Made by a program: the position numbers and the translations under genes. The notes under the pieces were generated by a model. The model saw only the letters and a program-made list of their open reading frames with translations. It was not told the DNA's origin and searched no databases. 64,000 bases of DNA from Tetracentron sinense. Taxonomy: Eukaryota; Streptophyta; Magnoliopsida; Trochodendrales; Trochodendraceae. The stretch is taken from assembly GCA_015143295.1 (NCBI GenBank), contig CM026560.1, forward strand, positions 5,024,501-5,088,500, in the 5' to 3' direction. Position 1 is the stretch's first letter. Each line of letters begins with the position of its first letter. Shown piece by piece: positions 1 through 64,000 of the stretch.

Positions 1-326
1 TAGTCATGTGATTAATCACCTACTTGGCTTTAATATAGTAAAATGAGCTCATATACATAAACTTTGGGAAAAAGATTAGCTCTGGCGACTGCGCTCCCGA
101 GCTGGGCGCTCGGGCATCCACAAACCAGTGGGCATGTGGCATTTTAAAGGGGAGAGATATCAAGTGGGGAGAAGTCAAAATCATGGGGAGAAAATGAAAT
201 GATTTCTCCCCTAAATTATCGCCAGGTACCCAATGTTTTGTGGGGCAGCAGCCAAAGCTAATCTTTTGCCTAAAATTTATATCAAATACAACATTTGGGC
301 TCTTCTTTTGATAATTGATCCCTTGA
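1..326. other. Intergenic; small hairpin-rich stretch
   Basis: No gene is seen. Positions 73-232 contain GCTCCCGAGC...GCTCGGGC and GGGGAGAA...TTCTCCCC hairpins, and the outer octamer TGGCGA/TCGCCA suggests a short MITE of about 160 bp. I found no clear target duplication, so this is only a suggestion. Confidence 0.25.
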
Positions 327-770
327 TAGGGCTACAAACAGAGCGGATTCAGAGCAGATATTGGTATATCCGAATTCGTATCCGATTATATATCCGGATA
401 TCCGTATCCGGATAAATATCCGGCGGATAGTGAAATATGATATCCGTATCCGACTCCGATTAAAATGTTCAAATTCGGATAGTATCCGGATTATCCGATT
501 ATTTTAAAAAATATAAATTAATATTTAAAAATGTAAAAAATATATTTTAAAGGTAATATCAATTTTATAAATTTAAAATATATTATTTATATATATTATA
601 TAATTGGACGGATATTTATCGGATTGGAAGTACCAATATCCGAATCCGTATCCGATTATAAACGGATAGTGATTTACTAACCGAATCCGCTCCGCCGGAT
701 ATCTATTCAGATAAATATCCGACTAAACGGATTCGGATACGGATAATATCCGCATCCTTTTACAGCCCTA
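327..770. mobile_element. hAT-type MITE, 444 bp, with 8-bp target duplication
   Basis: The ends are TAGGGCTACAAAC and ...GTTTTACAGCCCTA-like, an imperfect inverted pair beginning TAGGGCT. The interior is full of GGATA/TATCC palindromes built on GTATCCGGATA. An exact 8-bp duplication, TCCCTTGA, flanks it (319-326 and 771-778). Eight-bp duplications with TAGGG-type ends are typical of non-autonomous hAT elements. The short ORF at 233-415 is a by-product of the GGATATCC repeats. Confidence 0.9.
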
Positions 771-948
771 TCCCTTGATTACTCATTAAGAGGGGTACAC
801 CCTTACAATTCTTATAGGCCAGGCGGCCAGGTTTGTTTTTTTAAAACATAATTGGCAAGTGCTTTTTTATAAAGGGAAATAGTTAACGTACCTGGTCTTT
901 TATAAACTATGGGCTTTTGGGTGTTTGAGCCTCTAAGCACCATTATCT

Positions 949-1112
949 TCTTTTTTTCCGTTCAGGATATCATTTACCTATGTTAGTTATGTTAGTTGGT
1001 TAGTGGTTAGTTTAGGATTGGAGCTCTTGCGGACCCATCACCAGGGGGATTGGATCCCCATACCTCTCAACAGAGAGGCCACACCCCACCACTGGCGCAA
1101 GAGGCGGGGTGT
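949..1112 (-). mobile_element. tRNA-derived SINE, 164 bp, with 13-bp target duplication
   Basis: A 13-bp direct repeat, AGCACCATTATCT, flanks the insert (936-948 and 1113-1125). On the minus strand it ends in a short A tail (the T run near 951-957). GGATCCAATCC resembles a pol III B box and the TGGTGGGGTGTGG region could be the A box. The poly-A end, variable-length duplication and pol III boxes together point to a SINE. I found no second copy in the window. Confidence 0.75.
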
Positions 1113-1125
1113 AGCACCATTATCT

Positions 1126-2303
1126 ACTTGGAGTAAATAAAAGCAACACAGCCCTCACTCGTGTCTAAATTTGATCATTTACACAAAGTTAAATCATCAT
1201 TATTGATTCTCAGCAAATTCCCCACATATGATTTCTCTATTATTTCGGGTTGCATAATTTCTAGAAAAATTGTATAATTTCAACCAAAATATTGATTGTT
1301 TATCTTTAAGATTTTTTAAAAATAAAATACCAATATTTTTTAAAATAACCCAAAAAATTTTATACATCTATCCAAATTTCATAAATTTTTTGGAAACTTT
1401 AAGGTTGAGATTTTAAAATAAGATAATAATATTTTGTTACTAAATTATGAATTCAATTAGATGTTTATCTATTATTATAATATAATACCTAATAAATTAG
1501 GATACTTAATACCCTTAAAACACTTTAAACCTATTTCAACTATTAAAACTAAATATTAAGATGCTGAATAATTATAATTTTTTTTTTAAAAGATAACTCA
1601 TTTTTAATATAAAAATATTAGGTTTGGCAATAATATACATAATAAGTGAGGAGACTTAAGACCCTTAAGATACTTCTACTAGCTATCTAATTAGTTTAAT
1701 TATTAAGTGTGCTCTCACAATTCAAAATTAGTTTCCCTAGTCTCACCCATTTATTTTTTTATAGTTAAAAAAAATACTTTTGCTCATGCTCTTCTTTCCG
1801 TTTCTAAGGTTTCTTCTACTAATATTCGTTAATGGGGAATAGTTCGTTGATAATTTAACCTGCAATTTGCAATTAAAGCTAAAACAATTACCACTGGCCT
1901 TAAATACTTCCTTGCTACTGGGAACTGGGGGCAAGCCAATGCAGCTGGTACAAGAGCTGGAGTTCACAGATTAAATTTAGGGAAACTGAAATGCAAAATT
2001 AAAAAAAAAGGGGTGTAGTTATAAAAAAGTGGGGTGCGCCTAACACCACCCTTATTTTATTATCTAAAATGGGTAAGAGCAGGAAAATGAGAGTATACTT
2101 TGCATTCGTATATTAGAATTTTTTTTCATCTAAAATATACTGAAATTTCTCTGTGATTTTGTTTTTTGGTTGAAGAGGTAATCAAAACACACACGGCAGA
2201 CCTAGATACCATGCAAGAGTGAATTTTTATTTTGGCGTTAATCATTTACCTTCCATTAGTATCAGTCAATCAATCGGTTAGTCCTTTGATGGAGAGTGAC
2301 ACT
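1126..2303. other. AT-rich intergenic sequence, nothing recognised
   Basis: This stretch has long A/T runs and short local inverted repeats (for example AAAATATTG with CAATATTTT near 1285-1340). No gene, LTR or flanked transposon could be supported. Confidence 0.5.
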
Positions 2304-2728
2304 AATGTTTTAAAACCCGGACCAGACACTAACCTAGTCAAGGGGGCGGGGTGGGCCAAACAGGTCGGACAATCTGGTCACTTCTGGTTTACCCAATGAT
2401 GCTAAGTAATGCCATAAAAATATTAATATTTTTTCCTATTTTTCCTTTATTAAAAAATTTGCTTAAAGAGATGTGTGTGCGGCTTTAACGAATAGGATGG
2501 TGTGGGTATGCCTATTTCCATGACCCAGACGATTCAATAAAAATTGTTGGTCGACTGGGTGACTCCGGTTTGGACAGTGTTAACTAGGTTGCTCCAGTTT
2601 TGATAATCAACCCATCAAAGGGTCAACCCAACCCATTAAGGTTACCGGATCCCTGATCAACCGGTCCAATCAGGGTTTTATAACATTGAGTAACACTCTT
2701 GAAAGATATCACCCATTGAGATTAGATC
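2304..2728. repeat. Dispersed repeat copy 1, MITE-like, with shared flank
   Basis: An imperfect inverted pair (ATGTTTTAAAACCC at the left, GGGTTTTATAACAT at the right) bounds about 390 bp. From about 2510 through CACCCATTGAGATTAGATCC the sequence matches 4791-4992, with many substitutions. The similarity runs past the right terminal repeat, so a larger unit was duplicated. No clean target duplication was found. Confidence 0.5.
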
Positions 2729-2764
2729 CTTAACAAACAGGATGGTGTCGGTAGGCCCTCATAA

Positions 2765-4384
2765 GGGTTTTTCTCAGATTGCCCCTCTAGTATGGGGTTC
2801 TTCCCCAAATAACCAAGTTTTGAAAACCCTTCTCTAAATGCTCTTATCATCTATTTTCCATAATTCAGTATTTATGAAAAGTCTTAAATACCCCTCCATT
2901 GATTTTGAAAGAAAAAGAAGAAAAAGAAAATGGATTTAGGTTCGTGGATGAGAGATCTTCGTTCCCACCCCATTTTCGGCGAGAGTTCTTCGTTCCCAAC
3001 CCATTTCCGGCGAGAGTTCTTCGTTCCAAGAAGAAGAAGAAGATACGTATGGGGATGAGATGAATGAAGCTCACCCACTCCCTTCATCTTCCAAATACCC
3101 ATCCATTACCATTTATACTGATTTTGAGAGAAGAATAATAAAAAAGATGAAGAAAAGATGAAAAAATCGCAAAAATCTGAGTTTCCCAAAGCTTTTTACG
3201 CGTAGGGTCGATACAGTGCATCGACCTCGTGCATTTTATGCATCGACCCAGTGCAAAATGCATCGACCGCAGACAAAATGCACTAGGTCGATACAATGCA
3301 TCGACCTCGTGCATTTTATGTATCAACCCTGTGCAAAATGCATCGACCGCGTACAAAATGCACTAGGTTGATGCAATGCATCGACCTCATGTATTTTATG
3401 CATCGACCCCATGCATTTTATGCATTGACCCCGTGCAAAATGCATCAACCGCGTACAAAATGCACTAGGTTGATGCAATACATCGACCTCGTGCATTTTA
3501 TGCATCGACCTCATGCATTTTATGCATCGACCCTGTGCAAAATGCATTGACTGCGTACAAAATGCACTAGATTGATGCAATGCATCAATCTCGTGTATTT
3601 TATACATCGACCCCGTGCAAAATGCATCGACCGCATACAAAATGCACTAAGTTGATACAATGCATCGACCTCGTGCATTTTATGCATCGACCTCCTACAA
3701 AATGCACTAGGTTGATGCAATGCATCGACCCTGTGCAAAATACATCGACCGCGTACAAAATGCACTAGGTCGATACAGTGCATCGACCTCGTGCATTTTA
3801 TGCATCGACCCTGTGCAAAATACATCGACCGCGTACAAAATGCACTAGGTCGATACAGTGCATCGACCTCGTGCATTTTATGCATCGACCCCGTACAAAA
3901 TGCATCGACCGTCGTCTTCAAGCTTGGAAACATGACTGTAAATCATAAAAAATGAAAAAAAACACATGTAAAATCATATGTAACATGAAATTTAAGGTTT
4001 TGAACCATAAATACAATGATTATAAACATTTTTCCATGAATTAATCATACATGCAATGATTTTTTTGAATTCATTTTTTTTTAAAACACAAGAAATCCGA
4101 AAATGAGGGCTGTTCTTCGGTTAATGACTTTTTTCACGAAAAGAACATGGAAAGAACGCTCTTGGAACAAAGATCTCTCGTCGGAAATAGGGTAGGGATG
4201 AAGAACTCGTTGGAAATGAGATAGGGATACCCAAAGTCTTTTTTTCAAATGATTTGGATAAAATGGAAAAATTCGCATGTGCGAATAGATGCACATGTGT
4301 GTGGGGGCATTTAGAGAATGGTTTTTAAAACCTGGTTATTTGGGGAAGAACCCCATACTAAAGGGGCAATCTGGGAAAAAACCC
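2765..4384. mobile_element. Mutator-type (MULE) non-autonomous TIR element, 1,620 bp, with 9-bp target duplication
   Basis: The ends form long inverted repeats of about 78 bp with only a few mismatches, starting GGGTTTTTCTCAGATTGCC at the left. An exact 9-bp direct repeat, CCCTCATAA, flanks it (2756-2764 and 4385-4393). Long TIRs with G-rich ends and a 9-bp duplication are diagnostic of the Mutator superfamily. No transposase is present. The interior holds a short duplicated GGCGAGAGTTCTTCGTTCC unit near 2980-3030 and a large minisatellite. Confidence 0.88.
3205..3913. repeat. Minisatellite inside the MULE, built on ATGCATCGACC modules
   Basis: About 700 bp are built from 20-22-bp modules such as ATGCATCGACCTCGTGCATTT and ATGCATCGACCGCGTACAAA. 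The marker CACTAGG recurs at about 3281, 3361, 3463, 3565, 3645, 3705, 3763 and 3843, so higher-order spacing is 58-102 bp in multiples of about 20. ATGCAT palindromes make the array nearly symmetrical. It is therefore open on both strands and yields several 60-137-residue ORFs, which I treat as artefacts. Confidence 0.9.
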
Positions 4385-4790
4385 CCCTCATAATGAAGAG
4401 GTTCTCAGATCAACTTTCTTTTGGATTGGGTCAGGAGGTCAATTTCTAGGAAATCCTACATGAATATGCTGACTGTCACAGACTGTCACAGATCAATTTT
4501 ACACTTTTCCTATATAAAACACTTCTTAAATTAATGGAAAACCCAATTATAAACTATGAGACTATTATTCAAAATTTCAAACTAAAGGAAAAGAAAAAGA
4601 TTCAAACCTTTCAAAGCAATAGAGCTAGAAAGCATATTTTTATCCTCACCCACCTTTGCTTGAGCTCTTTCCACCTGCAATCTCTTCGCTTTCTTACGTA
4701 GCATTTCCTTCTTCTTTAAGGATTTGTTTCAAAAACTCCAAATTTTGTTTTATATTTTGTGTTTTAGAATGAATACATGAAAAATTTTAT

Positions 4791-4992
4791 TTTTCCATGA
4801 CCCAGACGAATCAACAAAAACCGTCCGGGTCAACTAGGTCACTCTAGTTCGAACGGTTTTAACTGAATCACTCCGGATTTAATAATCAACTCATTAAAGG
4901 GTCAATCCAACCCATTAACGTTACCAAGTCCTTAACCGGCCAGTCTAGGTTTTAAAACATTAAGTGCAAGCTATCACCCATTGAAATTAGAT
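4791..4992. repeat. Dispersed repeat copy 2
   Basis: This is a second, diverged copy of the 2510-2728 segment in the same orientation, including CATGACCCAGACGA and CACCCATTGAAATTAGATCC. The two copies bracket the Mutator-type element at 2765-4384. That suggests a local duplication or two insertions of the same larger repeat. Confidence 0.55.
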
Positions 4993-6340
4993 CCATGACT
5001 CCATATCATTAGGGAACGCAGTAGTAGTGTTAGATTATAATTTTTTTTTTTTTGCTTAATAGGTAAGGTAACACTAAACAAACACATGATCGGACATTCA
5101 GACCTAAGTTAACCGCCAAGGTGCCACTAGAGTAAACTCACCCACTCACTTACTAATGGAGGAATGAATTAAGGAATTAGATACCGTGCAGTACCATATT
5201 TACTTTTTTTAGGTGAAATCAAGACGATTCTCGCAGACCTTCATATTTTTTTTGTTGAGGAGTGCTACCTTAGTCGCATTTACTCCAAATGTTTCCACGT
5301 ATGCAAGTATAGGTATAACACGTGGAGATATTTGATATTTTAATAGATTAAAATAATATAAAAAAAGGAAATTTTGGCATTTGTAGCCACCAAGTTGCGT
5401 ACATGGAAGAATTGCGACTGGGGTTAGCAAAATCCTTAATTTTTTGTTTTTCATACAAATTCATATCTGATAACCGGTAGAAATTTGTAAATTGGAAACT
5501 AGATTGGTCCAATGAGTTGGGAGACCCAAATGAGAATCCATTGATTTCTAGGGTCCCTTTTTTTTTTTTGCTGAGACTCATAAAGCTTGGGACTTTGCAA
5601 CTTGTCACGGTAGATGTTAGGAAATTTGAGTCACTTTGTCAAGGTTTCTAACAAAATGAATTCTTCCAATCATGGGATTTCAAGTCTTTATCATTTTTTT
5701 TTCTTATGAAATTTGAAATAATTCATTTTGTTGCATTTGAAGTCATACTGGAATTGCAACCCAAAAGTACGATACATCTAGTTTTCCAAAGAGTGCATAT
5801 TATCAAATGACAACTTCCGACACATCTAGTTTTCAAAAGAAATGCATATTGTCAAATGACAAGACTTGCAAAGTGCCCGACTTTACAAGTCCCAGCAAAA
5901 GAACAGACCCTAATTAAAATAAGCCTACCCAAATTACCTTATTAATATAAACTAAGCTCACTTAATATTAAAATATATTAATGATGCAAAGAAGTAGCGT
6001 ATAATTATAAAGTTCCAGAAATGTAAGATAATCTTGACTTAGTATTATATCAAGGAAGGCCTTCATGGAGAAAACTAAAGAGAAAATAAGAACAAGGAAC
6101 TTCTTAGGGTTTTAGATTCCTTACAGAGATGGTAGTTCTGTTCTTACAAGCTCCAGCTTTCTTTGCATAAATCTACAATCATGGCAGCGGCCGTCAAACA
6201 GAGGGGCTTTTTTGTATAATATTTGAAAACTAGGGATGTTGTGGTAATTTTGAAATATATGAACCTACTTGCAGATGTTAGGGTTGTGAGAAGAAACATC
6301 TAGTTTAGATGGCTAGTCGCCAAATTAGAACCGTTTGTAT
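4993..6340. other. Intergenic sequence, nothing recognised
   Basis: AT-rich sequence with long T runs. A pair of similar segments, ACATCTAGTTTTCMAAAG plus GCATATTRTCAAATGACAA, lies at about 5774-5805 and 5822-5855. No gene or flanked element could be supported. Confidence 0.4.
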
Positions 6341-6345
6341 GTTCA

Positions 6346-6990
6346 ATTATTGCAGATTCTCCTTGCTTCAAAACAGTGTTGATCAAGATTTTAAAGGATG
6401 CACATTTGGAATCAGAGTTGCACAGAAGTGTGGCATATCTTCTTATGAACATCCTCTCATAAACAACTATAATCAGTTTGGAATTGAAAGTTTGAAATGA
6501 CCCATATGTATATATATATCGTCATATGAAGAACGAAAAAAGATACAAAAGGGATTCAAACTTACTCCGGATGAAAAGAGATCCTAAAAGTTCATGCCGC
6601 CAAGAGAACTTTCCTCTGCTAATAATCATGAATTTAAATAATTGGAAGATGGAGAGGTACAAGTAGCGAACCAACTAGGTGAATCTGACTTTAGGTATGT
6701 TCAAAAGTGATGATTGCAGCTCAGCCTGCACATGGAACAAAATTATGTCGTAGAACAATCTCTCCTAGATATTCACACTGTCAAAATCAAGAAATCAGCT
6801 GAAGAAAAATATTACAGGCAAGAACAAATTTACCCTAAACAGAGATTAAGAAATCAACATGACAATCAGATCCCCTTTCTAAGAAACTCAAAAGAACCCA
6901 GTACATTTCTGATAGGATTTTTCGCTGCATGGCTGCATACTTGTATGAAAACCATATTTCACGGTCATTAAAGCAAACACTGAAGCAGGT
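6346..6990 (+). pseudogene. Possible decayed host gene fragments, family unknown
   Basis: Two short stretches have natural-looking composition and plausible splice signals. After ATTGCAG at 6346-6352 one frame reads SPCFKTVLIKILKDAHLESE then LHRSVAYLLMNIL. Around 6885-6989 another reads KRTQYISDRIFRCMAAYLYE then NHISRSLKQTLKQ, ending before GTAAAC. A third stretch (6531-6920) contains EERKKIQKGFKLTPDEKRS in a frame with several stops. The pieces lie in different frames. I do not recognise the parent; it may be a degenerate host gene or transposon-carried sequence. Confidence 0.3.
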
Positions 6991-7136
6991 AAACTGTTTT
7001 GTAAAAAAACATTTGGTAAATTGAGTCTACATTATGTTATTTTCTGCGGTAGTTTATGTTCACTGATATTATTTCACGAGATTTCTTTAGTGACAATTAC
7101 AAAAGTTTGAGACAAGGTACATTGAGATCGCACAAA

Positions 7137-7341
7137 TGAGGGTAATACAGTTTATATTTGTTACATGGGGGTATTTTTGTCTTTTGCATAATTTCACATA
7201 AAATAAAATCAGCAAGAGAGGGTTGTGAGATTCACTAACCATGTATCCTCTCTAACTCTCACCTCCTCTCTCTTTCATCCTCCTTTCCTTTATTTTTCTT
7301 ATCTTGCAACCCTAACCCTAGATAATCTATACCGAAAAACA
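7137..7341 (+). mobile_element. Copia-type 5' LTR fossil with primer-binding site
   Basis: About 205 bp run from TGAGGGTAATAC to ...GAAAAACA. TGGTATCAGAGCC, the complement of the initiator-Met tRNA 3' end, follows directly at 7342-7354. A relative of this LTR lies at 12371-12535. No coding region of the same element is recognisable right after it, so the element is broken. Confidence 0.7.
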
Positions 7342-7406
7342 TGGTATCAGAGCCATTTGTGATCCTATTCGTATCTTTTCTTCCCTTTCCCCTTCAAAAC
7401 CATATG

Positions 7407-7540
7407 CTATGTTTGGTTGCCAAGAAAATAGATGAAAACATGGAAAAGAAAATAAAATTTTGGATTTCTAATACAATTTTTAGTTGTGTCTTGTTCAATT
7501 TTTCTTTTCTTTTCCATATTCTCTCTGCAACCAAACATAG
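7407..7540. mobile_element. Short MITE, 134 bp, with perfect 14-bp terminal inverted repeats
   Basis: CTATGTTTGGTTGC at the left is exactly complementary to GCAACCAAACATAG at the right. The interior is AT-rich and has no coding capacity. It sits inside the leader of the Copia remnant that starts at 7137. I could not settle the target duplication, so the superfamily (Harbinger or Mutator types use similar ends) is open. Confidence 0.7.
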
Positions 7541-8871
7541 GGTAATTTCTTTATTTTTCCTTCCATACCCTAATATTCCTGAAGCCCTAATCTTTTCCTT
7601 ATTTTGTATACTTATTCCAACAGTTCGGGATATGTGTTGATGTGATGTTTCCCTTTCTTACCAATCAAACAAAAAACGAAATGTGAAGACCATTTGATGA
7701 TGATTTCTTGATGATTAAAGAGCCAAATTTTTGTGTATCTGAGGCAAGTGACTAGTTTTGTACACGAGGACGGCACGACATTTTTTTTTTCTTTCAATGA
7801 GATTTATGGACTGTTTTGTGGGTGTGATCAAATATACCAAGATACATGATTGTGTGATGGGAATCAAGTTCAAATAAAGGCCTATTTTTGTGAAAGGAAA
7901 AAGGTCCGAAATCCAAGTGAGCCCCACATGGATCCATTGGGTCAAACTACTTCAAGCACATGAAAGAGATTATAAAAAATAAAGGGTGGTACCTTTTAGG
8001 AGTCAAATTTTCACACTGGATTGTGTTGTGAGAGATTAAAAATCTTCTCTCCATGGGCATTTCCGTAATTTTTAAAATCTACCCTAAGAAAAAAATCTTT
8101 AGTCTTATTTAGAGTGTTAGACTTGTTTAAGAAGATTCTTATTAGAGTTCAAGTCATACAGTAAAAGAAAATTCTTTTGCCTAGAAACATGTAACTCTTT
8201 AGAGAATTATTATTATCGATCAAAGTCAATGAAGTAAAAGAATTCTCTGCAGAATTTTCCATTCTGTAGCTTGCTAGTGCTGAATCTAGTAAGAGGGTGT
8301 TTGATCATTCTTATTTCGAAGAAAAAGCGAGATCGAATTGAAGAGCATGGACTCGCTCAAAACTACCCATCATTCGAGAGGCATTTTCCATCTCGTTTCC
8401 AGAATTACTCTCCATCTAAATTCTGAATTCTTGTTTTTGAGTAATTAAAAGTTTACATATGATTTTTCTTCAATATCAAAAACCTAGAAGCCGAAACTGT
8501 ATATATTTAGTAGATTTGCTTTATTTCAAATCGTTGATCTATTATAGCATATTTCAGACATTTGGGAAGGAATAATGCTTGCTGATTGTTACAATAAATA
8601 TACGTTATATTGAAGATTTGTGGATCTATTTATTTCGGCACATATAAATACCCAAAACCAAAACCGTTCTCTTAGTGAGATTAGTATTAAGGGTATTTTG
8701 GATCCTAAACCATCATATTTGACTTACAATTTTTATTTTTTTTTTGAGATTTTGAGAAGAGAGAATTGAATTAGATTTTTAGATAAATTTAAACCCTAAA
8801 CTTTTGAGTATGTGATTTGGATTGTTTAGTGGATAATTATTTTCCCTAACTACCACAAGCTACATCAGTTT
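7541..8871 (+). other. Probable Gypsy LTR region and unassigned sequence
   Basis: No gene is seen. The right-hand part, ending ...CTACATCA just before the primer site at 8872, is by position the 3' part of a Gypsy 5' LTR. Its left end could not be defined because no second copy lies in the window. Confidence 0.35.
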
Positions 8872-8989
8872 TGGTATCAGAGACGAAGGTCTGAGTAGTT
8901 TGGGTTTTGTTAGACATCATGTCTACTCACAATGGTGTGCATTATCATGGTCGATTGATTGATTAACAATGAGATGATTTTTTATACCA

Positions 8990-9440
8990 AAGCAAAGATT
9001 GGCACTTGAAGGCTTGAGGAGCAGCCCGCAAAAGGGAAAAGGTCTGCGGGCATCACGATAAGTCCTTTGTCCTACTACAGCTGCCACGACAACCTTTACC
9101 AAGTCCGAATGATTCTCGACCACCAGATCCGCTGGTGATTTCATGACATACCAAGTAAGGGATTGTTAGAAGAAAGCTCCTATAGTGGACAGCTATAGCC
9201 TGCGTAGAGGAAGTATGCTCCCCTTTACTCTTATCAGTCAAGTGTGACTGCCCTTGGGGGGATATGACCTGCCTTCCCACGAATAAAGCTGTATAGAGAA
9301 GTTCTCCCTTCAATTGCTTATGTTCCTTTCCCCGATCGATCGAGATGACTAGGGCAGCCCAAAGGGTTGGGTATCCCCTTTTTTCTGCAACCGGAGCAGA
9401 GCAGTGACTGACCACAGGGACTGGAGCGAAGAGAAATCGA
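8990..9440. other. Probable organelle-derived (mitochondrial-like) insert in the Gypsy gag region
   Basis: The GC content rises clearly above the flanks. The sequence style (CCCCGATCGATCGAGATG, GGAAGTATGCTCCCC, GCAACCGGAGCAGAGCAG) resembles plant mitochondrial spacer DNA. A 120-residue minus-strand ORF (9053-9415) with no recognisable domain is open by chance or comes from the source. Gypsy gag-like sequence lies on both sides, so the block was inserted after the retroelement. This is a judgement from composition only. Confidence 0.45.
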
Positions 9441-10540
9441 ATCGATCAACGCACACACGCAAATTGCTGAAAAACTGGTTACCCTAGAGGATAAAGTTCA
9501 TGTCGATACTCTGATGAATCACAGAGAATCTGGGAGAGTTGAAAAGTCTAAGGGATGTCAAAATCCTTTTACCATGGGAAACTAGGATGAAGGCCTACTC
9601 AAGGTCTTACCCAAGGAATTATGAGATCCCTAATAGGGAAGCTAGTCCTAGAGTTTCTGCTCAAGATGTTTATCAGTAAATTTTTGAACAAGCTAGATAT
9701 GAGGAACCATTAGCTATTGAGATTACACGGAAAGTGAAAATTAGATGTGCCAGATTTTGCCGAGAACTTAAATATAAATGCTTTTATAGATTGGTTGACT
9801 GCCATAGAATTTGATTGGTATAGCATGTCTGAGGATTGCATAGTATACGATTGTCTTCATCGACTTAATCAACCTCTAATCTCTCAATGGGAGGAGATGA
9901 AGTTGAATATTCAAGAGAACTATCTTCCCCTTGACTATGAGGATTTTTTCTTTGAGCAATTGAAATAACAGTCTGCTGAGGAGTACATAGAGAAGTTCAA
10001 TGACCTTTACAGTTAGATGTCAGGTTGATGGAGAGGAGCGGAAGACCATGTCTTATACAAGGCAAGTTTACGTGTTGATATTAAATGAGAGATGACTACA
10101 TTGCGATTCTATACTACTGAAGAAGATATCAGATGGATCTTAAAATAGAGGCACAGCTTAGGAAGCTTTTAGGAAGGTGTTTTGGTCTCCAAGTGGGAGA
10201 GACGTCTGCAAGAAAGACAGTAGGCTCATCTCCTACATGACAAACACCAAATCCAACTGTCAACAGACCTAATGCACCTAGACTCTTCCAAACAATGGAA
10301 AAAGGAATCAGGGAAATGCTGAAGCACAACCTAGGAGGGGAATGCAGATTGATGAATGTTTCACGTGTGGTGGTAAAGTTCACTTTTCAATAACTTGTAC
10401 TAATAAACATCTTAACCTTTGTGAAGAGATAGAGGATGATGAGGAAATGAAGCAAAAGCAAGAAGAGGAAGAATGTCCTAAGGAAGAAGATGATGGTATT
10501 CTGGGAGAACATACTGATACCATGATAGTTCGACGTATAC

Positions 10541-10692
10541 TTTTTTTTTGTAACGCGGGTGTCCGAGCTTCTTAGAGCACTCGACTAGTCCCCCGGGCAC
10601 GTGCAACATCCCCAAGCCACACACACCAGGAAGGACAAGATAAATCCCTAAGGGTGGCCAACAAAGGGAAGGGATTCGACCGAAAGAAGCTA
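10541..10692 (-). mobile_element. SINE with TS-like 3' end, 5' truncated
   Basis: On the minus strand the insert ends ACTAGTCGAGTGCTC...GCTCGGACACCCGCGTTAC plus an A tail (T run 10541-10549). That 3' end is close to the one I recall for tRNA-derived plant SINEs of the tobacco TS type. GGTCGAATCCC (near 10671-10681) looks like a pol III B box, and there is too little sequence beyond it for a full A box, hence 5' truncation. It interrupts the Gypsy protease region. Confidence 0.65.
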
Positions 10693-10960
10693 TCAAGGAA
10701 GATAGGCTTCATATTAGAATCTTTCACACTAATGTTAGGTGTGGGGATCTGGTTGTAAAGCTTATCATTAATGAAGGCAGCAGTATCAGAATTGCACATA
10801 TCCCAGTGCAATTGGGATCTGTTTTCACTATTTTTTTAATGTTGTTTCTCAAGAGCTTGTGGACAAATTAAAACTCAAATAGAGAAACATCCCCCATCCT
10901 ACAAGGTAGCTTGAGTATCAGCATTGCACATAACCCAGTGCGACATGATAGGACCATACA

Positions 10961-11960
10961 TATTCGGTATAAACTTTGGTCGCCAAGGAAGTTGACACGT
11001 TTCGAGGAAATTTAAGGGAGTCCAAGGAAGTTGTGTAAAAATTAAAGAAGTCTAAGAAACTTTAAGAAAACATTGGAAATCTAAGATGAAACTTTATAAA
11101 TTCAATACTTAAGCATAAATACACATCTAGAATTCATTCGATGCAAGCATGTAGTACTCAAATGAGATAATCATGTTAAGTGACATGTATTTTCTGCTTG
11201 TCTGAGCTGTAATTTTTTCTTGATATTTCTCTATATTGTCAAAAAAAATTAAATATGTTTTATCCTCTTTGTCAAGTAAATGGGGTATGTATTCTTTTTT
11301 TTTATTATCAATAAATATCTATGTTAATTGTTTTAGAAACCTGAAAAACTTATGAATGCACATAAAGTTGATAAATAATTGAAATTCAATTTAATTTCTA
11401 AACCTATTTCAATCTACAATTGATGAGGTCAATGTTTTTAGAGGGCTAGATCAATATGTGAAGAGGAGATGGGTAGATAATTTTTAATTTATGAAATATT
11501 ATTAGGAAATTATTTATTTTTTTAATATTACTAAAATGCCGTTATGGGCATAATATACTAATAAAAAATTATTAGAATAATAAAATTATAATTTATAATA
11601 AGGTAATGGTAACCACACTCTAATAATAAAGTTTTAATATATAATAAGGTTAACGCTAGCAACACTCTCTTTTAAAGCTAATTATGTTTATAATAAGATT
11701 AATGCTAGGGAGTAGGGACACATGTCTTTCCTTATGAAGAAAGTAAGTTTAAAGCAATGGAACTAGCCTTACCATTTTAAGTTAAAACTTAAAAGCCCTT
11801 CAATTTATAGACTTTTTCTGTACATTTCGGTTAACTTCCACCGAAATTCTGTATTTTCTCTAACACTTTTTTTCCTGTTTCGATCGAAGTTCACCAAATT
11901 TCACCGAAGTTTACCACGAAGTCTAGTATTTTTAAAATACAAGTGCATTCGCTTCAAACA
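10961..11960. other. AT-rich intergenic sequence, possible decayed TIR element
   Basis: No gene is seen. A loose inverted similarity between TCGGTATAAACTTTGGTC (near 10967) and CACCGAAGTTTACCACGA (near 11900) could mark an old TIR element of about 930 bp. Mismatches are frequent and no target duplication was found. Confidence 0.25.
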
Positions 11961-11964
11961 CCAC

Positions 11965-12336
11965 GCAAGTCGACTCAACGGCGGAATTGAGTTGATTTTT
12001 GACACCATGGTGGTTGCTCTTACGAAGGTCATTGCTTCAGCACGTCATCATAGACTTATTGACAAGCTTGACATGTTGGATATTACTGCCCCGTCTGAGG
12101 GGCGATGTTGTAATGACCATGTACATAAGCCCATTACTTTTTTATTATCTAGTTGTTTTATTATCTATTGTCTTTTATGTACTAAGGGCATTCATGTCAT
12201 TCATCTTATTAGTAATATTAAAGATCTAGAGGGGATGGAAACATATTTCAATACCAATCCTCTTCCTTTCTTTCACTTCTCTTCTATTTCCCCCTTCCAC
12301 AAACCTCAAATATCAAAACCTAGTTTTCTACTCTAG
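11965..12336 (+). mobile_element. Copia fossil: C-terminal end of pol plus 3' LTR
   Basis: The translated segment LTKVIASARHHRLIDKLDML with DITAPS a few residues on matches the very end of Copia polyproteins. An LTR-like sequence starting TGTTGTAATGACC at about 12106 follows at once. It resembles in layout the LTR at 62668 (TGTAGCAATGGGCCC), so it is probably a related family. Only the 3' tail of the element remains. Confidence 0.65.
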
Positions 12337-12370
12337 GCATGGAAGATATCTATTCTCCCGCTTGCAAAGG

Positions 12371-12535
12371 AGTGTTACAACTTACATTTGTTATATGGGA
12401 GTATCTTTTTTCTTTTGCATAATTTTACATATAATATAATCAGCAAGAAAGGTTCACTATCCATGAATCTCACTTTCACTCTTTCCAACTCTCATCTATA
12501 CTTTTCTCCTTTTATCCTTTATTCTTCTTCACTGT
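12371..12535 (+). mobile_element. Copia LTR fragment, same family as 7137-7341
   Basis: TGTTACAACTTACATTTGTTATATGG-like sequence, then TTTTGCATAATTTTACATA and AATCAGCAAGAAAGG, match the LTR at 7137 in order. The fragment stops where a hAT-like sequence begins. It may be the partner LTR of the 7137 copy or a separate relic. Confidence 0.55.
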
Positions 12536-12922
12536 CCGTTACCATTACACTACATACAGGTACCGTAACGTTTTCCGACATATTTTTTCACTAAAAAATA
12601 TCATTTTTTTCACTAAAGAATGAAAAATATCGTTTTCCGACATACTCTCATCTATACTTCATGCTTTGCAGGGGGGCTCCGCCCCCCCTGCCACCCCCTC
12701 GGGCAATCTGCTGAAGGTAAAACAATATGTTTTAGTGAAAAACACTCTTTAGAATCTTGTTACTTCTTCCTTACATAATTTTTATTTTTTTTTCTATTTA
12801 TTATGATTTTTTTAAACAAAAAAAAAAAAAAACCGTAAAGGCCGAAACCGTTACAATACAGCGTTACATAACGGTTTCAGCCGTGTCCGTTACGGTGTCC
12901 GAAACCGTTTTTTTAAACCTTA
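12536..12922. mobile_element. hAT-family MITE relic related to 29804 and 63560
   Basis: The right end, CCGAAACCGTTTTTTTAAACC, matches the inverted end (GGTTTAAAAACTCGG) of the element at 29804. The interior shares the GGCCGAAACCGTTACA theme. A GC-rich palindrome, GGGGGGCTCCGCCCCCC, lies at about 12671-12687. I could not define the left end or a target duplication. Confidence 0.4.
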
Positions 12923-12988
12923 TTATAATTAAGAAATGGGCATTTCAACAGACAAGTGTATGAGTCATGGCAACAAAACTGGCAGCAC

Positions 12989-14382
12989 TATTAGCCTATA
13001 GGTGTCCACCATAGGTCTCCTTTTTGTTTTGATGATTACACAAATAATGAAATGATAGTTGTGTTACAAATGTCTCATTGAGTGTTCATGAAAAACAGAT
13101 CATGAAGAGCATTTGCCCAACCATCCAAAGAATGAAGCATGGAATTGTTATCCAAAGTTAGGAAAAGAATCATTCAAATCAAAGAGAAGATCATTCAAAT
13201 CAATATCATAATGAAGAAGTCAAGTTGAAGGATAAAAAAGATCAAGAGCTTAAAGTCAAATCAAGATTCAAGATCAAGACTCAAGAAGGTTTAATGTTTT
13301 ATTTATTTGAGTCAAGAGTGACTTTTGTAAAAAGTCCTCAAAGGTTGATAGTTGATAAAGCTCAATACCTAGATCGACCTTAGGTACCTTAGAACATATT
13401 GAAAATCATTCAAAGGACCTAAAATATGATAATAATCATGCTAAAAGACCTAGGAAATCATTCCCATCATATTGGTCTTTTAAATCAGATGTTCATGAGA
13501 AATTAAGCTTGAACCGTTGACGGATGGGCCAAGGGATTGGCCAACCGTCAACGATTGAGGTTACAGAAAGTTTAAAAACTTTCTGTCTTATGAACCGTCG
13601 ACGGTTCCAGAATGGAAATCCCATCCGTCGACGGATGCTTGCGGAAAACGCAAAAATGCCTTAATGGCTATATTTCCAACGGCTAGTTTGCTTTCATTGA
13701 AGCCTCCAACAGCTATATCTGATCAAAGCCTATAAAATGGAGTGTTCTATGAGTTAGAACACAAGGGTTTTTCACTCCTATCATTCAATCCTTCACTCCT
13801 AAGCTTAGAATAGAAAATCTATTGAGTTATACCCAAAATCCCACAAGACTTGTTCTTGAGCTTTATCACTCCAATCTTTGGGAGATTTTAAGTGAGCCTT
13901 AGAGATATCATCCAGCTCATGTAAGGAGCAATTATGATTGTAAAACCACTTTGCCAAAAATGTGTTAAAATCAAGACATCCGAGGGAGTCTTGTCCGTGA
14001 AGCTGGAAGCTTTGTAAGGTTTGGTCTCTACCCAGAAAAGGGACTGGGTTTGGTCACTACCCAGAAAGTGGACTAAGTTTAGGGAGGATTTTTCTATAGC
14101 AAGGTTTTAATCTGAACCAGGAAGAGAGATTGGCAATTTGTAATGAATCGGTGTGAATCCTTGAAGCGGGAAGCTTAAAGGCGAGGAGTAGGCAAGTTAC
14201 CGAACCTCGAGAACAAAATCCATGTGTCAATGTGTTTGCATTCTCTCTTACTCTATCTCTTTACTTTATAGTTTGAATGCTTGTATTGAATTGCATAATT
14301 TTCATTCCCTTTAACTTTTTAAGTTGAAATTCAGCTTAAGGAAATTGAAGTAAAATTTTTAATTTGCCATAGACCCTATCAA
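12989..14382 (+). mobile_element. Long Copia-type LTR (SIRE-like), fossil copy 1
   Basis: This sequence matches 41067-42432 along its length. It starts with TATTAGCCTATAGG, carries GTCGAC-centred palindromes (13592-13607 and 13622-13637), has blocks reading GGTCTCTACCCAG, and ends TTTTTAATTTGCCATAGACC then CTATCA. The ending is like the one I recall for SIRE-type Copia LTRs. No coding region is attached. It lies about 600 bp past the stop codon of the NTMC2T5-type gene. Confidence 0.6.
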
Positions 14383-14993
14383 CTCCTCATCTTGGGTCGA
14401 ATACCTTGGGCAATAAGCACTAGCTAAGGTCATACATGAGCCACAACAAACATCTAACATTCTAACCGGACATCATGAATGCCTCTTCTAAATAAGTGAC
14501 CCCAACAATATTACAGCTCAAAGAATAACCATTACTTAGAATCCAGACCCTTAGTGATTGAATTGATTCTGCTTAAAGAATTGGATGAGAAGATTCCCAT
14601 TCAAATTCCACTAGGAGAGAACATCATGCAGAAGTAGAACCATCTATTCTAAAAGAGCATTTGATTCAATTTAATATGTAGGATAAACTTTCTTAGCTGA
14701 AGTTGTGGTTCTAGACAATTTAATGATCAAAATGTTTTTGAAAAGAAATGTTGAGGATGTAATTACATGGATTCCACAATATTCAGTCAAACAAAACAAC
14801 TTTGCATAATCCAATTGGATTTTATTATAGCAACAAGAAAACAAATTATATGTTAAACAACAGGCAAATATTGACAACTTAGTTCATATGAGATAATAAA
14901 AATCAAAGGCAGAAAATGCCAAACAACAGAGAGGATTTTCCAGAATTACTTGATCAAATAGAAGCACCGATTCATGGGTTCTATGGTATCATA
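14383..14993 (-). other. Probable 3' UTR and downstream spacer of the NTMC2T5-type gene
   Basis: No transposon is recognised. The part next to the stop codon is presumably 3' UTR, and the only signal seen is the AATAAA at 14821-14826. The remainder up to the LTR at 14382 is unassigned. Confidence 0.4.
14821..14826 (-). terminator. Candidate polyadenylation signal of the NTMC2T5-type gene
   Basis: AATAAA on the minus strand, about 170 bp after the stop codon. The position suits a plant 3' UTR, but the region is AT-rich, so the motif alone is weak evidence. Confidence 0.3.
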
Positions 14994-15082
14994 TCAAGGA
15001 TTGAAGAAACTTGAGCCACCCACATTGATAGCAATCAGCACTGCTATACTGGTGATCACAGCAAGCCAAAATAATGCTGATC
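14994..15082 (-). CDS. NTMC2T5: NTMC2T5-type gene last exon: C-terminal hydrophobic helix and stop
   Basis: This 89-nt terminal exon follows the acceptor TTTGCAG. It encodes [29 protein letters not shown] and then TGA at 14994-14996. About 20 uninterrupted hydrophobic residues next to the C-terminus indicate a tail anchor or amphipathic membrane helix; the ending matches the family as I remember it. The frame is fixed by the phase-1 donor of the preceding exon, 111 bp away. Confidence 0.9.
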
Positions 15083-18000
15083 CTGCAAATGATTAATGTT
15101 GGAAAACACATACCAAAAAACAAGTCAACTAAAAACAAGATAGTGACTTAAAAACAACCACCTTCAATTAAAAAACATTTTGGAGGATATTACCTCCAGA
15201 ACCCTCTGAAGTACTCTCTAAATCAGAGGGTACAAACTCTGTGGTAAGATTACGTGATATTGTTGACTCTGGACTTCTGGCATCTTCAGGACGTTTGGTA
15301 GTTAATGTTTCAGATGCAACTATCCCTAGAAATTCCTCGCTTACAAGCAAAGCTGCTAGTACATCCATAAAAGATTCATTATCTGTTCCATGAGCACACT
15401 TCTTTTGATTCTTCTCATAAGTGGCTTCTGCTTCATCAGATTCAGATATCTCATCATCTGAAGCATCTGTATCCATGGATTCTTCCTCGGTCCCATCTTC
15501 TTCTTCATCCTCAACATATGCTTTATATGTCATTCGAAGTAGTATTTCTCCAGAAGATCCCTTTCTAAACAGTCCCCAACCTTTTTTTAAGACCACAATT
15601 CTGTCTGTTGGTACAGTATCTTGAAGAGATCCCAGCTCAACCTGGAAAAGAACAATCATAATAGGACTAAACTAAGTGTCAATGGAAACAATAAAAATTT
15701 AAACATGAATGTGAAAGTGTCAAAGTCGCAACAATTTTGGTCCAGAAATCACAGAGGAATAGGAGAAGAATGATGAGAGAACTTCATCCCTCATTAATCT
15801 CAAAAAAGTTGGCAAAGCCAGGCAACTTAGGGTTTTAATTTCACTCTGTTCCTCGAAGCCAATCGCAAACAAAAAGCTGGAACTGTTGATCGACTTCCTG
15901 AAACCAAGGGAACGGAAAGAAAGTTGATTTTACCACTGCACTGAAATTGATACACAGTACCCGTGGTACGGAAGATTGGCTCACTCTGAAAAGATAAGAT
16001 TTTCGGTTCGCACTCTATGGGATCCATACATAAATCAAATAAAAAAGGAAGGGAAAGAGATCAGAAAGGTGCGACTGATGTGAAGAGTCGCACGGGGTCA
16101 AGGGACCAAGGCAAGCCAAAGAAAACAACTAGTGATAGTGATCGCCTGATTGGAATGAAATCATATAAACATATTAACCAGAAAAAGAAGACCTGTCTTG
16201 CCACTTATCGGTTTTGCGATAATGTATTGCAAATAAAAAGGGTAGGTCCTAAGGAATTTACTTTCAGACATGGGTACTAAGCATTGTTACCTTTCCATCA
16301 TAAGGAATTTTTTTGCTGTACAACTCTAAGAATGCTTGGTCCGATCTGACATGCTTCCTAAAAGGTGTAAATCGAGCCACAATTACCTAAAGCATCAAGA
16401 CTTCTAATGGAGAAGGCAGACCTAGCAATCTCATCACGAAGCGTTTCTCCAGGTCTTGCAGAATGCTCATGTGTCGCAAGGTCCTGGTACCATCCAGGTG
16501 CAAATAACCCTGGAGGTAACTGCAATGAGCAGAAATCTCACTCACCGGCCTAAACGATGAGCACACACTCAAATGTGGATTAATGGTTACAGGAGGGAAT
16601 GACTAATAAGTTAAACACAATGAAAATTAGAATGACTAAAATCCTGCTACCTATAATTAATAATATAAAGCACTAATAATGGAACAAAACTATGTTTCAT
16701 CTTTACACTCCCAAGCCAGCTGAAGACTCCAAGGGAGAAGCAAATGCTTGGACAAAAAACCATGGTGAGCAATGGAGGTGAGGCCTGTGGTAAAAATATC
16801 TGCAACCTGATCATATATTCATATGTAGAGACATAAAGGGGATGCGCCTCTTGAGAGTTGACTTTGCCCGAACGAAATGGTGATCCTACTCGGAATGCTT
16901 GGTTGTTGGTTTGAACACAAAATACCAGATTTAAGCTCAATTTCATCACATTGATTATGCAGTAGAGAGGACATGTACCAAAAGAAAACCCAATTTCACA
17001 AGGAATATGACGATACCGAGAAATTTTCAGCAATAGTGACAGCCACAGCGATATTCGGCTTCGACACTACTTCAAGCAATGGTGCGCTACTTGTGACTAG
17101 AAACATGATTTCCATCGAAACATATGGAGTAGCCTATGGTGAAGCAGCTATTCCTGATCACTAGCCCAGTCGGCATCATAATAGGCAGAAAGAGAGACAT
17201 CTATGTGAATGCGGATTTTCGCCCACCTGGATTGGATTAAGAGTCACCACCTATTTATTCTAAAGGATAGGTCCCGGATATGGATAAAGTCTAATGGTCT
17301 CAATGAGAGTCTAGGTAAGAGATTCGAATAAGTCCCGGGGAAGGTGTTAGGCACCCCGAGGCCCCCATTTTACAATGGTTACCAACTCCCTAGGTATAAG
17401 CCAAATTAAGTTCAAAATTTATGAAATGCCTTAGTGTTTAGAGTATACTAAAAAATCCTAACTAGGGTTAAACCCAGGTTGGGTTGCCTACGTACTCACC
17501 GAGGTAAGATCAGACCGAGCGTAGTTCTGACACATTAGTCCATGCCGAGGCTAAGGGGAGTGTGTGTGTGCACCGGGGTGGCTAAGGTTTAGTCCGGGGA
17601 CTAAGGTTGGTTGACCAGGGAGGTCAAGTGCCTTGGGATGGTTAGGTTTTAGCCCAGAGCCAAGGGAATGGGCCCGAAGGTATAAGGATTGGGCCCGGAG
17701 GCTAGGATTTGGGCCCGGAGGCCTAGGGTATGGGCCCGGAGGCCTACAATTGGGCCCGGAGGCCAAAGGCTGAGCCCAGAGGCTAAAGGGTGCATTTAAC
17801 CATGGATAAAATTAGTTAACCATAGTTAGAGGTGAGTTAACCACGGTTAGGGCTACTAATCATGGTTAAAGGAAGTCTAAATCAGATTTTTTTGGTCTTT
17901 TTATGTTTTTTAGATTTTTTGATATTTTTAGGTATTTCCCAAGTTAGAATGATCTAACCGTGGTTAAAATTTAATCGGGTTAAGTTTAACCCCAGTTAAG

Positions 18001-21000
18001 GTTTCGGTCTGGTCTGAGATGGGCCCAAATAGCTTGACAGGGCCTAAAATGGCTTCCTACCAGGTCTGGCCCCTGTGCAAGACCCATTTAAGCAGATACT
18101 GGGATTGATAGTAAACTGTTTTCCGCCAATTCCAGTTCTTGACAAAACTGGAATGGTGGTAGACTGTTTACTGCCATTTCCAGTTTCTTCTGGAAATGGT
18201 TTTGCTGGTCAGGGAGGAGCTCAGGGGAGACATCCAAGGGTCCATGGTCCCTTGGGGGGGTTCAGGGGACTTGGCCTTGGTTTGGACCCAGGGCCTGATC
18301 TGGATTGGGCCCACATTGGTGTTTTATCAAAAGAACAGGAACATCAAGAATGTCGGTAAACTTATTACCGACATTCTGGGCCTCTTTAGAGGGGTCCATA
18401 CAACCCAGGGAAGGTAAAGGGAACTTAAATGGACCAAGTCCAGGCCCTAGAATGGGCCAGGGCCACCACACATATGTATATGAGCTACTGGAATAGGATG
18501 GTCCAGAATGGCGGTAATTATTCTATCGCTATTACTAATTTTTCCAAATTTGGGGACTTTCTCCCTTCTGCAACGAATCACAACACTTCCAGGGACCTCA
18601 TCATAGACTAGGGATGCCCTAGAAGATTCTGGTGAGTCAAGGGAGGTCTAGCACATGATGTGCACAATGTGTGGGGTGAATACATTAGTTGAGATGGGCT
18701 GCAAGTTCATAGGGACCCCATCTTGCCTATGGAGTGAGGCAGAGGGGTCCTTTATGACATAGAAAGTAGCAGGGCCAACCCTAGAATGGGACCAGGTCAT
18801 ACAGGCAAGAAAATGAAAGGGAAATGAGGGGAGAGGAGAGTCCCACCTGCTTCGAGATTCAACGAATGAAAAGGGGGAAATGGCCGTGTGAGTGTCCTTC
18901 TTAGTGAGGGAAGACCAAAGTCTACCCTCAGGAACAACTAGACACAGATGGCAGAGTCTGGCCTGCTATAGGGATAGGGCTCTCTCAAGCTTTTTCTGGA
19001 GATTTTCGGAATTTGAAGAGTGTGTTCTTACATAGGATTTGGCATGGGGAGAAAGCTTAGGGGAGGGCTTGGATTTATAAGCATAGGGCTTAAGGACACC
19101 ATAGGGATTAGGACGGAGGGTTGGTGAGGAGTTTAGAGGCGTAGGAGGCTGGCTGGAGTGGTTCAAGGGGCTCAGAGTTTGCTTTTATGCAAACTCTAGG
19201 AATGGCGGCATAGTTGTCAAGGCGACCAAGCGACTTGAGGTGACAAACCCCATGGACGGCTGAGTCGGTAGCCTGAGGAGCCCGAGATGTCGCCTGATAA
19301 ACTTTTTGTTACAGAAATTCCCCCTAAAATGAGATCTATGTATGATGTATTTTCTTTTATAAGAGACCCTACATTCATATAAATTACATCATTGTCAAGA
19401 AGTACTTTGATAGAACCATTGCTAGAGACAGTTCAAAGAATAATAAAAGGGGATTTCAAGTGTTGAAAAAAAATTGAATAAAAATTAATTCTACAATGAC
19501 TACTCAAAGAGGAGAGAGAGATTGTTAGACAGTCCAACAGGAAAAAGAGAGGGGAGGCTAGAAGGAATTATACTTAAGATTAGTAATAAAAATAATATTG
19601 ATAAGTAAAATATATAACTATAGGGTCTACACTTGTTTAAATTATAAAAGACTCCTTTAAATATGAGTTTAAGAGAGTTTGGGGGGGAGGCTAGAAGGAA
19701 TTTGAGGCACTTAAAGGCTCTTAATTTTTTATTGGGCCACCTGAGTTAGCTGTAATTTAACAACCATAGAAAAAAACAAATAAGGACTGTATGTCCACCC
19801 ATAAACAGAGGGACAGAGATCATTTGGTCCACCCATTGAGTGAGAGAATAAGTTAACATGATAGAAACATACGTGACACCGTTCGTCCTTTTTTTTTCTT
19901 CTATCTTCAAACTTTTTTTATTAGATATACAAATACTAACATATTATATTGTAAAAGACATGAGAAGCATATAAAATAGTATATTTTTTTGTTACCGAAC
20001 AATCATATTCAAATAAATAAATTTTTATATCCTTAAACAATAATAATATTCTATATAATAAATTTTTAATAATGACCGCCTGAGGCGGCCAGTTGCCTGA
20101 GCCTAGCTGAGTGCCTGGTCGCCTAGGCGACTGCCTGAGGCGACACCTTTAACAACTATGAATGGCGGTAGAAATTCTACCGCCATTCCTGATTAATTCC
20201 AAAAAATGGGCCTGGCCCAGTACGAAATGGTGTTGCACATGATACGATTTTGCCACAAAAGGAATGTCGGTAAAGTTTTTACCGACATTCTGGAAAATTC
20301 AAATTTTGGGGCCTAGATTCCCTCACAGGGCTTGGCTGGCTACAGGTCGTGGCCTAGGGGCCTTGGCTTTGGTCCTATGTGGGCCTTGGACCCACGGCTT
20401 AGGTTTTTAGGGTTAGGGTTGGACTAGGGCTAGCTAGGGTTGACCCTAGGGTTTGACTAGGGTTAACCTAGGGTTTGTTTAGGCAACCATGGTTAAGGGA
20501 GGGGTGTAAAAATTGGGTGCTTACAGTTGCCCCTCTTTGTCAGAGTATCAAGTTGGCAATTGAACGACAAAGACTAGAATCATCCTATTTTTATATCGGG
20601 GAGATGGATTTTGAGAGAGATATGATGACATTTTGTGGGTTGTCGTCCCGAAATGCAGGTGATGAATGCAATGGATGATGTAATGAATGATGCAAAAAAT
20701 GATGCTTTCAGGATTAACTAGATAGCATATGCTGGGGAGATGGGAGATAAAGTCAAGGATGGTTGAGGGACTCAAGCTAAGGAAGTGGCATGCCCACAAA
20801 GGCACTAGCCGGATAGATAAATGAGAAGGCATGTCCCAGGGGCACTAGCCAAACTGCTGAAGTGGCATCACCCGGAGGCTCTAGCCAATGATAAGGCATC
20901 ACCTGGAGGTGCTAGCCAAAGATGAGGTATCACTCAAATGTGCTAGCCAGATCGATGAAGTTGCATCACCCGGAGGCGCTAGCCACATCGATCAAAGGAC

Positions 21001-24000
21001 ACGCGAGGCGTCAACAAGGGGGACACACGTGGGTGTTGAGGATTACGGCATGTCCTGGAGGCACTAGCCGGATCAATCAAAGTGGCAAAACTCCTAAACC
21101 CTAACCCTAAAATTCATTTTTTATTAGATCTTTGTTGTTGGTTTGTGTTGTTTAACCACATTATTGTTTAAACACCTAATTTACATGCATGTTCCAAAAT
21201 TTAACCATTGTTGAGCGTAAAGAACTTTTCTTGAAATCCTCGATTAACAAAGAAATTCAATTGATAATTGTTCTAAATCCCTAAACTGGTCGAAGTTCCT
21301 ACTTTCATTACGATCACGCAATTTAGTTTGGGAAATCCTTTACTACGGGATTGTGATTTAAGCTAGGACATTGCTAATATCCTTTTCGAAGTTCTTTATG
21401 GTGATGGTGAAATTTAGATAATTTTATATTTATTATTACTGCTGAAATTTGAATTCTAATCTCACAAACACATCATCCTAGGTTAGTTGCATGGTCCTAC
21501 GTCAATACTTATGTAAGGTACATCAATATTAGTGAATCATGCATTGTCATTAGCGTTAACGTCAGCACACATCTTTGACTCTCTTCTCATTGCATCTCTT
21601 ATATACATTAATGTTATTTTTTGACTCTCAAATGTGTATTAACATCTATTTTAATATTTTCTGAAGTTTCAGTGAAAATTCTATGTTTTCACTATTTTTT
21701 TCAATTTTCCCTCCATGTGTGGTATTGTTCCCGCGATATATCTTTTTTCCATGGCTCAATATGTCATGCAGTATCGACATTTAAAACCTTGCATATACCC
21801 AAGCATAGTTACCAAAAAACGGTATTATACCTGTATAGTACTTGTATAATAGGTTTAGGAGGGTTGCCGTGTTACATATTTTACGTGTGTCGCCGTATAA
21901 TACCCGATTTATAAGCGAATTACGTATTAAATGCGTACAATACACATATTTTTGTTGTACTTTTACCGTGTCAAACACATTCTGTATTAAATGATTGTTA
22001 TTAATTAATATCATGATTTTTATTTATTTATAATTGATCATTATTTTTTAATTTTCCCGTACTTTTGTCGTGTTTTTGCCGTATAACACTCGTACTTCCC
22101 GTCCGGATCATTGTTGTATTATACCCGTACTTGGTAACTATGCACCCAAGTCCTTCATGCCAGACATAGAAGAGAATCTGGCATTCAAAGACACAAAGTC
22201 ACTTGTTAGATTACCACTGGTAAGAATTCTGTCAACAAGATAACCCTGTAGCTATGAGTCAAATGAAGAGAGTGATACGCAACACATCGATAAAACCCAA
22301 GGCTGAACATGAACAAACACAATCTGTCAAGCCAGGCCCAAGTGGTGCATGTTTTAAGCCATACAAAGATCGCTTTAGTCCACATACAAGATCATGACTC
22401 CTGCCCTCGTCAAGACCAGCAGTTGTTCGATGCAAACTCCTCCAAATTTCCATGAAGAAAAACATTCTTTACATCCATCTGATGTAAAAGCCACTGAACT
22501 TGTTTGCAAGAATCAACGTTAATTGAATTGTACCTGATTTAACGATGGAACTGAATGTCTCTCCATAGCCACTGCTCTCTTCCTGTGTGTAGCCTTTTGC
22601 AACTAAGCGAGCTTTAAAGCACCTGATAGAATCAACTAACTTATATTTGGCAAGACAAATCCAATGACAACCAACTACATTTGTGTCTTTAGGACGTGGA
22701 ACACTGTCCCATGTATCATTTCAATATAGCATTGTCATCTCTTCACTCATTGCATCTACCCAACAAGAATCAGTAGAGGATTTTTTGTAGCTCATAGGTT
22801 CAACAACTTATGGTCACAATTCTGAGAGCAGTAGGAGGGTCCTTGGTGGTGCACTGACACGTACCTTTCTTGAGGAAAACTGAATATCTATATACTGTCA
22901 GAGTATACAGGACAGATTTAAGTGGGAATGCACGGGAGTGTATGGTATGGCCCAAACGACTATAAATATTTTCCATCCTTTTGGCAAGAGTTGAATGATG
23001 TGACTTGTGAGTGTCAGATGGAGCCTAACCTTACTTGGTGTCTAGGTGGAGACTTTAACACAATTCGGTTCGTGCAGGAAAGGAAAGTAAAGGAAGTTGT
23101 AGTATAACAGAAAGATGAGAGGGTTTGGGGATCTTTTGGAGTGACATTCTTATCAGTAGCCCACTGAATAAGACTTAATTAACCTGGTCCAACTTAAAAG
23201 AGTCCATCCCTAAGTTGGTTGGATAGATTTAAGTTCAGTGCAGCTTGGGAAGACCACTTTTCTAACATGGTCCAATGTTTGCCCCCTAGGCCCACTTAAT
23301 ATCATATTTCCATCATCTTGGAACCTATTAGCATAAGAACTGACTGCAGCCCATTCAGATTTGAGGAAATGTGGGTTAGGGATCTAAGTTTTATGGAGGT
23401 AGTTGAGGATGTGTGGACAGAAAAAATTTCTAGGGGAAAGCTAGTATTATCTTTGGGTTGAAGCTTAAGGATGAAAAACAGAGATTTAAGGGATGGATAA
23501 GGAGGTTTTATGCAATACAGATCTTCTGGAGGATGGGATGACTAGAAGAAGGGATCTAAATATGGAGCTCCAAGGTTTGGTAGTTAGGGATGAAATTAAT
23601 TAGGGGCAAAAATCTAGAGTGAGTGGGATTGAAGAAAATTTTTCATAGTTGACACTTGGCTTAAAGATGAGTACGAGGTTAGTGAAGTGATTGTTTAATT
23701 TTACAAGAGGTTGTACATAGAGAATTACAACTATAGACCCAAATTAAATGGCTTGCAATTTGATCTTATCCCTGACGGCCAGAGGGACTGGCTGGAGAGA
23801 CGATCCAGGAAGAGGAGATTAGGCTGAACATTCAAGAGATGAAAGGAGATAAAGCCCCAAGGCCCGATGGATTCACATTATCTTTCTATAAATGTAATTT
23901 GAGAATGATTGGGCCTGATTTTATGAGAGTGATTGAGGAATTCTACAAGTAACGGAGCTTTGATGAGGTCTTGTATAGCACTTCTTTGGTCCTCATTCCT

Positions 24001-27000
24001 AAGATTGGGGGAGCCATGGAGTAGAGAGATTTTACACCTAATAGCCTGATAGGAAGTGTGTATAAGATTTTAGCAAAGATTCTCGCTAACAGGCTGAAAA
24101 TGATTATGGAGTTTATCATCTCTCCCCTGCAAGGGATTCTGTTTGCTGGTAGACATATTCTTGATGGTATCCTCATACCAATGAGTGCTTAGATTTGAGC
24201 AGTCCAGGTATGGTGTGTAAATTGTACATTGAATAAGAATTTGACCATGTCAACTAGGACTTTTTAGATTACCTTCTGTGGAGAATGGGTTTTGAGGTCA
24301 AATGTAGAGGTAGGAAAAGGGCTTTCTACGCAATAGTATCTTTCTCAATTCTTATGTACAGTAGCTTGGTTGGTTATTTAGGAGCTGCCGGGATTTGAGA
24401 CAGGGCGATCCCATTACCCTTTTTTGTTCATTATGGTTATTAAGAGTTTGAGTGGATTAATTAGCAAGGCTGAAGGGGCAGCTGTTGATGGTTTCTCCGT
24501 GGGTATAGAAGAGTTTTCAGTATCGCATTTTAGTTTGCTGATGATAGCTTGGTTCTTTGTGATGCGTAGCATTGAGCTCGAGGATTAACTTTAGAAAGAG
24601 AAAGCTATCAGGGGTAGGGGAGGTTCCAGCTCTAAGGGTCAGGGCAGAATATCTAGGTTGCAAGGATGGTTAATTCCCAGCTAACTACTTAAGAATACCG
24701 CTCAGGGTGGAGTATAAAGGGAAGTCGGTTTGGGACTGGTTATTGAAAGGGTCTCTAGGAGATTAGTGAATTTTAAATCCCCATTGCTGTACAAAGGGGG
24801 TCGCATATCTCTTTTAAATAGCATGCTTCTTAGTATGCCCCCTTTTTTACATCTCTTCCAATTATCACCTCCATAACAGACATATTGAAAGGATCCAGAA
24901 AAATTCTTATAGAATAATAGAGGGGGCTAGGAAATATCATCTTGTAAAATGAAAGGATGTCTGCAGGCCTAAGAAGGAAGGGGGTTGGGAGTTAGGACCT
25001 TGCAAGAAATAAATAAAGCTCTTCTTGGCGAAGGGTTATGGAGATAATGTGAAGAGAGCCTCTGGTAAATGGAAATTGTCACCAAATACAGGAATACTTC
25101 AGTTAGGGAGCCTGAAAAGTTCAAAGGTTCCCATGGGTGGGTATGTAGAAGTCTATTGTGAGCAACATGGAGGACTAGCAATTTAATTAGGTTCAAGGTG
25201 GGTAGAGGCACTGAGGCAATGAGGTGTTATTCTGGGAAGATATCTGGTGTGTGCAGGAGCCCTTGAGATGGGAGTTTGGCAATCACTACACTGTTGCACT
25301 AAAAAAGAAGTGTAATTTGAATCTTGTTTTGAGGTCATTGCCAAAGAGATTTTTTGGTCACCGGGGTTGAAGGGCTTTAATGATTAGAAGATGGAAGACC
25401 TCATTAGACTCCAAAAAAAATCCCCTAGACGGTGATGCCAAAGTGTGAACCAATGGTAGTAAAGGCCATTTCACAGCGAAATCCTTGTTTCAATCCTTCC
25501 AAGACAACAGCAGTCCGCCTTTTCCTTATAGGGTTGTATCATGTATGGAATCCAGGCATTCCATCTACAATCTCATTCTTCCTATGGACATCATCCATGG
25601 ATAAAATCCTCACTTCTGAGAATTTAAAAAATTGAAGTTGGAGGTTGTCTAATAGATGCTTTCTATGCATGTCCGAGGAGAAGATGGTGGCCCATCTGTT
25701 GCTCCATTGCCCTCTAGATTATTTGGCTCTAGGACAGGTTCTTATCTCTCTTTGTGGTTAATGGGTTTCTCTTAGAAGCTTTCACAACTTTACTTCCAGC
25801 TGGATTATTACTTATTAGCAACCTCGGCACTTCAATTTGTATTGTGGTACATGTTCCCGGGGGGCTTATGATGGAATGTTTGGGAGGAAAGCAACAAGAG
25901 GGCTTTTAATAATATTTCTCATCCTGTAGAGAAAACCTAGTTGTACATCACCAAGATTATTAGGACTTGGTGTGAGATTAGGGAGGATTTCACCAATCTT
26001 GACCTCCCAGGGTAGGTGAGCTGTGCTTAGAGATGGTATCTTTGGGGTAGGACGCCTTGGTTGTTTGCCCTTTTCGGTTTGTTGGTTCAATCTCTAATTA
26101 ACTTCTTCTTGTATTCTCTTTCCTTCTTAATACAAATTGCTTTTACAATAAAAGAAAAATTCACAACCATTACATAACTTATTGGTAGACGTAACAAACA
26201 AAGAAACTGATATAAATTTATTTGATTCTAAACAATTGGTCATACGAAAGTTGGCATGACGCCTATGCTGCCAAGTAGCTAGATATGGAGAGTAGAAGTA
26301 GAAAGATTACAAGTAGCTGATGTATGATACCTATGACCAACTGGTGAAGATGATTGAAGGTAGAGGTATCCACATATATTACCATCAACGAGTATCCATC
26401 CAGAGCAAAGATCATTCTCAAATCACAACAGCACAAGATGGAGTAAAGATAAAGAAGCAATGAAATTGGGAGGTCAATTGAGAAACAGAAAGAAGTTTGC
26501 GTTTGAGTACTGGGAACAAAATAGACATCGGGAAGTGTACGAAAACCATAACTAGAAGAAACACAAGCTGATCTTATGTGAAAGATAAGTAAAGAATAAC
26601 TATTGCCAACTAGAATTTTGGAAGTACCCATGTAAGGAACCAAGTCAGTAAGTATACCTGCATCATCCGTGACGTGATGTGATGAGTAGTGCCCGAATCG
26701 ACTATCCAACCAGCTTCAGAAGTACTACCAAGCCTCATATCCGCCATCGAATGAATTAAAGAACTAGGAGAGTATGAAACATCAAACCGAGGAGCATATC
26801 GGTGGTAACAATCATCTGTAATATGATTAGCATGGCCAAAAATCTGACAGGCAGCACTTATAGGAGATGACAATGGCTAAAAAGGAGGTCTGACACATCC
26901 ACTTATGAAGACGGGAAGGGGGAGCCAGGAGGCAGAAGCCCTCTCCCAAGACCATGAAATGGTGGCCTAGTTGAAATTGGCCAGGGTCGGTTGGCTGAAA

Positions 27001-30000
27001 TTGGCAAATGACTGCGGAACAGGAAACTGATGTAAAGGATATTGTTGTTGAGCCGGATGGTGCTGAAATCGAATGTTGCCTTAAGTAGTGAAGGAGGTGA
27101 CAACAATCTTGTGTTCATCACCTATGCCACTTAAAGAAAGCATAACTTTATCTTCATCTGATAGTGGTTGCTGAATTTCTGCAAGCTGATCAAAGTACCC
27201 ATTAATATGATTGAGGTACTCATTGGTAGACATGGTTCCCCTCTTTTAGATTCTGAATTTCAATACGAAACTGCATCAAGCAAGCCTTGGACTGTTGAGT
27301 ATATAGCTCATGGAGAGCAGTATAAAGAGACAGAAGGCATATCAATGACTTGCACAAGAATATTCCTAGAAAAAATACCTAATGTATCCAAGCAATGGTT
27401 TTCTGACCTAGAGCAGTCCACTCTTCAAAGGATGAATTTTTATTGTATTCATCCATAAGACTTTGAATCCTCTACTGTTGTGACTTCTACAAACTCGGGA
27501 GGGACATAAGATCATGTCCTCAAAAAATGGGTAATATTTCCATACAATGAAATCATCTTCATTCAGTTTAATAGAGACAAGTTGAGTAAGTAATGAGTAG
27601 GCTCCAGCTTACCATCCAAAAAAAAAAAAAGTAATGAGTAGGAAACAGATGAAGCAAATGAGGAAGACATGATTTCAAACAATAAATGCAAATCTTGAGA
27701 AGAGCTGTATGGCCAAGATGATGTAAAAAAGCTAGGGAATGAATTAAATAAGCAAAGAAAAACACCTAGATTTATTTTTGACGAAGTAAAGGAAAAACCC
27801 TAGATCAATTTTTTTTGTTTTTTTGCAAGCTAATGTTTCTTATTTTTAGGGGATGCTGCTGAAGTGTTACTGTAATATCTGCTCCTGTTTATAGTAGATC
27901 TGAAAAATGGGATTCATACTTGGGGTTTTGAAGGATAAAGAAGAATGAGAAAAGAAGTTATGTTGAGCAGAAAAACAGGTAAGGTAACCAAAAATGAAAA
28001 GAAAAAAAAAGACATAAAACTACTAGTAGAGGGAGAGATTTGAAGAAATAATTAATAGGGTTAGGGTCAAGAAATAAAAGACAATTAGAATTGATAATGT
28101 ACCTTGGTAGAAGAAAAATGATCGACTAATAATGCTCCAATACCATGAAAGAGTGTAAACGATACAAAATTTCAGGCCAGAAATCACAAGAAATAGGAGA
28201 AGATTTATGAGAGAACTTCAGCATTCATTAATCTTAAGAAGTTGATTAATTATTACAAAAGGAGGGGATGACTAATAAGTTAAACATAATGAAAATAGGA
28301 TGATTAAAATACCCATCCAGCTATAACAAAGAATATTAGTCATACTAATGAAACAAAACTATGTCTATTCTTTACAGAACGCAGTCCAACTAGAACTCTA
28401 ATATCCTTTCTAAGGTTAGATAGCTCTCATATAATCCAAGGAACATCATTCACATTTCCAACTTGTTCTTAGAGTCATTATTATAGCTATTTATGATTAC
28501 AACTATATTAACTAAAGCAGAAATTCGCTCTTAGGAGATAGTCTTTGAAATTTATCTTAGACATTTCGTATTATGTCACATGGTAAGTGAGCTTACTGGA
28601 AAATACTAACTGAGCCTCCTTGCAAACAATTTTAGCATAAACAAAAATGTATTTCATAACCCTTCAGGAACTAAGAAGATAAAACGGAAAACAAAATAAT
28701 AAAAAACCAAATTACAAAAGGAGATCACTCAAGTAAGTTGTCTTGAAAACTCAATGTATGAGAAACACTTCCTAAAATAGGGATAAAAAATTCTCATTTC
28801 TTGTTTGGATGTCCAATTTGAAATTGGTAAATCAATAAATATAGCTTTACATGAGATGGAAGATTCAATAGCAATTGTCACTATTGAAACCTAAGGCAAG
28901 GAAAGTTAGCTTTTGAGTAGTGCTTTTCCTAACCAGCATGTTGGATGATAAAAGTAAGACATCATGCAACAGCATGGAAACTGTCAATTTTGATGTTGCG
29001 CTTTGGCAAAGCATCAAGTTGGCCCTCATTCTGGATAGTATGTCCAAACATGCCCTAGTTGTTGAGTGCAAGGAAGATAAGTCCCTTTACGATGCGTGGA
29101 CACATCACACATCTTAAAGCCTCAAGCCACCCTTTTCAAGACTGAAGACTCCAAGTGCTAAATGCAAAAAGATTACAAGGTCATCCCAATCTCAATCTTA
29201 ACTTACAATTTCAGTCACTTTTATCAACCAAACAATTCTTTCCAAGGAGAACCTGGAATATAAGAATTAGGAGAAGCTGACCAAAGGCTGATTCTCTTCT
29301 AGCCTTGAATTTTTAGGTTAGGTATGAAAAAGCAGACTGGTCTATTGAGATTGAAAAATAGAATCAGTAGGGATTCATTCTTGAGTATAGTTATAGGAAT
29401 GAGTGAAGCCTAGGAAAATAGAAGAAAAAGAGAGAAGGGAAGAGAAGAAGAAGAGAAAGATTGAGGGAAAAACTTTAGGGGCAGTTCCCCCCCTTTCTAT
29501 CACTAATAAAAGAGGACTACAATAATGCCATTAATGACATTATATGGTGTATCTACACCTACAATAAGCTCTAATCTCAACACTCCCCATCAAGCTGAGC
29601 ATAAATATTTATCATACTGGCTTAAGAACAGCTTCTAAGTTAGCCTTAGCAACACCCTTAGTGAGAATATCAGCTAGCTGATTTGCAGTTATAATAAACA
29701 GTAAACACAGATTCTGAGAAATAACTTACTCTCGGATGTATGGTTTCAAGTATCAATGTGTACCGGCCCAATACGTATTGGTTTTTGAATGAACCAATAC
29801 ACTCAAGGTTTAAAAACTCGGTTTCGGGGACCGTAACAGTCCCGACCGAAACCGCTACATATCAGTTTCGGCCATTTTTTTTTTTTTTCTTTTCTTTTTC
29901 CTTAAAAAAATTCTAAAAAAGCATAATAAATTTTTTTTTAAAATTGTAATGGAGAGTAACAACATTCTATTAAACCCAATATCAAGTTGAAATATAAGAT

Positions 30001-33000
30001 AGTAGATGAGTCAAAAGTAGAAACATATACTGCTAAGTACTAAAGTCGCATAGACTTTCTTCAAATTGATGATTCAAACCCAAATCAAGTTTTCAATCAC
30101 AAAAAATCATAATAATTTTATGTTTTAGGGCTTAGAATGAGTAGAGAGGAAGAGAGAATCGAAAGTAGTGATTTAGTACGTTTTTAGGGGTTTATGTAAC
30201 CCCTTTTAACCAAAAAAGTTGGCCGAGTCCTATGGCCGAAACCGTTACATATCGTAGGACTCGGGCGATACGTAACTGTTTCGACCGAGTCCTATTTTTT
30301 CTTCAAAAACCTGTAAAGGCACGGTTTCGGGTAACGAGTTCTACCGAAACCGATACATATCGGGTGATATGTATCGGTTTCAGTGATTTTTGAAACCATG
30401 AATACACTGGCATGGGTAGGATATGCTGTGATACTCTACAACACATTTTTTTTTATGGTTTTTTAAAAAATCTTGAGTATATAGCGACAAAGTTACGTAT
30501 CGTAAGAGTATTGGTCAATACAACCGATACTGTTACGATTATGGTTTTAAGTATCGATACATATCCAACAAATCGGCACGATATGTATCGACTTTTTAGT
30601 GAACCGATACACTGGCATAGGTATATATAATGTTTCACGAGTTTCGTATATGTGTTGTACGTATTAGACCGAAACACACGATATGGTGCGTTACTCTACG
30701 ATACGTTCTTTTTTTCTTTGATTTTTTAAAAGTTTTTTGAGCATCAAGCGATATTGTTATGTACCCTAACAATATCAATCGAAACAACTAATACCAATAC
30801 TAATACGATACGTAACAGTATCGCTTGATACACAGCCTGAAGTTATAAAACCAAACTTTGCCAACATTTGGGTGTTTGTAAACACCCCTAGAACCCACTC
30901 TTTCAATAATATTTTTGTTCGATACGCAGTCTAACAAGCATAGTCATCATGATAGTGGCTATGGATATGAGAGTCCTTACATTGTTATGGTCATGATGCC
31001 TAATCCCACTTATTTGGAGCTTATGGATATGATGCTCAGTTTCAGGCATCGAGTGAAAGTTATGAACAGATTCCATGGCTCTAAGGTTTGTAGCCGATCA
31101 AGATAATGAATGAACCAAATGCCAAACCACATACCACGTTTACATGAGTTGGTCACAATATCTTAATTATGTCTGGCACACTTATCATGTACCACTACTC
31201 ATTTCTTGGGTCCACAGTGTTCGAGACGGCACATAATTCAATGTTGTACTAAGTTTGTAAACAAGTATGTCATTTACTTTATGATTATAAAGTCAAAACT
31301 TTGTTATGTATTACATTGAATGTAAAGTTTTCATATTTACATTCTATTGCCTATACTTGGCTAAGTGACTATATTACTATGGTTTGTGTTTTCATGCCTA
31401 TTTATCAAATGCTTACCCTTTTTAACTTATAAAACTCACAACCCTCATATGTATGGTTATAATGTAGTTGAGGGGCTTCATTAACTTGTTTTAAATTTAT
31501 GTTTGTGCTGAAAAAAGTTTTATGCAAAGTATCCAAGTTTTTATTTGCATGTCAATGTTAGTCATATATGCCCACAAAAGTCATTCCAAAATTGTATTAA
31601 TCTACTTTACTAATAAAGCATCTTTACATTCACACATTATCCCTTAGGTGACATTGTAGGAATACCATCTAGTTGGTTTTGAACTAAATGCCAAGGAGAT
31701 ATGTTGTAGACCTAGTATTGTTCTAAGTTATTTAGGATACATCTCGACAATGTATTCCTACCAATTTACACAGGTTAGTTTCATAAGATGGAGTGATGAA
31801 TCTCAATCACTAAGAGAAGGGTCTCTTGACTAACATGTGGATATAAGTAACAGGTACTTATATTGCAACAGGATTGCTTAATGGATACCCTTAGAAATAT
31901 ATTGTCTATATATTTTAAGATAATCAATTTGACTGATTGTCCTTAACCTGAGAGGTCGACATCTTTTTTAGTATTTCCCTATATAGATTTGATGTAGCCA
32001 ATCATCAATGTCCAACACACCGGACTCAATAGGGGTTCGTTGGGTTATGTAGATGGTGGAAGGACATGTCTGTAAAACATTGTTGTAATAAAATTCTTAC
32101 AAGTAATTCTCTCATTTCTGGAGGTTAGGTCATAATGTGTTAACAGACATTATTGTGATTAGTGGAAGTCCAGGGACTTAGGTAACATTCTATGCTCCTA
32201 AAGGAATTATTATTGGAAAGGGTTTCCTATTAACAAGGCTACACCAACAAGGTGAAGTACTTGGTCCCACGACCGGAAATAGGAGATCCATTTAGATGCT
32301 ACACACTAGGACCTTCTCAATGTATTTCACTATATGGTATAGTGAAGCTCTTTAAGGTAGGACCCACATGAGATGTGACCAACCAAAGGGTAGGACCCAC
32401 ATATGATGTGTAAAGGCCAAAAGGTAGACCCCATGGGTGTGACCCAAAGGAAAGGGGCATGAGGTGTGGGGCCCCACCTAGGGTGGGACGCCCCACATTA
32501 TCCTTATCTCTCAAGTTTGTTGCTAATTTGATTAGTTTCTAAATTTGGTTATTTGGCTCCTATATTATAGGAAGAGATAATAGAGAATAAAGGAAATAGG
32601 ATTTCTAATTGGATTAGAAGACTTTCTATTATTGATTAAACACCTCTAATTGAATTAGGAGGAGTTGGAGTCATAATAGGATTATTAAACCAAAAGAGAG
32701 AGTCTATATATATGTGATCTCTTATGAGATCACAAATTATTCAAGAACACAAGGAGTGGAATGTCCCCCCCTCCCCTTATTGCTCTCTTGTTTTAGATGA
32801 CTTCTCCCCCCCTTGCAGACCTACGGCTTCCCCTCCCCTTATACTCCCTGGTGATCGTACAGCACCACCTCTCTCTCTTCTCTTGTTTTTGATAGTAATC
32901 ATCATTAAGATTGAATCTTTAAAGATCAAGATTGAATCTTTGAAGATCAAGAAGCACTCTAGTATCAAGAAGAGGAATAAAGATTAAAGAGCATTAATCA

Positions 33001-36000
33001 GAAGGGCCATTAGCTTCCGTTGGAGAAAATTTTGGGAGATCGAAAAGGAGGTTCGTGTGAATCGAGAATGATACTTTTTACTTGCGAAGTTTTGTAAGTA
33101 TAGTTCCATTCATTGAATAAAATTAATTAGAACTAGTGAGATCTTGGAATTCGATGTATGCCCTCCCAGAACTGTGTTTTATAAAATTAAAAAGAGGCAT
33201 ACTTTCAGTCAAAGAGTATCTTAATTACTGGTACTCATACTGATACTTTGACAAATGCTCGGATGAAATGTCTATCGATCTCTATGTGTTTAGGACGATC
33301 CGGATTTTGAGCAATGTTGATGGCTACCTGATTGACATAGAAATACTTCATCAGAACATCCACCATTACTCCCAAATCCCCCAATAAGATTTTCAGCCAC
33401 AACAGTTCAACCACACCATGGGCCATTGCCCTACACTCGGCTTCTGCACTAGACTTAGCCACCATGCTTTGCTTCTTACTTCTCCAAGTTATGAGATTAC
33501 CCCAAGAAAGAGACAATACCCTGTAGTAAACCTTGGGTCACAATAATTTTAACCCAGTCAGCATTAGTATAAGCTTCTAGCCAAAGATGTCCATGATTAG
33601 CAAATAATAGGCCTTTCCCTAGAGTGGCCTTCAAGTAATGCAAGATCCTCTCAACTGCTTCATAATGAGAAATTTGTGGTTTATGCATGAAGTGACTCAT
33701 CACACTGACAAAACCTAGAATGTCGGGCCTGGTAAGAGAAAGATAAAGAAGACAACCAACTAGTCGTTGGTACATCCCTTTATTTTCTAGTAGTTGTCAT
33801 TCACTAGTACTATTATGATTTGGCTCAATCGAAGTGTCAGCTGGCCAAGAACCTAGCTTTCCAGCTTGGATCATCGATTCGGGTGTGTCCGATCATATGA
33901 CCAGTTTTTCCTCCAATTTTTTTTATATAGTATATATTTTGGAAGAGATAAAGTAAGATTGTTGATGGAACCCTTTCTTCTATCTTAGAAAGGGTGATGT
34001 CAAACTTACAAATAGCTTCTCTTCCATATGTTCTCTATGTTTCAAACTTATCGACAAATTTGTTGTCCATTACTAGTCTTACCAAAAGCCTTAATTGTTG
34101 TGAAACCTTTTTTACACATTGTATTTTTTAGGACCTGGCCATGAAAAAATGAATGAAAATAGTCGTGAAGTAGATGGTCTCTACCACCTAGATGTTGCTG
34201 GTTCTCCTGGAGCATTACAGTCTAGTAGTAGTCTTAGTAAGAGTAATAAAGATGCCCGAATCAGATTGTGGCACAGTCGTTTAGGCCATCTATATTTTCA
34301 GCCATTGAAGTTAGTTTTTCTTGATTTGTTTGAGTCAGTCTCGGGTCATAATCTACAATGTGAAGTTTGTGAGTTATCCAAGCATTATAAAACATCTCTC
34401 CCCCCGGTGTGAATAAAAGCTATTTTCTGTTTCAAGTTGTTCATTATGATGTTTAGGGTTTGTGAATAGTACCATGAACAATGTTCTATAAAAAAAAAAA
34501 GGAGGTGTTGTCTTCCTGGCCTGATACCAAGTAGTGAGTGTGAAACCCAAGAAAAAGAGAGGAGAGAGATTGAGGGGAAAAACTTAAGGGCTGTTTTCCC
34601 CCTTTCAATTATTTATATCCCTAATAAAAGAGGAATACAATAATACTCTTAATGACATGAAATGGTGTATCTATACCAACAATAAGCTCATATATCAATA
34701 GTTATGAAAGAGAAATCCTAAATAGCCAAATAGTAAATCAGGATTACTAGATAAGTCATTTTACACCCCCCCTTGGCTAGGTATACATATTTTTATATTA
34801 ATATTCTGGTTGGGGTCCTGCCAAAGCCCCCTCACCCTTTTGGAATTGTTCCCCATCCCCCATCCTCCCAACAAGAAAAAAAAAAATAGAGGCATGCATA
34901 TATAAAGAGTTAGGAGTGGCAACACCCTCTTTATTCTTTATTTCAAACTTAAAAAAAAAAGGCATCCCTACTTTAAACAAAACTACTATTCCTAACTAAA
35001 TATTCCAAATAAAATAATTTGCATACAAGACAGAGTTGAAAACTTGAAACTAAATAGAAACTATTTGAAACTAAACAAAAAGAAAACCTGCCGACTACTA
35101 GTATAAGACTTGAGTGGGACCTGTGGGGCCACACAGCAGTACACAACCCTTTATAGGATCTTGACTGGGCTATAATGCATTAGTACCGTGGCCTGCAGTA
35201 GTGGATTTTAAAGCCCACATTTGGCGGTTGAGTCATTTTCCCTGGCTTGAACTAACTTGACTTTCTTGAGTTAAGAGTGCTGGATACTCTTCACTTAATT
35301 TCATCATTCTGTATTGCCATTGAACTTCAGAACTGCTTCAATCCTTACACAAAGGTTGGTCCTATGCTCAAGAACCTTTTACAATTTATTCTTGGCAAGT
35401 GGACAGTTACTAAGGAAGCAACTTATTCAGGATGTCAACCCATTATCCAGTGGCTTCAAAGGCAAGGAAACAAACTTAGTAGAACCAACTTGGACAGTAT
35501 AGTTATTTCCATAACCATTGTGAATCACCCATCTGCCATGCATTCAAGGTCATCCTAGAAGAATTTGAGTAGTTCTCACGCACATGATATCACACCAAAC
35601 TTCTTTCTTATTGTCTCCAAGAGTGAAAGTCTCCAGCACCTTGAGTTGATCTTGACTATTATTTTTATTTTATTTTTTGAAAAAAATCCAATGGGGATTG
35701 GGGATTAGGCAGATCCCTACCAATTCATTAAAAATAGATTAAAGTAGACCTAGAATTTTTTTTGGGGCGCCATGGGGTGGGGTGGGGACACTAAGGCCTT
35801 ATCCCTAATCTAGTTACAATAATAATAAAGCTTAACAAATATCTTAATGTTTTTGCATCCCTATTTTAAAGGGAATATAAAAGAACTTTTATAGAACGTA
35901 GAATGTCTATATAATCCCTGATAACTGAAGAGCAGCCCATATCACAAGCATAGTTAACAAGACTCTAGGAAAATCTGGTTACATACACGATATATCTACT

Positions 36001-39000
36001 AACATATATATAAGCTGATAGAATTATGTCTCAGAATCAGATACTTGTCAATCTGATTTCTTAGCTACCAATATTTCCATGGTGGCTTTGGTATTTTGAA
36101 GCAAGACTGCAAGAATCTTAGAATCACTCTCAGTACAAATGCTAAACTTTGAGCCATCATGGAGTGCTATCGTTTCAACTATAAGACTCAAATAGAGCTG
36201 TAACAAGAGAAGAATCCAGTAACAAAGTTACCCAAATGGTACCGTATAATACTCTCTCCACCAACTGGTCCCTGATTCCCCCTCAAAGCACCATGGACAG
36301 TAAGTTTAAGACTACCCAAAGGTGGTTTTTTCCAATTTGAATAGGTAATTCTTCATCTATGGCCTTAATCTGAGGGGATAAGATCTTGAAATGCTAACAG
36401 ATCACTGAAAGAAGATTGTCTATTGAAATCAATCAGATTAATCAGGCTGCAACCATTCTCTGATTATATGACTAATGATTAGATGGGTAATATGCTGATT
36501 TTTTGAAGACTCCACGGAAGCGCTCCAAACGTCCCAAATAATCAAGCAGAGAATCAACAATCTGAAATGCGAAAACTAAGAAGAATAAGATCTAGAAAAC
36601 TAAGCAGCATAAGATCTACTAAACCACTTCATAACTCTACGGATAATAGAATAGTGACTGAGTGTTTGAAATTTGAATACCGCAGAAGTTATCAAAGAAC
36701 AACCAAATGGGAGAGGCAAGATCACTATGATCTAGAAGATGAGATAACATCTCTTCACTCTCCTGGGAAGAACAATAGCATTTACAAACCATATTGATAT
36801 CAACCGGTATGACAGTTGAGGAATACACTTGTTCCAAACATTCGGATTCCAATTACATCCAGAGTCTCGTTCCAACAGCTTTGAGTGAGAAGTCACAACT
36901 AGAATTACATTTACAATTGATTTTATGATCCACTTATGATGTAGTAAAGTCACCAGCAAAATTAGATTGCATCCTTGCATAATCCAGGAATTTCTTAACA
37001 ATGAAGTTTCCAATTACCCAGCTATCTATCATCCAATTAATTGTAGGAAAGAATATGGAGGAGATATAGCTAGTTTGATGAGGGAGTGTTATGAAAACCA
37101 ATTATTCAGCCATACTTTTATATTATCTCCTCCTACAAACATGGCATTTGCACTTGCGAATAATATTTTTCAAATATAAACAAATCTGATACCAAGTTTT
37201 AGAAACTTTAGCATATATGTTCCAAGAATGATTTCTGATTGAAAAATTCAGACCATAACCCTATGATAATGAGGAGCTTCCATTCCATTTTCATCTCGAA
37301 AGCTTTGTTGATGTCATCCATTCTTCTGAAACCCAAGACGAGTTGGACAAGTAGATTTGCGCCAATCCACCCAATGCCCTTCTTGAGAATCTTTACCATA
37401 TTCCATAAGAAATTGGCCATCAAGATTCCAATCATATGTATGTATAGGCATAGATTTTTTAATCGGAACCAACATGCCCTCACAAGAAAAAAAAAATTGC
37501 CTGACAACCCTCTATCCTTGATCTTATTTTACCCAGAGGATGCATAAAGGATCTTTTTCTAAGATGCCTTCACATAAAGGGACCCCCGAGATATATGAAA
37601 GGGAAATATTTCCTGTCAATACTAGAATGACATGTCACATGAGATGGAGTTCACTCAAAACAGTGGATAACTTCTCAATGCCACAAAAGCTACTTCTATA
37701 TTTGTTAATCCTTTGACTTGATGCAGCTTCATAAGCTTGAAGAAATTAAAGGAACCTTCTTATAAAGATCTTAGAGCCATTCAAAAATATTAAAGAGTTG
37801 TCGGAAAATAATAGGTGAGATAGAGGAAGACCACACCTACCCATGTTGTAGATGCCAACACAATTGGAAGAGAGTAGGTCTTTTAAGGCACAATTGAGGA
37901 TTTCCTCAATAAGAATGAATTATGCCAGAGAAAAAGGTTATCCCTGACTAAGAACTCTCAAACTTGGAAAAAAGCTATGAAGTGAACCATTAAGAGACTA
38001 GAGAGATGTTGTTTTGATAGACAGCCCAAGATAAATTTGCGAAAGTGGGAGCTAAATCCAAATTTTTGTAAAGCCTTGAGAATGATGCAATCATACGCTT
38101 TAGCCATCTCAATCTTAAAAATCAAATTAGATTTTTCCATCAATGTCATGGACAAGCTCTTGGGCAATGGGAATATTGTCGATAATATTTTGGCCTTTGA
38201 AAAAAGCTGATTGTTACCATGTTCTACTGATATCAGTTTAGGAAGAATGCAACTTCGTCGAGATGATATAATTTTGGTAGACTGGTTGGAGTAAGGTCTA
38301 AGAAGGTAGCTTGCACAAGTGCACAACACACTTTGAAATAAGGATGAGAATAGTCGCATTCACTGATATAAGAAAATATCCTCCAGCAAAGAATGATAAA
38401 ATAGAATCCACACGGTCATCTACATTAATCTCCCAGAAATAATGGAAAATTTTCCACAAATAACCATCAGGACCGGGGGAAATGTTGCCAGACATATTGA
38501 ACATGATTTACTTAAGCCCGTACTATGAATGGGTGGTGGTAAGCAATATATTATCCTCCACAGATACCAGGGATGGAATAGATAAAAAGTATCATCACTA
38601 AAGTGTTGTTCTCCAAAGAAAGAATGACCTGATAGTGAGAAAAGGCTTCAGCTGCAATGTATTCAGGTGAATTTACTCAGTGATCCAAAGAATTTTTCAT
38701 TCTGGTAATAATGTTTCTATTTTTTGACTTTCATATATGCCTGAAATAATTTTGAGTTCTTGACGAGTTCTTCAAGCCGGCGGACTCTAGACTTCTGCTT
38801 CCAATATATTTCTTCAAGAAGCAAGGCCTTGGGAATTTTGGTTATAGTTTATATTAACCCATGGTTACTTCTATACACTTGAAGAAAACAGATTTTTTTC
38901 CTATGTGTGTGTTTAAGTGTCATGGCTCAATCACACAAGGAGCACCCATCCTGTGGAACCCCGGAATCCTATTCCCTATTCTGGTGAATAGTGTATGTGA

Positions 39001-42000
39001 ATAGTGCTTGGGACCATTCTTGTAAAGGCCTAAAAGCCTATGGTCTATGTTATAATTTTTTTTTTTTTTTTTTTGGTGGATAACAAGAGAATTATATAAA
39101 TGAGAAAAGAATATACAAATGATGCAAGAAACATCGCCCAGAAAAATCAAAAAAAAGTCAAGCTAAGATACTTGTCCAGCTATACAGAAAATCAGACCAA
39201 TGGACCTTCTCAAAATCAGCTAGAATAGACGCCCAAGAGTATAACAACCACCCAACTTTGAGAATGACTTTGGGCATCGGCTCATCTTTATCTTCAAAGA
39301 TTTTTCTATTCCTTTCCCTCCACAAACCCCAACAAATCGCCGCCGGTATCATCTTCCAAACCTCATTCCCTTTCCTACTGAACACACCTTTTGGCCATCC
39401 CATTACCATTTCCCCCATATCCCTTTGCGAAACCCAGTTTATCCCAAACAGACCTAAATAATTATTCCACACTACCTACGCTTGCAAGCAATGAATGAAA
39501 AGATGCGGAACATTTTCCTCAGCCTACTTACACATACTACATCTATTGGGAATCGCCATGCCCCTATGCTTCAAATGATCGATCGTGAGAACCTTGTTTA
39601 GAGAAGCAGCCCACAGGAAAGCCTGCACCTTTGAGGGAATCTTAAGGGTCCAGACCTTCTTGAAAGCATTGGTTTCCCTCCCCTCCTACCCCCCATCCTT
39701 CTTCCAAAGCACCGAATAACAATGAGATGTTGAAAATTCCTCCTCTACTCCCCCTTCCCATCTTCTTCTATCTTCCAAATCTTGATGAATCATGCACTCC
39801 GAAAGAAATCTTTGGAGCTCCATCCAATCACCCAACTCTTGAACCCCAAAGTTGTCCCTACTAAACCACAAACCCCACCTAACCTCACCATCATGGACTA
39901 CATAGCAATCTTGCACCGCCACCTCTCTCCTCAACACCAGTCTATAGAGATTTGGAAACCTTTTGCAGATCATCCCGTCCCCTAACCAATCATCTTCCCA
40001 GAATCGCACTCTACTCCTGTTCCCAACCCTATATTTCAAAATTTCCTGGATCAAAACCATAGTCGTCATCACCCCTTTCCAAACTCCCACCCCATAAGAC
40101 CTCCTCACCGGCTTCGGATCCCAATCACCCCTACAAGCCCTGAATTTGTGTTTAATAACCCTCCTCCATAACGCCGTCTTCTCTGTATTGAAACGCCAAA
40201 TCCACTTTCCCAGTAAAGCTTTATGCACCTGATTCTTCTAAAACCCAAACCTCCAAACTCCTTTGGTCTCATAACCCAATCCCACTTCACAAGGTGTAAC
40301 TTCCTAGAATCCCCCCTGTCCCCCCACAAAAAGTCCCTTTGAAGCTTTTCTAACCTCTTGATCACCGCCGTAGGAATCTTGAACAAGGACATGTGAAATA
40401 TTGGGAGACTCGCCAACACACTTTTGATCAAAGTTATCCGCCCTCCTAAGGATAGGAACCTTTTCTTCCATCCCACTAGTCTCACCTTAACTCTCTCCAC
40501 CACCGGATCCCAAATTGTCGTCGACCGCAGATCCGCTCCTAATGCAATCCAAGATACCTGATGGGCAAGGAAACCAACTTGCAACCCAAACTTCTAGCAC
40601 TCCTTTCCAAAAAACCTCCCTCCACCTCCCCTACCCCTCTCAGCTTACTCTTGGCAAGATTAATCTTCAAACCGGATAAGGCTTCAAAGCATCTAAGGAT
40701 ACCTCTCATATTGGCCACCTATTCTTCATCCGCCTCCAAAAATAAGATGGTATCATCTGCATACTGAAGATGAGAAATAAAAGGCCCCTCCACTCCCGCC
40801 TGAAACCCCTTAATCATCTCCAAACTTTCTGCCTTTGACAGAAGTTTACTAAAAGTTTCCGCCACCATAATGAAAAGAAAAGGGGATAAGGGGCAGCCTT
40901 GACGCAATCCTCTAGAACTAGGAAAGAAACCATGCGGACACCCATTCACTAGAATAGAGAAATATGATGACGACACACCCCCCCTTCATCCACCTAATCC
41001 ATCTCTCCCCGAACCCCATAATGTGAGGGTTTTAAACTCACTAACATATGTTATGGGAGTGAGTAGTGTTAGCCTCAAGGTTACAACTCTAAGTACCCTA
41101 AATTGTTTCGATGATAACACAATAATGGAATGACTCTTGATGTACTAATATTTTCATTGAGTATGTGAAATTTCAAAGAAGAAGTCCATTAAGATCAAAA
41201 TTCAATATATGAAGAATTGAAGAGCTTAAATTAAATCAAGGTCATCAAGGCAAAAGTCCAAGCACTAATTAATTCTGGAGAAAAGCTTCAAGGAATCAAG
41301 TTAATACATAAAGTCAAGATATTTGAAGCTCCACAAGCTCCATGACAAGAAAGTCACTAAATGAAGACTAGTATAAATGTCTTAGGACCTTGTAAAGTCC
41401 TCAAAACATTGGAAAGAATTGCTCAAAGATTACCTAGATAGACCCTAGGAGACCTAGTATAATTTGGACATCAATCTAAGGCCATAAACTTGATTAAAAT
41501 AATGTTAATTTGAATGCCTAAGGGTCCTAGCATGTTTCCCATCTAATTGGTCTCACCGAGATGAGTTTACTGAAAAATTTTCAGTGAACTCATCGACGAG
41601 TGCAAGGGACTCGTCGACGAGTGAGGGACAGTAAATTCCAAATTGCTTACTGCCTCAACTCGTCGATGACTCATACTGGATTTTCACTCACTCGTCGACG
41701 AATACCTGTGGGAAAATCCTATAACGGCTAGTTTTTAATGGCTAGCTCGCATTAAATGCACCCCCAACGGCCTTATTGAGTGCTCATCTATATATAGAGG
41801 ATATTTATTAATGAAATTAAGGATTCCAACACTGTTTTATTGCTCAATCTTCACTCACAAACTTCCAGCAATCAATACTCTGTTTTTGCATTGAAAATCT
41901 TGAAACCCAATCGCTAACTCCTTGAGCATTCAATTCCAATCAGTCTTGAGAGATTGTTAGCATTGAATTTCATTCTCATCTAGCTCAGTTAGGAGCTTTC

Positions 42001-45000
42001 AATTCGGATTTCAAATCCACCAAATTTCTGTTATTACTAAAAGTCAAGAAATAGGGATTCTTGCACCTTGTTGAGAAGAGTGTTTTCTTGTATCCAAGAG
42101 AAGGATTCTCTTGAAGAGGTTAATCCTTAGCCTATTAAAAGGATTGTAAGAGGTTCTTCCTGAGCCAGAAAAAGGAATGTAAAGACTTGCTCTCTACCCG
42201 GAAAGAAGAGTACGATTAGTGAATCGTGGGACAATCTTTAAAGCGGAAAGCTTAAAGGTGAGGACGTAAGCAAGTTGTTGAACCCCGATAACACATCTGG
42301 TGTCTGGAATCTCTATCTCTATCTATATCTTTTAATCTCTGATTTATATTTGGTAGTTGTAGTGATTAATTCCTAATTCTGCAAAACTCACTTAGAGTAA
42401 AATTTTAATTTGCCATAAACCCTATTCACCCTCCCCCCCCTCTAGGGTCCATTATCTGGGCATCAAGGAGGGTATGTGTTCAGGGGCCTAAGGACCCTCT
42501 TGTATGATCCAAGTTGTAAAGAGAAGATGAGGGATGCCTTAATATACTCTCAACTTTAGGGCCGGTTTAGACCATAAATAATGCAGAATTAGGACGTGTA
42601 CATTAGGCGTAAACTTGTTCCCCTTTGAAATTCGAATCCAACGCAAGTTGAATCGCCTAAATCCGATAAGCCAATCAAAAGTTATGGTCAAAACATCAAA
42701 GCGGGAAAAATAGGAAAAATGGGGACCAATCCGATCGACCGAACCCTAATCCGGTCGACCGAGTGCCTTAGGGATTTGTATGGGGAAAAATTCCAGAAGA
42801 GGGGTTTTGGCCGGTTGATGGGATGTGGCAATCTGGTCGACCGAGTGAGGCAATCCGGTCGACCGACTTGTGCTTTTTACTTGGCCCAACTTGCTTTATA
42901 CTTTTGGGATATTTTGGGGGCCTTTTAGGTGTTTCACCAAACCCCAAAGGGTCTATATCAGCCCAATTTTGTGGGCTAAGGGTTAGACATCCCTTAGATA
43001 AAATTGAGAGGAAGAACAAGAAGAGAGAAGAGAGAGCAAGGAAAGGGAAGAAAGAGAGAGGGTCTTGCTTGGGCTTGGGTATTCATCCAAGGTCCGCTCA
43101 GGGATTTGGTCTAGAAAGGTATATACAATCTACTATTTGATATTGTTATTTTTCTTATTGAAAACAAACCAATATGAACCATGTGTTTGAGTGCGAAATT
43201 AGTAGGCAAATCCTACTAATTTCCTTGTGTTGATCCTATAGTTGAAAACTAGGCAAATCCTACTAATTTCCTTGTGTTGATCCTATAGTTGAAAACTAAA
43301 ATGAAAAGAGATGTTTTGATGAAAACATGTGTATTGTGTTATTGTGTATACCTATGTGAGAGTTTTGAATGGAATTGAGGAGCATATCCATGTGTTAAGT
43401 GTTTCCTTTTGTGTACCATGTTCATTCACAATTGTATATGTGCAAGTGTATTGCATGATTGGATTTCTCATGTGTATGTGTATCTAAAAAGAGTAAAGTG
43501 AAATGATGTTAAACAAGATAAGTGTATTGGCAGTATGCAAATTGACTTCTACCACCCTAGGTAGATTATTGGGCATATGATCTCAAGTCAAGCTATGTGT
43601 ATGGGAAGAATGCAAATTGACTTCTACCACTCTAGGTAGAGCATTGGGCATTTGTTCCGGGTAAACTACATGCAAAGATATCCACAGGGAGGTGGATGAA
43701 GATGCTAATGGACTTTTACCACTCTAGGTAGAGCATTAGGCATGCTCCATGTGTATGTGAATGCCAATGGACTTCTACCACTCTAGGTAGAACATTAGTC
43801 AAGTCATGTGTACACTCCTATAAAAGCATGTGTAACGCAAATAAATGTTCCATGTGTAAAGTAAAAGAGATAAAAGAATAGAAAAGAAGAATGATTTAGA
43901 AAGATAAGTGATGTTTTAGTATCGCACATGTGTATTTGAAAAGAAGTTTCCTTATGTGTTTCAGTGTGTGTGTATCCTGTGAACTACCTATGTGAAGCAT
44001 GTGATATTATGACATATTATCTAGTGGTTTGTATACGCTGAGTATTTCATGCTCAGCCGATTTGTTATCATCGGTAGGTCCATTTGATATTGCTCCCAAG
44101 CCTTGGGTCGAAGAGGAGTACTACGAGCCTGAGCCTACGATGGATCATCCGCTCGAGGATAGAGCACCAGATAGGTAGCCCTATCTAGACTACTGTTGAG
44201 AGGAGTGAGGGAGTGATATTTTGTATTTTGAAGTGGGGAATGTCCACTTTACATTTATTATGTTTTTGTAAACTCTGTTGGTTCAGACTTGGAATATATT
44301 CAAGTTTAGTATATTAGAAATTTTCAGTTTCCGCAAATTGTTGCCTTGTGTATTTCACAGGATGGGATGATATGATTTAGGTTACAAGCCAAAAGTATCC
44401 TAAAATTCTAAGGGGTATTTTGGGTCGCGACACATCCGATTGATGCATGAAAAAAGTGTGGAGAGACGTCCGGTCTGTCTCATACCACAGATAACTGCTC
44501 TTTTAAGTGCGCCTTTGGGCATTTTTGTTAAGCCTCGAGGCACACCTTGAACGCTACTTAAAATTTTGAATCTGTTCAATACAAGATATCAATGTTATTC
44601 ACATTCCACTTTTGAGTACATTTTATAATTCTGATTTTTAAAAATAATGTAATAGAAGGGACATAAGATTAATTCAATTGTGAGAAGTTGAATACTTTTA
44701 ATCTGCTACAATAGAAGATAATTTTCCATCTTTTTGTTTTCCCTTTTTGTTGGTAAGCTTAAATTAAACACATTCTATGGTTGCAGCATATGTCAGCCAA
44801 TTAAGCAACAGAGTTGAACTCAAATATAGAAAACCATTTTTTCAATAAGTTTCAAGTGTCCAGTTTCCATCGATAAACATCTTCAAGAATCAAAATTGAG
44901 ATAATTTACCTCTCCTGTACCTATAGTCAAATCTGTGAAACCAAGAGAATCCTTCACTTGGATGAATAATTTCTGTTTTCTTGGGTTTGTAACAAGTAAA

Positions 45001-48000
45001 TGAAAATCCTGTCCAAACAAGCCAAAGTATATGGTTATTCATGATGTTTCAGCACATAAAATGAAAAGTATATCCAGTTTGACTAATACTGAAGAAGAGG
45101 AAAATGTAAGAAAATCCACCTGATTCCAAATTGGCTCGCCTGGAGGCCCAATCACCGTGGTCTGACTGTTCTTTTTACTGCGAATGATTTGATCTCCAAG
45201 GCTGAGAACAACATACGGATCCGTTTTCCCTGAAAAAATGCAGGGAACCAAGGATTACATTTTTTTTTTAAATCGGTTATAGAATGTGTAGAAGTTGGAT
45301 CATGGGACATATAAGATAATAAGAAGACCTCTGAACATCCCATTCACAAAAATATGTTACAAAACTTTTGCCCAAGCCAAAGAAAACTCCTAATGAATAT
45401 GAAAAGCTGTTTGTGTGTGTGTGTGTATAAATACACACGCATATAATGTTCGTCACGTGCTTCCCAAATATATGATGAATACAACTACGAAATGTTACTA
45501 AGTTATAGAAGATATGGGCATCTCCTTAAAAGCACAACTAACTATGCAAGTATTAGAAGAGGAGGGAGAACCATTACCGTAGAAAACATATGCAAGCTTT
45601 CGAGCATCTACAAGAGTCACTGATAGTTCTCCAAAAAAATCCTTATTTCCTTCCTGCATTTCTCCATTTATGAAGTCATTTGAAACAGGACCAACTGCTT
45701 TTCCTTTCTGAAAATCTAGAACAATCTTCTTTGGACGCACAAATAGTCGAGGCAGATCTTCAGTGAGAAGTTTTGTCAAAAACCTAGTAACATACAATCA
45801 AGCATTTTAAGTCCATGATACAAAAAGAAACCAGGTAGGCATTAGGCATATAAAGCCACGAGATAAAGATATAAGAAATTATCTACTATCACCATAGTAA
45901 ATGTCAATTAGTAGAAACTAGAAAGCGAAGGAAACATGAGTCAAGGAAAATCATAGATCATTCAAATAAAGATAAAGAAAGCAACTAAACTAACTAAATC
46001 ATAGAAGGAAAAAGATTAAGATATGGTTTAAGTGTATCAATTGGTTATTAAACCATGAACCAGTAAGTAGATCTTTACATACCCTAAATGTTTGCATAAG
46101 TATTTGAAGGAGCAAACAATCATATAAAATCACCAAATCCCATGATCCAGGGATTTTGATTTGAGTCATTGTTGTGACTTGTGAACCCATATACAGGAAA
46201 ATCAAATCATGACCGAAAGTGAATCATCTGAATTGTGAAATTCCCATTTTGAATCATGTGATTCGACCAATTCTCACATGTTGGCCCCTTTCACAGGTAT
46301 ACTGCATGTGATATTTGGATATAGAGTATCTCATATGTTTTTCTTCCTCTTCAATTGCATTCACCGGTCTTTGTTGAACATGTCCAAACCATCTTAGTGG
46401 ACTCTCCTTAATTTTATCACCTATTGGAGGCCTCGAGCTACTCCCAGATGCACCCATTTCTTATCGTATGTTTCCTAATCTTTCCTCTCATCCATTTATC
46501 TTCAATATATTTATCTTGGCTACATTAGTACAATGAAATGTTGCTTCTTGGTCGCCAACATACTGCTCCATAAAGCTATAGGTGGTCGCTGATTAAAAGG
46601 TGCATACATTCTTTAGATGGTCATTGAGTAAGGGATTTTAAAAAATGTCCAAAACCCTTGTACACCTCATTCTTTAGATGGCCACTAATCAAAAGGAGCA
46701 TGCAATTGAAGTATATATATTTGACAATTAATGATCAATAAACATTTAATCCATACCTCAACAAGTGATAATGTCACCAATTGGGAAAAGATGGGTCGAT
46801 CACACTTTTAATGATTATTTTTTATTCATTGCAAAACCTGTGTTTTGGTGGATTTTAAGGCAAAAAACCAAAACCTCCCATACCTATAATTTTGTACTCT
46901 GCAGATGGTCACTGATTAAATGGATTAATTGGGCTTCAAGATTTTGTTTCGTTTAGGCAATAAAATCATGAGTTTGTCTTCTAGGTGAAAGCCACATTGC
47001 TTGGAGGAAGAACGGAAGAGAATTTGATGGCATTGCAAGGAGAAAATAAAGCACAATGCAAGGTGGATCAAACTAAACTTTGATGGTGTTCAAATTAGGC
47101 TTAAAGGTGGCCAATACGTAAGATTTTATCAAAAATAAACTTTAGATCTCTTGAACGGCATGATGATCTTCTTGGATTCTATGCTCGCTTGAGCAAGGCT
47201 CTTTAAAGGTGTTTTCCAAGGCGCTTAGGAGATTACGAAAGAGTAGGTCTAGTTGGAGAGAGGGTTTGGAGGATTTAGGATTTAGAGAAGAGAAAAGAGA
47301 GGAGAGGAAAAAAGAGGTTAGGGTAAATTGCTTAGTTAGGGATTAGAGAACCCTACTAGCATATTATATAAAGAGAGATCATTACATATATGCCTTTTTA
47401 CAAGTATACCCCCAATATTACATATATCAACACTCCCCCTCAAGCTGGAGCATAAACATTAAGCATGCCCAGCTTGACAGTAATATCCTGAAGCATAGCA
47501 GGGTCAACCAGCTTGGTGAAGATATCAACAAGTTGTTGAGAAGACGAAACATGTTGAAGAGATAAAGAACAATCCCGAACTTTCTCACGGAGAAAGTGAA
47601 TATCAACCTCAATGTGCTTTGTCTACTCATGAAGCACAGAATCTGAGGCAATCTTTGCAGCAGTCTCGTTATCACAATATAAAGACATAGGGTCTTTAAC
47701 AGGAAACTCTAACTCAGAAAGGAGAGAACAAAGACATAAGAGTTCATAAGTGCTACTTCGGCACAAGACATAGAAACCACGGGTTGCTTTTTGCTCTTCT
47801 ACGCAACCAAGTTGCCTCCAAGGAAAGCACAATAGCCCGAGGTGGAACGACGGTCAGTAGCAAATTTTTGTAATGATGCACCCAACAGAGATTGATGTTA
47901 CAAGATGGTTGCCTTGAGAGAAGATGTTCTGCAGGGGCAGGTATATCCCAACAGAGGATTGGATTAAGCGTTGTACTGTCGGAGGTGTTGTGCCTGATAG

Positions 48001-51000
48001 GATTTGATGTTAGACAGGATTTTATGTCAGAAGTGTTATGCCTGACGGGATTTGATGTCAGAGGTGTTGTGCCTGACAAGATTTGTTGTCAGAGGTGTTT
48101 TGCCTGACAGGGTTATATTGTCAGAGGTGTTCCTGATAGACAGGAAACTCCTAGTGGTCAGGTGTTTCCTGTTAGTCAGAGGTACATCCCTAGCTTGTCA
48201 GATGAGTTTCATTTTTCTGGCAGGTTGGATGAGTTTTCTGGCTATCAGAAGTGTATCTTAGCGATCAGATGTGTATCCTAGTTATCAGATGTGTTGCCTG
48301 ACAAGGATATTATGTCAGAGGTGTTATGCTTAATAGAGTGATATGTCAAATGTGTTCATGATAGACAGGTGTTCCTGGTAGTCAGGTGTTTCCTGGTAGT
48401 CAGGTGTTTCTTGTTAGTCAGAGGTGCATCACAGGCTTGTCAGATGTATTTCATTTTCCTGCCAGGTCGGATGAGTTTCCTAGTTATCAGATGGGTATCC
48501 TGGCGATCAGATGTGTATCTTGGTTATCAGATGTGTTGTCTGACAAGGGTGTTATGTTAGAGGTGTTATGCCTGACAGAGTGATATATCAGATGTGTTCC
48601 TGATAGACAAGTGTTTCTTGGTAGTCAGGTGTTTCCTGTTAATCAGAGGTACGTCCCTGACTTGTCAGATGAGCTTCATTTTCCTAGCAAGTTGGATGAG
48701 TTTCCTGGCTATTAGATGGATATCCTAGCGATCAGATGTGTATCCTGGCAATCAGATGTATATCCTAGCGATCAGATGTATTTCCTGACAAATGTGATTG
48801 TGTGTGTCGGTGTTCCCATTGAGGGAAAATATAAAGTAATATGTCAGAGGTGTTGTTCCTGGCAGAGTGCGATATATCATCCTGAAGAGCTCCAAAATAA
48901 TCTGAAATAGACATATCCCCTTGCTGAAAGTGAGCAATCTCATGAGTAAGTTCATAAATCTGAGAATCATTCTCTACTAGGGCATAAGTATGAATAAGAG
49001 CCGTAAGCACATAAATTTACCGTCTTTCCTCCCCTCTCAACTCTAAATGTCCAGGTAAGGTCTGAGAGTAGAAGAATAACGCTAAATTTATTCTAAGAGT
49101 CGCCACCTACTTAAAGGAAGTAGGATCCCGAGATAATCCAAGATAAGGGGCTTACAGTCCAGAGTAGTCTAGGTAAGAGATCCATTTAAGTCCTGGGAAA
49201 GGGATTAGGCACCCCAGAACCCCCATCCAATGATGGTTACCTACTCATTAGGTCTAAGCCAAACATTTAAAATCACTTAAAATTTCCTAAACAATTATTA
49301 ATTTTGCTAATCAAGCACAATCAATCATAAATGGGGTGTAAAATTTATATCCTACGTTGGGGTTGAACCCTGGCTCAGGCTGCCTACATATCCGGTTAGT
49401 CGAAATTAGACCCTAATAGTAGTTCGGGGTTGTGACTGTTTTTATACTCGTTACAGAGTGTTCGGCAGTTATGACTCATGCCTGAGTTGAGGGAATCGGA
49501 GTTGAGATTGTGAAATCTCGTTCCGGAGATTGGTTGCGTAACTAGGTGCTCATGGTGGAGCGCTAGGGGGCGTTCATTTATTAGGGTAGGTCCTTTTTGA
49601 ATTTTGTAGGTTTTTCGAATGTTTTTGTTGTTTTGTATTTTTCAATTCTTTTGTATTTTTTTAATGGTAGTTTATAACCTCATTTCAGAAGACTAACTAG
49701 CGAGGTAGGCAAGTTTCTTAGGGTTAGGAGTCAACCTAGGTGCCCAAGGTAGGCAAAAGAAAGGATAAGCTACGGCCTAATCCTATGATTGCATATACAC
49801 ACATGAATAAATCACAATAAATTCTTAAGCGGGATTAAAGGCAACTCAAGACCAAGCCTAGGCCAAAATAAAGTTAATGGGTCAAGGCCCATTGACCACT
49901 TATGGTCAATTGACTTTGACTCAATAACATTCCGAGGTTGAATACGGGAAGGCCCATAATTTACAAATAAATAAAGCATTAAGTTACCTTACAACAGATA
50001 TTTAACCATGGTTAAAAGAGAATGAAACCGGCCGAGCCAAGATAAGATTACTGTGCTAAGGCCCATCGACCATTAATGAAAACCGGTCAATTGGCTTTTT
50101 GCTCAATAACAAATCCTGAATTTAGATATGGTAAGTTTGCATGATTTAAAGTGACTCAAAAGAATCAAATTAATTTGGTAGTCTAATTCAATAAAAAAGA
50201 AACAAACAAAAATAAAATAAACAAAAGATCTAAGGCCGAAAACAACATGCAGGGTTTGAACGAAATCCCTATCTTCCCCTTTATTAAGATCAATCAAAAC
50301 AAAATAGGGGATGGACTATAATCTGCTATGCCTTGATTTTGAACATAACCAGAATACAAGTATTTAGGTTTTGGACAAAAACAGGACATAAGATGCATAC
50401 TTAAGGCCTACGAAAGCTAGAACTTAGTCAGTCTTGGACCAAAACAAATTCTCTCAAAAATTAAGCCAGCTCTCCCCGATCTAATCTCTTTAACCATTAT
50501 TAAACATGTAAAAATTGGTTCCACCCACTGTTGGATCCAGAAACACACCACAAGATTATGGAAAAGAGAAAAAAACAATAATAATAACAAAATAGGAAGA
50601 AATCATACCTGATCAGTAATGGCGCAACGGCACAGCAGTGGAGAGAAGAAACAATAGCGATGTTGCTGAAAACACAAGGTGAGCCACTGCCGGAGTTGAA
50701 GCTCGCCAAGGAAATGAAGATCGGAGGTGTGGTGGCTTGCCAGAGACGATGAAAAGAGGTGTGATACTCCCAGATCAGAGGTTGCTTTTGGAGAGATTGA
50801 AGGTGGAGATGGCCGGAAGTGAATCTAGCCAGAGATGATCTAGACAGACTAGAATGGTGATGGCTGACTGGAATGCAAGCTTGCTTCTGAGGAGCAGCAA
50901 TAGCGCCAGTGGCCCGCCGGAGAAGATGATCAGACACGAATTGAGATCTTCTACAGATCGAGAGATCAGAGAAGATCGAGTGCGGTTGCCGGAATGGTGA

Positions 51001-54000
51001 AGCTCGCCGGAGGTTGGGAAAGCTAATGGAAATTGCCAGAGGAGGTGGCCGGAGCTTAAACCGAGTCGAGGTCTCAACAGATCTAGCAATGGGGGCTGCT
51101 GCCGAGGTGACTCAAAGAACCAAAGAAGATCGCCAGCGACGAGGAGATGGACTGAAATGGTAGTCAGGTGACTTTGCCGGATGCTGGAGATTGGCTCGCC
51201 AGCTAGAGAGAGACGGATGGCAGGGCTGGGAGATAGAGCAACAGGGAGCTCCCTGTTGCTGCCGCAAACTGAAGAAGAAAGAAGAGAAAGGGAGAAAGAG
51301 TGGCGACTCCAAACTCACCGAATGAGATTGGGAGAGCAAGAAACAAGAGAGGTGATGCTCTGAACCGAATGAGATCCTGGATTTTCAAACCCTATTCCAA
51401 GCTTATATAAAGATGGGTATGGGCCTTGGGCTCTAGTGGTTAAGTCTTGGGTTGAATCATGAATGAATACGATTTTTTTTTTTTTTAAAAGGGCCAAGAT
51501 TTAGGGATACACCGGGCTTGGGTTTGAGGGTTTTATAAAATGAACTAAGGCTTGGGTTAGGTGTATGGAGTTTTGGATTTTGAATGAGGACTCAGGCTTT
51601 TGGGGTTTTGAAAAAAGGTTTATAGGTACTGGATTCTCGCTCTCTCTCTCTCTCTACTACAAAAATTGAATTAAATTAAATAATTAATAAAATAAAAGAC
51701 AAATGGGATTTTAAGGGTGTAAAAATAAGGTGTTTACAAGAGCTTCACAAAGTTCATGACAATTTTTATAAAAAATATAATTTCCGGCAATTTGAGCTGC
51801 ATGGAATTGAACAACTAGCCCAAAATAATGCAATTATGTACCTTCCACTTAGCAATTTCGACAATACCTATCTCCAACTGTGAGGTCTTACCATCAAGAT
51901 ACCGCATCTTAGAGCAACCCTTAATATAAACCTCAACCGAGCATCGCCATGCAATAAAATTATCACCATTGAATTTAATATTAGTGATAGAGTGGACAAC
52001 GGAGTCAGAAAAAACCGACGGAGCAAGAACTTTAGCATCCATAGAAGAAACTCAAGGAACAAACAATCAATCAATCAAAAATATCAACAACAAAAGATCT
52101 AATGGTATTAAGATTACCAAAGAGATGACTTAAGTTGATGTTATAAGCAAATAGGGTGTAAAAAACCATTTTTCAGCAAAAAAGGGTAGTAAAGTGGGCT
52201 GTAAAATCATCACAACTTCTTCAAATCTCATCCAAACGAAGAAAAAACATGTTCAAGATGTTCCTATAAAAAAAAGGGTCCAACCATGACCAGTAAACAG
52301 TGGAAGCAACAACCCATTCAAGCGGTAAAAAATCTAAACCAAAACATTATTTTTCTTCGAATTTTTCTGTATTTTTTCTTCAAATCATCATAACTTCATC
52401 AATATTTAACCAAATCTCATTAAATAGAATTCAAAAATCGTCTAAAATCAACATCTTTGAAAAATATACCTTTGAAGAATCCAAAACCCAAAAATAAAGC
52501 CTAGGGCATATGGTTAGAGACAGACGTATAGCTAAAAACGTGGCAGCTAGCTCCTTTTTCCTTTTGTTGTTATTACGGCTTTAAACGACGATCTTCTTCC
52601 TTTGATGTAGCTCTGATACCAAGTTGGAGAAAGGGTTTAGAGGATTTAGGGTTTAGGGTTTAGAGAAGAGAAAAGAGAGGAGAGGAAAAAGAGAGGTTGG
52701 GGTAAATCATAGTAACAAAGTTCGGGTTCGGGAATTGTTCGGCAGGTTTTAAGTTCGAAAAAATTCAGCAAAATTCGGGATAAGTTCGTGGAAATATAAT
52801 TAATAATTAATAATTATTAAAAAAAAACCATGATATCAAGCAATCCTTTTAAATACATAAATAGCTAAACTACATAATAACTACTAGATAATCAACAATA
52901 AAGTTCATAACATCATTCCTAAAGAACAAGCACACCAAAAAAGCAATTTATAAGCAAATTATGCAATGAATTATACAGATATACATAAAATAAGGAGTCA
53001 TTATTCTGATTTCACACCTCTAGTTTCTAAAAAGAAGTATCCTTCTCTAAAATATGAAGTAATGTCACAACACAATAAATTCATAAGAAGTCATTATTCT
53101 GATTTCTAATTTCAGGAGAAATTATTCGAAGTCTAACTTGGTTAGGAATATTGCATTTCTTTACAGGTAACAAGTCATTTCAGCTAGGGCCATACCTTCC
53201 TAAGGAAGATAGTCTCTTCCGGACCACGACTCCAAGAGAACAATCGCTCGCAAAAAGATGAATCAAAGACAATAAAATTAGGTTTTTTTTATAAAGCAAC
53301 TCAAAACACAGAAAATGAGGGTGTGTTGGGCGTGACTATGTTGGCAGTTCTATAATTAGGGGGAGTAATGGAAAAGGGCAGCTCTGCTTCTTGAAGCAAA
53401 GCTCCAGATCATATTTGAACTCTAATATAAAATTTTGTTACTGAATATGAATCAAAGAAAGGGGAAGTAGAGAGAGAGAGAGAGAAGGATGCTGCCACCA
53501 GCCATATACTCTATTCCCAGGGCTGCTGCACCACTTCTCTCCCTTCCTTCTTGCAGCCATAGCCTTCCCAGCCCTAACCATTGCAGCCGTAGCCTTCCCC
53601 AACCTAATCCTCTAACCGCAGTCCTTGCATTTCCTATAACACACCTCCTATAGTCCGAACCTTTAAAAACACTAATCTCAAACATCTTGAACTAGAAAAG
53701 GGAAGTAGAGAGAGAGAAGAGATAGAATAATGGAAGGAGGGAGGAAATAGAGTGACTTACCGGAGGAAAATGTCGCCGGAGTGTCTTGCCGAAGATCTGC
53801 AAGCCAAACTCAGTGGAGAGGTGGGGTCTAGAGACTCGAAGTGGAGCCGCGAGAGGAGGGGTGGGGGTCTGTTCATGCCCTAACCCTCTCCTTCCTTTAT
53901 ATACATAGTTATTTTTAAATAAAATAAAAAAAACCCAAACCGTTTACGAACTGGGCGAACAGTTCAGTGGTCCGCGAATAGTTCGCAAACAGTCCGCGAA

Positions 54001-57000
54001 CCACTGAACTGTTCCCCCGCCCAAAAGTAATCACTGAACTGTTCATGGAGGCCTCCCAGCCGAATTATTCGGGAATAGTTCACGAACTTTGTTACAATGG
54101 GGTAAATTGCTTAGTTAGGGATTAGAGAACCCTACCAGCATTTTATATAAAGAGAGAACATTACATATATGCCCTTTTACAAGTATATCCCCGATATTAC
54201 ATATATCAACAAGTACTAGAGCTCAAGTTAACCTAAATGAGGCCCACACTTGAAAAAAAGCCAACTGCAAGCCTAGAACCCAGACAAGATATTTACAAGC
54301 ATTGCTATCATCTAGGTTAGGTTGGTAGTTATTTGACTTTTATATTTATATTTTATTGCACCCATAATGGAGTCGTAGATAGTCAAGTGAAATCCAATCC
54401 ATCAAACAATTAGTTCTATGGACATAAATACCTTACAAACATGCATCACATTTTATGGGCTCATAGTAAACATAAATGCCTTAGACAACACTCCCCATAA
54501 AGTTGCTAAATAGATGTCAATCATTTTCAACTTGTTTAAGATCCCTAACAACCTAGTTTTATTTAATCCTTTGGTGAGAACAGCAGCTAACTGTTATTCG
54601 GATGTCACATAAGGAGTACAAATCTGCCCAGACTTTTGACTTCTTTCTAATGAAATGACAATCTACTTCAATGTTGAACCAAGTTATGTACATTGCATAT
54701 AGAAGCCTTGTTAGAACAGTAAAGATTCACAGGACATTAGACCTCAAAACTCATTTCCCGTAGTCTCATCTAAATCCAAAGTAGTTCACAAACACCATAG
54801 AGCAACCATAGGTTCCTTTTTACTCATCCACATTACTAATTTTCCACCAACAAAGTACAGCAACCTGAACTTGATCTACGATCAGAAGTAGAACTTGCTC
54901 AGTCTCCATCAGTAAATGCTCCAATCTTCAAATATCCATGATTAGAAAATAGAAATCCTCTCCCTAGTGAATACTTGAGAAACCTTAGAACTCTGTAGAC
55001 AACCTCCAAGTGTGTAAACCTTAGTGAATGCATAAACTGACTATAACACTCATTACATAAGTAATGTACGGCCTGGTAAGAGAGATAAATCAACCTGCCC
55101 ACAAATTGCAGGAATCATCCCGCATCAATCAAAGGATCATCATCATGATTATTCAACCCATGATTTTGTTCAATAGGAGTATCTATCAGTTTCTGCTCCC
55201 AGTTTCCTTGAGTATGTCTATAACATATTTTTGTTGAGAGATCAAAATGTCCTTAGACTATGCAACCCCGATGCCAAGAAAGTACCTTAACAAGCCAAGG
55301 TCTTTGATCTCAAACTCTCTCCCGGTATTCCTAGAGAAAATGAATTTCTTTTTTATTATAACCTATTACCATTTACCACTATATTATCTACATACACAAT
55401 AAGACCAGTACTGCTACTTTGAGTGCGTCTAAGAAACAATGTGTGAGATCAACCTGATACTGTACATAGCCCACTCTCTTAATAGCATGCTGAATCTATC
55501 AAACCATGTTCATGGTGATTGTTGCAACCCGTATGGTACTTCAGTCTTCACACTTTCCCTTGATTACCAGAGAGCTGAAACCCTAAAGGACTCATCATAT
55601 AAGCCTCTTCCTGCAAACCTCCATGGATAACGTATTCTTGGCATCCAATTGGTGTGGAGGTCAAGATAGATTTGCAGCCCAAATAAAATGACTAATAAAG
55701 TTCATCTTAGCTACAAGAGGAAAAGTCTCTTTGTTTCTATCTCATAAGTCTACATATATCCTTTTGCAACCAATCTCGCCTTAAATATGTCCACTGATCC
55801 ATCTGCCTTGTGTTTTACTACGTAGACTCATTTGCACCCAACTGGTTGGTTTTCTTTAGAATGATTGACTAACTCCCAAGTTTCATTTTTTTTCTAATGT
55901 CTGCACCTCCTCACACATTGCCTCCTCCTACGTGGGATGAGACAGAGCATTTGAGACACTAGATGGAAAGGACACTGTGAAAATAGAGGCTATAAAGGAA
56001 TGATAGGATGGAGACAGAGACTGGTAAGATATAAAATTAGATATTGGATGCTGAGTACAAGTACACATTACACTTTCTTTTACGAATTACAATTGGAATA
56101 TTAGAATCATCAATTGGCTGAATATTACCGGAAGATAATTCAAGGGATAAAGAATTACCTGAATTAAAGATATTACTTGAATCCGAGATGATTTGCAGAG
56201 GTGGCTTAGCTATCCCAAGTTCCGGTTTCTTTTCCCTCACATAAACTCTCAACTCATTCTCCTTCACACCCACACTTCCTGTACAGGACTTCTAATACTA
56301 CATAATGTCAACAAAGAATGGATGAACAAAAACCAACATAGGAAGAGGAAGAGACCTTTCTCATTACCATCACTCTCCCCCTTAAGAGAGGTCCCTGAAG
56401 AAGGGGAAAAAGACGAATTCAGTCAACAAAGAATGGATGAACAAAAACCAACATAGGAAGAGGAAGAGACCTTTCTCATTACCATCACTCTCCCCCTTAA
56501 GAGAGGTCCCTGAAGAAGGGGAAAAAGACGAATTCAAAGAAAGTGACATCCAAATTTCTTCCTTGACTCGGACTAATAGCACTTATAACCTCATTAAGAT
56601 GATGGATAGTCAAGAAAGATGCACTAAAAAGCCTTTAGATCAAGTTTAGTCCGATCCGATCGATGGATGTAAACAAAACAAACACAACCAAAAACTTTAG
56701 GAGGAACAAGATAAAGAGATCAACTAAGGCAAAGGATTTAAACAGGAGTTTTGAAGTTCAACACTCTAGAAGCTTTCCTATTGAAGCGATAGGATGCTAT
56801 AAGAACTGCTTCAAATACTACTACTGGTGTGAGCAGCAGAGACGGTTGTTGGAACATCCTCAAGAAGATATAACCCTCCAGCTTCACGACCACTGGCAAT
56901 CATCTTCTTCAAACTCAAGCCCTGAACACACAGTGAGAAGGAAAGATGGTGACACTACAATTCAAATTCTCTGTGATGTAACTAGCAGACAACTAGTTAG

Positions 57001-59101
57001 TTAAAAATTATGAACATGAAGAACAGTGGACAAGAGCAAGTTACGAAGGGCATTAACTTTCATAGTTTCATTTACTAGAAATAGACGAAAAAGACTAATC
57101 AACAATCCTAACTTTCTCTTTCAAAACAAACATGATACAACAAAAACAAAGATGACATACCTTTTATGTGGTCTGGAGCACTGGAATCAATGATCCGTGA
57201 CGGAGTAAGAGTACTAGAAGTAGCTTGGAAGGTAGATGCATGAGTACTTATGTGCGCAAGAGAAGATACTGAAGGGCTCCCCAACTATGACATCATACAA
57301 CAAAGGCTCACCAGTTATTTTTCTGAGATAGTCACCATCTTCTTGAAAGAAGAGACAACTGTATGGGTGTATTATGGTTCTGTACTAAATGAGACTCAGG
57401 AGTATCTCTAGGTTGTGTAGCACTGGTGGATGCAACAATTTGTGCCTCAGACGTTCCTGACTGACTAAACCTTGTAGAACAACCAAAAAATCCCAACATG
57501 TTTCTTTTGTATGCCTGAATCTCCCACAGTGAGTACACTTCAACTTATCTTTGTCTTCACATACAATTTTTGATAACTTCTTTCCTCCCCCTCTATTACC
57601 TCTCAAAGTAATAATAGATGAGACAAGAGCAGACCGATCAGAAGGCGAAACATTATATTGTTGAGTAGCATTTCGCCTGTTTAGACACGATGTAAACTAG
57701 CTTTGCCTACTCTCCTACCTCTGCAGTCTGCACGTATTCATAAACCTAATTCAAAGTTGATAACACATCCTTACGGAGAATCTAAACTCTGACTAGTTCA
57801 AATTCCTAATTCAAACTAGTTGGAAACTCGAATACCCATGTACTCTCAACTTTCTTCTTATACTCAATTACATCAGCTTGATAGACAGGCTTGAAACTGT
57901 CGTAGTGATCAAGTTCTTCCCACATACTCTGTAGAGAGGCAAAATAGTTTGCCAAAGTCTTTCCCCTGGATATGATGGGGCAATATCCTGACTCAAGTGA
58001 TAAACCCAAACAAAATTCTGAACTTGGGAGTATGTATAAGCAATAGTATCCTAAATTTCTTTAGTTGTTGTCAGGAAAAAAAAATCCCCTACTAATCTCA
58101 TGCTACATAGAATGTATGAGCCAGGACATCACAGTCACTTTATTAGTTCCCATTTTTAATGAGTAGAATCCGATATTTAGGTTCCACTATTATACCATTG
58201 ATGTATCAAAATTAACCTCTTATCTCCAATGAACATCCTTGCTGATTAAAACCACTCTGAATAATAGATATATTCAATTTCATTTTTATAATTTGGAAGC
58301 CTGGATTGTTACCTTGTGAGTTCATGACTCTTATGCCTCTAAGATGCCCAGGATTGGATGAACTCAAATCATTTCTACTGCTGGCTGTGATTTGTGAACT
58401 TTTACACTATTCCAGAAATTGTTCAAACTGATAAATTTGGTCTGATAACCATATTTCAGCCTAGGTCCCTTACTAGGGTCATCCAAACACCTTCAACAGC
58501 ACTGGTTTTCACTATTTACTGCAGAAACACAGGTCTACACATACCAAATAACCAAAAAAACAGCAAGAAACCACTTCAGGGAAGGAAAAAACTGCAACTC
58601 CCGCAATTCTCATCCAGACTCAATGAGATCACCTTCATTCTCTTCCAAATATTAAAACACATCAATCCGAAACAAAGAAATACATTAAAAAATTTATAAG
58701 CCCTACAATCAGACTAATTAAAATCTGAATTATTTTTCTTGAATCTGATTTTAGGGTTTTTATAACAATCCAAATAGCCTAAAAAGATTCCACTATAGAG
58801 TAAGGTGAAGAATACCATTCAAAACATACCCAAACCTAGGGGTGTATTCAAGCTGAACTGAGCCGAGCTTGGCCCTGCTCGACTCGGCTCGGCTTGAAAT
58901 GTTAAAATCTAGGCTCGAGCTAAGCTCGGCCCGATCTGTTGCTCGAAAAGCTCGGCTCGAATCTAGTTCACTTGGCTCGAGCTCAAATTGATTCAAACTC
59001 GAGCAGAGCACAGCTTGATTTATTAACAAATTATATTTAAATAAAAATTATAATATTTTTTAGTTTATATATGTATAAATAATTATTATATTATTAATAT
59101 A

Positions 59102-59132
<31 letters not shown>

Positions 59133-62100
59133 TTTTTTTAATTTTTTATTTAACATTCAAGCCCGAGCCAAGCTCAAACCGAGTCGAATCAAACAGGCCT
59201 TGGCTCAAGCTCAGTTTGAACACATTTTCACACTCCAAAAATCAGCTCGGCTCGATCGAACCTAATTTTTGAGCTCAAGTTCAACTTGATTGAGCCGAGT
59301 TGAACTTCGAGCTAGCTCAATTTAGATACACCCTTACCCAAATCAAGGTGTGCCAAAGGGGGGTGGCTGTATAGTTGACATCAGTCATATGGCCAAATGA
59401 CGTCAGCCATTAGGTTCTTCTGCCTTATTTCTTTTCTTTGATCCTTCCCTCTGAGTTGAAAGCATAGTTGATTCTATGATTTTTAGATGAAAGAAGGGGA
59501 GAACATGAAGAGAAAGGGGGGAGCATGAATAATGTCTTACGCCCCCCTAGATTCTTTTTATTAAAAACTTCTTTAACATGAACATAAATGCCCTTATAGA
59601 GAAATATCACATGTTATGGACTAGTAAAACGTATATGCCATATAAAATACATAATGCCAGAGTAATCATTGCCACAAGCATAGAGGGAGTCATAAGCGTC
59701 CATACAGTAAAATTGATTTTTGACAGAATGAAAAAGACATGGCAGAATTGTGACTATAGAATACGACTCTAATCAAAATGCATAAATTTGCCTCACTATG
59801 GGGATGGTGAGAAGATATCCATTGTTTTTAGTACAAAAGTTCCTATAAAATTGGGAAATTCCCTACCTTTTGAGTGCGGTTTGAACCATTGATTGACCTA
59901 ATGAGAAGTAACCAATTAGGTGTATGACGGAACCTAGAAATCGATCACTAATCCAAATTGAGTATGAATTATGGCAGCAAGTGATTGAGTTCTGTAGTTC
60001 CTCATATAAAATTGACTCTAGAGATATGGTAATATGGATAAGATAAAAAAATTTGAACCGCTAACAGAACCGAAAAAGTGCCCCTTGCTTCAAAGAGATG
60101 AAGTCGGATTACTCACGTTATTCACAATTCATTTGATGGTCAGAGGAGAATTGAAAGCTAAGCAGTGGTAATTCAGTGTATAAATAGATCATGTTCATAG
60201 ATTAATGAAAATGGGCAGAACCTCTATTTGCCTTTGCCATTCTATAAGTCTTCCTTTTTTACTTGCACTATTGACACTCCCTTTGGAAGCCTCTACCAAT
60301 TTGGAAAGTAATTTAAAAGCCCTGGCTAAGTAGTTGTAGTTAGGTGTCTATATAGATCATGTTCTTGGATTAACGAAAATGTGCAAAAGCTATATTTGCC
60401 TTTGCCATTCTATAACTTCCTTTCTCTTATGGTATCACCACTCCCTTTAGAAGAATCTACCAAATTGTAACTTGATCTAAAAGCCATATTTTGACCTAGA
60501 CGTTTTGGCATGCCCCTAATAACCAATGAATCGCAAGTGTTTTTCCTTGTGTAGACCCTAACAGGAACAAGTGGCATGGGGATCATATTCGAGCCTTTTT
60601 TCATGCTTTTTCCAGTGATCTTTAGGAAGCCACAATCAAGAAGATTTCCCCTTCCTTCTTGAAAGGAAGAACGTGAAATTCTTTTTCTTTGCGCAGGGAC
60701 CAGTAGAGTGGCTCTAGCCTTCTCATGTCAGGATATGGATTGAATAAGAAATACTCCTTTTTAGGTAATCTATGAGTTTCTGCTTAATCAATTAGTTATG
60801 AAATACCATTAACTCTAATGCTTAAACTCATTATTTCAGAATTTTTATTATGTTAAATTTTTTAATTAAATTTACAAAATAAAGTAATAAACTCTACTTA
60901 AAAAGGCAAAATAGTTCATTTTCTTTAAAAATCCCCAAAATTATGAGTTAGCTTTTCCACTAGGAGCCAAGCTCCTAAAATTCTAGTAAGATCTAATGGT
61001 CTGCCTTGCCTAGGCATTTTGACAACATTGGCCTTAAAGTGAAGCCTATTTTAACTGTGTTACCTCAAGGGCATGAAGATTCAGAGTTAGCCCTGGGAGA
61101 TTAGCCAAACATCGGAACATTTATTCAATTACCTTTCAGTAGATGTTTTCTGTATAGGCATAGCCAATCGTGCAAATTATGAGGCTATACAAGGTTGTAG
61201 AGAGCCTACATTTGTATTTGTAGTTCTCTTCCCTAATTACTTTTATAAATGGATCTTTAGTCACTATTTATCAGGTTCAAATATATCTATTAATTTGTGA
61301 AACATATTTGTTAATCAGCAATATTAGGAAGAGATTGTCTAGAAGTACAACTAGGAAGAGAAACATATAGTTCATTTTCTTTAAAAATCCCCCAAATTAT
61401 AAGAGCGCTTTTTCACTAGGAGCCAAGCACCTACAAATTTAGTAAGATCTAATGTTCTGTCTTGCCTAGGCATTTTGACAACACTGGCCTTAAAGAAAAG
61501 CCTATTTTAACTGTGTTACCTCAAGGGCATGAAGATTCAGAATTGGCCCTGGGAGATTAGCCAAACATTGGAACAATTATTCAAGTACCTTTTGGTAGAT
61601 GTTTTCTGTGTAGGCATAGCCAATCATGCCAATGATGAGGCTATACAAGGCTGTACAGAGCCTATATTTGTATTTGTAGTTCTCTTCCCAAATTACTTGT
61701 ATAAAATTGGAACTTTAGTCACTATTATCAGGGTGAAATATATCTATTAATCATATCTGTTAGTCAGCAATATTAGGAAGAGAAATTCTTGTGAAGAAGT
61801 ATGACTATCTACAATACAACTTGCTTGAGCAAGATCTTCCTCACACCGGGTGAGAATGCCCAAAAAAAATCTCCAAACTCTCACCAAATGAATGGTTATT
61901 TTTGGAGCTCAGAGACCAACAGATGTATAAGTGTGAAAGTAGGACATAAGAAGACAGACAAGGCAATCCAAGCAAAAATGACAGAATGGCAGATCCCTAT
62001 ACGATACAAGTATACCAGAATCTAAAATGCAGTATCAAACAAGCCTTAGTTCATATGAGCATGAAGAATATTAGTGTAAAAATAAAGATTGAAAGTAACA

Positions 62101-62445
62101 AAGTATAGGAAAAGCAGGAACTGAAGGTCTGTCCAAACAGAGAATCGATGTCCCCGTGACAATTATCTAACGTTTAAGTTTTTTTAAAACATGAATATTA
62201 TCATTCCATGGATGGTGAGAAAATATATAAATGAGATCATGAGAATAAGTAGAATTGCGAAACAAAATGGCTTCCAAAAGAACACTTCTTGCCAAGTTTC
62301 ATCAAATCAATAAAGCAGGCAAACATTACCTTCTAGTACAAAGAAAAGGAGAAAAACAAAAATAAAAAAAGTGTTTGTACAGATTATAGGAGCCAGATTA
62401 AAATGTAGAAAGAGAAGAGGACTCACATTGAGAGAACGGGAATTG
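14994..62445 (-). CDS. NTMC2T5: NTMC2T5-type SMP/C2-domain membrane-tether protein, 3' part of gene (six exons)
   Basis: Six exons on the minus strand give about 323 residues: 62427-62445, 45578-45783, 45120-45229, 44910-45008, 15194-15641 and 14994-15082. Every internal border is GT/AG and the phases match across all five introns (16,643, 348, 111, 29,268 and 111 bp). In order, the protein shows the end of the SMP lipid-binding domain ([18 protein letters not shown]), a C2 domain ([14 protein letters not shown], then [16 protein letters not shown]), a post-C2 segment ([26 protein letters not shown]), a long acidic stretch, and a hydrophobic C-terminal helix ([19 protein letters not shown]) ending in SSFFNP. 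From memory, this order and these motifs match plant NTMC2T5 proteins, relatives of synaptotagmins and tricalbins that tether membranes and are thought to move lipid at contact sites. The N-terminus and promoter lie beyond position 64000. I saw no disabling change in the exons. Confidence 0.9.
15194..15641 (-). CDS. NTMC2T5: NTMC2T5-type gene exon: end of C2 domain and acidic linker
   Basis: This 448-nt exon follows the acceptor TTTTCCAG. It begins [20 protein letters not shown] and [20 protein letters not shown], which closes the C2 fold. A strongly acidic run follows ([20 protein letters not shown]), then the conserved block [20 protein letters not shown], then a Ser/Thr-rich linker. It ends at phase 1 before GTAATA. 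Without splicing the frame would stop a few codons later, so the splice is what adds the C-terminal helix. Confidence 0.93.
15812..16576 (-). pseudogene. Captured fragment of an unidentified gene, with introns, inside a Copia LTR
   Basis: This 765-bp block interrupts the 3' LTR of Copia fossil 1 and is not part of it. On the minus strand, 16387-16519 is a clean 133-nt exon: acceptor CATTGCAG, then [20 protein letters not shown] and [20 protein letters not shown] plus LDAL, then donor GTAATT. An open segment at about 16276-16386 reads [20 protein letters not shown] then KIPYDGK. A third coding-looking piece near 15840-15900 reads [18 protein letters not shown]. Retained intron borders argue for capture at the DNA level and not for retroposition. 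I do not recognise the parent gene. Confidence 0.5.
17640..17790 (+). repeat. Short tandem array of GGGCCCGGAGGC units in the Gypsy LTR
   Basis: Five to six imperfect copies of a 22-25-bp unit containing TGGGCCCGGAGGC. The array is GC-rich and each unit carries the GGGCCC palindrome. Confidence 0.75.
18348..20295 (+). repeat. Set of GAATGTCGGTAA / GAATGGCGGTA hairpins in the Gypsy LTR
   Basis: Inverted pairs occur at about 18348-18379 (GAATGTCGGTAA...TTACCGACATTC), 18508-18530 (weaker, AATGGCGGTAAT...), 20160-20189 (GAATGGCGGTAGAA...CTACCGCCATTC) and 20262-20294 (GAATGTCGGTAAA...TTTACCGACATTC). Stems are 11-14 bp with 2-7-nt loops. Confidence 0.75.
19209..20160. mobile_element. hAT element, 952 bp, inserted in the Gypsy LTR, with 8-bp target duplication
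   Basis: The ends are CATAGTTGTCAAGGCGACC and its approximate inverse ...CCTTTAACAACTATG. An exact 8-bp duplication, AATGGCGG, flanks it (19201-19208 and 20161-20168). GCCTGAGGCG/CGCCTGAGG motifs form long imperfect stems at both ends. No transposase is present. The insertion site lies in one of the GAATGGCGG hairpins of the LTR. Confidence 0.92.
20785..21080 (+). repeat. Minisatellite with GGCATCACCCGGAGGCGCTAG units
   Basis: Seven or more diverged copies of a unit of about 34-44 bp of the form GGCATCACCCGGAGGCGCTA plus GCCAGATCGATGA. They lie just after the Gypsy LTR, probably in the leader or untranslated part of that element. Confidence 0.8.
21081..21803. other. Unassigned sequence between Gypsy and Copia remains
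   Basis: A short stretch near 21093-21110 (CTAAACCCTAACCCTAAAA) resembles two telomere repeats, which is too few to mean anything. The rest is AT-rich. The point where Copia fossil 1 resumes could not be fixed but must precede 21804. Confidence 0.35.
21804..22142. mobile_element. hAT-type MITE, 339 bp, inserted in Copia fossil 1
   Basis: Inverted ends are CATAGTTACCAAAAAACGG and ...CCGTACTTGGTAACTATG. The flanking 8-bp sequences TACCCAAG (21796-21803) and CACCCAAG (22143-22150) differ at one base. The interior is AT-rich with repeated CGTATAATAC motifs. Confidence 0.82.
22890..26160 (+). mobile_element. L1-type LINE, 5' truncated, inserted in Copia fossil 1
   Basis: ORF2 remains run on the plus strand. 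The C-terminal half of the endonuclease comes first ([31 protein letters not shown] at 22922-23107). Reverse transcriptase follows with [17 protein letters not shown] (near 23840), [29 protein letters not shown] (near 24120) and FADDSLVL (near 24535). A zinc-binding RT-associated region comes last ([20 protein letters not shown], near 25550). It ends TTACAATAAAAGAAAAA. The frame is broken by many stops and shifts, so the copy is dead. It splits the Copia integrase and RT regions and runs opposite to both Copia fossil 1 and the host gene. Confidence 0.85.
28377..29399. other. Intron sequence between two Copia fossils, nothing recognised
   Basis: No coding or transposon signal could be supported. 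A stretch at 28865-29117 is open on both strands for about 65 codons without recognisable similarity. It may be background of the original intron. Confidence 0.4.
29741..30540. mobile_element. hAT-like MITE copy A, split by a second hAT MITE
   Basis: It begins TATGGTTTCAAGTATC and carries CCGGCCCAATACGTATTGG and AACCAATACACT. It resumes after the inner element with ACACTGGCATGGGTAGG. The same order is seen uninterrupted in copy B (30541 onward), which shows where the insertion happened. Confidence 0.7.
29804..30400. mobile_element. Inner hAT MITE, 597 bp, with 8-bp target duplication
   Basis: The ends are CAAGGTTTAAAAACTCGG and ...GTGATTTTTGAAACCATG, imperfect inverted repeats. An exact 8-bp direct repeat, AATACACT, flanks it (29796-29803 and 30401-30408). 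The same family recurs at 63560-63911 and probably at 12536-12922. Confidence 0.9.
30541..30850. mobile_element. hAT-like MITE copy B, adjacent to copy A
   Basis: It begins ATGGTTTTAAGTATCGATAC, matching the start of copy A. It contains GAACCGATACACTGGCAT uninterrupted and ends in GATACGTAACAGTATCGC. Copies A and B lie head to tail with no spacer. Confidence 0.65.
30851..33209. other. Unassigned, partly LTR-like sequence
   Basis: No gene is seen. The part from about 32400 to 33190 has the look of a Copia LTR and leader: a TATATATATGTGATCTC promoter-like stretch and a pyrimidine-rich run. A 2-copy 20-bp tandem with AAGATTGAATCTTTRAAGATC lies at 32909-32950. No paired LTR, primer site or duplication was found to confirm this. 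Confidence 0.35.
33830..34440 (+). mobile_element. Copia fragment in opposite orientation within Copia fossil 2
   Basis: The plus strand encodes a protease-region motif ([15 protein letters not shown] near 33868-33912). The pre-integrase motif [19 protein letters not shown] and [16 protein letters not shown] lie further on (34119-34412). It therefore comes from another Copia copy or an inverted piece of the same one. Broken. Confidence 0.7.
34700..35269. other. Intron sequence, nothing recognised
   Basis: AT-rich sequence without a supportable element. A-rich runs near 34879 and 34951 may be old LINE or SINE tails. Confidence 0.35.
35270..35655 (-). mobile_element. Small Gypsy fragment (region between protease and reverse transcriptase)
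   Basis: On the minus strand, motifs such as [17 protein letters not shown] and [20 protein letters not shown] match the linker between protease and reverse transcriptase in plant Gypsy elements. Only a few hundred bases remain, next to the 3' tail of an L1 LINE. Confidence 0.55.
35656..38860 (-). mobile_element. L1-type LINE, 5' truncated, degenerate
   Basis: Minus-strand ORF2 remains include YWKQKSRV (near 38800), [20 protein letters not shown] and [12 protein letters not shown] (38298-38504). [14 protein letters not shown]-like reverse transcriptase (37958-38359), [15 protein letters not shown] (near 37300) and a C-terminal RNase H-like segment ([20 protein letters not shown] near 36150) follow. 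The 3' end is A-rich (T-rich on the plus strand, 35658-35690). Stops and frame changes are frequent, so the copy is old. Confidence 0.82.
39056..41046 (-). mobile_element. L1-type LINE, 5' truncated, younger copy
   Basis: An A tail (T run 39056-39074) marks the 3' end on the minus strand. Reverse transcriptase motifs are well kept: [19 protein letters not shown] and [14 protein letters not shown] (40719-40976). The thumb and connection region follows (40105-40584, 39686-40228; [16 protein letters not shown]), then the zinc-binding C-terminus with [20 protein letters not shown] (near 39350). ORF segments up to 180 codons indicate a fairly recent insertion. TATGTTAT at 39046-39053 and 41047-41054 may be the target duplication, and the exact 5' end is uncertain by about 20 bp. 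Confidence 0.87.
41067..42432 (+). mobile_element. Long Copia-type LTR (SIRE-like), fossil copy 2
   Basis: It starts TGTTAGCCTCAAGG and ends TTTTAATTTGCCATAAACCC then TATTCA, followed by a C-rich run and CTCTAGGG. It matches 12989-14382 along its length. It carries the palindrome ACTCGTCGACGAGT (41609-41622) and a second one near 41690 at the place where copy 1 has CCGTCGACGG palindromes. No coding region is attached. Confidence 0.65.
43203..43298 (+). repeat. Tandem duplication of a 47-48-bp unit
   Basis: Two near-identical adjacent copies of AGGCAAATCCTACTAATTTC...GTTGAAAACTA inside the LTR-like block. Confidence 0.85.
43540..43800 (+). repeat. Four spaced copies of CTTCTACCACTCTAGGTAGA
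   Basis: Four copies of about 40 bp containing TTCTACCACTCTAGGTAGAG and CATTGGGCAT occur at irregular spacing (about 50-90 bp). Each carries the inner inverted pair CTACC...GGTAG. Confidence 0.85.
44434..44904. other. Intron sequence next to the C2 exons, nothing recognised
   Basis: No element is supported. This is the 5' start of the 29-kb intron and probably retains original intron sequence. Confidence 0.4.
44910..45008 (-). CDS. NTMC2T5: NTMC2T5-type gene exon: second half of C2 domain
   Basis: Exactly 33 codons encode [20 protein letters not shown] and then [13 protein letters not shown], the later strands and third loop of the C2 domain. Acidic residues stand in the VKDSLGFTD loop. The acceptor is TTTGGACAG and the donor GTAAAT. 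This donor opens the 29,268-bp intron. Confidence 0.93.
45120..45229 (-). CDS. NTMC2T5: NTMC2T5-type gene exon: central C2 domain
   Basis: This 110-nt exon encodes [20 protein letters not shown] followed by [17 protein letters not shown]. The DPYV motif with an upstream acidic position is the hallmark of the first calcium/lipid loop of C2 domains. The acceptor is TTTTTTCAG. The donor, GTGGAT, is weak, but the exon ends exactly on a codon boundary and joins in frame to the next exon. Confidence 0.93.
45413..45437. repeat. GT microsatellite
   Basis: A (GT)n run of about 9 units followed by ATAAATACACACGC, inside the 348-bp intron of the NTMC2T5-type gene. Confidence 0.85.
45578..45783 (-). CDS. 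NTMC2T5: NTMC2T5-type gene exon: end of SMP domain and start of C2 domain
   Basis: This 206-nt exon is entered at phase 2 and left at phase 1. It encodes [33 protein letters not shown] and then [18 protein letters not shown], where the first beta strand of the C2 domain begins. The acceptor is TTACTAG and the donor GTAATG. The 16.6-kb transposon-filled intron lies upstream of it and a 348-bp intron downstream. Confidence 0.93.
46254..46600 (-). mobile_element. RTE-like LINE fragment (C-terminal end of reverse transcriptase)
   Basis: On the minus strand, [20 protein letters not shown] follows degraded DKWMRGKI and a C-terminal YG.C.W pattern upstream. This is the end of a plant non-LTR reverse transcriptase, probably of the RTE group. 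Only about 350 bp remain. Confidence 0.65.
46601..47253. other. Intron sequence with short repeated motif
   Basis: TTCTTTAGATGG and TGATTAAAAGG-like motifs recur at about 46590-46620 and 46672-46700. No gene or flanked element could be supported. Confidence 0.35.
47945..48870. repeat. Two-level minisatellite inside Copia fossil 3
   Basis: At 47975-48125 a unit of about 36-40 bp (GTTGTGCCTGACAGGATTTG-like) repeats. From about 48050 to 48870 a longer unit of about 225-245 bp, marked by TGTTCCTGATAGACAGG at about 48128, 48352 and 48595, repeats three times. It is built from the same GATCAGATGTGTATCCTGG words. It occupies the place where the central pol genes would be. Confidence 0.75.
49002..51738 (+). 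mobile_element. Solo Gypsy LTR, 2,737 bp, with 5-bp target duplication, inserted in Copia gag
   Basis: The ends are CGTAAGCAC (for TGTAAGCAC) and GGTGTTTACA. The 5-bp direct repeat AGAGC lies on both sides (48997-49001 and 51739-51743). Copia gag sequence resumes on either side. It shares GAGTCGCCACCTA, TTAGGCACCCC and the GGTGTAAAAAT ending with the LTR at 17204. The GC-rich part at 50500-51340 is open in several frames for up to 145 codons, with no recognisable domain. A CT microsatellite lies at about 51636-51655. Confidence 0.88.
52708..54099. mobile_element. hAT element, 1,392 bp, inserted in the Copia fossil 3 5' LTR
   Basis: The ends are CATAGTAACAAAGTTCG and ...CGAACTTTGTTACAATG, inverted repeats of about 17 bp with one mismatch. 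The exact 8-bp duplication GGGTAAAT flanks it (52700-52707 and 54100-54107). Near the right end, TTCGCGAACTGTTC-like stems repeat. No transposase was seen. A 77-codon ORF at 53452-53685 has no recognisable similarity. Confidence 0.93.
54212..54480 (-). mobile_element. Possible 3' LTR of Copia fossil 4
   Basis: The sequence ends AGACAACA immediately before CTCCCCATAAAGTTG (54487 onward), the typical purine tract and LTR junction read on the minus strand. No matching 5' LTR was confirmed, although 59575-59680 shares short similar words. Confidence 0.4.
54481..58400 (-). mobile_element. Copia fossil 4, broken
   Basis: Minus-strand remains appear in the normal order: gag ([20 protein letters not shown] near 57900), CCHC knuckle ([16 protein letters not shown] near 57510), a degraded integrase zone (56000-57300), then RT end and RNase H start ([20 protein letters not shown] near 55000; [15 protein letters not shown]). 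Many breaks are present. It abuts Copia fossil 3. Confidence 0.72.
56307..56536 (+). repeat. Tandem duplication of a 115-bp unit inside Copia fossil 4
   Basis: Two apparently identical adjacent copies start GTCAACAAAGAATGGATG and end AAAAAGACGAATTC. The lack of divergence suggests a recent event compared with the decayed host element, or an assembly artefact. Confidence 0.85.
58401..58836. other. Intron sequence after Copia fossil 4, nothing recognised
   Basis: No clear LTR border or gene is seen. This could include the leader and 5' LTR of Copia fossil 4 in degraded form. Confidence 0.3.
58837..59336. mobile_element. hAT-type MITE, 500 bp, with 8-bp target duplication
   Basis: The ends TAGGGGTGTATTCAAGC and ...TTTAGATACACCCTTA are inverted. 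Both arms are rich in GAGCTCGGCTCGAGC words. The flanking 8-mers CCCAAACC (58829-58836) and CCCAAATC (59337-59344) differ at one base. A TA microsatellite (about 59098-59126) lies in the middle. Confidence 0.85.
59345..60170. other. Intron sequence, nothing recognised
   Basis: AT-rich sequence with no supported element. A short stretch at 59575-59680 has words in common with the possible LTR at 54212-54480. Confidence 0.3.
60177..60500. repeat. Direct repeat of about 150 bp, two diverged copies
   Basis: ATAGATCATGTTC...GAAAATG, TATTTGCCTTTGCCATTCTA and CACTCCCTTTRGAAG occur in order at about 60182-60320 and 60350-60490. The copies differ at many positions and by small gaps. Confidence 0.75.
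60908..61780. repeat. Direct duplication of about 410 bp with 456-bp offset
   Basis: Copy 1 (about 60908-61335) and copy 2 (about 61365-61780) share AGTTCATTTTCTTTAAAAAT, CCTTGCCTAGGCATTTTGAC, GTGTTACCTCAAGGGCATGA and TCAGCAATATTAGGAAGAG in the same order. Divergence is modest. No TIR, tail or coding domain was found, so the source is unknown. Confidence 0.85.
62427..62445 (-). CDS. NTMC2T5: 19-nt micro-exon of the NTMC2T5-type gene
   Basis: On the minus strand the motif CTCCAG precedes this segment and GTGAGT, a consensus-grade donor, follows it. The 19 nt finish one codon, encode IPVLS and leave two bases that join the next exon's first base to make Met. The result reads (A)IPVLSM and then [10 protein letters not shown], which is the residue order I recall for this family. 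A pyrimidine tract (TTCTTTTTTCCTG) lies upstream of the acceptor. The main caveat is size: a 19-nt match could arise by chance, but the phase, both splice sites and the residue order all agree. Confidence 0.75.
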
Positions 62446-62667
62446 CTGGAGTTTTGCCCGTAGCATGAACACAGGAAAAAAGAATGGAAATTAATATTAG
62501 TAAGTTTCAATATTAGCTTTAGATGAAAGGTATGTAAATTGTTGAATGATAGATACGATTACACTATGTTTCAATTGGACAATAACAAGTCAAGTACAGG
62601 GAATGTGGGGTTTGAATTCAATGAGAAGTCAAATTATGCAGCAGTGTATAAGTTTCTCATCAAATAT

Positions 62668-62912
62668 TGTAGCAATGGGCCCAAGTCATTAAGCCCATAG
62701 TCTTATGTTATTTATTAGAATATTATGTCTACACATTATTAAGGGTATTTCTGTCCTTTACTAATGCATTATAATAATACAAAAATGAGAGGTAGAGAAA
62801 ACCCTCATCTCTTTTGATCCTCTTCCCAAAACAAACCTTTCTCCTTCTCTACTCTTCTTCTCCAGCACAACTAGGGCTTTATTTCTTTTGATTTCTACTT
62901 GGTATCAGAGCC
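62668..62912 (+). mobile_element. Copia 5' LTR and primer-binding site, plus strand
   Basis: The LTR begins TGTAGCAATGGGCCC and ends near 62897. TGGTATCAGAGCC at 62900-62912 is the initiator-Met primer site. It is related in layout to the LTR at 12106. It lies about 220 bp from the micro-exon, antisense to the host gene. Sequence beyond 62912 shows only a short gag-like start and then decays. Confidence 0.75.
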
Positions 62913-63551
62913 AGATAAATGTCAGAATACACTTAGGGGATCAAGACGGACAAGCCGACCAAAAAGGGAGGGAGAACTGTTGCTGACGCCAGTAGCCGTG
63001 CAGACAGATCATCTCGTCCTTGAATGTCCCGGGAAAGAGAAGATGATTTTTCAGGAATTGTAGTGATTTTTTCAGAATTTTTTAAAGATGTTTTGATGGT
63101 TGTTTTGCACTCTTGATTCCCAAGAAGAAAAAAAAAACAGTTTTGAAGAATCTGTTTCGTGCAATCAATTGAGGTGTTTTTTGCTGTCATAAAGTGGTTG
63201 TTAACTTGTTTTTAGTCCATTTTAAAATTATGAAGCTAATGAAACAAGTTTGGAATGGATCTATGAAGTATTGAAAGCACGGCATCGATTTTTTCAGAGC
63301 ATTATTGATGCACCTTGCTGTTTTTTGTCTTGATTGGGTTGTAAAGTCCTAGATTTCCTATGTAAAGGTGTTGTTTGGGACTTGAAACTCTTTGTGCGGG
63401 CTTTTTTGTGTGAAACAGCCTTGTCTCATTCCTTTTGGGTGTTGGTCACGTGACCAAATATTTGAAGCTTGCTTGAATTTAGTCTTTATTGTTCTGGAAG
63501 TGACAAAATGTCTTGAATTAGTGGTATGGAAGGAATTCCTCAAATGCCAGA
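62913..63551 (+). other. Degraded Copia leader or gag sequence
   Basis: This lies directly downstream of the primer site at 62900, so it is by position Copia internal sequence. No domain is recognisable. The 60-85-codon open frames on either strand look accidental. Confidence 0.35.
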
Positions 63552-63559
63552 GGTACAAG

Positions 63560-63911
63560 CATGGAAATAAAAATCGCCAAAACCAATACGAAATGGGAGA
63601 TATGTATAGGTATCAGTAGACCCCTATATAATATTTAAAATGATACGAAACGGGCGATATATATGATTTATTAGTTATTTATATTTTACTTCATTGTGTA
63701 ATTGTAATTGTGTATGTTACTTTGTCTTTGAGTTACTTCTCATGGCTTTATATTTGGTAAATTTGGTCCTATAACTCATTTGACTTTTTTTTAATTTTTT
63801 TTTTTGAAATAAAAGGAATTATATGTATCGTCCGAAACCATTAATTCAACCAATACATATAGGTTTCAGTTGGGACCAATACATCCCCCGAAACCGTATT
63901 TTTAATCCTTG
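63560..63911. mobile_element. hAT MITE, 352 bp, with perfect 8-bp target duplication
   Basis: The ends CATGGAAATAAAAATCGCC and ...CCGTATTTTTAATCCTTG are inverted, and GGTACAAG flanks exactly (63552-63559 and 63912-63919). The ends and the GTATCG/CCGAAACC interior mark it as the same family as the element at 29804. Confidence 0.9.
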
Positions 63912-64000
63912 GGTACAAGAAATCAAGTGTATGGGAATGCTACTAATGATTCTCCAAATTTACAAATTTCAACTGTCATGTTAGATAGGAGAAATAATTT

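Follow-up and report, generated by a model that had tools for sequence, protein, structure and literature searches.

The window analysed here is a 64,000-nt stretch of the Tetracentron sinense genome (C10:5024501–5088500 of a 1.16-Gb assembly). It contains six of the eight exons of a gene on the minus strand; the remaining two, exons 1 and 2, were found in the right flank, 27–37 kb past the window edge. All introns have GT–AG ends, and the eight exons join in frame to a stop-free reading frame of 2,037 nt, coding for 678 aa and spread over the 86,017 bp of C10:5039494–5125510. As start codon we take the ATG that comes first in the open frame of exon 1; the same ATG is present in a second copy of the gene, on contig C4. 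In order, introns 1–7 measure 8,793, 28,706, 16,643, 348, 111, 29,268 and 111 bp. The 113.5 kb around the locus contain no runs of N. The exons and the three longest introns are listed in gene order, in window coordinates:

101010–100187, minus: exon 1, 824 nt, in the right flank
91393–91152, minus: exon 2, 242 nt, in the right flank
62446–91151 (in-window part 62446–64000), minus: intron 2, 28,706 bp (2,868 bp in the C4 copy)
62427–62445, minus: exon 3, a micro-exon of 19 nt with the 28,706-bp intron 2 on one side and the 16,643-bp intron 3 on the other
45784–62426, minus: intron 3, 16,643 bp (4,559 bp in the C4 copy)
45578–45783, minus: exon 4, 206 nt, end of the SMP domain and start of the C2 domain
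45120–45229, minus: exon 5, 110 nt, C2 domain
44910–45008, minus: exon 6, 99 nt, C2 domain
15642–44909, minus: intron 6, 29,268 bp (6,145 bp in the C4 copy)
15194–15641, minus: exon 7, 448 nt, equal in length in the C4 copy
14994–15082, minus: exon 8, 89 nt, with the stop codon and, before it, a hydrophobic segment at the C terminus

A preliminary description of this DNA had proposed a single gene with transposon-filled introns. That much holds, and so does a good deal of the detail: the six exons it reported are all where it placed them, with GT–AG ends; its five intron lengths (29,268, 16,643, 348, 111 and 111 bp) are exact; and the exons are intact, as it said, the frame running without a stop through all eight. 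Its extent for the gene was too small, since exons lie beyond 62445 and the span is 86 kb, not 47 kb. Nor are there just two giant introns; three exceed 16 kb, and a fourth long one measures 8.8 kb.

The gene was also rightly described as one of the SMP/C2 type, for both domains pass their Pfam cut-offs: the SMP domain matches PF25669 (MUG190-like SMP; 57.7 bits, cut-off 35), and the C2 domain that follows it, at residues 413–510, matches PF00168 (46 bits, cut-off 22). The best solved relative is the SMP–C2 structure of E-Syt2 (4p42; E 1e-11). An exon-by-exon search of the genome with a different SMP profile, PF17047 (SMP_LBD), listed matches on C11, C1436 and C221, and this locus was absent from among them. 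Proteins of this family tether two membranes and carry lipid between them, a role that is predicted for this protein as well. The data support a plant SMP/C2 protein rather than a subtype number, and the type 5 label, NTMC2T5, taken over from the preliminary description, is a candidate assignment; literature searches on that label, and on SMP proteins together with chloroplast terms, found nothing. Hydropathy peaks at residues 148–166 (2.02) and 652–670 (2.43), and these two segments look like membrane anchors, of which they are our candidates. Five segments exceed 1.6 in the window copy and four do in the C4 copy, one of them (at 289; 2.18) within the SMP domain. Plant NTMC2 type 5 proteins are, likewise, SMP/C2 proteins with transmembrane regions (PMC1976326). 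The figure legends of that paper give types 4 and 5 plural transmembrane regions, and types 3 and 6 a single N-terminal one; the hydrophobic segments at 148 and 652 agree with the former arrangement.

The sister copy on C4

Searches of the genome with DNA (exons 4–6 and their introns) and with protein (exons 2–7) returned the window locus, one locus on C4, and one further, weak match on C7 (42% over 76 residues). The C4 gene lies at 31983603–31960118 on the minus strand, spans 23,486 bp, and has an intact frame. It, too, has eight exons, in the same order and with identical lengths, including the 19-nt micro-exon (31976516–31976498). Such a recurrence is, in our judgement, more than chance, and since the same eight exons sit together on C4 within 23.5 kb, the distant exons at the window locus belong together.

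The two proteins align without gaps and are identical at 571 of 678 positions (84%). By the NG86 method dN is 0.082 and dS 0.264, a ratio of 0.31 that is pairwise and without an outgroup, so that constraint on the window copy is inseparable from constraint on the C4 copy. For exons 7–8, compared in the same pairwise way, the ratio is 0.61 (0.110/0.180), which indicates that the tail of the protein is weakly constrained.

Where the copies part company is in their introns. Those of the C4 copy measure 3,153, 2,868, 4,559, 4,480, 128, 6,145 and 116 bp, and total intron comes to 21,449 bp there versus 83,980 bp in the window copy. A transposon-expanded gene is one whose introns far outmeasure those of a close copy and contain transposons in the extra length, and this is what we find at the window locus. 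In intron 4 the difference is reversed—4,480 bp in C4 (31967253–31971732) versus 348 bp in the window copy—and growth has thus not been one-sided.

Transposons and older sequence in the long introns

The features recognized in the long introns, in so far as they lie within the window, are these (no strand is given for repeats and shared blocks):

15712–28376, minus (the gene's orientation): degraded Copia-type LTR retrotransposon, 12,665 bp, with TG...CA ends; intron 6
28377–29396: ancestral block of intron 6, which in a whole-genome search matched only itself and C4
33238–33796, minus: Copia-like remnant, so read from its frame, with no Pfam match; 75% identical to 67674–68220
34104–34409, plus (opposite to the gene): Copia gag_pre-integrs remnant (PF13976, 47.9 bits)
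40722–40985, minus: remnant of a non-LTR-type reverse transcriptase, RVT_1 (PF00078, 39.8 bits)
42000–42470 and about 42855–43900: two dispersed repeats; intron 6
46361–47247: block of intron 3 common to C4; an old dispersed repeat makes up the first 230 bases, and beyond it only C4 was matched
47251–54213, minus: Copia-type remnant (PF14244, 24.5 bits, cut-off 24.1); intron 3
52708–54099: 1,392-bp TIR element nested in the right LTR of the preceding remnant, with inverted ends and an 8-bp duplication, GGGTAAAT
58300–60175: dispersed repeat modules; intron 3
63560–63913: dispersed 354-bp repeat with many copies at 81–90%; intron 2

The large element in intron 6 is the best defined. It is flanked by a 5-bp target duplication, GAATG before and GAACG after, and at the corresponding point in C4 the empty site, ATGAATG-CAGTCC, is unbroken; together these place its insertion after the duplication that produced the two copies. 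Its LTRs occupy 15712–16707 and about 28148–28376. A 763-bp stretch (15812–16574) occurs only in the left LTR and could be an insert there or a deletion from the right LTR. A piece of Copia reverse transcriptase (RVT_2) is present inside the element at 22472–22720, minus strand. Only 70 bp of native intron separate the element from the exon-7 acceptor.

At least 35 other copies of the repeat that surrounds the TIR element at 52708–54099, counted by eye among the matches listed, lack the element at that point. In the flanking part of intron 2, one LTR pair (68498–69952 and 78689–80132; K2P 0.092) lies inside another (67221–67459 and 85126–85366; K2P 0.16). The preliminary description had put the transposons at ten or more, in several layers. 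For the part of the gene inside the window, some evidence does support about ten modules, and most of the open-reading-frame pieces do not match Pfam: of 20, four score above the family cut-off, one below, and 15 not at all. As to layers, the window contains one clear nest, that of the TIR element; a second, at 15812–16574, can instead be read as a deletion, and a third lies beyond the window, in intron 2.

Against this background of insertions, matches to C4 in colinear order form a chain along the gene. Next to exons it reaches into the long introns (at 15642–15711, 61302–62426, 45784–46080 and 99264–100186, for example), and the blocks in the middle of introns 3 and 6, shared with C4 in the same order and mostly non-repeat, mark the long DNA between the exons as genuine intron. 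Weak links included, the chain aligns 1,876 of 29,268 bp in intron 6, 2,354 of 16,643 bp in intron 3 and 876 of 28,706 bp in intron 2. Two of the weak links, 33260–33521 and 54315–54359, lie in or beside transposon sequence; a further link, 88060–88227, is a candidate anchor in intron 2. Much of what remains of the long introns consists of insertions. A whole-genome search with 36000–37500, in intron 6, matched that segment alone.

The 354-bp repeat (63560–63913 here) has a counterpart in intron 2 of the C4 copy; separate insertions probably account for the two. We considered whether the 24,146 bp that stand in intron 2 here, against 81 bp in C4, mark a single insertion site, and rejected the idea because the left anchor of this gap is that same dispersed repeat. 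No ancestral anchor is proven for the central part of intron 2.

Several tandem structures were seen besides: a perfect head-to-tail duplicate of 115 bp (56307–56536), which is either very recent or an assembly slip; a duplicated unit of about 420 bp, its copies sharing 89% identity, in intron 3 near exon 3 (60911–61783); and local arrays at 3206–3915 and 48027–48759. Neither Rfam nor tRNA scanning found anything in the window. CpG ratios (inserts 0.36–0.56, ancestral intron 0.22–0.44, exons 0.57) are uninformative on methylation.

Ages, constraint and alternative explanations

Of eight intron anchors compared between the two copies, seven have a K2P of 0.27–0.37; the eighth, in intron 5, has 0.11. 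The LTRs of the intron-6 element differ from each other by 0.26 and 0.19 in their two parts. With 0.16 and 0.092 for the pairs in intron 2, these relative dates fit insertion during the lifetime of the gene pair. A substitution rate of 3.25e-9 per site per year has been published for T. sinense, along with an age of 59 Myr for the later duplication and collinearity of chromosomes 4, 10, 18 and 23 (PMC7709256), the last bearing on this pair on the assumption that contigs C4 and C10 carry the published chromosome numbers. At that rate the dS of 0.264 corresponds to about 41 Myr, and it falls below the value of about 0.38 expected for an event of 59 Myr. The K values of 0.21, 0.16 and 0.092 give the elements ages of about 32, 25 and 14 Myr, to be read as upper bounds because LTRs often evolve faster than this. 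Single genes vary in dS. Across exons 5–6 and intron 5 (44904–45246 versus C4 31966916–31967252), identity between the copies is 88–95% in 60-base steps, and conversion between them is possible there.

We put at about 0.9 the probability that this is an intact nuclear gene for an E-Syt-like SMP/C2 tether, one of a pair, lengthened by transposons in its introns. The pair would have formed by duplication; LTR retrotransposons and other elements would then have entered the long introns, some nesting in others, until the gene reached 86 kb compared with 23 kb for its sister. The whole 86 kb would be transcribed and the giant introns spliced out to restore the 2,037-nt reading frame. The elements themselves may be held in silent chromatin, much as silent chromatin controls intronic transposons in Arabidopsis genes that contain them (PMC4417168).

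It is improbable, we think, that the window copy is instead a recently silenced duplicate, with clean exons, giant introns that already block productive splicing, and a protein supplied by C4. The preliminary description had named a second intact locus that supplies the transcripts as grounds for doubting its gene; a shorter, intact copy does exist on C4, and the window copy is intact too. Silencing would also find a means in the gene-oriented LTR element 70 bp from the exon-7 acceptor, which could provide 3' ends of its own. Against it stands the state of the reading frame, which in 2,037 nt has neither a stop nor a frameshift. Simulated under neutrality since the insertion in intron 6, the gene acquires a mean of 6.6 to 8.5 premature stops, and only 3, 0 and 1 runs per 2,000 remain free of them at 0.095, 0.105 and 0.129 substitutions per site; an intact frame would not be expected over that period without selection. 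Since the younger, inner element of intron 2, the mean is 3.4 stops, and 3% of runs are stop-free. Five intron anchors have accumulated 58 gap events and 688 substitutions, versus no gap at all in the alignment of 678 residues, and the splice sites are canonical.

Much less credible still are two readings in which there is no such gene. In one, the exons are real and the giant introns arose in assembly, by the joining of sequence unrelated to them. Repeat-rich DNA is prone to misassembly, the 115-bp tandem duplicate could be a local error, and faults are conceivable in an assembly of 24 chromosomes that a second Tetracentron assembly, of 908 Mb in 19 chromosomes, disputes (PMC8810787). Against this reading stand the single-copy blocks common with C4 inside introns 3 and 6 and a matching target duplication with its empty site, and there are no N runs. 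The other breaks the locus up into two or three unconnected genes or gene fragments, the result to be expected from annotation software that allows only short introns; its appeal is that gaps above 10 kb between exons are rare (1 of 71 in the sample described below). But the phases join exactly, the SMP and C2 domains are divided between the exon groups, and C4 holds the same eight exons within 23.5 kb. We give each of these only the slightest chance, and return to the expanded, intact gene.

Intron length in this genome and in other plants

How unusual such introns are was gauged from 71 gaps between adjacent exons of myosin and kinesin genes in the same assembly, each gap setting a maximum for the intron, because small exons could go unnoticed inside it. 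The median is 216 bp and the mean 1,071 bp; seven gaps exceed 5 kb and one exceeds 10 kb. For myosin, 66 of 91 matches were used, leaving aside a near-identical second C4 copy, some weak rows and one single hit, and the binning split one gene on C8; for kinesin, 41 of 77 ordered gaps, those with few unmatched residues, were kept from the matches listed among 162, and one excluded gap measured 14,944 bp. Introns of several kb are evidently not rare here, and three above 16 kb in one gene are uncommon. At C4:1809748–1818297, two sets of myosin exon matches with equal scores lie 4.4 kb apart; either the gene was duplicated in tandem very recently or the assembly contains the stretch twice.

The published annotation of T. 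sinense, made with MAKER on an assembly of 1.17 Gb and 24 chromosomes of up to 65 Mb, has a mean intron of 283 bp (PMC7709256), a figure that could be a different statistic. In Trochodendron, the sister genus, the mean is 2,308 bp (PMC6859433). Set against that value and the 1,071 bp of our sample, 283 bp suggests that long introns may be missing from Tetracentron gene models generally, in agreement with the warning in the preliminary description that annotation would split this gene. If gene models were broken at such introns, the annotation's numbers of genes are affected, as are analyses of gene families based on it. More tentatively, and with the odds against it, the pair may amount to a natural experiment in transcription-unit length—86 kb with a micro-exon isolated by 45 kb, versus 23 kb—in which long introns and chromatin restrict or slow the output of the window copy; the published gene set, for its part, may lack most introns longer than a few kb.

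Compared with the NTMC2 genes of model plants, the introns here are far larger. The phenomenon itself is known, and long introns also occur in conifers; the locus is a new, well-anchored and datable example of it, not a new kind. What it offers is a before-and-after picture, in which retrotransposons lengthen a gene whose frame stays unbroken and a sister copy serves as control. Grapevine likewise has large, Copia-rich introns, and there 99 EST clusters each matched several consecutive annotated genes (PMC3058033); such split models are predicted for this gene as well. What differs is that here a duplicate shows the state before insertion at one site, and relative dates besides. In Chloranthus and magnoliids, long introns and genes above 20 kb are attributed in large part to LTR elements (PMC8626473), and length is LTR-driven here too, in another lineage and, for our part, in one gene. 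Conserved plant micro-exons, upstream of which introns are often detained (PMC8831610), resemble exon 3 in that a tiny exon is kept, in this case in both duplicates; unlike the 15-nt class of that paper, ours is 19 nt long, and its flanking introns are 28.7 and 16.6 kb.
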